DNA of 64,000 nucleotides from Chlorella sorokiniana. Taxonomy: Eukaryota; Chlorophyta; Trebouxiophyceae; Chlorellales; Chlorellaceae. The position numbers and the translations under genes were made by a program. Positions 1 through 64,000 of the stretch are shown one piece after another (within the stretch, counting starts at the first letter, position 1; every line of letters begins with the position of its first letter). The stretch covers positions 496,001 through 560,000 of the forward strand of contig CP084610.1 of assembly GCA_025917655.1 (NCBI GenBank), read 5' to 3'. The notes under the pieces were generated by a model that made no database searches, was not told the DNA's origin, and worked only from the letters and a program-made list of their open reading frames with translations.

Positions 1-507
1 CCCATTACTGCCCTTCTTCCTCTCCTCCTACCACCAGCAATGCAATGACGCCTGAACGCCCCCTTGAAGTGGTCCTTGCTCGATTTGCGCTTTCCGCGTC
101 TCACTGCCGTTGCTCTGTGTGCAAAGTGTGTAAGGCTCCCACCACCCCTTGTGGCATAAGAAACAATGAATGATGAGAATCATGGTTTTGAAACCATCAG
201 CGTCAAGGGGGTGTCTCGCTCTCTCATCCTATGAATCAATTGCAATTCGCACCCCGCATAGGCGTGACGCCTGGCTGGCAGCATTGAGCTGACTTCATGG
301 CGCGCTCATATCATCTCCTCTGCTCACTTAATGAGATCACATTGTACATTATCAAATTTAGGGTTTGTCTAGTCGCCTGGGCCCTGCCCTGTTGCAAGAG
401 CGGAGCGGCAGGAAGCGGCGAAGGCTGCGACTGTCGCGCTTGTTGAATGCCATGCATACATGCACCTGTTGGGCTGAGGACGACCAGCGCATTCAGCAGC
501 AGCAGCA
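1..507. other. Intergenic: upstream gene 3' end and promoter region
   Basis: No coding exon is supported here. A TGTAA element at 129-133 suggests that the first ~150 bases are the 3' untranslated end of a + strand gene lying before the window. The remainder is presumably the 5' region of the palmitoyltransferase gene. Base composition is less GC-rich than in the neighbouring exons. Confidence 0.4.
129..133 (+). terminator. TGTAA poly(A) signal of an upstream gene
   Basis: TGTAA is the usual green-algal poly(A) signal. Here no coding sequence is visible before it in the window, so the gene it would serve lies outside. A chance match cannot be excluded. Confidence 0.35.
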
Positions 508-2858
508 ATGAAGGAGGTTGTTGCGGAGCGAACCACACGCTGCCAGAACGGGACAACACGGGCGTGCCTTGCCGTGATCACCTTCCTGTATCTTGCGACG
601 GTGTTCAACGTGGTGCGCCCCGCTGCTCGTCACGCCGCCCTGATGCCGGCGCGCCTGCCGCCGGCGCTACAAGCAGGCGTGCCTGCCTTCAACCCACCGC
701 CGCCCTGCTCCCTGGCATGTCCAGATTGTGCCACATTTGGGATACTCGGTGCACGGGGCAAGCCACCTGCTCATCTTCACCGCGCTGACGGCCGTGGCAA
801 GCACATGCTACCTGCAGTGCGTATATTGTGAACCAGGTGAAGCGGGGCCATGCTGCGGTGCAAGCTGGTGCACGGAGGATGCATCCTCCTGCAGTGTGGG
901 CCTTGCCACCCCTTGAAGCCGTTTGTTCTCCCGGCCGCTGCAGGCAGCGTGCCACCTGGGTGGCAGCCTGATGCCGAGCAGCAAGCGTCGACGGGCGTGC
1001 TGCAAGTCAAGCGCAGCGGCGGGGGCGGCGGTGCGTGGGCTGGGAGCCGTTCTCGCCGCGCTGCCGAGGCAGCACATGCCGCCCGCTGTATGCTGCCGTC
1101 CAGCATGTCTTGGACTGCTTGCAATAAAGTCACCAGTCTGCCTTGGGTTGCTTGCAGCAAAATGAAGCGTGGGTCCCCGCCTGCCAGCCCTCCCCTTGCA
1201 GATTTTGCAAGAAGTGCCAGGCCTTCAAGCCGCCGCGCCGCACCACTGCCGCCGCTGCGGTCACTGCGTGCTGCGCATGGACCACCATTGGTGGGTGGGT
1301 GGGTGGGCGGGTGAGGTTGGGGCTGCAGAAGTAGAGATGAGTTGGGCTGCGAGGGTGGTGGGCAGGGCTGCCGTTGCCAGCTCTGGCGAACCTCCAGACC
1401 ACTGGCGGACCCCCACCCCAGCCCCATCTCCGCATGCACAGCTCACACCCCCTAAACCCCTGCTCTCCTCTCAGCCACTTTCACCATCACATACACCAGA
1501 ACCCCCCCCGCCTTCGCAGCATCTGGGTGAACAACTGCATAGGGCACGGCAACTACCGCGCCTTCCTGCTGATGTGCGCCTACCTGGCGGCGGCCTGCCT
1601 GCACGCGCTGGGCCTGCTGCTGCAGCTGGACGCACACCTGGCGCAGGCGGGTGGCGCCCTGCAGGGCCCGGGCGTCAGTGTGTGTGTGTGTATGTGTGAG
1701 AGTGTGTGTGTGATGGTGGAGTGGGGGCGTCTGCAGCAGGGCAGGGGGCCAGGCGGGCGGCAGGCATGCATGCGTGCGGGGCGGGGCGGCGGCGGCGGCA
1801 CTGCCCTGTGCAAACCCTACGCAGCCCAGCCTGCCGGCAGCAGCAGGTGATAGAGGAGCAGGGCCTCGCCTTGAGCGCCGGCGCCTCTGGCAGGGTCCAC
1901 CCCTGCGCTGCAGTGAGGCCTGGTGCGCCGCCCAGGCCTGCGGTCCGCTTGCCTGGCTTGCTCACTTGGCCGCGTGGAACCCCATGCCCGCAGCTTGCCC
2001 TGGGCTGGGACGAGCAGAGCCGGCTGGCGGCGGCGGCAGGCGGCCAGCACGCCGCGCATCAGCTGCCCGGCGGCGACGCCGAAGCGGGCCGAGCGGCGGC
2101 AGCAGCATTGGCAGCAGGGTGGGCTGGAGCGGGCCCTTCTGGGCGCACGCCGCCGTGCAGGTGCGGGCGTGTGTCGGTGCAGCCGCCGCCGCCGGTCGCA
2201 GCCATGTTCACGCAGCATCCATCCAACAAAGGCTTCGTTTTGCTCCGCCCTCCTCCTCGCTGGCCCCCTGCAGGTGCTGGCTACCGCCGCCGCCCTGCCG
2301 ATCAGCGTTGGGCTGGGAGTGCTGCTGGTGTGGAACGCCACCCTCTTCCTGCGCAACCAGACCACAATCGAATACCACGAGGGTGGGTGGGTGATGTGTG
2401 GGGAAGAGTGAGGGGCCAGGGGGCGAGGCATGGCTGGGCACAGCAGCGGCGGCGGCGCCTGCCAGGACATGTTGCTTTTGTTTGCGCGCTCCACCCAGGT
2501 GCCTTTTGCTTTCTCCCATCACTACCCACCATGCATGCTTGCTGCGCGTCACCCACCTTCCCTTCCAACACGCCCCCACACCTTTCTTCACCGCTGCACG
2601 CTTTCCTGCCCCGCAGGAGTGGTTGCGCGGTTCATGGCCCCAGGCAGCGGTGGCAGCGCCGGCGGCGGCGCGGCAACCTCACGCCACCCCTTCGACCTCG
2701 GCTGGGAGGGCAACGCGGCGGCGGTGTGCGGCGACAGCGCGGCGTGCTGGCCGCTGCCTGGCCGCGCCGCAGCCGCGGGCGACGGCCTGCACTTTGCCTC
2801 GCCCTTCGGCGGCGGCCGCGGGCTGGATGCTGACGGGCAGCCGGGGCAGCAGCAGTGA
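508..2858 (+). CDS. DHHC-type protein S-acyltransferase (palmitoyltransferase)
   Basis: This enzyme attaches palmitate to cysteines of membrane-associated proteins, normally on Golgi, endoplasmic reticulum or plasma membrane. The start ATG at 508 opens a first helix (ACLAVITFLYLATVF); a second helix lies at about 740-810. The cysteine-rich domain follows at 1205-1290 (FCKKC, HHCRRCGHC, MDHHC) and continues after an intron with WVNNCIGHGNY. Intron 1291-1519 splits the catalytic cysteine codon: TG at 1289-1290, C at 1520. Two more helices follow (YRAFLLMCAYLAAACL and the stretch at about 2270-2340). TTIEYHEG corresponds to the family TTxE motif, and HPFDLGWEGN near 2690 resembles the C-terminal PaCCT block. 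The tail is Gly/Ala/Gln-rich and stops at 2856-2858. Frame breaks near 720 and 1237 look like missing bases. The family is certain; substrate and location are not visible. Confidence 0.88.
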
Positions 2859-4257
2859 CGGAAGGTTGGGGAGCGCCTGCCCGCGCCGTCGAGGCCCTTG
2901 GCGGTGCGGCATCGGCGGCCTGCCTGTTGTGCACGTGCATCGTCGCTAGCTTACAAGCGTGCAAACGTACAGAATGAACGAAAGCAAAGCCACAAAACGA
3001 AATGAAGGAGAAGCCCGCTACGTGCGAAATGAAAAGCGGCAGGGGGTATCGGGGAGCGGGCCTGGCAGGCAAGGGCATTCATTAGGAGTTGAGGGGGAGG
3101 TGGTGGCTGCGCCCGAGCAAAACAGGGGGTTCGGAGGGCCGGGCAGCAGGGCCTCGGCAGGCACGCCGCCGCTCCACGGGCACCAGCGCTCCCCACCACA
3201 GGCGGCGGCGGGGCAGCGGGACCCGCGGGGTCTGCGGCATGCAGGGAAAAAAGGGGGGCAGTGCTCTGGGCAGCCCCCGCCTGGGGCGCACAGGCTGTTG
3301 GCACCGCGCTGCCACGCCGCGCGGGAGTGCCGCGGGGGGCCAGCGCAACATATACACATATGCAGGCAATAGGGGGCCAGCCAGGCAATGGGAGAGCGGC
3401 CAGGGTATGGCGGGCACGTCCAAAATCGAAAGGGAGCGGGAGCAAAGGAGCACCAATCTGCTTCATTCGTTGTGTATATCAGGGCAAACGCATGGGCCTT
3501 TGCCCGGGGGCGCGCGCAAGCGCGGCAGGCCCCGGGAGGCAAAGGCAAATCTCGGGGAGCAGGCCGACGGCATTTGGCGTGGCTGGCGGCCCGCCGCGGC
3601 GACTGGGTCCACCCAATCGCCACGGCGGCGCAGCATGCAGGCTGCGCTGCAGGGGGCCACCCGTCTGGTGGGTGGCCCCGAATGAATAGCAGGTGGGGCG
3701 CGGAGCGCCGCACAGGGAAGCACACTGGAGAGGGCAGAGCAAAACCAAAAAGAGGGTGCAGCTGCTGGTTGCAGGGCGGCGGCTCCAGTGAGCGCCGAAA
3801 TGAAGGCAGGAAGAGAATAAGGGCGCGGGCGCCGAGGGGAAAGGGGTTTGGGCAATTGGGGGCAGCGCAGGTTTGCAGTGCACAGGGCGGGGCTTGTTTG
3901 CAGCCGCTGCTGTGTGGGGCCAATAGCAGGTGGGAGGGGTCGGCGTGTTGGCAAGGCGGGATCATCATCAGGGAGAGAGGGGAAGCAGCAAGGGCAAAAA
4001 TTATCAGGAGGGCAGGCGGGAGCCGGGCTGCCAGGGACAAGGCGGGCGTCGTTCGTTGGTCCCCCAGTGGGGAGGCAGTCCTCAGACAGGTGGCGCGTGT
4101 TGCGACCAGGGTTTCGCTTGCTGTGGCGCTGTGGCCGTTGGGGCGTTGGGGTGCGGAGGGGCCGGCCGGCACGCCGCGCATGCGCATCAACTGAGCGCAG
4201 GCGCGGCAGGAAGCCGCGGGGCGTATTCCGCTCGGCGTGTTGGCTGCGCGGCGGCGC
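2859..4257. other. Convergent 3' region between palmitoyltransferase and CCT gene
   Basis: This 1.4-kb stretch holds the 3' ends of two converging genes. A TGTAA on the minus strand at 2955-2951 lies about 1.3 kb past the CCT gene stop, implying a very long 3' untranslated region for that gene. It also falls within 100 bases of the palmitoyltransferase stop. No TGTAA was found on the plus strand. Open frames of 268 (+) and 390 (-) codons exist, but they are low in complexity, lack recognisable domains and probably reflect high GC and purine skew. Confidence 0.5.
2951..2955 (-). terminator. TGTAA poly(A) signal of the CCT-domain gene
   Basis: TGTAA read on the minus strand, about 1.3 kb beyond the CCT gene stop. 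It is the first such element seen downstream; assignment to that gene is an inference. Confidence 0.45.
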
Positions 4258-6670
4258 TCAGCACACCGTCGCGATGCTGGCGTCGGCCTGCTCGCTGGCG
4301 TCAGAGGCGGGGGGACCCGATGGCGCGCCCGCCGCCGCCTCCGCCTCTGCCTCCAGGATGGCGGCAGCCTCGCCAGCCTTCACAAACCGGCCCTGCAGGA
4401 GCAAAGGGGGGAAAGCATTCGGGTGAAAAGCGGCAGGAGATGAGGGGGGGGCGCTGCAAGGGAGCGACAAGGCCGCGCCCAGCCGCAGCTCCCAAGCCCG
4501 GCCTACAGCGCTGTTGCGCAGCCGCTGCCACCCCCTTGCTGTACCTCCTGTCCAGGAGAGGACAGGCACAAGCGAGCCCCGACGGAAGCATGCTAGAGGG
4601 GACCAGGCGAGGACGACGACAGGGAGCGCGAGGTGCCGCGGCGCCGCCCCACACCTTGACGCGCGGTCGGCGGTCGGCGTTGACCTTGCGCGCCACGTAG
4701 CGTATGCGCTTGGCGAAGCCGCGCCGCGCTTTCTTCTCGCGGTAGCGCTCCAGGCTGCGCTGGCGGGCCAGGCGGGCGGCTGCAGGGGGAGGGGTATGGG
4801 GGGGAGGGGGAGTTGAGAGTTCACAGCGGCGGCAGCAGAATAGGCAGCCGGGTGTCGTGTTGCCGCTGAGCAGGCTGCAGCGTGCATGCGCAGCTGGGTG
4901 TTGCCGCCGCTCTCACTCACTCTGCGCTGCTGGGGAGTCTGGCTCGTAGTAGAAGGGCAGGGGCATGGGGGAAGGCGGCGTAGGCGGCGGCGTCGGGGCC
5001 CCAGGGCGGCAGCTGGGGCAGGCCGGCCGGCGGCGGCGCCGGCGCCACGTCGGGCACGACCTGCGCGCTGCTGAGCTGGCGCGCCATGCCTGCGCCGCAC
5101 GGGTCCTCCACATCGCTCGACTCGCTGGGGGCGTCGCGGAAGGGCGAGCTCGGCACGGCGGGAGCACCCGGCTGGCGGGCGGCGCCGCCGTAGCGGTGGG
5201 GCGCGGCGCCGCTGGGGCAGCAGCCGCCGCGGCCGTTGCTGCCGCTGTCGTTGGTGGCTGAGGCGTCCAGGCTGGGGCGCAGGCGCAGGTGGGTGTCGGA
5301 GGCGTCGCCGGACCCGCCGGAGCCGGAGGGCGCGTGGCGCCTGGCCGGCAGCGGCAGCGGCACCAGCTGGAAGGCGCCCGGCGGCGGCCCGCCCGCCAGC
5401 ATCGCCGCCATGCCGGCGTCAAAGCCGGCGGGCGGCGCCAGCCCGTGCATCAGGCCCATCTGGGCGGCCGGGGCTGGGTAGTAGCCCAGCGGGGCGCCTG
5501 GAAGGCGGCGAGCGAGCCGGGCGGCGCACCCGCCAGCGGCACCCAGTCGCCGCCGGGCGGGCAGCGCGCGTGGGGCGCCCCTCCGGGCGACAGGGCCATG
5601 CCCGGCGCCTCCGATTCGCCCTCATAGTCCATGGCCGGGGCAGGGTTTGGGATCATGTGGCAGTGCGGCGCCAGGGGCAGCGCGCCGCCGCCGCCGCCGC
5701 CGCACGCCGCGCCCGGGTGCATGAGCTTGGCCGCCATGCCGGGCTGCAGCGGGAGCTGCGCGGCCTGGGGGTGTGGGGCGCGCGCGGCGCCTCCTCGGCC
5801 AGGGCGTCCAGGGGGGCGGCTGGGGCGAGGCGCTGGGGGAGGCAAAGGCTGCGGGGGGTCGGAGGCACCGCCCAGCTGCAGCTCGCACTCCATGGCCAAG
5901 CCGTCCACCCAGGGCGCACCCTCGCGCATCTCCTGCATCAGGTCGCCCAAGTCGTCTGCGGGGAACGGGCAGGAGGAGAGCAGGGTCGGTTGGGGGCCGG
6001 TGAGTCGGCGGCACGCGGTTGGGCGGCGTAATCCCCGGCTGCGCGGCGAGACCTGAGCCCTCGCACCTGGCTCCCCGCGCCCGGAGGCGGCGTAGAACAT
6101 GTCGTCGTCCTCCTCATCCTTGATGGCGCAGGCGGGGACCTGCGGGAGGTCGAGGCCACGCTGATCGGGCTGCACACAAGCCTGGCTTCTGCTGGCACGC
6201 CCGCCCCGCCGCGCTGGGTTGCCAGACGTAGCGATGCGGGATGTTGCAAACAGCAAAGGAAATGCCAGGCGCCCAGCGGGCTAAAGCGCGCTGAAAAAGT
6301 GAAACTAGGCTCGCCCGCGCTCGCTCACCTGAACCCGGGTGGGCCCGGCGCGCCCGACACGAAGGGCGCCTGCAGCGATAGGCTCGATGCCTGCAGCGAG
6401 CGGCTCGTCATGGTGCTTGTGCGCGCGGGTGGGGATGGCTCGTTGGATAAAAGCCTCTGTGGGAATCGTCGCGCTCTGCAACAACAACCATGTACTATTT
6501 GGAGACCATTTGGGGACCTGCAACCCCGCGAAAGGCGGGCAAAAGCAGGCTCGACACTCCCCAGCTTGGCCCACCTGAGCTTGCAGGCCCGTGAATGTGT
6601 TCAAAATAGTCGACTGAGGATCCAGTGCGTAAAATAACGGGGGTTGCAGCGCCATGGGGGCCATGACCAA
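4258..6670 (-). CDS. CCT-domain transcriptional regulator without visible B-box
   Basis: The CCT domain (CONSTANS, CO-like, TOC1) binds DNA with NF-YB/NF-YC and controls light, clock or flowering-type responses in plants. The C-terminal exons encode the diagnostic basic stretch: LERYREKKARRGFAKRIRY, then RKVNADRRPRVK, and after an intron (4393-4654) GRFVKAGEA. Upstream are an acidic patch (KDEEDDDMFYAASG near 6100), DDLGDLMQEM near 5940, and long Pro/Gly/Ala-rich disordered segments. The protein ends ASIATVC. The start at 6670 (MAPMALQPPLFYAL follows) is the most plausible but the first exon junctions are uncertain. No B-box or receiver domain is seen, so it is neither a typical CONSTANS-like nor a full pseudo-response regulator. 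Breaks in C/G runs at 4967 and 5491 interrupt the frame. Confidence 0.72.
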
Positions 6671-7433
6671 CGTGCCCAGGGCGCTGCATGGGAGTCGGGA
6701 GAAAAGCAGCCGGGTTTGGCCAGCAGCCGCTCTGGCGTGAAACAGACGTCGATGAGGACCAAATAAAGTGATCGGGGCCGCCGAGGGCCCAGCCTGTGCA
6801 CCCTAGAATTTCGGCGCCCTGCGCGGCTGCGCAATACACCTGCTCATGAGGCTCGCCGTCTGCAACAGACCGAGCACCTCCATGCAGTGGGTGCTGGTGA
6901 CACACTTGCACACAGTTTGATTTTTGTTCCGTGTCTGGGTAACCACCGCGGGCCCGGTACATGCCACCGCTGCTGCTCCAGTTCCGAAGAGCATTGGCAT
7001 GTTCACATGCAAGGGCTCATCGGGTCATCAAAGAGAATTCATGATGGTGGCATGTGTGCATTCTGTAGTTCCCCATCTCAGTGCATGCCATTCTTGAAGG
7101 ACACCTTTTGGGCGGACAGCGGCGCGCAGCAGCGCGCTCCCCGCGTACACATTGCCCTGTTCTACCCTCTGTGTCGCTTCCATTCTCACTCCCTTTCCTA
7201 TCTGACCAAATTCCCTCTAATCCCCCCATATGGCCGACCCCTTTTCGGGTTTGGTCACCAGCCTTGACGCGGCTCTGGCCTGCCCGGCGCATTCAGATTT
7301 TACACTATTACTGCGCAGCTTAGATGAATTAATGTCGTATGTCAGGACCTGCACGCGTGGCCAAACCCTGCCGCCCAGCCTCGCAAGGTGACTGCGCCCT
7401 CGGTGGCTGGTGTTCTGAGTCCGCCAAGATGCG
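6671..7433. other. Divergent intergenic region, CCT gene and MYND gene
   Basis: The two genes point away from each other, so this stretch probably contains both promoters. Composition is less GC-rich than the exons. No conserved exon, RNA gene or repeat was recognised. Confidence 0.4.
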
Positions 7434-10400
7434 TTGTGGAGACCTTGCCCCCGCGCCCGCAGTTCGTGCGCCAAGCTGTGCGAGCGCTTTGCGGCGGCAG
7501 CGGTCGACCTTCGGCGGCGGCAGGAGCAACCCCTGACGATCTTGAGCGCTATCTCAACGGGCCTGGTCGCTGTGTTGACTCTGCTGAAAGCGGGACAGCT
7601 TTTGCTGCACGATGGCGACTGCGTCCGGCTCTTTACCACAGCAGGCATGTGGGCGCAGCGACCAGCCGGCATCGCTGCCACTGAGCCTGTCTGCTGACCT
7701 TGCATCTCCCCTGTGCCCCCTGCAGTGGTCCCCCTCGAGCTGTCGGCCAGCCGGCTGCAGGCCTTGGTGCGGGAAGCTGAGGCACTGCAGCGGCAGCCGC
7801 CAAGCGGGCAGCGCAGTATGGAGCTGGCCGAGTTGAGGGCCGAGCTGGCCGAGCTTCTGTGCTCCAGCGGTTTGGGCGCGGAGCGGCTGCTGTCCTGCGT
7901 GTCGCCCGACTCACGCTTGGCGCCGCGGGTGCAGAGCGTGCTGCTTGCTGGGGCGCTGCGGCCGTCCTCCTTGCAGAGCTGGCTGCGGGCCACCGCCGCG
8001 GCTGCCCACTGCTTGATTTGCTGGGCCCAGGGTGAGGGCAGGGTTGCGTGGATGGGGGCGGGGCAGCATGCGGCAGCATACAGGGCTGACATGACCCGCC
8101 TGCTGCGTGCACAGGCGACCATGCCATACCTCCGCCCCTTCACAGGGTCCATGCCCGTCGTCACTGCACCTCAAACATCCTCTCAGCAGCAGCCGACCCT
8201 GCGCACGTCCCCGCAGGCAGCGACGGCGAAGGGCGCATGGCGATGGTCCTGCAGCCGATGCTGTCGACCGTGGAACTGATCAACGACGACCATCGCACCA
8301 ATGAGGCCATGGCTCGCCTGAGGGACGAGGCTCCCGAGGCTCACCGCCAGCTGGTGGGGGTGGCGGCTTCGGCATACTGCAGCCTGCTGTCGCCAGGCGG
8401 GCAGCCGCTGCCAGACGACACGGAGGTGTGGGCGCTGGAAATGGCGGCAGCGTCCATCCTGGCTGCCAGCCTTGCTTCCCGGTCCGCTGGCAGCGTGAGC
8501 TGGCTGCGTGGCGCGGCAGCGACGACGGCGGCGGCAGCGGCGAGACGCCCAGCGTGCTCCTTCGCGCTGCCGAGCTCGCGTCGGCGCGAGACATGGCGCA
8601 GGCACCTGATGCCCAGGCGCACTTCCCCCGGATGCACAGCCAACGTCTGGCGTTGCAGCTGATGCGGGATGCAGCGGACGAGCAGGAGGAAGGCGGCGCC
8701 ACCGTGCCCCTGGCCTGCTGAGGGCGGTGGTCAGCACGCTGTGCACGCTGGCACACGCGCTGCACGATGCGGCGGCGGCCGTGGCGGCCGCGGCGCCGCC
8801 TGCTGCAGGGCAGGACCCGTTAACCTTCGGCAGCGCATGCTGGAAGTGCCCCCAGTCGTGGACATACATGATGGCGGAGTGGGCGCTGGCGGCTTCCAGC
8901 CTGGCCGATCTCGATATCAGCGCCGCCCTGGACCGCCACCCAGACCCCAGCGGCGCAGCCGTGGCGACCTGCACAGCCGTCGTTGCGCTGCTGCGCCTGC
9001 TGCCCTCCTGCCGGCGCAGCCGGTGATGTCTGGGGAAGGCACGGGCGTTGTGACCGCGGCAGTGGCTGTGGCTGCGGTGGGGGCGTCACCGCTTTGGACA
9101 GGATCTTCCTGTCGTCTGAAGATGAGAAGACGCTGTTTGAGGTGCCGGGGTGGCTGCTATGGTGCTCACATCCATGGTGCCGCCGCTTGCGGCCAGCCTG
9201 CTTCGCCACGGTTATGGGCTTGCACGAGAGGCGGCCGCCCGTGGCGCCCCTCACTGCGATCGGGACGGCGCCGCCGCGCTGACGTCCCTGGCCGCCGCGT
9301 GCCGCTACGCACATGCACTGGCGGCTGCGCTGGGCTTGGGGGATGCTGTGCCCTCGAGCAGCGAAGCGGCACCACAGCTGCTGGTGCTACCCGCCAGGAG
9401 CTTGGTTTTGGAAGCGGCTGAGCTGCTGAACACAACCTGGCAGGTTTTTGAGCAGTACCATAAGCACTCGGCCGTGCCAAACCATGACCAGGCCAGGTGG
9501 GTGTGGTGGGCCCAGCCCAGGCCCCTCCTTGCCCGCCCACCTGTCGGGTCGCCTGACGCCAGCTGGCAGTGCCCGCGGTGTCCCCGCGCGGCTGCTAAAT
9601 CATCAGCAGGAAACCCCTCTTGCAGGCGCCTGGACTGCGGGCTGCTGCTGTACGTGTCTGCGCTGCGCGCGCTGCCCCTGAGCGCGGGCAGGGCCCTCCC
9701 GGACAGCAGCGCAGACGACTCAGACGACTCAGACGATGAAGCCGGGCCGCTGGAGGATTGGGCGACGTGCGGGAGAGCCCGCTGCGCCTCGCTGCTGCAC
9801 GGCCTTAGCACAGCGGGCCCCCGACGGCAGCCTGCTGCTCCAGCTGCTGCAGAGCGGCGGCGGCCTCCCGCTGGGGGCGGCGGCGGCAGAGACGTTTACG
9901 CAAGCGTCTTCGGAGTCGTTGCAGGCGAGTGTTGGACTGTGGCATGACGGGTTATGCAGCACGTGCAGGTGATCTGCGGGTTCCTCGTAGGTTCAGTGCT
10001 CTTGCATTATCGACCAACACCCCGCTGTACTGCTTTGCCCCCTTGCAGATCTGTCTGCTTCAGCAAACCGGACGCCGCTGCATGCCTGCGCTGGAGCTGC
10101 TTGTTGCGGCGCTGTGCCACGAGTCAGTCCCGGCAGCTGCCGTCGCGGTTATGGCTGGCGACTACGAGCTGCTGCGCGTGCTGTGCGCGACTGGCAGGCA
10201 GGCAGCGGTGGCAGCAGAGGTCAATGCCGAGGTGGGACGCGCAGCCCTCAGGTCCATGTCCAGCTACTTTTCTTGCTGCTTCAAAACAGCAACAGCCAGA
10301 AGCAATGGGCTGCTGCGGTGAAGGCCCCCCTCTCCGCCCCCTCCCCCACACACACATGCTTGCTGCGCAGGCGCTTGCCCCGCTGCGCCTGGTGCTGCAA

Positions 10401-10790
10401 GCTCTGGAGCCGCTGGTCCCGCACGTACCGGCGTTGGACCCGGCCTGCAGCAGCAGCTTCTGGGCAGGCCAAGTGACGTGCAAGCAGTCGCCAGCCTGCT
10501 GCAAAGCGTGGAGGATGCGCTGCCCGCCGAGCCAGCCCAGCAGCCGCGGCAGCACCCACGCCAGCCTCTCAGCCCCGAAGCACAACAGGTGGCGCTGCGC
10601 TGCGCTCACGCTGTGGCAGAGCTGGGCTGCTCCAACCTGCGCTGCGCCAACCTGGCCGGGGATCCGGGGCCAGGGGCGGCGGTGCGGCGGCTGCCACTTG
10701 GTGCGGTACTGCAGCGAGGCATGCAGCCGTGCCGACTGGGCCGCGCACAAGGTGACGTGCCGGCTGCTGCAGCGGCAAGGGGGCCGCTGA
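7434..10790 (+). CDS. MYND zinc-finger protein with long helical N-terminal region
   Basis: The C-terminus is a MYND finger, a cysteine/histidine zinc module used for protein contacts: CSNLRCANLAGD, then RRCGGCHLVRYCSEAC and WAAHKVTCRLL, ending 10790. The rest is a large Leu/Ala-rich helical region without a recognised domain (for example RLQALVREAEALQRQ near 7755, AMARLRDEAPEAHRQLVG near 8310, ALELLVAALCHESVPAAAV near 10100). Large Leu/Ala-rich proteins ending in one MYND finger are common in Chlorella relatives; their function is unknown. The start is uncertain: the first coding exon reads through CERFAAAAVDLRRRQEQ near 7475 and ends at 7644, apparently with a GC donor. Frame breaks at 8515, 8707 and near 10680 fit missing G or C bases. 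No TGTAA was found after the stop. Confidence 0.7.
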
Positions 10791-11535
10791 GGCTTCCGAC
10801 CGCCTCTGTGCAGCCTGCTTGTCAGTGCGCTGCGGCAGCTTTTGTTTCTGCTAGGCACTTATGCATGGCGGAAATATGCCCTGGCTGAAAGCTGAATGGC
10901 TGAATGTGTGGCGGCATGTGAAGAGAAAGAAATGAACCTGAAGAGCAGGTGCAGCATGTGCTGCGGAGGCTGTGTTGTTGCGTCCGGCGGCAGTGGGGCT
11001 GGATCAGGGAGGGAATGCTGGGGTGGCAAGGGCTGGGCATGCACCGCTGAAGGGCATGGGTTTGACATGGCAGCCATGTCAGGTTGCTGCAAGAGGCAAA
11101 CCAGCAGGATCATGTTGCCCTGAAGGTCAGGGCTTGCCAGATTGCAAGGGAGAGGTGCAAGCGAGGAGGGGCAGCAGGTGGTCGCTGCCTCAAGCTTGCG
11201 CACACCCGACAACACTCAATGAGCCGCCCTATCACACAATCGCCACATGCCGTGGAAAGCCAGCAGAAGGCCTCCGAAGGTGCAGCTGCTCCCTGTATGC
11301 GAGGGGGAACCAGCCTGCAACTGCCTGTGGGGCTGGGCGCAGCTGCAGGCAGGCACGCCGCGGCACCGGCAGCTGCCAGCAGCTGCCAGCCGGCGGCAAC
11401 ATAAATGAACGCTCAGCTCTGGGCTGGTCACTCACTCTTCGCTCCTTGCCTCCTTCCACCGGCTCTCCAGTCCATCCAAGGCCAGCAGCCAGCCGCAAGG
11501 CCCCCTGCCCAATCGCTCCCCTCTGTTCGTTCGCC
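10791..11535 (+). other. Intergenic: MYND gene 3' end and silk-like gene promoter
   Basis: No coding exon, RNA gene or repeat is supported. The last ~100 bases before 11536 are C- and T-rich, as is usual for 5' leaders in this window. Confidence 0.35.
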
Positions 11536-12673
11536 ATGAGGGCCCGCCCTGCCTGCTCCCTGCTGCTGGCCTGCCTGGTGCTGTTTGCTGGGTGCACCTC
11601 GGCTGACCCCATCGCCAGTGAGTCGGGCTTGGGAGGCAGCGGCGGCAGCGGTGGTCAGTGCTGGTGCTGACAGCTGGCAGCCGGTTGGGGCTCTGGGTGG
11701 TGATCAAGCCCCGTCCTGCATCCTTCAGAACACCTCATTTGCACCCTTCTTCGCCACCCACATTCGCAGGCCGCAAGCTGCTGGCCACCGCCGTGGCAAC
11801 CGCCAACGCTAAGGCAGCCAACGGCGGCACCGCAGTGGCCAACTCCCAGGCCGCAGCCACGGGCCGCGGCACCGCCATCGCAAACAGCGACGCCACCGCG
11901 GTGAGGGGCTGGGGTGGCAGCACTGATGAGCACGCATGTGCATGACACATCAATGCCACGCTTGCTAAGTGCCTACCCTGCTCCTTGCCCACTCCCTCCC
12001 CCGCAGATCGGCCGTGGGTCCCTGGCAACCGCAAATGCCAACGCAGAGGCCAGCGGCCACGGCACCGCCCTGGCCGATGCCCGCGCCCAGGCAGTCTCCA
12101 CCGGCCACGGCGCGGCGCTGGCCACCGCCGACGCTCAGGCCATTGCCCGTGGGGGAGCACCGCCATTGCCCAGGCCTCGGCCCAGGCCTTTGCCTCTGGC
12201 CAGGGTGCCGCGCTGGCTCAGGTGTGTGTGACTGTATTTGTGTTTGCTGGGGGAGGCTTGGCTGTGGCTGCCATGCTGGGTGCTGGCTTGAGGGACAGGC
12301 GGCCGGGTGCCTGCTGGTCTCCTTGATGATCCACCTCCAAGCTTCTGTCCCATCGGCCGCTCATCCCTTTCTCCTTCACCTGCAGGCCGCCGCCACCGCC
12401 TACGCCGCTGGCGACACCGGTGCCGCCGTCGCCCTCGCCCACGCCACCGCCAACGCCATCGGCAGCGGCGTTGCCACCGCGGATGCCCTTGCCACGGCCC
12501 TGGCCACTGGCGGCGGCTTTGCCTCCGCATTTGCGTTTGCGCTGGCGCAGGCCTTTGGCAGCAACACCGCGCCGCTGTGCCAGGCCCTGGCCGCTGCTCA
12601 GGCCACGGCCGTTGCGCAGGGCAGCGCCGCGTTTGCGCAGGCAGCGGCGCAGGCCTTTGCTGCCTGCTTCTGA
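11536..12673 (+). CDS. Secreted Ala-rich silk-like repeat protein
   Basis: Four exons: 11536-11617, 11770-11900, 12007-12221 and 12386-12673, all with GT-AG junctions. Residues 1-23 form a clear signal peptide (LLLACLVLFAGCTSA). The mature chain of about 210 residues is almost only Ala, Gly, Thr, Ser, Gln and Asn, arranged in about ten repeats of 14-17 residues. Each begins with a Gly-rich turn followed by alternating alanines, as in GHGTALADARAQAVST, GHGAALATADAQAIA and GQGAALAQ. The last part is more hydrophobic (FASAFAFALAQAF) and holds the only cysteines of the mature chain (one before QALAAAQATA, one in the final AACF). Exons 3 and 4 are phase 0 at both ends. A G run at 12151-12155 is one base short for the frame. 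Alternating small residues suggest stacked beta or silk-like assembly; a role in cell wall or matrix is inferred only. Confidence 0.8.
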
Positions 12674-12868
12674 GGCGGCGGCGTGCTGGTGAACCCGTCA
12701 TGCTGCTCTGCAATGCCTTGAGGTGCAGCCCTTGTGCTGAATCCATGGAACTGTCCCTGCCAAGATTCCCTCCAGCTGATATTATGCTCATCCGCTGCTT
12801 TGCCTGATCTGTCCCGATCCGTCCCCTGATTACTCACCCTTCCACGCCTAGCGCAAACATCCCGCCCC

Positions 12869-12873
12869 TGTAA
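12869..12873 (+). terminator. TGTAA poly(A) signal of silk-like gene
   Basis: About 200 bases after the stop at 12673, a usual distance for a green-algal 3' untranslated region. Confidence 0.6.
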
Positions 12874-13079
12874 AGCCTCCCCCACTGGAAACAGTCGCTG
12901 GCACGACGCGTAAACGTGCTGTGCAAAGCACGGGTGCACTCAATCTTCTGCTGACGTCAGATGCACACGGCACCATGCACCATCGGCAAAGGCGTTGGTG
13001 TGAACAGTGCGGCAGGAGCGGCGCGGCAGAGGTCGTCCGAGGAGAGCCTCAGGGGCATGCCAGGCCCAGCCAAGGGAGT

Positions 13080-13084
13080 TTACA
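13080..13084 (-). terminator. TGTAA poly(A) signal of DUF3755 gene
   Basis: On the minus strand about 125 bases after the stop at 13208. Confidence 0.6.
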
Positions 13085-13207
13085 GATAAAACGTTGCAAA
13101 AGTCAATGGTACAGAGGGTCAGGGGAGAGTCGGAAAAGCGCGTTCCATGGCAGCAGAGCGCCTATGTGTCACACAAGCCAGCTAGGGGGAGGCAAGGTGC
13201 CCCGCCT

Positions 13208-14861
13208 TCATCCCTCCAGCTTCCGCACCAGCATCGGCTGCTCCTGACGGATGAGGGTGGGCGCGCCGCCGCCGAAGAGGCCTGGCATTGGCAGCGAGGC
13301 CGGGCGCCACGCCGCCGCCGCCGCCAGCAGCTGTGGTGGCCGGTGGGGCGGCACCGCCCCCGCCCCGGGCCCCGCGTAGTCTTCTGTGAGCGGCACCATG
13401 CCGGGCGCATTGAGCGAGGGCTGCGGCGGCGGCATGGCCAGGTTGTGGCGCGGCAGGGAGGCGGGCCTGGCGGGCAGGAAGTTGTTGGCCAGGTCGACGT
13501 TCAGCCTGCGAGGCAGGGCGTGGGGGCAGCAGGTTGCAGCCATGATTCAGCAAGAACGCAGCCGGTTGGCCCCAAACCCTTGCGTGCATGCTGCTTCCAA
13601 CGTTGCGTTTTGGCATCCCAACAGCGCCCTTGCTGCACCCCTTGATCTCAATCCAGAGCAGGCGCACATCCCATGCCGACACCCCGCCAGCTCCTCCCCT
13701 GTCCCAAGCCTGCCACGCCCCACCACATACCACCACCACTCCGCCCCTTCGTCCCCCATCCCGCTGCCCACCTGACTGGCAGCTGCGGCATTTGTGCCAT
13801 GACCCCCATGGCCTCCATGGCGTTGATGATGGCCAGGATGTTGTCCCGAAAGGCCACCAGCAGCTCCGTGTTCTCCCCACCTTGAACTCCGCCATGTTGG
13901 CTCGAAACTGCGGCGGGGACACAGGAAGTATGGCACTTGGAAGCTGACACATACAGATGAGCGCAGAGCACAATGTGTGTGTGTGTGTGGTGGTGGTGTG
14001 GTGTGGTGTGGGGGGTGGCAGGGCGCAAGGGAAGCCGAGCGGAGGGTGGCTGTGACACCAGCGGCGCCGCACGCGCCGCTGCTGCCGCCGCTGCTGCTGC
14101 TGATGATGACGATGGTTGCCGCTGCTGCTGACGCGTGGCAACCCACTACTGCCCCAGCTTTCCAGCGCCGCACCTCGTTCAGGATGGCAAAGTTGGCTTC
14201 AAGCAGCTGCGCGATGGGCCCCGCGATGACGGCGCTGGTGGGAGAGTCGGCAGGCAGGGCGGCTGCCGTGGGTGGGAGTGCCGGCATGCCGGGCATCTGC
14301 GGTGCACAGTGGTGGAGTTGATGGTGTGGGTAATGACAGTGGGGACACAGCACAGTTTGGGGGGAGGGAGGGCGGGCACGCGGGGCAGCACAGCGCGGCA
14401 TGCGGCAGCCTGATGCAAACTGGCGGGGCGGGGCAGGCATTGATGGCACTGCCGCGTTTGGCAGCGTCCGGCCTGGCCCGCTGCAAGCTTGCTGGCTATT
14501 AACAGGTGCAAAGGGCTCACCATGGGCACAGGCGGCAGGGTGGGGGCCTTGGGAGGTAGCAAACCCGGCGCAAGCAGCTTTTTGGCGCCGGACGATGTCG
14601 GCAGGAGCTCCCCGGCTTTCGCTTCTTGAGCTGCTGCTGGTTTATCGTCCATCGTGCTCGCAGAGCAACATCCCGCACGCTTTTGCGGGGCAGCATCGCA
14701 GCTATTTTGACGTAGCGCTGCACCATGTCGTAATGGTCGGGTGGGTACCTTGCCATGCCCGCCTCCAGGGCCCTCTGCTCCTCTTCTGTCCAGTCAAGAG
14801 CTACGGGCCAGGCGGGTGGCGCCAAGTAGCCTGGTGCTGGGGGCGGCAGCGCTACAGCCAT
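13208..14861 (-). CDS. SANT/Myb-like nuclear protein with DUF3755 block
   Basis: Four exons on the minus strand: 14861-14521, 14296-14174, 13907-13772 and 13505-13208. The N-terminus carries a SANT/Myb-like domain (DWTEEEQRALEAGMARYP, then MVQRYVKIAAMLPRKSVRD and VALRARW), followed by a basic patch QLKKRKPG. The middle has IAQLLEANFAILNEF, and the third exon has FRDNILAIINAMEAMG followed by QMPQLPV. The fourth has LNVDLANNFLP. This order and these phrases match the plant DUF3755 family (Arabidopsis At3g07565, from memory), a conserved nuclear protein family of unknown exact role. G runs at 14610-14613 and 13875-13878 (C on the plus strand) are each one base short for the conserved frame. It is divergent from the tryptophanyl-tRNA synthetase gene with 600 bases between. 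Confidence 0.85.
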
Positions 14862-15459
14862 CGCGTGAAGCGCTGCTGCAGCTCACAGTATGTTAAACAA
14901 GGCGCTATGGATTCTAGCAGAGTGTGGCAACCTTCAGCGGTGCCGGCCGCCGCCACTTCAAACGGGCCTCACCCTCACCTTATCGGGCCAGCTCAGCCTC
15001 CGCCCCGCAGGCAGCGGGTTTTCCCGCTAAACCCGTGGCGGTGAGGCTGGTGCATGTGGCCAACACAACCCAGAGCTGCTGGTCTCTGCGCATCGCAACC
15101 ACGAAATACCACCCCATGCATCCGTGCTGACCGGTAATGGATTGAAAGGGGGCTGTAGCAGCGGCTAAAGCAGCGTGCGCCGTTTGCATGCTGTCACCGG
15201 GTTTTTCATTCATTGGAATGGTTTCAATATACACAAACATCAACCACGAGATGATGATTTGCAGTTCAAAATAGCAGAACTTTTTGTTGCAAATGAATCC
15301 GGCATTTGCCAACCTGCAGGCTGCGGCGCCGCCATGCCCTGCTGCATTTTGGACCTGAAATGCATATCGCCCGTTGCCTGTAGCAATGTCGCCGATGTTA
15401 TAGTAAGTGTGAACAGGAGTTTGGGTTTGAAAAGCAGCCAGTTAGAGCAACCGGCGACC
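14862..15459. other. Divergent promoter region, DUF3755 and WARS genes
   Basis: About 600 bases between two start codons that point apart. The middle part (about 15180-15330) is AT-richer than most of the window. No exon or RNA gene recognised. Confidence 0.4.
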
Positions 15460-18400
15460 ATGACTGCTGGAGAGGCGGAGCAGCAGGCTGCATGCAACGG
15501 GGAGCAGCAGCAGCAACCGAATGATGGGCAGCAAGAGCAACAGCTGCAGGATGGGGAGCAGGTAAGCCTGACCCTCCACCCTCCACCGTCTTTGACATGC
15601 CGTCTCGCTTTGAAGGCCTCTAGCAGCAGATTTAGGCCGCATGGGCCGCAATTTGCTATCTGCAGTCCCTCACCGGCTGCTGCTACAGCGCAGTGTGCCG
15701 GTGCCACGCCGCCGCCTCCTGCCGCCGCTGCCCGATCGCGAGTGTCTGCAACCCTCCTGCTGCTCAGGTGGTGACCCCTTGGGACGTGGCTGGCGGCGCC
15801 GACGGCAAGATTGACTACAACAAGCTTGTGGCCCAGTTTGGGTGCCAGACGATAGACAGCAAGCTGGTGGAGCGGATAGAGCGGCTGACGGGCGCCCCCG
15901 CGCACCCCTTTCTGAAGCGCGGCATCTTCTTCGCGCACAGGCACGTGGCCGAGAGCAGGGCGCAGCAGCGACAAACCTCCTTGCATCAGACGCACGGGGC
16001 TGTTTACGGGGTGCAAAGGCCGCATGCGGAGCGCCAATCGAGCGCTTGGGCCTCGCCCCCTGTGCCCCCGCTGCCGCTGCCGCCGTCAGCGCTGCTCAGC
16101 GGCGTGCTTGTGGGTGCTGCGCCCTGCAGAGACCTGAACGAGCTGCTGGATGCGTACGAGCGGGGGAGAAGTTCTACTTGTACACGGGCCGGGTGAGGCG
16201 AGGCCTGCTGGCAAACCTGACGGCATGAGGGGCCCTGCAATTCTCTGGAGATGTGCCACGCCCGTCTGGGCCACCGCGAGGCTGCTCACTCTCCCGCGAG
16301 CCCCTCCGCCGATCCACTGCCTCGTTTCATCCTACCGCCTGCCGTCTCCCCCTTGTGCGCGTCCTTTCTTCCTGCCTGCAGGGCCCCTCCAGCGAGGCCC
16401 TGCACTTGGGCCACCTTGTGCCCTTCATGTTCACCAAGTGGCTGCAGGTGTGTGGGGGAGGGGTGTGCGCATGTGTGCGTGTGTATGTTGTAAGTGTGCG
16501 CTGTGTTCGCGGCGTGTGCATGTGTGTGTTTTTGTGTGTGTTGGGGTTAGCAGAGCCGGAGGTGGCGCTGACCCAGGCCTGGGGTGTGAGCAGCGCTTCC
16601 CGGGCCGGCAAGCGCACGGCACATCTTTGCTCGCGCTTGTGTGTTGCGAGGAAGGCATTCTGGGCGGGGTGGGGCCCAAGCACTCTTGGGGCATAGCGGC
16701 TTTGGCATGTAAGCCGCTGCGCCTGATACATCCCCCTCCCCCTCCCAAACAACAACAGGACGCGTTCAAGGTACCGCTGGTGATCCAGCTCACCGACGAC
16801 GAGAAGTTCCTGTGGAGGTGCGGGGCCGCCTGAGGCAAAGGCAGCGCCTCGCCAGCTTCCTCCTGCCAGCCGCTTCCTTGCTGCTGCCGCGCTGGCAGGG
16901 CATGCTGCGCCGAGGGACGACTCCCATTGCTGGGCGTCGCGTCGGCTGCTGCAACCGCGTCGGCCTCCACCACACGGATGTTGCTGCCTTGAGCGGCACG
17001 CCTGTGTCAGCCCAGCAATGCCCCTCGAAGTTGCGGGCCCTTGTGCCGCCGCAGGGGGCTGTCTGTGGAGGAGGCGCAGCGGCTGGCCCGCGAGAACTGC
17101 AAGGACATCATCGCCTGCGGCTTTGACGTGCGCCGCACCTTCATCTTCTCCGACTTTGAGTACGTGGGCGGCGCCTTCTACCGCAACATCGCCCGCATCC
17201 AGCGGTGAGGCGGCGGCGAGGCGGGGACGGCGGCGGCAGGGGGTGACATCACGGCAGCAGAGGAGGCAGCATGGCAGCGCAGGAGGGGTTCCAAGCAGCC
17301 GGGCAGCCCCGACTGCTTGGGGCCGGACGGGAGGGGCTTGCCGGCGGGCAGTGCAGGGGCGGTGCAAGACGCAGGGGCCTGTCCCGACCTCGCAGCGACC
17401 CTTGGCAGCACGGTAGCACTCCCGAACCCGGCCTGTATGCCTCACCAACCTCCGCCGCTCTGGTCCCTCGCCCCCCTTCCTGTTTGTGTTGCCCAGGTGC
17501 GTGCCGATGAACCAGGTGCGCGGCATCTTTGGTTTCACCACAGACGACCACATCGGCAAGATCGCCTTCCCAGCGGTGCAGGTGGGCAGCGATTGAGCGG
17601 GGATCAAGGGGGGGGGTAAGGGCGTTTTGGTTTGAGTTTGGATTTGATTTCTGGGGCCCCGCGGGGGGGACACGCTTTGGTTTTGGAGCTGTGGAAATGG
17701 GGGTGTGGGGGATGTGCAGAGCAGCCCGCGCTGTTTCAGCATGCGTACAGTGCGCAACCTGCGAGTCGCTGCGTCCCGTTGTCCCCTAACCACCCACCCA
17801 TCCCGAGGACCCCCTGCAGGCAGCCCCCGCCTTCCCCGACTCCTTCCCCCACATGTTTGGGGAGCGCAAGGACGTGCGGTGAGCGGGCTGCAACCCACAC
17901 ATCTTTCTGCGAGCTGCTTCGTGCGCTCTCCTTTGGACGCTTGGCTTGATGTAATCCCCCACCCCACCCATATGCACGCACACATACACACCTCCCACCC
18001 ACACTCGCACCTCGGCGGCCCACTGCGCACTGACCCCCCTTCCCGCTGAGGTGCAGGTGCCTCATCCCCTGCGCCATCGACCAGGACCCTTACTTCCGCA
18101 TGACCCGCGACTGCGCCCGCGCCTGGGCCACGCCAAGACCGCGCTCATCGAGTCGCGCTTCTTCCCGGCGCTGCAGGTGGGGCCCGGTGTGCCTGTGTGG
18201 GGGGTTGGGCCAGGAACGAGCAATGAAGGCCGGAGTGCGCCTTCATGGGGAGGGAGAGGCTGGGGAGGCAGCCGCCGCAAGCTGCCCGTGTCCCAGTTGC
18301 GGGGGCGAGGCAAGCGGGGCGGGAAGCGAGGCGGGCCTTTACCTATGCACCGGAGCCCACCCGCCTGCCTTGCCGCCCGCCACGCTGGCCGCAGGGCGAG

Positions 18401-19548
18401 AGCGGCAAGATGAGCGCCAGCGACCAGAACAGCGCCATCTTCGTCAAGTGAGGCGCCCAGCCTGGCTGGGGCGTAGCGCGGCTGTGCATCGCTGCATGCT
18501 GCGCCAGCCTGCTGGCTGCCCAAGCTGCCGGTTGTGCCCAGCATGGGCCACAGCCCACCGATGACACTTGCCCCTGCCCCCCCCCCGCAGCGACACGCCC
18601 AAACAGATCAAGAGCAAGGTGACCAAGTACGCCTTCAGCGGCGGCGGCGCCACAGTGGAGGAGCACAGGGCCAGGGGTGCGCTGCGCTGCCGCTGTGCGC
18701 CGGTGCATGCGCTTCCGGCGAGCGAGCTGAGCGAGCATGCTCCGAGGCGGGGGGTTCCTGTCAGCGCCGCTTGCCTGCGCCTGCTGAGCCCGCTGCGTGC
18801 ACGGGCTCCCATCCCCTGCCTCCCCGCTCCTCGCCTGGCTGTGCCCTCCTCCCTGCCCACCTTTGCCGCTGAGAGGCAAGCATGCACACATGGGGCCTTC
18901 ATTCCTATTACGTTTCTCATTACAGTTTCCTACTACAAATCCTTTTCCAAAGCTACAGATGTGACCACTGGGCCTTCATTCCTATTACGTTTCTCATGAC
19001 AGTTCCTGCTGCAACTCCTATTCCAAGTATTCCAAAGCTCCAGACGCGACCACCGCACCACACACCTCACTCCGCAGGCGCCAACCTGGAGGTGGACGTG
19101 CCCTGGAAGTGGCTCAACTTCTTCCTGGAGGACGACGCACGCCTGGCGCAGGTACGGGACGGTACCGCCGCGTGCGCCTGTCGGCAGCGCAGCGGCGCGG
19201 TGGGGTTCCCGCGGCAGCGGGGCCGGGCCGCGAGCCAGCAAGGTGGACTGCGTCGTGTCACGTCCCGGCCAGCCAGCCGCCGCTCTTTCTCTCCCGCCTC
19301 ACCTGGCTCCCCGCCAGGCAGCCCGTCTGAGCGCTGCTCCCACGCCCTTGCACGCCCGCCCGCCCCCTCCTCCCCAGATTGGCGACGCGTATGGCAGCGG
19401 GCGCATGCTGACCGGCGAGATCAAGGCGGAGCTGGTGGGTGTGCTGACGGAGATTGTGGAGCGGCACAAGGCCGCCCGTGCCGCCGTCAGCGACGACGTG
19501 GTCGACGCCTTCATGACGGTGCGCCCCATGACTGACCTGTGGGGCTGA
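15460..19548 (+). CDS. WARS1: Tryptophanyl-tRNA synthetase, eukaryotic cytosolic type
   Basis: Charges tRNA-Trp with tryptophan in the cytosol. Thirteen exons can be placed: 15460-15561, 15768-15940, 16130-16192, 16382-16447, 16759-16817, 17055-17204, 17497-17581, 17820-17878, 18057-18176, 18395-18447, 18591-18676, 19078-19151, 19378-19548. The class I signature appears as [13 protein letters not shown] (HIGH motif), and [13 protein letters not shown] carries the KMSKS equivalent. Other family blocks are [51 protein letters not shown] and the C-terminal MTGEIK-like [12 protein letters not shown]. The N-terminus is Gln-rich and has no WHEP domain or evident transit peptide, in line with a cytosolic enzyme. 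Intron 2 appears to start with GC (15941). Runs at 16162-16166 (G) and 18116-18118 (C) are one base short. A TGTAA follows at 19671. Confidence 0.96.
18893..19053 (+). repeat. Diverged ~80-bp tandem duplication inside WARS intron 11
   Basis: Two adjacent copies, 18893-18969 and 18970 to about 19053. The first 28 bases are identical (beginning GGGCCTTCATTCC). The rest is similar, with small indels and substitutions. Both are AT-richer than the flanks and lie just before the 3' splice site at 19077. Confidence 0.8.
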
Positions 19549-19670
19549 GCGGGCCCTACACATGACTCGGGAGCTGTCGGCTAGGAGCAGCATTGTTAGG
19601 AGCTCCCGCGACGGCGCAGGGCCAGCAAGGGACAGCGGCCGTTCTGGCGCCCCCTGCGCCACCATGGCAT

Positions 19671-19675
19671 TGTAA
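19671..19675 (+). terminator. TGTAA poly(A) signal of WARS
   Basis: About 120 bases after the WARS stop at 19548. Confidence 0.65.
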
Positions 19676-19741
19676 TACCAACAACACTTGCTGTCGAGGG
19701 GTCGCAAAGGTTATGTCAGCTGCTGCAGTGGGGAGTGACGT

Positions 19742-19796
19742 GGGTGGAGGGCTACTGGGGCTGGGCGACGGGTGGAGGGCTACTGGGCTGAGCGAC
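19742..19796 (+). repeat. Two-copy 27/28-bp tandem repeat
   Basis: Units 19742-19769 and 19770-19796 both begin GGGTGGAGGGCTACTGGG and end GCGAC; they differ by one base and one indel. It lies between the WARS poly(A) signal and the ATP synthase gamma start. Confidence 0.8.
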
Positions 19797-20048
19797 AGGG
19801 GCGGCAGCACGGGATGAACGGCTGGTGGCTTTCGGGGCGCTGCGCTGTCTCGAGCGCTTGACATAGCTCCTCTTAGTCGGAAACGCTGGAAATTGGCTCG
19901 TAAAAGCTCTCCCGACGAGTGGCATGGGCGCTATTCCTCCCTTCCACCTGTGTGGCAAGAGACCCCAACTGGCGAACCCCGCTGCCAGATCGTGTCAGAT
20001 CGACGCGTGCGGACACAGTAGTTACGCTTGGCAGCCGCAGCAGCGACG

Positions 20049-23036
20049 ATGCTGCGCAGAGCGGGCTTGACGGCCCTGCGCCAGCAAGGCGGAGGCGCTT
20101 CCCTGGTGGAGAGCCTTCAGGCCGTCGCGCATGAAGCCCAGGGGTGAGCCGCGCGCCGCAGGCTGGGCGCAGGACGCCAGTCGGCTCGAGCGGGCGGCGC
20201 CTGTCCTACCCACGCCCTGCGACGCCGCTAGTCAACCTTGCTTCCTTCCTGCTTTGCAGGGCTGTGCGCGAGGCCGCGGAGGGCACCTCCCGGGCGTGTC
20301 CACCCTTGCAGGTGGGGGCTGCTCTTTAATCGGTTGCAGCAGCTGTGGTGTGCTGCCTGTGCCCTGCGGCGGGCCCGTCGTCTGATGGTTGGTGCCTGTG
20401 CGCCCTCCAATGCCTGCAGTCAAGCAGCGCATGAAGTCGGTAGCAAACATCCAGAAGATCACAAAGGCGATGAAGATGGTGGCAGCCTCCAAGATGCGCA
20501 GCGCGCAGGTGGGTGCTGCGGCAGCGCTGCAGCGGCAGCCGCCCCGAGCGCCCGCCCAGCAGCCCACCCAGCCTGCCGGAGCACAGGCGCCCGCCACCCA
20601 CTGCCCGGTCGGTTGGGCGCTCAGCGGCATGACCCAGGCGCACACCGTCGCTTTCCGCTCCTGTGCAGGTTAACACGGAGAACAGCCGCGGCATCGTGAA
20701 GCCCTTCCTGCGCATGCTGGGCGACTACCCCGCCGCTCCGGGCGCCAAGGCCGTCTTTGTGCCCATCACCTCGGACAAGGGCCTGTGCGGCGGCATCAAC
20801 TCCACCGTGTGCAAGTGAGGGGCGCGGCCAGGCCGCTTCCGCTTGGCTTGTGGGGCACCCGGGCCGCTGGGCCCATTGCCCACTGGGGGAGCGTTGCCCA
20901 CTTGCAAGGGGCTTGGGAGGCACGGGTCAGCTGGCGCCGTTGCAGGGCGGGACCTGGGGGCGACCACGAGCGGCAGTCCAGCAGCACGCTGTGTGTGCGC
21001 ACGGCTTGGCTTGCCCGGCATGCTCACACTCGGGCGCGATGCTTCCTCTGCCTGCTCTCAACCAGGTACACCCGCGCCGCCATCAAGGCTGTGGAGGACG
21101 GCGCCGTCGCCGCCGAGGGCTCGAGCCCACCCCCGCCCAGCTGGTCGTGCTGGGCGAGAAGGGGCGCAGCCAGCTGCAGCGCGACATGCGCGACCGCATC
21201 TTCGCGACTGTTGCGGGTTAGCGTGAAGTCTGATGGCTGGGGTGGCGTTGGGAGGCTGGGTCCAGCGCTGTACTGCCTGTCGGCTCGGCGGGGCAGCGCG
21301 GGGCAGCCGCTGGGCACGCCGCCGACGGGCGCGTGCGGTGGCAAGCGCCCTGCAGCCCCGCGCCTCACGATGCTCTTTTACCTCACCGCTGTGCCTCACC
21401 GTGCTCTTTTGCCGCACCGCTGTGCCTTACCGTGCTCTTTTGCCGCACCGCTGCTGCGCCGCAGACACCACCAAGGTGCGGGCGACGTTCCCGCAGGCCT
21501 CGGCCATCGCGGAGGAGGTGAGCGGCGGCGGCGGCGGCTGCCTGCCTGCCTGCCTGTGGGCTGCTGCCTGCTTGCGCCAGCAGGTCCCACCTGCCCGCCC
21601 CCTCCCCCCTTCCTGCTGCCACTGCCACCCCTGCTTGGTACAGCCTCAGCTGCTGCTACCCGCCACGCCGCCCGCTTCTTCGCCCCGTGTGGATTGTTGA
21701 GCTGGCATGCGCCTGGTGCAACCCGCCCTGTACTGCCCCGCTCGTACCGCAGCTGCTGAAGACGGAGTACGACACCGTGCGCCTGCTGTACAACCGCTTT
21801 GTGTCTGCCATCTCCCAGAAGCCCACCATCGCTACCGTGCTTTCGCCAGACGTGAGCCGCCGACAGCCCACACCGCCGCTGCCGCCGCCGCACAGCCTGG
21901 CTTCGTTGCGCCTGCGCTGCGCTGCCGCCTGCTGCTGCCGCCGCTGTATGACAGCGCGCCTGCTTCGGGCTGGCACTGCCCCCTGCTGCTCCCGTCTCGC
22001 GACTTGACCACAGCGCCGCACAGGCTACGCTGCCTGCCTGCCCCCTCGTCCCGCCCAACCTTGCCTGCCCCGCGCTGCCCCCCCATTTCAGTCCCTGGAG
22101 CGCGCGGCTGCCGAGGGCGGCGCCATTGAGAGCTACGAGCTGGAGGGGCCCGACCGCGCCGAGATGCTGATGGACCTGGCGGAGTTCCAGCTGGCGTCGG
22201 TGAGGCTGGGCGCGGCTGCGTGGGTGGGGTTGTGGCGGTCAGTGCGTTGGCCTTTATGGGTCGGTCTGTGTGGGGGTGGGGTGGGGGATGGCGGGGCGCG
22301 CTCAACAGGCGGAGCTGCCCTCACCCAGAACACCCCCTTCCCCTCCTTCCTCCACCAATCGTGCGTGCAGACTCTGTACAACGCGATGCTGGAGAACAAC
22401 TGCTCCGAGCAGTCGAGCCGCATGAGCGCGATGGAAAACTCCACCAAGAACGCGGGGAGATGCTGGGCAAGGTGGGTGGCACAGCATAATGGTACAGCAC
22501 AGCCGCTGCTGTTGCAGTGGGGCTGGCGGAAAAGGGGCAGGAACCAAGAGAATGATCCGGCTCGGTGCGGCGGGTTGGCGGGGGCCGGCTCACGCCACGC
22601 GCTTTTACCGGCTCGCGCCACCCTAAATACAAACCTTTATTCGGGCGGCGACCTGCCCGGTACCTCCCCTGTTTGTTTGTTGCGCGTTTTTCTTGCGGTG
22701 CCGACCCCCGACCATCCACCTCCCATCGCCCCCTCCTTCCGCGCCTGCAGCTCACGCTGACGTACAACCGCACCCGCCAGGCCACCATCACCACGGAGCT
22801 CATTGAGATGTGGGTTCTTGGCTTTTTTTTGGGGGGGGGGCTGTTCCCTGTTGGCGTTCTTTTGAGTGTCGGCAGAAGGCTGTCGCCAGCGGCGTTATGT
22901 CGATTGATGTTGCATGGCTGGTCAGTGTTGAGGCTACGGTGCTAAGGATGGCAAGCGTCTCGCTCAAGCGTGTTGCTGTGGTGCCCATGCCCCCGTTTTG
23001 TGCAGCATTTCCGGCGCCACCGCGCTGGCGGGCTGA
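20049..23036 (+). CDS. ATP3: Mitochondrial ATP synthase F1 gamma subunit
   Basis: The gamma subunit is the rotating central shaft of the mitochondrial F1 motor. Eleven exons can be placed: 20049-20143, 20260-20309, 20420-20508, 20669-20814, 21066-21216, 21465-21517, 21753-21851, 22092-22199, 22371-22471, 22751-22809, 23006-23036. An amphipathic Arg-rich N-terminus (MLRRAGLTALRQQ) fits a mitochondrial presequence. Family blocks are MKSVANIQKITKAMKMVAAS, ITSDKGLCGGINSTVCK, YNRFVSAISQKPTIATVLSP, NAMLENNCSEQSSRMSAME, and the C-terminal LTLTYNRTRQATITTELIEI. The sequence follows the mitochondrial, not the chloroplast, form: the regulatory cysteine insert of chloroplast gamma is absent. Breaks at 20289-20291 (C), 21117-21119 (G) and 22454-22457 (G) are single-base shortfalls. 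TGTAA lies at 23314. Confidence 0.96.
21365..21460 (+). repeat. Three-copy 31-bp tandem repeat before a 3' splice site
   Basis: Copies at 21365-21395, 21396-21426 and 21427 to about 21460 share the core GTGCTCTTTTGCCGCACCGC (first copy slightly diverged). The array supplies the pyrimidine tract and ends at the acceptor 21464 of ATP synthase gamma exon 6. Confidence 0.85.
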
Positions 23037-23313
23037 GCCAAGGCTCCTGATGGAGACGCCGCTGGAGCTTGGGCCTTCGGGCCGCTCGCGGTCGCGGTAC
23101 CGGCCGGCATGGCGGGCTGAGCCCTCCTGCTGGTTGGCAGGCCCCTGCCCCATCAAGTTGCTTCCCCCTGGACCACAGCTGTCACCTGGGGCCAAGGCCA
23201 GGCAGGCTCCGTCGCCGGGCTGTCCCCGTGGTGGCAGCGTTGCGTCGCCCCACGAACGATTTGCAGCGTGCATGGATGCCCTGCCCGGACACTTGCTTTT
23301 TCAAGCACTGCAC

Positions 23314-23318
23314 TGTAA
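23314..23318 (+). terminator. TGTAA poly(A) signal of ATP synthase gamma
   Basis: About 280 bases after the stop at 23036. Confidence 0.6.
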
Positions 23319-23422
23319 CCTTCCAAGAGCTCCCAGGGCACAGCAGGAGACTCTCCTTCAGAGCTGGCCAGCGGCAGCAACCAGCCGGGCGGGCCCTGGC
23401 GCCTGTGCTCGACTCACACGTG

Positions 23423-23427
23423 TTACA
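23423..23427 (-). terminator. TGTAA poly(A) signal of six-Cys secreted gene
   Basis: Minus strand, about 300 bases beyond the stop at 23731. Confidence 0.6.
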
Positions 23428-23730
23428 CAAGCGCAGGCTAATAGTCTCAAATCAGGCAAGGGTGCTGAGCGCGAGGTTAAAAAAGTGGTGTATGTGCAGA
23501 CAAAGTGCAACGGGCCGCGGCGGGGGCGGGGGCGCCCGCACCCGCTGTCCCACCAGAAACGAGGAACGAAGCTGTGTGGTCGTCAGTGCTGCTTGCTGTC
23601 AATAGTGGGGGCGAGGCACGCGGCGTCGCCGACTCACGGCTCAGCCGTGCGCAGGCCGCCACTCGGCGCCTGCTGCGGTCTTTAGACAACCGGGCTGCGC
23701 CGCTGCGCCTCGGTACGCCTGATTCATTGC

Positions 23731-26040
23731 CTAGGGGGTGTAGTCGAAGGACAGCTCCACCTGGACTCACCAGATGTGGGAACAAGCGGAGTTTAGGGTG
23801 GCGGGAGGCGCAGTCAGCACAGCAGCGACCGGTTGCTGAAAATTGCCTAGCCCGCAGGCCGGACGGTCTCAGCAGCCAGCCCCCGGCCTGCCGCAACGAA
23901 TGGGTGCACACCACCCTTGCAACAAAGCAGCCTGGTGGGAGTGGTCTCACCATGGGGATCTCCTTGCTTGCTCCGCCGATGGTCTTGTTCTGGGAGAAGC
24001 CCGCGCCGCCTGCGGTCGGGGAGAGGCATAAAGTCAGGGTTCAGGGTTCCCCGCCGCTGCCGTGCAGGCGAGGGCTGGAGGCAGCCTGAGGCAGAGCCTG
24101 AGGCAGCAGCTCCTGCTGCTGAGCAGGCGGTGGCCAGTGCTCCCTGCCCCCCGGGCGCAGAAGCCGCCGCCTGGGCTCACCGCTGAGCTTGCACTCCTTG
24201 CCGACCCAGGCGGAGGCGGAGATGTACTTGTGGGTGCAGGAGCCGGGGGACTTGGTCAGGACCAGCTTGGCGGGGTCGCAGACCACCTGGGGGCAGTGAA
24301 AGGGGGAGGGGGAGGCGGGCAAGGAGGGTTGCACAGCAGGGACAGGAGAGTGCCCAGTCATTTGGACAGCAGCAGCGGGATGTTGCAGCAGCAGGGTTGC
24401 AGCAGGCGGGAAGCAGCACGCGGGCGGCCCCATGCCCGCCGGAGGGCTGTCGGGCGACGTCAGCGGGCTGCCTGCCCAACGCCCTCTCTTTCTTCCCGCA
24501 GAACGGTGGACGCAGAGGGGGAACCCACCTGCTTGGTCTCCGCCTCCAGCACGCACACCTTGGGCACCAGCTCGATCACCACCTGGGGCCCGGTGCAGGA
24601 GGCGGGGACCTTCTGGGCGGGGGCGAAGCTGCGGGGGAAGGAAGGTGATGGGGACAAGTGGTTGGCAGGGCAGGGCGGGGCGCTGGGGTAGCAGGTGATG
24701 GAGTGGGAACGGCGGGGAAGGCAAGCGGTCGCGGTCGCGGCAGCGCAGGCTGCCCGCCGCCGCCGGAGACAGCTCGAATGCAGCCCTCCTTTTTAGCGTC
24801 AGCCTCCTTGCGAGGGAGACGTGGGGGCTGCATGGTGCATGGCAGCAGGCGAGGCGGCGGGCAGGGGGCCCTGGGCAGGCAGGCGGACCTCTCTGGGGTG
24901 CAGAAGGCGTCCTCGATGGACTTGGCCGCCGCCGCCAGCTCCTGCACCGAGGACACCTGGGACAGGTCGCCCAGGCTGTTCTCCGCCAGGAAGTCGCCCA
25001 GGTTGCTGCTGTAGTCTTCAGGGACAGGAGGAAGCGGGGGGTGGCGAGTTGGGGGCACCGGGAAAGGGCGGGGGCCCGCAGGGGGTAGGCGGGAGAGTTG
25101 GAGGGAGCAGGGACCCGGCTGGGTCAGTGCTGCCAGGGGGCAGCTGCGGTGCGCGCAGCAGGCAGGGCGCATGGCGCCAGCACGGGGGCGCTGGGAAGCA
25201 GAGGCAAGGAATCACAGCCCAGGGCGTGCAGCGGCGGGAAAGTAACCTCCGCCGGCGCGGTTGTGGCTGGCGGGCAGCTGGCGCTCACCAAACTCGCCCA
25301 GGTTGGTCCAGTCGAAGTTGGCGGAGGACCAGGACTGGGGCACGAACTGGGCCCAGTTGGCGCCGAAGAAGTTGGACAGGAAGTCGTGGAAGGCCTGCGC
25401 GTTGTGGGGACGCAGGGGGCGGGAAGTTTTGGGGAGGGCGGCTGTGGAGGGGAGCGTACGTCAGGCGCGCTGCTGCTCGAGGGGCGGCTTGCAATGCACC
25501 AGGGCCACAATCCGCGGTGCACACTTTGCAAGCATTGTCAGCAAAGCAGTGTGCATGCAGGCGCAGCGCCCGCCCCGCCTCCCCCGCTTGACTCACCACG
25601 CCGATGGTCTGCAGGCGGCGGCGGCTGCTGTCGGCGCCCAGCAGGTTGGCGACGATGCCGTTGGGCCGCTTCTTGGCGTACTCCTGGGCGGCATCCTTGA
25701 TCTGGTCCTGGATGCTGTCATGCAGCTGCGTCAGTGCCTCGGCCACTGCAGGGGGCACGGGGATGCCTCGTGATGACCGAGGCGCACCCCTGCCACTACC
25801 CCGCTTCCCCGCGTGCAGGGCTGCAAGCCCCTAGTGGAAACTGCACCAATGAGGTCAGACCACGCAAGTTGCAGTGTACGGCGCCCAGGGCACCGGGCAG
25901 ACGAGGGGGCGCCCACCATCTTGCGCTGTAACTTTCGGGAGGTCGTCGAGGCGCTCCTTAATGGCGCCACCAAGCTTGCTGGCCTCGGCCACAGCCCCAA
26001 GCGCCAACAGGCCCAACAAGAACACAGCGGCGCGGCGCAT
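23731..26040 (-). CDS. Secreted six-cysteine protein, family not recognised
   Basis: Eight exons join in frame without any break: 26040-25917, 25745-25597, 25394-25289, 25015-24889, 24628-24529, 24286-24181, 24009-23951 and 23760-23731, giving about 266 residues. Residues 1-20 are a signal peptide (AAVFLLGLLALGAVAEA). The N-terminal half is helical and acidic/polar (LHDSIQDQIKDAAQEYAKK, FLSNFFGANWAQFVPQSW, SLGDLSQVSSVQELAAAAKS). The C-terminal half looks beta-rich and carries six cysteines: AFCTPE, ASCTGP, KVCVLE, VVCDPAK, GSCTHK and KECKLS, which could form three disulfides. It ends VELSFDYTP. No known domain was recognised; it may be an extracellular or cell-wall protein. It is divergent from the MCM-binding protein gene. 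Confidence 0.8.
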
Positions 26041-26622
26041 AGTTGCTGCTGGTGAGGGCGCGGACTTGACCGCTGAGTTGCGGGCAGGAAACTGCGGAAC
26101 CAATGTCGAGAAAGCCTGTGGAATGAATGCCAGCCGCCTGTAAATCCTCCTCAGTGTGCCTCGGTGGATGTGAGGAGCAGTACACTCGCCAGCCGTACAG
26201 CTCAGTTCTGGGGGCCTGCCCAGGCCAACAGCTTGGCACAGCTGCGCCTGGATGCAATGCTTGTGTTCATTTCGCCTATCCATGCTGTATTGTTGCCCAG
26301 AGCACCTTTGGCAGCTTGTGGCGCCAGCTCGCTGCGCCGCCGAAAGGGCACAGGGCGGCTGCAGTGTACACAGTGTCAGTGGAAGCGTCATGGGATGGCT
26401 TGGCCAGGAGCCATGGGGCGCATTGCTCAACGTTGCGCTGTTATGTGGTTTTGGCAAGGTTCTGAAACTAGGAGGAAGGGTTTTGCTGCCAGCCATGCGC
26501 CGGGAAGAAGGCGGCGCCCGGTGGCAGGGCTGCAGATCCAGCGTTTAGCAGCAACAATCTCTGATTGCGCAAGCACGGTTTGTTTGTTGTGTGCCTCTGT
26601 CTTGGAGGGCTCTCTTCTTCCC
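26041..26622. other. Divergent promoter region, six-Cys secreted and MCM-binding protein genes
   Basis: About 580 bases between two outward-facing start codons. No exon or RNA gene recognised. Plant ETG1 is an E2F target, but no clear E2F site (TTTSSCGC) was noticed by eye. Confidence 0.4.
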
Positions 26623-29600
26623 ATGGAGGCGATCAAGGAGCCGCTGAGCGTGATTAGGGCCCTGTATGGGGCCCGATCGGAGGCTGACTCTCACGACTTT
26701 GGAGTCAAAGCGCGGTTCAGCGCCTTGATGGACGACCCTGTGCTCAGCGCCCAGGCGAGCCATTTGAATGTGCCCATGCGCGGGTGTTGTCTAGAGGGTG
26801 CTGGCTGGGCCCACCGTGACTTTGACCAATTGCAGATCCCCTTCCTGACCGAGGACACCGCCGAGCTGCTGCCCAACCAGTGCCTCGTTCGCTACCGCGG
26901 CCTGGTGAGCCCCCACGGGCGGTTGCGATTGGTTGATCTCCTGCTCATATACAATTGACAGCCTTGACAAGTTCACAGCCGCAATGCCCACATGTGGCTT
27001 TAACGCAGTTGCCGCCCCTTAGGTGCCGCCTGTTGCTGCCTCCCGCTTTGCTGCTCACCTGCTGCCCTACGTCATGCAAACAGGTGCAAGACATGCTGAA
27101 CCCCGAGTATTATGTGGGCGAGTTCCAGCGGGCAGACGGCAGCTGGGCCACTGCCAAGTTTGCCGACCAGGTGCGCCGCCGCTGGCGCCGATCCCCCGCA
27201 GCAGGCTGCCCTGGCAGGCTCATTCAGAAACCCTGCCTGCCCCATTCCCAGCGGTGTGGTGTGGGTGTATGGTGTGTGAGGACCAGTGCAAGCTCTGCCG
27301 CAGCGGGCACAACGCCTCGCTGGCTGCCGGCATCACCTGCCGCGCCCCCTTCCGCCCGCCCCGCGCCGCCCGCCGTGCAGCTGGATGAGCCTCTGCCGGA
27401 GGGCTGCCACAGCTCCGGCAACTCGCGCATCGCAGAGCGCCGCCCCCTGCTGCTGGCACCCGTGCCGGGGGAGAGCGCGTGGGTGGCGGGCCCCGCGCTG
27501 CCGCCGCGCGCGCTCGCTGGCCGCCGTCGCGGCTCCACCGTGTACTGGTGCCGCAGCGGCCAAGCGGCCGCGCGAGCAGGGTGGCAGCGCCGACGAGGAG
27601 GCGATGAGCGTGAGCATGATGGTGTCGGATGTCACGGGGCAGACCACCGCGGACGACGGCGACAGCGCGGCAAGCGCGCGCGCGCCGGGCCGCGCTGTCG
27701 CCTGGCGACGCCGGCCAGGCGCCTGCGGCGGAGGCGAGCAGCGGCGGCGCTGCCAGCGACCTGCCCCCGGGCTGCTGCATGGCTTACGTGAGTGCAAACC
27801 GCTGCTGCCAGCCGAGACACTTGTCGCGGTGCTGGCCGCTTGCCTGCACGCTGCGTGTACGGCAGAAGCTGAGCTGGGCTGTTGCTTCTTGTACCCATCC
27901 CTGCGCCCACTGCAATCCACACCCCTCTGTGCCTGCGCTTGTACCGCAGCTGTACGATGAAACTGAAGTGAAGCTGAACGACGTGGTGGAGGTTGTGGGC
28001 GTGCTCTCTCGCGTGCCCGAGCTGGCGGCGGCGCACCTGGCGGCGGCAGGCGGCGCCGCCGCAGGGGGCCAGGTGCGCTGTGCTCTCAAACAGAGTCGCA
28101 GCACAGCCCATGCTCCAGTGTCGTTTTGGGGGAGCCTTCCACCTTTAACATGATCTGGGGACGAGCGGCACCGGCCCAGCCAGCAGCCAAACTTTTGACC
28201 AACCAACGCCTTGCCAGCGTCGATGCCCTGTCACAAAAATGCTGTGCCGCCCCGCCTGTTCCGCCTGTACCGCAGGGGCCCGCCTCTATGCTGGAGGAGG
28301 AGCTGCTGGCGGCTCACCTGCCCACCTCACGCGTGCCCCGCCTGCATGCCATACTGCTGCGTCTCGGTGCGAACCCTGCGGCATGGTTGCGACTCCGCGG
28401 CGGGTGCAGCGCACAGCAGGGCAGCCGGGCGCTCCTTGCTCCTTGCTCCTTGCCGCTGGCTTCTCGTTGTTCAGACCCGTCCGCTCCACATGCCAACTTT
28501 CGCTTGCGGGCTGTGGCTTTCTGCCTGCAGAAGCTGCAGGTGATGCCCCGCTGGCAGCGCCGGCAGCGGCTCTGCCTGTGGCAGAGGCGCGGGGGCGGGC
28601 GCTCGGCTTCCTGTCACAGCTGCTGGGCGGCGATGACCTGGCGGCCGAGTACCTGCTGCTGCAGCTGGTGGGAAGGTGCGCGGCAGCTTCATCAGCCTCC
28701 GCTGTCGTCTGCACCTTGGGTTCTTGGATCTGTGGTGCACTCAGCAGTTGGTGCTGCTTTGCAGGCGCTGCCTTGCACGCTGGGCAGGTTGTCCCCTGGC
28801 CCCTGACCGCGCCCTTACCCTCACATCACAGCCGCGCTTTCTTTCTTACTATGTCTCCTTTCTCTTCCGCCCTTCATCCATGCAGGGTGCACCATCGCAC
28901 GCCACAGTCGGCCGTGGGTGTGATGGCCCTGAACCTCATCATCGAGCCGGGCAGCCCCGCCGCAGCAGCCGCCGCGGCAGCGACGACGGCAGCTCCCGGC
29001 GGCAGCGCCGCGTCACACCAGCGGCTCTCTCCCCTGGGTGCCGCGCTGGCGACGGCGCTGAGCGCGCTGGCGCCGCGCTGCGTGGCGCTGCCGCTCTCCG
29101 TGCCTGCGCTCAACGCGCGGCCGTGGTGGCCGCGGCGCGACCAGGCCACGCAGCGCCTGCTCAGCGGCCCTCTGCAGCTGGCTGCCAACACGCAGGTGGG
29201 GGCGGCTGCTGAGGAACCCCAGCCAGGTTCCCCCCCCGCTCAGCTGCAACATGTCAGCTAAGAGTGTTTGGCCTGAGGGAGGCATACAAAAGAACCCCCC
29301 ATTGCCCGCCACCCCACAGTACCCGCCCACACTTACCCACGCCCACCCACACACTCAGCTCCCTGCCACGCTTCCAGGTGCTGCTGGATGAGACGGTGAT
29401 GGCGGCGGGCACCCTCAACGAAGTGGGCCTGCGCAACCTGGCGGTGAGCCTGAGCGGGCGCCGGGCAGCCCGCTGTGCACGCTGTGGTGCAGCTCCTGTC
29501 GCGGCCCTGCATGCTGCTCCTGCTGGCTTGCCAGGGTCCTGAGAGCACCCGCCTTGCAATGGCCTGTTGCCGTACCTCGTGGCCTGTCACTGCATGGCCT

Positions 29601-30756
29601 GCCCCCCCCTCATCGATCTGCCCCTGCGCCCTTCTGCTCTACCCATCCCCACCCACCCACCCCACCCCCTCGCCGCTGCACGCCGCAGGCACTGCAGGCG
29701 CTGGCGGCGGGGCAGCGCGTTCCATACGACTTTGAGTTCTTCAGCCTGGACCAGCCGGCCGATGCGCCCGTCACCGCCCTCTCCCTCGGCCGCTCGCTGC
29801 TCAAGGAAGGGCTGGGCGTGGCGCTGCCGCTGCGCGCCCACCGCACCCCTGGGTGAGCCGCTGCCCGAGCTGCGTCGCCCTTGCTGTTGAGCACGGGGGG
29901 CGGGGGCGCGAGGGGCGGAAGGGGGAGGGGGGGCAGCAGCGGGCTCATGCAGCTGCCAGGCAGGCAGCGCTGCGCCTCGCCAAAATAGGCGGGGAAAGCT
30001 CGGGGTGCACCAGTGAAGCTGCAGGAGCAAGCTTGCTCGGGGCTGTGCCCGGGTCCCGCCAAAGGGAACCGTGCTGAGTACTACCCCCCCCCTCATTCTT
30101 TTCCCCTTCCCCGCCCCCTCCCATCATTCTGTAATATGTGCCTGCAGCGAACGGCGAGGCGGCTGCGGCTGCGGCGGCGGGGGCTGACCTGGCGCCTCTG
30201 CACGCCTACCTGGCGGCGCGCGCGCCGCCGACTTTGCCATCGCCCCCGACACGGAAGCCTTCCTGCAGCAGGGTGCGTTGTTGGTTCCTGCTGGCCTCGC
30301 TTGCGACAGCGCGTGTGGCCACTGCATGTGGCAATGGTCCGTCTTGGGCAGCTGCCCGGCCGGTGTGTCAAGACCCGCCCGCCCGGCGTGCTGCTCCGCT
30401 TGCCCCCACGCCCCTGGCTGCCGCCCGCCGCCTGCAGAGCTGGCAGGGGCTCGGCAGAAGGACCGGGAAGTGAACGAGCAGACCTTCCACACCTGGATGA
30501 ATGTGAGCTAGTACCGGATGTACCGCCTCGACCAGAAAGGAATCATTCCCCTGCCTAGCCTGCACCCAGAGTGGCTGATTCCCTGCTTCCTGCTGCCGCC
30601 GCACCCACCGCGGTCCCCTGCCCTGGGCGCATACAGCTGGCGCGCCTGCTGGCGCTCAGCCACGGCGAGAAGGCCCTGACGCGCGAGCGCTGGTCGGCCA
30701 TGCGCGCGTTGGAGGAGCGGCGGCGGCAGCGGCTGGCGGGTGGGGCCGCCGCCTGA
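26623..30756 (+). CDS. ETG1: MCM complex-binding protein (MCMBP/ETG1)
   Basis: MCMBP binds the MCM2-7 replicative helicase, helps unload it from chromatin and supports sister chromatid cohesion; the plant form is ETG1. About thirteen exons, beginning 26623-26754, 26836-26904, 27083-27170 and 27381-27787. Recognisable blocks are NQCLVRYRGLVQDMLNPEYY, VGEFQRADGSWATAKFAD, RRPLLLAPVPGESAWV, LYDETEVKLNDVVEVVGVLS, SRVPRLHAILL, FLSQLLGGDDLAAEYLLLQL, MALNLIIEPGS, VLLDETVMAAGTLNEVGL, VPYDFEFFSLDQPADAP and the closing LLALSHGEKALTRERW. The middle has a low-complexity Ala/Ser stretch after a KRPREQ basic patch. Intron 1 seems to use a GC donor (26755). Frame breaks occur in exons 4, 10 and 11. No TGTAA was found after the stop. 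Confidence 0.92.
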
Positions 30757-31409
30757 CGGGGCTGTCAGGGTGCGGGGCAGGGCCAACAGCCAGGACCGAG
30801 GCTTCAGAGCGTTGGTTACGGAGGCGGGGCCGTCATGCAGTCACACCTGTTGGCGTGGACTTCCTGCTTGTATGGCCGTCCGGCAGGCAGGGAACCAGTG
30901 CCACAGCTGGCGCAGCACGCTGGGGCAGCCTCTAGGAGCGGCAACGCCCAGCGCGGAGGCCTCTTCCGGGGTGGCCATCCCATCTCCTGAAGCCGTTGTT
31001 TGTGTAGGTCATGTCGGGCAAGAAGACGGGAAAGCAAGGAATAAGATGGTTTGAGCAAGTCATCAGTGTTATATTACTGCATGCCAAGCCACCGGCCCCG
31101 GCCACATCTGCCACGTCAAGGGGCCGGACTTTCATGGTGCTCGTTCATTGAGTCTTTGGCGGCTCAATTGGTGGTTTCAGCGACACTGAGTTCTGAGCCG
31201 CAGCGTTTTCAGGCCTGAACCCAGACCTGCAGACAGTCCCCGCCTCCCCTCCTTGTGAGTGCTCCGGTTTGCGTACAAGGCACTCTTTACAATGCTAGGG
31301 CCCTTAATTACTGCTTCATGCCGTAGGACCGCCACGGGAGGCGCCGTTCGGAAGAACGAGTTTGCAGGGCTGTAGCAAAGGCACGCCCCGCCCCAGCACT
31401 ATCGACCAA
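30757..31409 (+). other. Intergenic between MCMBP and membrane protein genes
   Basis: No exon, RNA gene or repeat is supported. Part of it (about 31030-31320) is AT-richer than average, as expected for a promoter. Confidence 0.35.
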
Positions 31410-33497
31410 ATGGACTCTGCCAAGGACAGTGACCTACAGGAGGGCTGCGCTGCCTGCCTGCATCCCTGCCCGGCCGGGACATCCTCGACAGTACTGGGCG
31501 CCACCTGCTTCCGAGGTCGCCCCCTGGAGCTTGAGCGGGCTGCAGCGGAGGGCCGTACCACCGCGGTCCAGAACGAACGCTACGGCGGGCAGCAGCAAGG
31601 CGCCGCTGTGGACCACCCCGCTGCGGGTTGCCTGCGCAAGGTCACAGCCTGGCCTCCAGTCACCAGCGGCACGGCGAGGGCGGCGCCGCACCAGCAGCTG
31701 GGCAAGCACCTGTGGTTTGCAGGCGAGGCGCTGGAGGTGTCGTTGCGTTTGCATGATGCCGTGCTGCGGTGCATGCCTGCTGGCTTCGCCAGGCCGCTCC
31801 GTGCACGCGTGCTGCACGGCACTGGTCTGTGGCGACCTGCTGTCGCAGCTGCTGTACCTGCTCCCCCGTTGCAGACTGCAGCCTTGAAGCTGCCTATCAA
31901 GCAGAGATGAACAAGCAGGAGAGCACGCAGGGGATCCAGTGGGTTGTGCTGCGGGCGCTGATCTGGACGTTCGCGGCGGCCAAGCTGGCACGCGGCGGCT
32001 CGGGCGGCGCCGCCGCGCTGATGGCTGCCGCGTCCGTGGTGCCCGCCGCCGCCCAGCTGGCAGCCACAACCCGGTGGTGGCGACCCCTCAGCAGGTGGGG
32101 CAGGGTGGCGGGTCGCTGATTCTCATTCTGATAGCAGGGGGCTTGCTGGGGCTCAGCTTGCCGCATAGGTCGGCTGGCACCTCGGGCAGGACATCCCTCC
32201 ACCCCTGCCACAGCCCCTCCCCAACCACGCACACACCGCCTGCAGGAAACAGGCCCTGATCGTCACCCTCGCACACCTGACCGGCGACGTCGCCGCCTTC
32301 ACCCTGTCCTGGCGGCTCTACACGCAGGCTGCGGTCGCCGCGCTGGCGGAGGCGGGCGGCGCCGCCGCGCTTTGGCCGCTGCGCCATCACCTGCAGTTCC
32401 CCTGCCACGCGGTGCGCTGCGCACGCTGCACTGCCCGCAACGTCGTCTGCCCGCTGATCTTCTCTGTGCCAACCGGCGGTACAGCGCTGCACTGCAACCC
32501 ACTCACTGGGACCGCACCCCTCCTTGCCAGCCCGCTGGCGCCTTCTGCGCAAATGACAGGCAGCTGTGTGCTCGGTGTTGCTGGTGCCGCGCTGTGCCCG
32601 CGCCAGCTGCATGCAGGGGACCCCCAAATGCCCCTCCTCGCATTCTGACCCCTCCCTTCAAGCTCTGTCAGCCCTCCACACCCCCCCCACCCCCCGCACA
32701 GGCTGCGTACCTGGCAGTGACCACGCTGCGCAGCGGCGGCACCTTCCTCTCACGCCTGGTCTGCGCCACGGCACTACTCCTAGCTGAGGCACGTCGCCTT
32801 TCTTTTCTGCCAATCGCTGCCGCCCCTTGTGATGTGCTGAGGCTGCCGGCTTTGTACGTGTGCCTGCGCTGTTGGGCAAGAGCAGCTCCACCACACCTGC
32901 CACGCTGCCCCTGCTCCGCCCCCGCAGCTATGCGCCACGCGCAGCATGTGGGGCGCACTGGCGGCGGCGCACCCCGCCCCCGCGGCGCCCGGGCGGCGGC
33001 GCAGCCCTGGCGGCGGCGCAGCTGGCGGCTGTGGCGCTGCTGTCGTCGGCGCACTGCCTGCCCCTCTGTGCGGTGTACCGACGAGAGGTGAGGCAGCCGC
33101 GTTGCAGGGGGCTGTGGGCAGGGGGAATGGGGAGCGGGGGGCATGGCTGGACGATCGCAGGGGGATGCTAGGCCGGGTCCGGCGCTGGGTAGGCAGGCAT
33201 CGGCGCTCTTCCTACCTGCGCAGAGCTCGGTGGCAGCGGCGAAGCATGCTGCCCGACAGGTGTTGCCTGCGCGGCGCGGCGCCTGCTGTCCCCGCTCGCT
33301 GCCGTGCCCGCCATCTCCAGCTCAGCTTGCGCCGGCCGCACACCCTGCCCCTGTTGCAGGCAGCGCAGCGGCTGGCGTTTGCGCGGCGGCGGGGTTGCGC
33401 TGTGGATGCGTCGTTGGTGGACCCCACCTGGGACTCCCTGTCCTTTACGCTGCCCGCCCTGGCCCAGGCGCTGAGCGTTTGGAGCTATCTGGGCTGA
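31410..33497 (+). CDS. Multi-pass membrane protein, unknown family
   Basis: Several exons with hydrophobic, Ala/Leu-rich content are supported. One near 31895-32096 holds QWVVLRALIWTFAAAKLA. It joins in phase across an intron to KQALIVTLAHLTGDVAAF and TLSWRLYTQAAVAALAEA (about 32245-32410). Next come AAYLAVTTLRSGGTFLSRLV (from about 32701) and a last exon with RRGCAVDASLVDPTWDSL ending SVWSYLG at 33497. The N-terminus is uncertain: an ATG at 31410 opens a frame with several cysteines that may or may not be coding. At least four membrane helices are likely. No known family was recognised; it resembles the lineage-specific membrane proteins of Chlorella-type algae, like the gene at 50.6-52.5 kb. 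Confidence 0.5.
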
Positions 33498-35113
33498 TGG
33501 GAGCAACAGGCCCTTCCGCGCTGCACCACCGCTGCCGGAGCCCGCAGCCGGCCCAGCCGCAGCAGCGCGGAAGCTGCCGGCCCCCCGCCGCCCAGTCCCA
33601 GCCCCGACCGCGCTTTGTCGAGGAACCTTCGCACCACGCCAGCGCTGCGAGCAGCACCAACATGCCCGAAAGAGCCCCTGCGTCGTGCGCAGCTCGCCCG
33701 CTCTTGACGCGCGAATGGCGCGACCCGTACCGCCCACTAGAGCGCTGGTGCACACGGAGCGCCAGCACACGCACGCTGTGCGTGCCACGCGCCTCATCTC
33801 CCAGCATGCACTGTCCCACCCATTGTGATCTCTTTAGCACTTGGCTATGTTGGGCGTTTCCAACAAGAAATGTCTTATTATTATTTCAACAAGCCTCTCG
33901 GCGCGTGTCGGGCGTGTGGCTGGACGGGCCCTGCGGCGGGGCCCTCCATGCATGATCACCCAGCTGGCACTGGCAGGGGGATTAGCGCCGAGGCCAACAG
34001 CCCACCCCCTCAGCTAGCATGTTCCATAAGCTCATGTGGGTTTGTTGCGCCTCGTCCGCTGCCAGCAAGCATTCATCTGCTGAGATTCCCGCGGGCCTTG
34101 CGTTAAAACCCCTGGCGCACGCTCAAAGCAGCGCCGCCGGCCCAACCCAGCTACCACACTACCGCCAGCTGGCTTCTGGCCGATCGATCCTGCGCCTGTG
34201 AGTTAGATCGCTCAACATGGGGGTGCAGACTCTCTGTTGTGGCACATGGCCAAGAAGCGGCTCCCATCCGGGGCTTGCCCCTTGGGAACCTGCACCTCCC
34301 AGCCTGCTCAGCAGCGGCTTCTGTTCCCCGAGCTCGGTGGATGGCTGAGCAAGGGGTGGGGAAGGGGGCGGAGTCATGGGGAAGGTTACTTCCTCCACTC
34401 GCTCACCGAAGGCCAAACCTCGTCATATGCCCCTCATTCGGCCCTAAAATTCATGGGAATCCTGAGTTAGCGATGGCCGCACGTGAGAGGGCCCGCGAGA
34501 CAGGGTCTAGCGAAGCGACCAGGGTGGCAGGGCACGCTTCGTTGCCCATACGGGAGAGCCCCGCCCGCCATTCCCGCTTACAGGTTGGAACGTTGCGAGC
34601 CCTTCCTCGCAGCTGCGCGCCTCTCGCAAGCGCTCGGCAGCACTGGCAAGGAACTTCCTCCTGGGCCCCGAAGCGCGTGGCTAGCCCTGCCAACCACAGT
34701 TTTAATTTGATAAGAGGGCGGGTGAGCAGGTGGCGGGGAGTTGGGGGCGTGCGTTTCGTGCGGCCTGTCTGCCTATGGTGTCACCTGCGCAGGCAAGCCG
34801 CTCTGGCTCTGCAAAGCCATCGCTTCTTCACACAGCACCGTGCCTCGTTCCTGAGGCACGCGCACAGCCTTCCGGTCCCGAGGGATGGGCGTGTGCTGCC
34901 CAGGGTGGTGCTGGCTGGCTTCTTGCGCGCTAGCGCTGCGTCAAGACACTCTCAGCGAGGCTTCAAGTGTTGGCTGGCTTCGCAGGGGGCGCTTTGCAGG
35001 CGTGGTACTTTGGGTGAACGAGGGTGCTCCCACGCCCAACACAGGGCAGGTCCCGCCCCCTTGCTTCGCAGGCCCCTAAGTCCCGAACCCCAACCCCACT
35101 TGCCTAAGGAGTC
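33498..35113 (+). other. 1.6-kb intergenic region
   Basis: Holds presumed 3' and 5' regions of the flanking plus-strand genes. A 292-codon open frame at 34239-35117 runs into the next start, but shows no domain, no intron signals of interest and an Arg/His/Ser-rich content typical of non-coding GC-rich DNA. Nothing else recognised. Confidence 0.4.
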
Positions 35114-38100
35114 ATGACTAGCAGCCCGGAGGGCGGCCCGGCCCTGGAGGGAGACCCTGCCGCCACAGCCGCAAACCCCGCCGCGGTGCTTGGGAACGGC
35201 CATGCGAGCGGTGGCAGCCCGGGAGATGGCAGCCCCCGGGCCGGTCCCAGCGCAGCCTCACCCGCCAAAGATGAAGCAGAGCAGAAGGCGGGTGCTGGTC
35301 ACGGCAAGCAGCAGCAGGGCAGCGAGGGTGCCGCGGAGCACCCAGGCGTGCCGCTGCCATCCGAGCAGCTGGCTCGAGCGGAGTCAGGCCAGGACCCATC
35401 CCTGCCAGAAGCCCAGCTGGCTGACCCTGCCGCAGCCGCAGCAGCGGCGGTGCCAGGGCCAAGCACAGCGGCGGCAACCAGCACAGCGTGCCGCGCAGCG
35501 TCTGCGCCGCCCCGCGGGCGACCGGCCGGACGCAGCGGCGGCCGCCGCCGAGGCGGAGGCTGCTCTGGGCGAGGCCACTGGAGCGGGCGGCATCCCCACG
35601 CTGTCGTCCGCTGAGGCAGCCCGCACTGCCCTGGCAGCCAGCTGGGCACACGCCGGAGCGGCGGGCCAGCCACCTGCCGGCGATGGCTTCGCAGGCACGG
35701 CTGCTGCTGCCGCCACGTCTGCTTTTGCTTTCTTCCAGCCTGGCGCGGCCGCCACCCCCGGCCAGTGGCAGGGCTCAGACAGCCTGGATGCAGACGCTCA
35801 GGACGATTTCATGCTTGGTAAGTGGATGCTGCCCTCCTGGTTTGGCAGGCCCTCTCGGCCCCAGCCGCGCCGCAGCCTGCGCCAGCCTGGCGCCCAGTCC
35901 TGCACTGCTGCCCCGCGCATGGGCCCAGCCGTCCGCGCTGCGCAGCATGCCAGCTTCCAGAAGCCTTTCGGTTTCTAGAGCGGTGCTGTGTGCCTCCAGG
36001 CAGTGCTTGTGCCAAAAAATTTGGGGCCTGGGCCCCCCTTGAGCTGAGGCCGCTTTGCCCCCCCCATCCCCAGCAGGGCTGCCATATGCACAGGAGGGCG
36101 AGCGGCGGCACCACTTGCTGAAACACGAGCTGCCTGATGCGGCCCGGGGCACCAACGCGCTCCGGTGGGTGTTTGTTTGTGTGTGTGTTGTGTGTGGTGG
36201 GGGGGGGGGTGGGGGGAGAGGGGGGTAGACGCTGCAGCCTGCGCACGCCTTGCGTCTGCTGCCTTTGCCTCCCAGCTGCTGCACTGCTGCAGGCCACCGC
36301 CCTTTGGCGCAACAGCCCCTTGGATTGAACCCATGCTGAAGCTCATTCCCCGGCTCCGCCCGCGCCCCCCCCTCACCGCAGCTTCTTTAATGTGGACAAC
36401 GTGCGGCAGGCGGTGCGCCGCATCAACAAAATGGCGCAGCGCGAGCTGCAGGAGATGTTCCAGCGCGTGTACGGCGTGCGCTCCTCCTCCAACAACAACC
36501 TCTGGCTGCGCAAGAAGCTGGTGGAGGCCGTCAACACGCGGCCGCGCTGGGGCGACAAAGCCGCGCGGGCGGGCAGCGGCGGCGCGGCCGCGCCGCCACC
36601 CATGCCCACGCGTGCAGCCTCGCTGCCCGCGCCGGCTGCGTCGGCGCCTGCCGCGGCGGCCGCCGCCGCCCTCCACTGACCCCAACTCGCTGCGGCGGCG
36701 GCGCAAGAAGAGCGCCGCGCCGGTGCGGGCGTGCGACGGTGTGCAGGTGTGCGACAGCTGCTACGGCTCTGCGCTCCTTGCAACACCAGCTATGTGCTGG
36801 CTGACGCTTGGCTGCCAGCCGCCCTTCCCCCGCCCAGCCCCCTCCCCCTTCCTGCTGCGCCTGCGCCTGCATGGCCACTCACCCCAGCGGGCTCCCTCCC
36901 CCTCCCCTCCTCTGCAGGCCGACCCCAAGAACGCCGCCGACGCGCTGCTGGCGCTGCTGGGGCGCGCAGAGGAGGCTGGCGCCAGCGAGGAGTGAGCGAT
37001 GGCAGCAGCATCCCAGCCGCGCCTGGGAGCTTGATTGCAGCCATTGATTTATTGCCTGTCGTGGTTAGCCCACGCGCTGTGGCTGACCTTCGCGACCCCT
37101 CATCATTATCCCATCATTTCCCCCGGCCGCAGCTCTGAGGGCAGCCAGGAGGCGAGCGACGGGCGGGCAGCCAGCGCGGCGCCGCCCCCGCGGTGCCACC
37201 CCCGCCGCCAAGCGCGCCAAGCTGGAGGCCGGGTGCGCTTTGCCTTGAACCACCCGTGCCGCTGCTGCGTACTTGTCTATACAAACACAGCTGGCATGTT
37301 CGTGGCTGCTTGGCACCATACGGTTCCCATGGCACCCTGCCACGGCTCCAGCTAGGCAGCATGCTGATCGTGCCCCCCTTCCGTGCAGCCCCGGCCGCGC
37401 AGCCAGCGCTCGGCCGCCGTGTCTGCTGTTGCAGCCGCCGCCAAGGCAGTGCTGCTGGACACCCCGATGGAAGTGGACACAGCCCCAGGCTACTCAACCG
37501 GCGGCGGCCGGGGCCGCGGCCGCGGCGGGCGCGTTGCGGCTGCACGCGGAGCCGGGCGTGGCGGCAGGGGCGGGCGCGGCGGGCGCGGCGCGGCCTCGCC
37601 GCCGGGTGGCGATGGCGCTGGGGGCAGCCGCAGGGGGCCCAGGAGCAGGATGGGGCGGCGCAGCAGCAGGGTTGGGCCCAGGCGGGCGTTGGCTTCGGGT
37701 GCGTGCCGCCTCGCCTGCTGCCCTGCACCCGCTGACCACCCCGCACCGGAGCTGCCCATGCTGCTGTGCCTTGGCTCGTCAGGCGAGCTGGCTGCCGCTC
37801 AGTTGCGTGCGTTCCGCTGCTGTCCCCCTGCAGCGGGCCCCCACTGGGCGCGCTGGCCTCAGCCTGGCAGCACGGCGTGCCGCCGCCGCCGCTCGCCCCC
37901 AGGAGCTCAGCGGCCCGCAGCTGCAGATGCTGCAGATGCTGCTGCAGAGCCAGGAGCGCGGAGGCGGCGGCGCCCGGGCGCCCGCTCAGCCTGGCCGGCC
38001 TGGGCGGCGGCCAGCCGGGCCCGCCTCCGGCGCCGCCTTCACGGACCTGCTGCGCGCGCTGCTGCAGCGCCAGCAGGCGGCGGCAGACGCCGCCGCCGCG

Positions 38101-39025
38101 CAGGCCCCCCGGGCATCGACCCCTCCACCGCCCGCTGCTGCTGCGCCTGCTGCCGCCCGAGGCGGCGGCGGCCGCCGCCGCCGCGCTGCAGCAGCAGCAG
38201 CGCGCCGCCCGCGCGTCGGTGGCCCCGCAGCCGGGCGGTGGCCAGGGCCTGCTGGCGGCCCTGCTGAGCCGGCCGGTGGGGCAGCAGGCGGGCCACGAGG
38301 CTGGCGTAGGGGATCTGCAGCGCCTGATGCTCTCTCGCCTGCAGCAGCAGCAGCAGCAGCAGCAGGAGGGCGCTCCAGGCGCCGCCGCGCCTGCTGCAGC
38401 TGTGGCGACGGCAGCAGCAGCAGCAGAGGCGCAGGAGCAGCCCGCCTCCGAGGCGCCGAGCGAGCAGCAGCAGGCGGCCTCACAGCCGGATGGCGGTGCC
38501 GCCCGCGGGAGCGGCGAGCCCGCGGCGTCTGCGGCCGCCAGGCAGGGTCAGGCGCCGACTGCCCCAGCCAAGCAGGAGCCCGGGCGCAAGCGGGCGAGCC
38601 GGCTGCCGGCGCGGGAGGCGGCGGCGAGGGCCAGCTCAGCGGGCCGGAAGGGCAGGAGGCTACGGCAGGCGTGAAGCAGGAGCAGCCGCCGCCCTCCGCC
38701 GCACCCAGCCCCCGCCCCCACCCGCGCATCAGCCGGCCGGTGTGCAGGCTGCTGTCGCACCGGCCTGGGCCCCAGCGTCCGCATTTGCCACGGCGGCAGC
38801 CGCGGCGGCGGCGGCGGCGCCCGCGCCGGCTGCCGGCCCGGGGCAGCCGCCGCTGCACGCCGCGCTGCTGGCGGGCCTGCTGCAGCAGCAGCGAATGGCG
38901 ACAGCGGCGGCGGCGGCTGCCGTGGCGCAGCAGCAGGAGCTTGCCGCCCGGGTCAGACCAACGAGCTGCTGACGCAGCTGCTGCACCGCGCGGCGGCGGC
39001 CGGCGGCCTGGCTGGCACGACGTGA
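35114..39025 (+). CDS. Disordered protein with RGG box and repeated LL-helix motifs
   Basis: Start MTSSPEGGPALEG at 35114. The first exon is Ala/Pro/Gln-rich. A conserved-looking globular block follows at 36390-36560: FFNVDNVRQAVRRIN, KMAQRELQEMFQRVYGV and SNNNLWLRKKLVEAV. Then come a basic patch (SLRRRRKKSAAP near 36690), DALLALLGRAEEA near 36945, and DTPMEVDTAPG with an RGG box (GGRGRGRGG, GRGGRGGRGGRG) at about 37500-37590. From 37900 the chain is Gln/Ala-rich, with repeated short helices of paired leucines: LQMLQMLLQSQ, FTDLLRALLQRQQ, GLLAALLSRPVG, LHAALLAGLLQQQ and NELLTQLLHRAAA, ending at 39025. A Q8 tract lies at 38339-38367. Several frame breaks in G/C runs. Family not recognised; RNA- or chromatin-linked coactivator function is a guess from composition. 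Confidence 0.6.
38339..38367 (+). repeat. CAG repeat encoding Q8
   Basis: Eight CAG codons in the LL/RGG gene, between RL and EG. Confidence 0.85.
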
Positions 39026-40396
39026 GCGGCCGGCCGGCTGCGCCCTCAGACGACCCAACAACCACACTCCTCCAAGACACAACAGCCCTGTTCCTCCTCC
39101 AGCGGCCCAGCCTGCCGCTCATTGTTTGTACGCGCATTCCCTCACTCACTTGTTTAGGACTTGCATGTGCCCCTCCACCCTTGGATGCCTCGGTCCCTAC
39201 CCGCGCGCCCCACTGAAGGGGCAGCCCCTACCGCTCTCTGATGCCTTGTTCCCAACCCACTCGAATTCTTCCGCCTGAGACTCCGCCAAGCGTTTATTTC
39301 TTAGCAGAGCCGGCGCGCCGCCTTCCCCTCGGCCTGACATTGTTGCCGCGGCAGCCGCCCCTCGCTGTTGCCTGCCGCGGGGAGCAGCTGCCCCACTGCT
39401 CCGAGCAGCCTCGCAGCCCAACGCTGGGCGCGTGGCAGCCTGAGCGCCATTCAACACACTCCTCCCTCTCTAACTTCACGCACCCTCAGCAGATTTTTCC
39501 TTCCTTCTTGATTTCAAAAGCACCCCCCCACCACCACCACCACCCCCCCCAAAAGGGCAGGACTCCCCTTTCAGTGTCTTGCAGCTGCTGCCAGCCAGCG
39601 CCTGCCCTGCCAGCCACCATGCGCATCGCCAGCAGCCCCGCTCTTGTTCCATTCAGCCTCCCCGTATTCAGCACTTGCGTTGCATCCGCCTCCCGCCTCC
39701 GCGTGTCCACCAAGTCTGTCGTTTTATCATCCCTCCTGTGGCCCCCCTGCAGTCAGTACGGCACCCTCCTTCCCTACTCGTACTTGCACTGCCTCAATCA
39801 CTGCCCCAACCCAGCACAATGGTGCCTACCGTCGCTTCATGGCCTCGGCCCCTCCTTTTCAACAAGTCAGCCCGCCTGCCGGCCCCTCTTTTTGGTGGAC
39901 TGTGCCTGCTGCTCCTCCTCCTCCGCAGCAAGCTCCTTCGCAGCGCTTTTGCTGGCCACCAGGGGCCTGCTAGACCTCGGCACGTGTTGCTTCTTCATGC
40001 CTTGGCACGCTCTGAAAAACGCTTTGCCTGTGTACTTGCAGACATGTCTTCCGCCACTTCTTTACCCTGTTACAGCATTCAATAGCAAATCACCAAACGC
40101 ACAAGCAGACAAGAGCCGAGGAGGGCAGTGGCATGGATGCAGCGTAGGCCCATTGGCCATCTAGCAAGTGTGCAAGCAGGCGGCATCGCCCAAAAACAGG
40201 GGCAGAAGGTGCAGGGGCTGGGTGCCAGGGAAGGCAGAGGCTGGCACACCAGGCACGCAACCAATATTAGTCGGACGTACACTAACAATAGCGCTGAATG
40301 AATAGTACTGGTATCCTTGCAAGCCCAGAGCTGCGCAACACGCCCGGCAGGTGCGCAGCTTAACCGGCAGAGCGGCGGGCCGCCGCAGCCCCCGCC
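39026..40396. other. Convergent 3' region, LL/RGG gene and NTF2-like gene
   Basis: A 1.4-kb stretch, strongly C- and T-rich on the plus strand at 39040-39800. A minus-strand TGTAA at 40074-40070 serves the NTF2-like gene. A 307-codon plus-strand open frame (39241-40164) is Ser/Pro/Leu-rich without a domain and is probably not coding. No exon recognised. Confidence 0.45.
40070..40074 (-). terminator. TGTAA poly(A) signal of NTF2-like gene
   Basis: Minus strand, about 320 bases beyond the stop at 40397. Confidence 0.55.
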
Positions 40397-42498
40397 TCAC
40401 TCCTTCTTGCCAAAGGTGTGGTCCAGCCACTGCAGGGCGCCGTTGAGGCGCACAGCAATCTCCCACTCCAGCGAGTTGATCTTGGGGATGCGGATGCTGC
40501 ATGGAGTGGATGGGGGTGGGCAAGCAGGTGAGAGAGGCCTCCCGCTCCCTCTTGCTCCCTACGACCCCCGCAGGCCCCCCACCGCCCTCACCCAATGGCA
40601 CTGAGGATGCCGAAAGCGGCGCCCAGCCCGTCGGTGTTGCCCACTCGGTTGTCCATCACGTAGCCGCCCGTGAAGCTGGTCACCTTGCCGGCCTGCGGCA
40701 GTGGGGGAGGAGGGTGTGTGGGCTTGGTGTGAGGCCATCCTTTTCTTGTTTTCAGTCTGCTGTTTTCCCAGGCTGGGGGTATGGAGGGTAGGGGTCGGGG
40801 TGTGCAGGGGTGGGGGTAGAATGCTGTCACGCAGCGCCGCCGCCGCCGCCCCCCCCAACCCTGGAACCAGTCCCCCGCTGTCCCCTCCGCTCACCTCGTT
40901 GAAGGTGTAGGAGCAGCACTCGGGTGGGCCCTGGATGGTGCGCCCGTGGCTTCGTACGTGGCGCGTCCAAACTTGAAGGGGCCCGTGTGGGTGCCCGATG
41001 TGCGAATAGTGAACCAGACCCGATTGCGCTCGTAGGGGTCAACCCTGGGGGACGGGCGGGAGGGTGGGTGGGTGCGCAGCGGTGGGTGTGGGGTTTCAGT
41101 GTGCGAAAAGACATCCGCATTCAAAAGCAAGAGAGGACGAGAGCAGAAGCGTGTATGTGTGTGTTTTAGTGGGGGCGGGGGCGCAGGAAGCAGCCGCAGC
41201 AGGCAACAAGTAGACAGCGTGCCGCACAGCGGAACAGGCAGCAGGGGCCAGCGGTTCGTCAATGCTTGTGAGCCGTTCCAGTCCCAAACAGCAAGCGCTG
41301 TTGCTGCCCCCCAAATCCCACCCCCTTTGCACACACGCACCGAAAGTCGTACGCATTGCTGCTGAGGTTGGGGATGCCCTGCCTGCGGAACACAGGAAGC
41401 CAAGCGGCCACGCCATTAACAGCAAGATGCGCTGCGCCGCAGCTGGCAGGATGCGACCCGCCCTACCGCCCCCCCCCCCCCACACACACACACACTCCCA
41501 AACTCCTATCAGCTCCAAACTCAAAAAGTGAGCTTGGCAGCTCACTTGAAGGTGAAGCCCCGCACGGTTTTGAGGTACTCCTCGCGGCTCAGCTTGACGA
41601 TGGGGAACCTGCGGGGCAGGGGGGGGCGGGGGGGGCTTGCTTGTGCAGTATGTATGTTTGTATGTATGTATGTATGTATGGATGGATGGATGGATGCCTC
41701 GGCGCGGCAGCGGGGGCCACTTAGGGCAGGTGAATGAGTGCTCCAGTGGCAGAGGGGCGCTCAGCCACCTCCCACCCTGCACACATCCACACCCCTGCGC
41801 ACACGCCTCCAAACACGTGTGTGCGCACACCACCACCATCACCACTGCACCACACCCACAGCCGACACCCACTCAAAACGGAAGTTGTCGGCCAGGACCG
41901 AGTCGTCCTGGATGCCGGTGTCCCCGGCATGTACCGCCTTGGCCATCTCCACCAGCTGCTGCGCGCTGAAGGGGAAGTCGGCGTCGGGAGGCGGCGACCC
42001 CGCCAGCAGCGCCGGCGACACCGGCGGCGGCGCGGCGGCAGCAGCGGCGATGGGTGAGGGGGGCCTGGAGGCAGGGGCCAGGGGGCGAGCAGGGAGGGGG
42101 AAGGGGGTAGGAAAGCAGGCAGTGGGGCCGGCCATCCTGTGGGCGGCGGGAACAGGGGGCCGGCAGCGGCATGTGCCACGTGGCAAGAGCAGCGAAGCCC
42201 TGGTGGGCGCACAGAATGCCAGCTCGCCCGCGCGGCACGCTGCCATGGCAAGCAGCGCAAAGGCTGAGCCGAAGATTGCGTGAAGCACGGGAACAGACAC
42301 AACAACCAAACACGACCAGCGAAGCGCGTGCGTCAGCCCGCCGACAAGGCGGCAGGCAGGACCCACCTCCGCCGCTGCGGCTGCAACGGAACGCTTCTGG
42401 CGGGTCCCAGCCGCCTGCAGGCAGCGCGCTGGCCTCGCTGCAAGCCAGTGCTGCTGCCGCTGGGGCGCCGCGGACTGGGAAACCACGGCAAAGGTCAT
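40397..42498 (-). CDS. Probable plastid-targeted NTF2/SnoaL-like protein
   Basis: Exon 1 (42498-42367) encodes a 44-residue, Gln/Ala/Arg-rich leader starting MTFAVVSQSAAPQRQQ and ending VAAAAAE, a typical chloroplast transit peptide. Later exons carry FPFSAQQLVEMAKAV, GIQDDSVLADNFRFEW, FPIVKLSREEYLKTV, NLSSNAYDF, DPYERNRVWFTIRTSGTHTG, PPECCSYTFNE, KVTSFTGGYVMDNRVGN, GLGAAFGILSAIG, RIPKINSLEWEIAVRLNG and the end LDHTFGKKE (stop 40399-40397). This order, with the NRVWF and GYVMDNRVGNTDGL phrases, recalls a SnoaL/NTF2-like family widespread in algae and diatoms and of unknown role. A (GTAT)/(GGAT) tetranucleotide repeat lies in an intron at 41649-41696. Some junctions are out of phase, probably from indels. 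Confidence 0.65.
41649..41696 (+). repeat. Tetranucleotide microsatellite (GTAT)n then (GGAT)n
   Basis: About six TATG units followed by four GGAT units, within an intron of the NTF2-like gene. Confidence 0.9.
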
Positions 42499-42780
42499 GT
42501 TGCAAGCCCGATCGCGGTATTGCCACACAATTTGCAATACTAACAATAATAAGTGGCTACAGGAGGCACCAAGGGAACTAGTCGCCGACAACTCAGCCGG
42601 GCATGTTCATTGCCTGTCATGCAGCAACTGGACTTATTATGTGCATTATACAATCGAAATTGCTGTCGGCCCTGGGAGAGTGGCTGTAAGCTCGGGTTCT
42701 TGCACAGGAGCGGTGCAAACCCTCCAGCGGGCCTCCGCGACGCTCCGGGGCATCCTTAACGATTATTGGTCAGGTGTTTC
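42499..42780. promoter_or_regulatory. Short divergent promoter region
   Basis: Only about 280 bases separate the start codons of the NTF2-like gene (-) and the membrane protein gene (+), the closest divergent pair in the window. It is AT-richer than its flanks (for example AATACTAACAATAATAAG near 42536). A shared promoter is likely but not shown. Confidence 0.45.
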
Positions 42781-44287
42781 GATGAACAGGCCGCGACACA
42801 TCGGGGCGCGCTGCCCACGCAGGCCGGCAGAACCCTGCGGCCGTTGCGCCGCGCAGGCGCTTGGTCGGGCAGCTCTGCGCCTGCTGCTCCCCACAGTCTG
42901 GCTGGCTGCCGGGCGCACGGCGGCACAGTCCACAAACGCAGCCTCGCCACCCGTGGGCGGCGCGGCCCCCTCTGTGAGCAGCGGTGGCCAAGGTGGCCGC
43001 CCGGCTGGCATGCGGTTGTTGTGACAGTGTTCATCAGTCTGGGTGCAATCCTCTGCATTGTGGCAGGTGAGGGGCTTGCGTGGCACCAGCGCACTCCAAC
43101 AGCAGCTGCTGGGGAGCATGCGCCGGGGCTGGCAGCCAGATGCGCGGAGGCAGGGCGGGACCAACCCGCCGCCCGCTCAGCTGCGTCCGCCTGCCCCAGG
43201 CGGCGTCGCGATGGCCAGTGCTCTCATCAGCAACAACCCTTGGGCGCCTGCCCCCGGCCCCCACACATCCCCACCCAACTCCACCTGCCACCCCCCGCAG
43301 TGACCCTCATGATTCACCGCTACATGCGCCGTGTGCGGCAGCGCATGCTGGCGGCGGTGGCTGACATCCACAGCGCTGAGCTGGCGGCACACGAGGTGGG
43401 GTGGGGTGGGGGTGGTTGTGTAACAGACGCAAGGGTACGCAGGCACAACTGCGCACCCCGCCCGCCCATGGGCCCAGGCTACACGCCCAAGTGTGCAGGC
43501 TCTTCCGCGTTCCCAAACCAGACTGCGTCTTTTCCCCTCCCCCGGCCCTCCCCTCCAGGCCGCCAACTTGCAGGCCGCGCAGCGCTGGCACGCCGCCTCG
43601 CCGTACGCGTCGCGGCAGCGGATTCAGCTGGAGCAGCCGGAGAGGGGGCCCGAGGGAGGGCGTGAAGAGGGTGCGGCGGCGGCGGCGGCGCCGCCGCCAG
43701 CCGCAGAAGCGAGCCGCCCTGGTCATCCAACCGGATCTGGGGCTGGACATGGGGGTGGAGAGCGATGGGTGGGAAGCAGGCGCACAGATGGGCGGCGACA
43801 CACCCGACGCCGGCGCGCCAGCAGCAGCGGCAGCAGCGGCGGCGCCAGCGGCAGCGGGAGCCGCGGCGGGGCTCGCGGGCCGCTGACGCCGTCGGCAGCC
43901 ACCACGCTGTCGGCGGCGACGGCTGCGCCGCAGGCGACCCCGATGCCGGCTCGTGTGCAGCGGCTGGCGATTGAGCTGCCAGAGCTGGGAGCGACGGTGC
44001 TGGTCTTCCTTCCGGTGCCGCCCTCCCTGCTGCTGCAGCTGCCTGAGCAGCTGGAGGGCGGCGGCGGGCGGCGGCAGCCGCCGCCGATGTCTTGCGTGGA
44101 GGTGCGGCCGGTGGGGGAGCTGGAGCAGGAGCAGGGGGAGGCGCATGTTGAGGCGGGGCGGCAGCAGCAGCAGCAGCAGCAGCAGGAGGAGCGTGGACAG
44201 CAGCGGGAGACGCCACCAGCTATGAGCAGCCGCGGGAGCAGCTGGGAAGGCGGCCGCGAGGGCTCGGAACCTGGGCCGACCGCTTAG
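42781..44287 (+). CDS. Single-pass membrane protein with disordered Gln/Gly-rich tail
   Basis: The start MNRPRHIGARCPRRP at 42781 is followed by a hydrophobic stretch (AALRLLLPTVWLAAG) that may be a signal peptide. A strong membrane helix (VVVTVFISLGAILCIVA at about 43015-43065) follows and joins across an intron to TLMIHRYMRRVRQRML. The next exon holds LQAAQRWHAASPYASRQR. Then come Ala/Gly-rich disorder and a short ordered piece, RLAIELPELGATVLVFLPVP near 43960-44020. The tail is Gln/Glu-rich with a Q8 tract and stops at 44287. A C run at 43000-43002 is one base short for the frame into the helix. The short ordered piece after the helix is reminiscent of plant ATL-type proteins, but no RING finger is seen. 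Function unknown. Confidence 0.55.
44161..44185 (+). repeat. CAG repeat encoding Q8
   Basis: Eight CAG codons in the tail of the single-pass membrane protein. Confidence 0.85.
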
Positions 44288-44758
44288 AATGGCGGTTGCT
44301 GGCGGCTGCCGTTCGATGTCCATTACCACTCAAATGCATGGCTGTCTCGGCACACCGCCCTCTCTTTGTCCGCTGTTATGGGCACAGGCTCGTTAGCCGG
44401 GAGGCAGGCCGGCAGGGCGCGGCGGTTACAGGCGTGCATGCCGCGCGTGCTACATGGGTTCATTTGCCCAGCAATTCACAGGGGTGGGTCAGAAGGGAGG
44501 TGCAGCGTCACCACGCCAAAAGGGGGAGGGCAGAGCAAAGCCGGCGGAGGGCTCGTCTTGAAGCATGAACAAAATGGGAAGTAGACAACAGGCGAGGCTG
44601 GCCGGGCGGCAGGCAGGCGGGGGCCAATGCGCGCCCGAACCCGTCACGCCTGCACTCCTCGCCGGTGCCGTCGCCTAGCCGCCGAAACGGAGGGCTGCCG
44701 GGCTGCGGCGGTGGTGCGCCAGCAGGCACACCACCCACCAGCTGCAGACGGGCGCAGC
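44288..44758. other. Convergent 3' region, membrane protein and enolase genes
   Basis: Contains the enolase poly(A) signal on the minus strand at 44430-44426. Nothing else recognised. Confidence 0.45.
44426..44430 (-). terminator. TGTAA poly(A) signal of enolase
   Basis: Minus strand, about 330 bases beyond the stop at 44759. Confidence 0.6.
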
Positions 44759-49395
<4,637 letters not shown>

Positions 49396-50628
49396 CTGGA
49401 AAGAAACAAAGGGGAGCAAACAAGGGGAGGGTGGGCTGGGCGGGCAGGCGGCAGGGAGTCGCCCGCCTGGGACAACCAAGGGCGCAGCTAGAGAGGGAAC
49501 GCTCTGTCGACAGCGCTCGCGATGCATTCTCAACTCCCAAGATGCTGGCTCTGGCTGGTAGCGCGGCACTTCTGCCGGCTGGAAGCGCTGCCAGAGCAGC
49601 GGTTGGCGGCGGTGGCTGCCCAACAGGTCAACACCACCCAGCGCCGCAGCAGCGTCTATGTCTCAGCGCTGCTGACAAACGCATAATGCCGCCCTCAGCC
49701 AAGCCCGGGCAGCAGCAAGGGCCGCCTCTGAGAGCACGTGGCCGCAGCTGGTCAACTGCGTCGATCGCCGCTACCAGGGACTGCTTATTATCCCAATCGC
49801 ACGGTTCTGCCCTGCCATGATGCCATCGCGCAGGGTAGACAAACCCTCCAGAAAGCATGTCCCCCGGCGGCGTCTCCGGGCGCCGCGGGCCCAAGGCGGC
49901 AGCAACATCATTGTGTGAATGATCGATGCAAGCCCCAATGCGCGGCAGCAACAAGAATTGACGTGCTTGAAGGGGAGGGCTTGCAGCACCAGACCCACCA
50001 TGGTTGCTGTCTTCTGTCTTGTGAAGCGTGGAAGTAAGCTTGCTGGCTTGTCAAGAGTCTGAAAGGGAACAGGCAGGCATCAAACGGGCAACTTGACTGA
50101 CAGCTTGCTGCCAGGGTCTCCCATGTAACCTCCCTGGCCAGTTAGGGCCTCATGCCGCGGGCCCCCTCGGCTTGCATCAATGCGCATTGCGCATTGATCA
50201 CGCACTGCAATTGATAAGTGCGCTGGCCGCCGCAGTGAGACGACACTGGGCAGCAAGCATGTGGGCAGCACGGCGCTGCTTCAACCCGGCGCAGGTGCCC
50301 AACAGTCCTTGGGCTGGCAGCTTGGGTAGTTAAGCCCGGTTCAGGACACTGGTTGAACCCTTGATCAAGCATTGCCACGGTAGCAGGTGCAACCGGTTGT
50401 TGAACTGGAGGTCACCGGCTGGTCTTCCGCCGCTAGGCTGCTTTCAGCCTGAGATGTTCCCAGGCCTTGGTTGCTGACAAACTGTAGCCTAAAATCAGCT
50501 CTACAATCTTTCCATGGTCAGCTGGAGCATGGCAAACACGCTGGGGGCTGTGGCAGACAGGACTGGTAGGACTCCATGCATCGTCAACGCCCGAGCCCGT
50601 GGCAACAACCGGGACTCGAAGCCGCCTG
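49396..50628. other. Enolase 5' region with a 23-bp palindrome
   Basis: Should contain the missing first exon and promoter of enolase, and the 3' end of the multi-pass membrane gene on the same strand. A 23-bp palindrome lies at 50176-50198. No other feature recognised. Confidence 0.45.
50176..50198. promoter_or_regulatory. 23-bp palindrome upstream of enolase
   Basis: Arms ATCAATGCGCA and TGCGCATTGAT flank one T: 11 matching bases on each side of a single central base. It is about 780 bases upstream of the first resolved enolase exon. It could be a binding site for a dimeric factor, but function is not shown. Confidence 0.4.
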
Positions 50629-52495
50629 TCACAGCTCCAAGCGGTCGGCGCCGCTGGTCGCGTTGGCGGCAGCGACGGCGCTGGCCGCGGCGACACCGTG
50701 CCGTGTGTGTCCCCCGCCCCAGTCCCGCGCCAGGCCCATCCACAGTTCGGCTCCCTGCCAGGCCAGCAGCAGCAGCGCAGCGAGCTCCAGCAGCAGTGTG
50801 CCGGCTGGGCGCTGCCGCCGCTCCAGCCTCCACTCCGCCTCCACCTCATCTGTGTGGCGCAGCCAGGCAAGCCTGGCCGCGCGGTCCAGCCACCACGTCA
50901 GCTGCAACACTGCCAGGTAGCCCACCGCAACCTGCAGCGTCCCGTACACCGCCATGCAGGAGCGCAAGCCGGTACTGGCATCAGTGCTGCTGCCGCCGCC
51001 GCCTGCCGCCCCTGCTGCCGCTGCCGCTGCCGCTGCCGGTGGGTCCAGCCATGACCGAGGAGATGCTGCAAAGCAGGGAATGGGGGGCTGCGGCTGGGAG
51101 GCGGGGCCAGGGGAGGGAGGAGAGGAACAGGCAGCCCAGTGTCGCTGCACCCTGCTGTCGCAAGCTTCGCCGACCGATCTGCACCTCGACAAACCGTACT
51201 GCCCCGCCCCACACACCCACCCGAAAAGAGCGTGAGGCGCTGCATAAGGGCTGCCAGCTGCTGCAGCGGGAAGGCGGCTGCAGGGCATTGCTCCAAAGCG
51301 AAAGCGCACCGCTGGCGGTTGCTGGACAGCAGCAGCACCGCTGCAAGCTGCAGGCGCGGGGAGGGGGGGGCAGAGAGCACCTGATTCAGTTGCTGGGCTG
51401 CCCACAACGGGACGGACGTGACAGAAAGATGCGCTGCGCCCTGGCACCGGTGCTGGCAACAAGCCTTCAGGCGTGCCAGACATGCAGAGTGTGAGGGCAG
51501 GAGCACGCACCACGGCGGCCCCTGGCTGCCAGCCAACCGCTCTCAGCCAACGCGGGGAGGGGCCCCGGGCTGCCAGCGAGCTAGATCCAGCCGCTTCCTG
51601 CGTGAACCTCACCCCGTGCACCAGCAGGCATTGGTTGACAGTGAGCGGGAAGAGCACGGCGTGGACCACCAACCACGGCACGCCCGAAGCCAGCAGCTGC
51701 GACAGCCAGAAGGCGGGGCCGCCCGCCCCCGCAGCCGACCACCGTGGAGGAGGAGGAGGAGAGCGGGGAGGAGGAGAGCACCGTGGGGAGGGTGAGGCTG
51801 ATGGCGTAGAGCAGGGGCGCAGCCGCGCAAACAGCGGCGGCGACAGCAGCGCCAGCAGCCAGACGAGCAGCTGCTGCGCGGCGGTGGCGACGGCGGCGGC
51901 GGCCTGCACGGCGGGGAGGAAGGGGGCGCCGGGGCGTGCGGCTGAAGAGGTTGGCACAGGCAAGGGCTCGCATTGAACCGCAGGGCTGCGCATGCAGTCC
52001 CCAAATCAGCTGGCAGCTGGCCCAAAATCCATGGCCTGGTCCCAGCACGTGACGCAAAAGGGGCTCACAGCCTGGTCCAGCGGGCAGGGGCCAAAGCGAC
52101 CATCTCCCCTTCTCCCGCAGGGTTGCTGGGCTCACCAGCGCTCTCTGACCCTGCGAGTATAGCTTGAACGCTAGAAGGGCGTGCACCAGGGCCACGCCTG
52201 CAAAGCAAAGGTTTCACCAGCAGGCTTGACAAGGAATGCAGGTTGTTCTTCGCCATTTCAATTCAATCAAGCAATGATGAAGGCACCAATCAAGTCGAGC
52301 TGCTCCTCCACCGACCCTACCGGCACTGAGAACTGCTGCAGTCGCCCTGTGGGCGGCACCGCGTGCAGCAAGAAACGATTGCTCTAGATCGTCGACGTTC
52401 GAGCTTGAAGACTCAAACTGCAGTCCCCATTGCCACTGCAGCCATGTGGGGCTTCGGGCCGCCAGAGCCGCGCCTCCCCGGCTGGTCTCAGGCAT
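50629..52495 (-). CDS. Multi-pass membrane protein, unknown family
   Basis: Exon 1 (52495-52321) begins MPETSRGGAALAARSP and contains SSSNVDDLEQSFLAARGA. It joins in phase to exon 2 (52197-52150), making a helix across the junction (AAVLSAG then VALVHALLAFKLYSQ). Later pieces include AVQAAAAVATAAQQLLVWLL, LLYAISLTLPTVL, FWLSQLLASGVPWLVVHAVL, LTVNQCLLVHGV, SCMAVYGTLQVAVGYLAVLQ, LTWWLDRAARLAWLRHTDEV and LLLELAALLLLAWQGAELWM. The end is ANATSGADRLEL at 50629. Six or more membrane helices are likely. No known family was recognised. The stretch 51700-51850 changes frame around several C/G runs. Confidence 0.6.
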
Positions 52496-53313
52496 CTATG
52501 TTGCTTGCAGTAGCACCAATGGCCAGCAAGAGGGCTATTGATGCGATTGGGATCTTGCGTTCCATCCAATGGTACAACACACAACAGCATTTGCCTCCCC
52601 ATTCTTTGATCTCACTGTAGCCACGATTCACAACAGTGCATTGAAACAGCGGCAAAGCAGGACCACGCATGCTGGGGTGGTCCTGCCGCCCCCACCATCC
52701 GCCCCATCTGCTGTCATGATGTGAGCAAGTGTGATGTGTACAATGCGTACACCAGGTTCCCATCAGTACTGTGGCGCTGGCAGCACCCGCGTCAGCAGGA
52801 GGTGAACGACACCAGGTGTCAAGCATGGTGAGGCGCGTCTCCCATGGATGGGGTTTGGTGGGGATGAGGGGCGGCCACGCGGCCACGGGAAGCAGAATCT
52901 TCGGCGTTTCCCTCGGCAGGGTAGCGGGGGAGACTGCCAACAAGGATGAGCGTTGATAAACAGATGCAGTTCTGAATTCTTGGGTTCAATCGGGGAGTGG
53001 GAGCAGGGGCAACCCAGACGAATCGCGAGAAATGTTTGCCATTGCCGCATAGTGCGCCCCGCCCGGATGGCGCATGGGGCAACCAACTAGGCGGAGCAGG
53101 AGCAGCAGAGAGCGACGACCAAGCTGGCTGATGGTACATGGCAAGAGCGTAGGGGGAGGGCGTGCGTGCGCGGTCGGCGCATGATGGGCAGGGTACGAGG
53201 GTGAAGGAGCGGGATTGAGAGAGCAGCGAGCAGCCTTCTGGCGTAGAACACGCCGCAAAGGATGGGGCCTGCCGGGGGCCCTGCACGGTGCCGGGCGCTG
53301 ACCGGCACAGCGC
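52496..53313. other. Intergenic, membrane gene promoter and SBP gene 3' region
   Basis: Tandem minus-strand genes flank this stretch. A short frame at about 52564-52490 reads like a signal peptide (IPIASIALLLAIGATA) but ends at a stop before the membrane gene start. No TGTAA was found for the SBP gene. Nothing else recognised. Confidence 0.35.
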
Positions 53314-56300
53314 TCAGCCGCCGTAGCTGGTGCTTGTGCTGCACCCCGCGTGCAGCATGCCGGTGCCGCTCGAAGCGGCGCTGTCGCTGCGCGGCAGCGG
53401 CTCCGCATCCCAGCGGCCGTGCTCCGCTGCCGTGGCGCTGCCGCACAGCCAGGCTGGCTGCACCGCCAGCTGCGCGGCAGCTGCGGGGCTGGGCTCCGCC
53501 TCGGGCCGGCCAGCGGCTGCCGCCAGGGCAGGAAGGGCGCCGGGGCTGGGACGCGCACCTGGAGGGTTTGGAGATGCCCCCGCCGGGGCTGCCGTCGGCT
53601 CCCCAGCCCCAGACAGCGCGGGCTGCAGCAGCGCGCGCAGCGCTCCAGCCCCGCGCCGCGGCGACGCCGTCTGCGTGGCGCGCCGTGCGGGCGAGGCTCG
53701 CGACGACGGCGGGCGGGTAGGGCGGCACCGCCAGCCCCGCCTGCTCCAGCTGGTGGCGGTACAGGTACTGCACCACCAGGCCCACCTGGCGCAGGAAGGC
53801 GGGCGGGTCGGGCACGCCGCCCGCCGCCCCCTGCCCAGCCTCCAGCTGCCGCACCTCGGCCACCGCCGCCGCGCACGGCAGCACCAGCAGGGGCAGCGGC
53901 TCCGACAGCACCCACCCCCGCTGCACCTCCACCTCTGCCCAGCCTGGGCAGGGCGGTGGGAGAGCCTCAAGCCAAGTCAACTGGACAGAGACGCCGGGGA
54001 GCAGAAGCAGGTCTAAAAAGAACAGGCCCTGCTGCGGCTGGCCTGGCCCGAGCTGGCCCCAACGCTTCCACAGCTCTTTCGCATGCGAAGCAAAGCGCGA
54101 GCGGCAAGCAGCAGCAGCAGCAGGCGTCGCACCTGGAAGCAGGCCCAGAGGCCGCACAGCGAGCTCCTCCCAGCCGCCTGCCAGGGGCGCCGCAGCAGCA
54201 TCCGCCTCCTGGGGCCGCTGGGCACCAGAGGGCTTGCCCCTGTTGCTGCCGCCGCCGTCGTCGTGGCTGGCGGGTGAGCAGGTGCAGTTGGCGCCGCCGC
54301 CGCACAGGCTGCAGCCGGGGGCGTGGAACTCGAGGGGAAGGTGTCTGCCCTGCTGCCGGAACAGGACGAGGGCGTCGCCGCCGCTGAGGCCGGCGCCGCG
54401 CAGCGTGACCACAGCGCGGCTGCTCGCCAGCACGCAGCAGGGGCGCAGCGCGGCCAGGTAAGGCAGCCCGGCGGCTGCCAGCTCGTGCGGCGGGCGCGCC
54501 AGGTCCACGGCAGCTTCCAGGCGGCCGCCGCTGAGCACGGTGAGGTGGCGACCAAACTGCGGGACGGCGGGACAGCCAACGGCAGCACGGTGAGCCAACT
54601 GGTGGACTTGCTGACATTGTCTCAAACAAAACTGTGCGAGCGCTGATGTGTCCCTCCTCCAAAACCCTTGGAATCGCCCAACGGAGGCCTCAGCCAGCGA
54701 TGAAGGGCCCAGCACCCGCTGGGCCGCCGCCGCCCGCACCTGCGCCACGATGCGGTGCCCGCCCAGCGCGCCCAGCGCGCCGCCGCCCAGCCAGCGCGCC
54801 AGGGGCAGGCCGCGCGACAGCAGCCCCTCCGCCTTCCGCGCCGGCAGCAGCAGGCTCAGCGTCAGGTGGGTGCAGCCTGCGAGAGGAGGGAGGGACCGGG
54901 CGGGCTGGGCCGACAGACACGAGCGGACGGAAGCAGGCAGATGGCCTCAGCAGCCACGAAGCGAGGGGGAGCGGGATGGGCGGAGTCCGCCGGAAGGGGG
55001 CAGGAATTGCCGGAAGGGGGCTGGGGGGATGGAGGGGCGGCAGCGCGGCGCGGCAGCCGCACCCGGCCGCACGTAGCCCTCCAGCATGGCGGGGAGGTGC
55101 CCAGCAGGTGCTCCAGCTCGGCCCTGACAAGCGGCAGCAGCTGCTCCGGGGTGCAGTTGAACACCTGTTTGGGCGGGTTGAAAACGTGAAGGGGTCGAAC
55201 ATGGGAACAAGGGGTTGAGGTGTGTGTGTGTGGGGTTGGGGGGGGCCCTGGCCGCGGATGCCAGGCAGCGGGCGCTGCCCCGGCATAGCCAGGGCTGAGG
55301 CAGCTGCGTGCCGAGCAGCATGCAGGGCGGCAGAAAACGCGGCCGGGCTGCGGGGGCTGCTGCGTGCTGCACAGCAGCGGCGCCCTGCCTTGAGCGACAG
55401 CCGAAGCAGGACGTCGTCGGGGGCGGCGGCGCGGGGGCCACCGAGGCGGCGGCCGCAGCCGCCGCCGCAGCCGCCGCCACGCCGCCGCCTCCGCTGCCCG
55501 ACCTCGCCGCCATGGAGCCCTGCCGGGAGGGGAGCCAGGGGAGGGGGGGGGGCTTCAGCCCAAGCACACCCGCACACAAGCTGGCATCCAGTGCCCGAGG
55601 CGGGCAGCTGGCGGATTTTGTTTCCAAGATGGGGTAGGGAGGGATGAGGCTGGGCCGGAGCTGGAGCCCTGCATCCCACCTGGGCCGCCAGCTGCGGCTC
55701 GCCGCCCGCCGCCAGCCCGCCGCTGCCGCCCAGGCTGTGCGCCGCCGCCAGCTGCGCCGCCATCGACGCGGAGCGGCTGCGCTGGGGCGCCAGCGCCGGC
55801 GCCTGGGCGTGCGGCGGCGCCAGGCCCAGCTGCTCCTGGAGAGAGGAGGCGCTGCGCTGCACGGCGCGGACGGGGCCGCCGTGCCGCTGCGCCGTCAGCG
55901 TCGCCTGCTGCTGCTGCTGCTGCTGCGGCCGGCCCTGGGCTGCCGCGGGCGGCGTGCCTGCCCCAGGCTCGCGTGGGTTGGAGGCCAGGAAGGGGCTGGG
56001 CAGCTCCAGCAAGAAGGGGTTGGCGGCGGGGGCGGGTGCGGGCTGGGCAGCGCCGCGGGAGGCGACAGCACCGCCTGCTGCGCCTGCTGCCACTGCTGCG
56101 CCGCCTGCTGCGCTTGTTGCGCCTGCTGCGCCTGCCGAGCTTGCTGAGCTTGCTGCTGCAGCGGCCACTGCTGCGCCGCCTGCTGCGCTTGCTGCTGCAA
56201 CAAGTGGTGGTACTGTGGGTGCAGTTGAAGCTGTGCCTGCTGTGCCTGCTGTGCCTGCTGAGCCTGCTGTGTCTGCCGTGCCTGCTGCTGTGCCGCCGCC

Positions 56301-58747
56301 AGCAGCTGCGCGACCACCGAGGGTGCTGGCAGCAGGGGGCGCCCTGGGCAGATGGCTGGCGCTGCGGGGCAGCTGGGCCAGCCACAGACGCCTGGCGCTG
56401 CAAGCCAGAGGCGCCCGACGCCTGCCGCTGCAATCCTGAGGCCACCGGCCCCGACGCCTGCCGAGGCATGGCAGCGGGGCCCGCCACTGAGGCCTGCCGC
56501 TGCGCCGCTGCCGCCGCGCCCTGCCCAGACGACTGGTGCTGGCTGGACTGGCGCTGCAGCTGGGGGCGCCGCGGAGCTGGGCCCCAGCGGTGGAGGCGCC
56601 GCGGGGCCCTGAGACTCAGGCAGCGGCGGCAGCCCCCGCAGCCCCCGCGGGCGGCGCCGGGCCAGAAGCGCCGCCCTCCAGGCTCTGCTGCAGGCCGGCG
56701 GCGCTGGCGGCGGCGGCGGCGGCGGCGGCCGCCGCCGCGGACGCGGACGCGGACGCCGCCGCCACCGCGGCTGCGCTGTCGCTGCGGCTCCTGCTGCCCG
56801 CGCTGCCCCGGGTGCTGAGGGCGCCGGAAGGAGAGCGGGAGAGCAGGGCCCTGCTGCCGCTCCTCTGTCGCGCGGCCCTGGCAACCGCAGCAAGAGCCTC
56901 CGCCTCCTCCTCCGCCTCCTCCCCCTCGCTGTCTTCCTGCAGACACACACCCGCTGGCGGTCAACGCAGGGCGGCAGGCAGGCCATGTGGGGGCAGCTGC
57001 CGCGGCTGCGGGGAGGCTTGCAGCGCAGCAGGCGACAGCGGTGCCAGTGCTCATCACACACCCTCACACAAGGGCTGAGGCAGGCTGGCGTCCCGAACAC
57101 CCCCCCCCCCCACCCCCACCCCCCCCACACACACACACGCCCCCAACAACAACATCAACAGAGTCTCCCACCTCCGCCCCCTCATCCTCGCTGTCACGCA
57201 TGTGCTCCACCCGCCGCCGCTCGTTGTGGCGCTTCAGCTTGCGGCGGCAGCTCTTGCGCGTGCCCTCGAACTCACCTGAGGGCGGCAACGGGCGGCAATC
57301 GCGCATCAAAACTCCGCGGGGAGGCGGGGCAGTCGCAGTATAACCTTGAGCCTTGAACCGGCTAAATTTGCGTAGCAGAACACTCGCCCTGTGCCTGCCC
57401 CGCTCTGATGCCCCCCCCCCACCCCCACCCCACACCACACCACACACACGCACACACACGCACCCACACATAGCACACACACACGCACCGATGTCCTGAA
57501 AGCGGCCGCACTGCTGGCAGAAGCGCTGCTCTCGGCCGTCCACCTGCATGCTGGGCATGCTGAGAAGGCACGGCGCGGCACCGAACAGCGCGGCAGTGTC
57601 AGCGGGGCAGGGGCACGGCAGACCGGCGAGGGTGCCGGCGAGGGTGCCAAGAGTGCGGTAGGAGGGTGCTGGGCCGCTCTTCCAGCAGCAGCAGCACAGA
57701 TGTCGGAGCCAGCCTGGCTCCCGCCGAGGCGCATGCCCGACCCCTGCCATGCCTGTGCATGCGGATTGCGAGCGACGCGCGCACCTGCAGTGAAGCTGGC
57801 AGATGCGGTACCGCCGATAGTACCCCTTGGCATTCACCAGCTCCGCGCTGCAGCCCGGAACCTGCGCGGATGTTGGGCAGGGGGGGGCGGCGGCGAGCGC
57901 ATTGTTGATGCGAGGGATGGGTGGGGTGGGGTGGGGGTGCGCGGTGCTCTGGCTGCAGCGCCGCAGCGGTGGAGGGTGCCCCGCTACGACTGTTGCCCGC
58001 TGCAGAGCAGTGATTCGTGACGTGGCGCGTGGCCGAACAACGAGAAGCTTGCGGGGACGATCCTGCGCAGAGCGGCGCGTCAGACTGCGGGGCAGCAGGG
58101 CCCAGTGCAGCCAACCAGCTGGCATTGCGGCGGCGATGCCTGCCGAGGGCACCCCCAAGGCAAGCGCTGCGACGGTGCTGCAACCTGCAGGTGGGGTTGT
58201 GAGGGGAGGCGGGGTTGCTGTGCATGCAGCGCACCTGGCACGGCACGCTGGTGCGCCGCTGCCGCCCGGCTTCTTCTTGCGTGGAACTGCCGACTCCGCA
58301 GCTGCCGCAGGCGCCTGCCCCTGCCGAGCTGCTGATGGCGCGGTGGGCTGCCCCCAGCGCTGCCGCCCGCTTGCGGCAGCTGTGGCGCCCACTGCGCTGC
58401 CGCGGGTGCCTTGGCGGCCGCAGCGGCAGGCTGGCCGGGTGGGTGGGCTGACGCTGCGCCTTGCGCAGCATGCGCAGCCGCCGCCGGGATCCTCGGGCCG
58501 CTAGGAGGCGTGGTGAAATCGGCCGGTGGCTGATGCTCGGGTAGCAATGGATGGAGGGCTGGGGGAACGCGGGGGCGCTGCCTGGGGCTGGAATGGCAGC
58601 ATGCACTGTGCCGCTGGGTGCAGCCGCCGAGCCGACTCCTGCTGGCGGCGGGCTGCCTTCCCATAATGCTGCCGCCTGGGCGGAGGGCAGCTGCCCTGCA
58701 CTTCTCCCCAGAGTCTGTGCAGCGCTTGATGGCAACGCAGGGTCCAT
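53314..58747 (-). CDS. SBP-box transcription factor, long SPL1/SPL12/CRR1 type
   Basis: The SBP domain binds GTAC-core DNA with two zinc sites; Chlamydomonas CRR1, the copper regulator, is of this long type. The domain is split over three exons. The first gives PCQ, and the second (about 57871-57790) gives VPGCSAELVNAKGYYRRYRI with CQLHCR. Further exons give REQRFCQQCGRFQDI (about 57545-57490) and GEFEGTRKSCRRKLKRHNER with RR. The second-site histidine of the usual RFH is Gln here. After it come Ser/Glu/Ala-rich and long Gln/Ala-rich regions, then the long-clade C-terminal part: APDDVLLRLSLK, VFNCTPEQLLPLVRAEL, LEGYVRPGCTHLTLSLLLP, AVVTLRGAGLSGGDALVLF and PLLVLPCAAAVAEVRQLE. It ends GCSTSTSYGG. 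No ankyrin repeats or Cys-rich tail were recognised. The start at 58747 and several frame joins are uncertain. Confidence 0.82.
55905..55925 (-). repeat. CAG repeat encoding Q7
   Basis: Seven glutamine codons (minus strand) in the disordered middle of the SBP protein, near a longer QQAQQAQQA region at about 56080-56300. Confidence 0.8.
57431..57487 (+). repeat. CA dinucleotide microsatellite in SBP gene intron
   Basis: Imperfect CA repeat within the intron that separates the two halves of the second SBP zinc site. Confidence 0.85.
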
Positions 58748-59630
58748 CTACAGCCCAGGCTGGTGTGTGGCTACCGGGTTCGATGTGAGGACATGCAAGT
58801 CGGACAAACTGGGATAGGCGAAGCCGCACTGTTGAGGAGTATCAGAAGATCTCAAATTAATGACGGTTTCAGGGCCGCGGTTGCTGCTCAAGAGCCTATG
58901 CAGCTCTTGCCCCCGACTCCGACAGCGGCCTGCGCCCTGCAACTCCTGTCAACCGGTCTGAGCGGAATGGGCAACGCCTCACATCGGCTGATCAGACAGA
59001 AAGGCCGACCGAACACGGGTTGTTGCCAACGCGTTGAACCGCCACCATGGCGAGCGCGGACAAGAATGCAAAAATGTGGGATGGAGTATCATGCCCTCCA
59101 AACGGCGATATTTCGATGCACTCAATTGTCCGTTGAGGATCTAAACAGGCCCCGCTCCTCTGCAATGGACATGGTTTGGCTGACTGGGGCGCTGGGGCGA
59201 GTGGTGCAGAAGCCGCCCCAACCCGCTTGCGCCCATGCCCATCATGAATTACTCTGCTATGACGATTCTGTTTCTCTGCCCAAAGAGCCTTTGCAGAACG
59301 CTTGCTGCGCCCTGATGCACACGTCAAACGTACAAGGCCAACACCACGACCCTTCCTCCTGATGCTCCATGCACGCCGCCCCTCAACTTCCATGCATTGC
59401 CCAACATGAAAACCATTCTCAGTTTGATGCAGCCCCCACCGCAGGAAAAATTCTGTGTCTATTGTGCGTGTCCCTTGTGATCCACCTTCGTGCCCACAAT
59501 CCACTTGAGCAGATGCACGGGGCACAGCCTCACTGAGCCTCCAGCAGGGGGCAGCTTTACCTTTAGGAGAGTTGTCGCTGCTTGGGCCAAGTTCCCAATG
59601 TGATTGTGTGTTTAAAGCCTGTAAAGAGAG
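58748..59630 (+). other. Intergenic upstream of orphan transporter exons
   Basis: Promoter side of the SBP gene. Searched in three plus-strand frames for transporter helices that should precede the exons at 59631; none was seen. The region is AT-richer than exons and looks non-coding. Confidence 0.45.
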
Positions 59631-59970
59631 GCGTCACCCTGTCTGGCTACTTCGTTGCTTTCCTGGCCGTGTGCTGGTGAGCAGCGCTCTGCCTGCGGCG
59701 CTGGCTGCTGGTGCAGTGCACCGCAGTGTGCTCTTGGTGCATGCCTGCACTTACAGGCGGCCAAGCCCCTGTGTCCCACCAGTGCATGCCCCTCCGCTTC
59801 ACATGTCCAGGTACAACTACCAAAACTACAAGCCATGAAGGAGGCTGCCAGCCTGGCGCCCTCCAAAACCGGAGCAGCTGCTGGCAGAGGCGGCGCCCAT
59901 GAAGGGCGGCAAAAAGGCGGCGACGCTTCTGCCGGTTGCCCCAAGCACTACCTCTGTCTATAATGTGTGA
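59631..59970 (+). pseudogene. Orphan C-terminal exons of a TPT/nucleotide-sugar transporter-like gene
   Basis: Two exons only. The first (about 59631-59676) encodes the last membrane helix, VTLSGYFVAFLAVC. It has a GT donor at 59677 and joins in phase to an exon at 59811, giving W then YNYQNYKP. A one-base C shortfall near 59833 leads on to MKEAASLAPSK. After another shift comes PEQLLAEAAPMKGGKKAA, then LLPVAPSTTSVYNV and a stop at 59968-59970. The helix followed by WYNYQ-K is the usual C-terminal signature of the triose-phosphate/nucleotide-sugar transporter family. Nine earlier helices should precede it, but the SBP gene starts only 900 bases upstream and nothing matching was found. It is therefore a gene fragment, a partial duplicate or a misassembly. 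Family call is inferred from about 25 residues. Confidence 0.45.
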
Positions 59971-60344
59971 CCACAGGCATCTGGCACTGGAACAAGCCCA
60001 GGGTTTTGGCTCGATAAGCTGCATTGACCTGCACCCAGCTGTCGACCGTAAAAAACAACTGCCAGCTTGAATTGCATGTTGTGTGCTGCTTGCACCTCTT
60101 TTTGCATAGTTCACGTCTGTAGATCTCATCGGTGGCCTGCAGCAAGCAGGCCAATTCGCATTCTGCCACATGCTGCAGGCCTTTCCAAAGGACGGCACCC
60201 AGGTAGCATAATCCAATCATGGGTGTATGTGATCGATGGCACTTTCACGAAGAAAGACACAGTCCCGCCAGGTTGCTGCCAATTAACTTCAATCGGGAAT
60301 CCCGTGCTTCTTTGACACTGGCAACCTTTCTGTGCTCCACCAAC
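59971..60344 (+). other. Promoter region of alcohol dehydrogenase gene
   Basis: No exon, RNA gene or repeat recognised; moderately AT-rich. Confidence 0.35.
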
Positions 60345-63300
60345 ATGGCCGTCCCGAACTCCAGCGATATCGCTGCTGCGCCCCGCGAGTTTGCCATCTA
60401 CGCACAGGCACAGGGCAGTGCGCAGGTGAGAGTTGCATGATGTTCAGAACGAGTGGTCTCGTGCCGGAGGCCCTGAAGCACTTCATGTCGGGCAGGAAGC
60501 GCCTCCCCCGCAGCGGGGACTGCATCAACTCTGGTTTGTCGCAGTTGAGCTACCTATTCGCTGACAGCTACGCCACCGGCGTGGCCTAACCCTGGGCAGG
60601 AGTTGCCGCTGAAATTGTTGGCCAGCTGCGCTGCAGAAGCTGGCCGACCTGGTCAAGCAGTATGGCAAGGGTGAGGTTGCTGCCGAGGCGCCCTTCTCTG
60701 ACGTGAAGAATGCGCTGCATCGCGACTGCTCCCACGCGGCTGACGGCACCGGCAACTGCCTCGCGTTTGCCGCACGCGACTCGTCCGGCCACCTGGCCCC
60801 CTTCCGCTTCAGCCGCCGCCCTGTGGGCCCTACCGACGTCCGCCTGCAGGTCACCCACTGGTGAGGCCCTGCGTGTGTGTTTGGGGGCCCCGGGGGGCTT
60901 GCAGAGTGGGCTGGCGGGCTGCGCAGTTGGCGCAGCCCGCCATGTGCAGGGTCCCTCGGCGCAGCTTGTGCAAGCTTCCTCGTTGCGGCCACACCCGCTG
61001 TTGCGGCCACGACCGCTCGCGCCCCTGAGGCGCCCTCCCCCTTTTTTGTCGCAGCGGCATCTGCCACTCCGACCTGCACCAGATTTGCGGCGATTGGGGC
61101 AACTCCACCTGGCCCATGGTGCCCGGCCACGAGGTGGTGGGCATCGTCACCGAGGTCGGCGCCGACGTGACCGAGTTCGCGGTGAGCGGTTCTGTACTGT
61201 CTGCCCTCCTTCCCCCCCCTCCCCCACCCCCACCCTAGCGCAGCACCCCGCCCACCCACCCACCCGCATGCCCCCTCCCCCTTACTTGACAGGTAGGCGA
61301 CCACGCCGGCGTCGGCTGCATGGTGGAGTCGTGCGGCAAGTGCGAGCAGTGCGCGGAGGGCGAGGAGCAGTTCTGCCCGGGCTGCGTGTTCACCTACAAC
61401 GCCACCCTGCCTGATGGCACCGTCGCCCAGGGCGGCTACTCCACCCACATGGTGGACAAGAGGTGAGGCCGAGTGCAGAGAGCGGCTGCGGCCGCGCTCC
61501 GCGACCGTCCGCCTTTGGCGCCACACCCGGTGACGCACCCGTGCCCCCGGGTCTTTTTAAGCCTGCTTTCGCCCTAGGTGTGAGCAGTCTCTCAAGCCCA
61601 TGTACCGCCTTTGCATCCACCCAGGTTCACGCTGAAGCTGCCCAAGAGCCTGCCGCTGGACGCCACCGCCCCGCTGCTGTGCGCCGGCATCACCACCTAC
61701 TCCCCCATGCGTCGCTTTGGCCTGGTGAGCGGCACAGCGGCGGCTTTCGCTTCATGCTCTGCGGCAGGGGCGGTTACGAAGGAAAGACAGGGATCTGGTT
61801 GCGGCACCTTGATTGCCATGGCAGGCGGCCAGTCGTCCTGGCCCTTGAGCATCCGTGGTGGATGCTTTGTTGCAGAGTTTGGCCCCTGCCCCTTTGCCCC
61901 TTGTTCTGCCACGCCCACGTCGCAGCTGCGCTGCCCCGCCCTCCTACCCTCACTTCGCCGTCTTTCGCACCCCCATACTTGCCCCCTCATGCTGTTCGGT
62001 TCAGGACAAGCCCGGCATGAACGTTGGCGTGGTGGGGCTGGGCGGCCTTGGCCACATGGTGGTGAAGTGGGGCAAGGCGTTTGGCTGCAAGGTGGGCAGG
62101 GGGCCACGGTACCAGACAATCCCCTTGCCCTCTGGTGGGGTGTTACCGCAGCGGTGGCAGCTGTCAATGCGGCACCCCTCAGCGCAGCAGCAGCCTAACC
62201 GCCCGCCCCCTTCCGTCGCCCGCTCAGGTCACCGTCATTTCCACGTCGCCAAACAAGAAGGCGGAGGCCCTGGAGCGGCTGGGCGCCGACGCTTTCATCG
62301 TCAGCAAGGACGAGGCGGAGATGCAGGCGGCGGCGGGCACCCTGCACGGCATCATCGACACCGTTTCAGGTGGGCGATGAGCCGCTGCTGTGCGCGCGTG
62401 TCTCGTGTGTGGGAGGTGCCTCAGTCACCACAGGGTGGTGGTGTCCTGGTTTCGGCTGTGCCTTCGAGCTTGAGAGCAACAGAGCAACAGCTGGCAGGGA
62501 GGAGCCTGGGGTGGCCGTGTCAAAGTTTCTCATGTCCTGCCCTGTTGGTGGTCCTCTGCCCCCTGCTCTTCCTGCGCAGCCGATCACGACCTGGGCCCCT
62601 ACCTCACCCTGCTGCGCGCCTCCGGCAAGCTCATCGTAGTGGGTCTGCCCACTCAGCCCTTTGCAGTCTCCCCCATCCCCTTCGTCTTCCGTGAGCCTGC
62701 CGCCTGCTGCACGCCCGCCTGCCCGCCTGCGCCGGTGGTCTGCATGCCTGGCAGCGCGGCGAGCCAAGTGCAACCGACGTGCGGCCGCGCCTCCCACCCC
62801 GCCTCTGCTCACCTGGGACTTGAACCTGCGCAGGCGCGCTGACCGTGGCGGGGAGCGCTATTGGCGGCATCCGGGAGACGCAGGAGATGCTGGGTGAGGG
62901 CGTGGGCTGGCATGGCTGGGGCCGGGCGTCGGCCGCCTGGTTGGTTCCCTGCGTGGCGGGCAGGCCTGGGCTGGCTTGTGCACCGTGTGCGCCATTCGGA
63001 GCGGCGGCTCTGGGACCTGTTGTTCGCTTCGGGCTGCACCCGGCGCCTGCATACGACGCCCACCGGCTGCACCTCCATGCTGGCTGCAGATTTTGCGGCT
63101 GAGCACGGCGTGACCTGTGACATCGAGACCATCCCCATTGACTACTGCAACGAGGCCATGGTGGGCTGCCCAGCTGGCTCATGCATGCATGCCTCCCTGC
63201 TGCGCCTCTATCCGCTGCCCCACCAGCTTGATCGGGTGCTTGCGTTTGCGGCGGCAGTGGCGGTTACCTGCTCCTCCCCACCGCTGCCCACCGCTGCAGG

Positions 63301-63368
63301 AGCGCATGCACAAGAACGACGTGCGCTACCGCTTCGTGATTGACATCCAGGGCTCGCTTGTGGCTTGA
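60345..63368 (+). CDS. Zinc-dependent alcohol dehydrogenase, cinnamyl alcohol dehydrogenase family
   Basis: NADP(H)-dependent medium-chain dehydrogenase acting on alcohols and aldehydes. Eleven exons join in frame without breaks: 60345-60425, 60637-60860, 61055-61181, 61293-61462, 61625-61724, 62005-62091, 62228-62369, 62580-62690, 62834-62893, 63090-63160, 63300-63368. Catalytic zinc ligands are in [14 protein letters not shown] and [10 protein letters not shown]. The structural zinc loop is [15 protein letters not shown]. The nucleotide fold motif is [20 protein letters not shown], followed by VTVISTS as in NADP-linked members. It ends [10 protein letters not shown] segment of about 70 residues precedes the GroES-like domain ([40 protein letters not shown]); common family members lack it. 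No obvious transit peptide. Confidence 0.94.
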
Positions 63369-63848
63369 GCAGCGCCGCACAAACTGACGCCGTGACTGAT
63401 GAGCCATAGAAGCTCCATCCCACCCTAACATATAGACCCCCCACACCCACAACAACCATCTTTTGCTGAAATTTTTGCTTCCTGTATGTTATCGACTCTG
63501 CAATAAGCTGGCAATGTGCATGTTTCACTATTAGCAATGCAAATTCATTGATTCACAGCCCTACAGAAGCAGCTGCATCGCCAGCTGCGCCGGCCAGCGC
63601 AGTTGCCTTGTGACCGCGGCATCAGTGCTGACCAGTCTGGCCACCACGGGACCCAGCATACCCTGCCCTCCGGTGCGTAAACCCAAGGCAGGACCCCAGT
63701 TCATTCATTATCTTCTCATGATGTGGAGGGCGTACCTGAGCGCCGTTAGCATGCGGCCGCCAACGCTGCCCAAAGCTGGTAAACCTGCCCCAAGCGGCTC
63801 CGCACACTGTCTTGATCTTTGAATGGGGATTCCTAGCTTTGTTTGAAC
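63369..63848 (+). other. Intergenic after alcohol dehydrogenase
   Basis: 3' region of the dehydrogenase and 5' region of a possible next gene. No TGTAA was found; no other feature seen. Confidence 0.35.
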
Positions 63849-63902
63849 ATGGTGTTGGCACTACTGGTGGGTGGAGCTCTCGGCTCTGCCGCTGGAGTCG
63901 CG
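63849..63902 (+). CDS. Possible first exon of a further gene (partial)
   Basis: ATG at 63849 opens 18 codons, a Gly/Ala-rich hydrophobic stretch (MVLALLVGGALGSAAGVA). They end at a good 5' splice site, GTGAGG at 63903. This could be the start of a small membrane protein with a glycine-zipper helix. The window ends too soon to tell, and the call rests on this pattern alone. Confidence 0.25.
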
Positions 63903-64000
63903 GTGAGGGGGACCAGGGCTTGGGTTTTGCCTGTGACGAAGCACATCGCATGCTTGCCCGCATATCCGATCAGCGGTGCGTGTCCACCAGGCGCGGATGT

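Follow-up and report, generated by a model that had tools for sequence, protein, structure and literature searches.

Frame breaks at short C and G runs in a Chlorella sorokiniana assembly are very probably homopolymer-length errors

Introduction

Are the frame breaks found in conserved genes of Chlorella sorokiniana part of the biology of the alga, or were they introduced when its genome was put together? The question is raised by a window of 64,000 nucleotides (the whole stretch of DNA that was analysed, bases 496001-560000 of contig C9), for which a preliminary description claimed frame jumps at sixteen G/C runs. One additional G or C was said to restore the family sequence in each case, and shortening of homopolymers in the reads or the assembly was proposed as the cause. 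The genome comprises 38.8 Mb in 15 contigs, with 41 matches to the chlorophyll a/b-binding family, as fits a photosynthetic green alga, and the GC content across the window ranges from 62 to 75% in 2-kb steps. No tRNA was found in the window by ARAGORN, and no Rfam family reached the gathering score there.

Breaks of this kind have precedents in long-read assemblies. In the nanopore-only assembly of Drechmeria coniospora, indels of homopolymer length break conserved genes and are tied to runs of four or more, and about one fifth of the checked genes were wrong after long-read polishing (PMC7500977). Likewise, the Kastor report describes the indel errors of long-read bacterial drafts as mostly false deletions, which are commonest after runs of four to five (PMC12007338).

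Breaks in three conserved genes

Each of the sixteen listed sites was read in six frames. A codon model, for which 8,081 bases of conserved exons served as the training set, weighed three cases over 45 bases on either side: an unshifted frame, one missing base and one extra base. In addition, conserved peptides of tryptophanyl-tRNA synthetase (TrpRS), mitochondrial ATP synthase gamma and enolase were placed on the DNA as 38 pieces. Adjoining pieces overlap by one base at 16166, 18117, 21120 and 22457, a single codon between 20290 and 20293 has two bases only, and the remaining gaps between pieces are all at least 108 bases long. The five joins in TrpRS and gamma hence meet or overlap by one base and leave no space for an intron. 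This bears directly on the proposal that ordinary short introns, or splice sites that were misread, lie behind the jumps, which could appeal to the abundance of introns in these genes and to the location of the enolase site at an exon end. Against such joins, and with 24 histone genes that align to their paralogues without introns, that proposal is extremely unlikely.

The cytosolic-type TrpRS gene (15768-19545, plus strand) is one base short at two places. The first is a run of five at 16162-16166 (plus strand), where the peptides at 16131-16166 and 16166-16192 share one base, and the second is a run of three at 18116-18118 (plus strand), where the peptides at 18058-18117 and 18117-18176 do the same. 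Human TrpRS (1o5t) is continuous across both sites. A Pfam search for PF00579 listed no match in this gene, probably because of its short exons and its frame breaks.

The gene for mitochondrial ATP synthase gamma, on the plus strand, is one base short at three places. At the end of the transit peptide, in the motif CCCGGG at 20289-20294, one missing base is preferred by 15.0 log units; the gamma homologue aligns on the downstream side only, and the call is based on the frame and the exon phase in the transit-peptide region. At the run of three at 21117-21119, with its peptide overlap of one base at 21120, the alignment to the homologue extends over both sides and is gapped close to the join. 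The third shortfall lies in a run of four in the C-terminal part (22454-22457), where the peptides overlap at 22457 and the gamma subunit of Polytomella (6rd4) is continuous across the site.

In enolase, on the minus strand, a run of four at 47293-47296 is one base short at the end of an exon before a GT donor, by 9.0 log units. The two Enolase_C matches that flank it end at position 75 and start at position 77, respectively, and the next exon begins in phase 0 after an AG. The loss is called because the phases of the two exons match only with a base missing.

These six losses fall within 3,351 coding bases, or about one per 0.6 kb, a rate that comes from three genes picked because breaks had already been noticed in them. 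The number of loci for each gene, with the best candidates scored, is also informative. For enolase, 7 of 7 matches lie at one locus; for TrpRS, 9 of 9 lie on C9, in the gene of the window; and the gamma family has two loci, with four matches in the gene of the window and four on C1, the latter taken to be the plastid form. The earlier argument that real mutations are improbable in essential genes is strengthened by the finding of one locus each for enolase, TrpRS and the mitochondrial-type gamma. The possibility that the breaks are true frameshift mutations, and the genes decaying copies, is disfavoured, since genes for which no second locus was found among the best candidates carry one (enolase), two (TrpRS) and three (mitochondrial-type gamma) breaks.

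The sixteen sites under the codon model

One missing base gave the best score at 14 of the 16 listed sites, so that the claim of frame jumps at these runs stands as a whole, apart from site 4967, where the shift has the opposite sign, and site 59833, which is doubtful. The margins of one missing base over no shift extend from 2.3 log units (8515) and 2.4 (1237), the two small margins among the 14, up to 28.3 (18116). At 22454 one missing base ties with one extra base, each being 9.4 log units above no shift. The six scores from TrpRS, gamma and enolase are not independent, as these genes belong to the set on which the model was trained. Further, at 7 of the 16 sites (1237, 8515, 14610, 20289, 22454, 43000 and 59833) not even the highest total reaches zero; the model therefore ranks the frames there, and taken alone it would not class the 90 bases as coding. 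Family similarity on both sides of the break is available for 1237 (PF01529), 13875 (PF12579), 16162, 18116, 21117, 22454 and 47293, while frame continuity is the basis for 5491, 8515, 8707, 12151, 14610 and 43000.

Outside the three genes above, two shortfalls lie within recognised domains. The exon of a DHHC palmitoyltransferase is one base short at 1237-1242 (plus strand), where CC is observed in a C/G-rich stretch, and the peptide joined across the site matches PF01529 (DHHC) with an E value of 7.2e-10. Similarly, a run of four at 13875-13878 (minus strand) is one base short inside DUF3755 by 18.9 log units, and the joined peptide matches PF12579 with an E value of 1.8e-11. Upstream of it on the same strand, a further run of four at 14610-14613 is one base short by 10.1 log units, in a region with a Myb-like match below the cut-off.

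The sites that rest on frame continuity are of several kinds. A low-complexity protein is one base short in a run of four at 5491-5494 (minus strand), by 10.8 log units over no shift, and a repetitive, alanine-rich protein is so in a run of five at 12151-12155 (plus strand), by 20.7 log units; a decoder of coding potential, described below, placed a loss at both. The frame around the latter site, at 11977-12220 of the window (plus strand), reads as a repetitive protein rich in alanine and glycine. A run of four at 8707-8710 (plus strand) is one base short by 25.5 log units and a run of two at 8515-8516 (plus strand) is probably so, its exact place being uncertain; no Pfam family was found at either. 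A hydrophobic segment is one base short in a run of three at 43000-43002 (plus strand), by 11.9 log units.

The general statement that one additional G or C restores the family sequence fails at the run of five at 4967-4971 (minus strand). A surplus of one base, or a deficit of two, fits best there, with scores of 6.3 for one extra base, -8.9 for one missing base and -17.1 for no shift, and the site appears as a gain in the output of the decoder. At 59833-59834 (plus strand) the codon model prefers one missing base by 19.0 log units, and the claimed shortfall is not established: the site is doubtful because no recognisable gene was found there and because onward reading needs an opposite shift about 35 bases later, near 59867.

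Histone genes as an independent test

The core histone genes (H3, H4, H2A and H2B) lie in six clusters, four on contig C11 and two on C12, and allow comparison among paralogues. On alignment of the coding DNA to the paralogues, one base was missing in 6 of the 24 genes (one H3, one H4, one H2A and three H2B), and an extra base was present in none of the 24. The losses lie in a C run of four (the H3 and two of the H2B genes), a C run of five (H2A) and a G pair (H4); the position of the third H2B loss is ambiguous, and it was counted as a run of six. Six losses in 8,715 histone bases correspond to about one per 1.5 kb.

The losses depend steeply on the length of the run. Among C/G runs of at least four, about 5 of 48 carried a loss, a figure that falls to 4 of 48 when the H2B loss of ambiguous position is left out of the runs. 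Among C/G runs of two to three it was 1 of 1,372 (Fisher p 2.1e-7 for 5/48 against 1/1,372). None of the 504 A/T runs of two or more carried one, only 19 of these being longer than two.

The same genes speak to decay. Intact histone paralogues exist, so a broken copy could be tolerable, and the two H2B genes with a common loss (C11:1595715-1596154 and C11:1521253-1521692) are separate loci in which the same base is absent in the same context. They differ at 2 positions only, which resembles an inherited mutation, and for this reason the common loss may be one inherited event and not two; it may represent a context-dependent error that occurred more than once, inheritance of the loss, or gene conversion. 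Decaying copies, on the other hand, are at odds with the finding that in all six broken genes the family protein sequence goes on unchanged in the next frame, each side of the break in the H3 copy showing 100% identity to the reference, and with losses that track run length. Taken with the single loci found for the window genes, mutation and decay are very unlikely as the general explanation.

The histones also bear on the idea that the run lengths are real and that the cell corrects them, either by adding C or G to the transcript or through a change of ribosomal frame at C/G runs. If the assembly were right in this manner, many nuclear genes would be one base short in the DNA and yet normal proteins would be made. 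It is in favour of this idea that conserved genes traced to one locus are otherwise intact, and that most shifts share one sign and one type of sequence. Programmed frameshifting or insertion editing would, however, be expected to decode a given context uniformly, and the H2B genes do not behave so. The base is absent in 2 of the 6 H2B genes and kept by 4, one of which matches the 25 bases before and the 12 bases after the run; the local sequence therefore does not set a decoding rule. Moreover, about 43 of the 48 histone C/G runs of at least four are read normally.

Direction of the shifts and the run-length spectrum

A two-strand decoder that allows introns and frame jumps was seeded with conserved exons and then self-trained. 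Over 152,257 bases, 43,914 of them assigned to coding sequence, the decoder reported 20 losses and 8 gains. Within the window it reported 10 losses and 6 gains, with 18,122 of the 64,000 bases decoded as coding, and it missed 11 of the 16 listed sites. Of the shifts planted in the window, 23 of 135 losses and 30 of 135 gains were recovered. As the decoder was no better at finding planted losses than planted gains, it is not the source of the excess of losses. A C/G run of at least four lay within 6 bases of 9 of the 20 losses and 1 of the 8 gains, the background being 6.0% of 6,600 coding positions. Decoding of coding potential by itself was rejected as a census because it is too insensitive in a genome so rich in introns and GC, and it was used for the direction of the asymmetry only. 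It flagged nothing at 23.7-26.0 and 60.3-63.4 kb, the two genes that the preliminary description gave as free of breaks, a result from a decoder that recovers only about one fifth of planted shifts.

Shifts of the other sign are nevertheless present. HSP70 genes were taken from five contigs, of which the C3 copy was read base by base and the others were compared as translated exon matches. The HSP70-like gene on C3 (L043, C3:1270300-1273300) has two frame jumps of opposite sign at G runs at 1270965-1270969 and 1271077-1271081, both of observed length five, and one of the two looks like an extra base or two missing bases. This site and 4967 are the evidence against a picture of pure loss, and a few extra-base errors probably exist in the assembly. 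In the decoder output, three one-base gains are clustered at 27353-27691 of the window (plus strand), possibly through a misplaced frame.

The lengths of the C/G runs in the whole window depart from those expected under an order-4 Markov model. The model predicts 102 runs of six and seven, and 45 are present; it predicts 220 runs of five, and 272 are present, as though part of the longer ones had been recorded as five. Simple capping at five was ruled out by the 28 C/G runs of eight or more in the window. There are 18 runs of length 8 against 6 of length 7 in the window, an excess for which simple capping gives no account; the comparison also covered 91.5 kb from elsewhere in the genome, which has 13 of length 7 and 3 of length 8, with no bump at 8.

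Both results weigh further against correction by the cell: some shifts carry the other sign, and the spectrum is distorted across a window in which only the fraction given above was decoded as coding. Together with the H2B comparison, they make editing or frameshifting extremely unlikely.

Probable source of the breaks and consequences for gene models

Very probably, then, the frame breaks reflect a known class of error, in which homopolymer lengths are miscalled in a long-read consensus, and do not belong to the biology of the alga. Such errors account for the position of the breaks, their sign, their dependence on run length and their scatter among paralogues. The class is recognised by single-base indels in runs, by a frequency that rises with run length and by a spread beyond one locus. 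Among the histone losses, 5 of 6 lie in C/G runs of at least four (one being ambiguous) and the sixth in a G pair; the frequency rises with the length of the histone C/G runs; and contigs C9, C11 and C3 are all affected. The shortening of homopolymers proposed in the preliminary description is thus supported by the histone losses, the intact paralogues and the steep dependence on C/G run length.

We infer that the cause lies in the reads or the consensus and, because 38.8 Mb are contained in 15 contigs, that the platform was an error-prone long-read one. On this explanation the DNA of the alga would be intact, and the assembly would give short C and G runs too few bases. Reads that do not resolve run length would be merged into a consensus that is one base short, in the histone genes at an estimated one in ten of the C/G runs of four or more, and accurate short reads were probably never used to correct this consensus. 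Each miss within an exon would shift the frame and lead gene finders to split genes or to invent short introns. Hence, the gene models of this assembly are not a sound basis for conclusions on gene loss, pseudogenes, short introns or protein lengths.

As in Drechmeria coniospora, conserved genes are frame-broken in a contiguous assembly and runs of at least four are involved; unlike there, where polishing left more insertions than deletions, losses dominate in the Chlorella assembly (PMC7500977). As in the drafts treated by Kastor, false deletions split genes; in the genome of that report, however, A/T runs were hit more than G/C runs, whereas the histone A/T runs here, few of them longer than two, carried no loss (PMC12007338).

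Finally, all six histone losses fall on C11, which carries 16 of the genes, and the 8 genes on C12 are all clean, which suggests that the error rate may vary between contigs.
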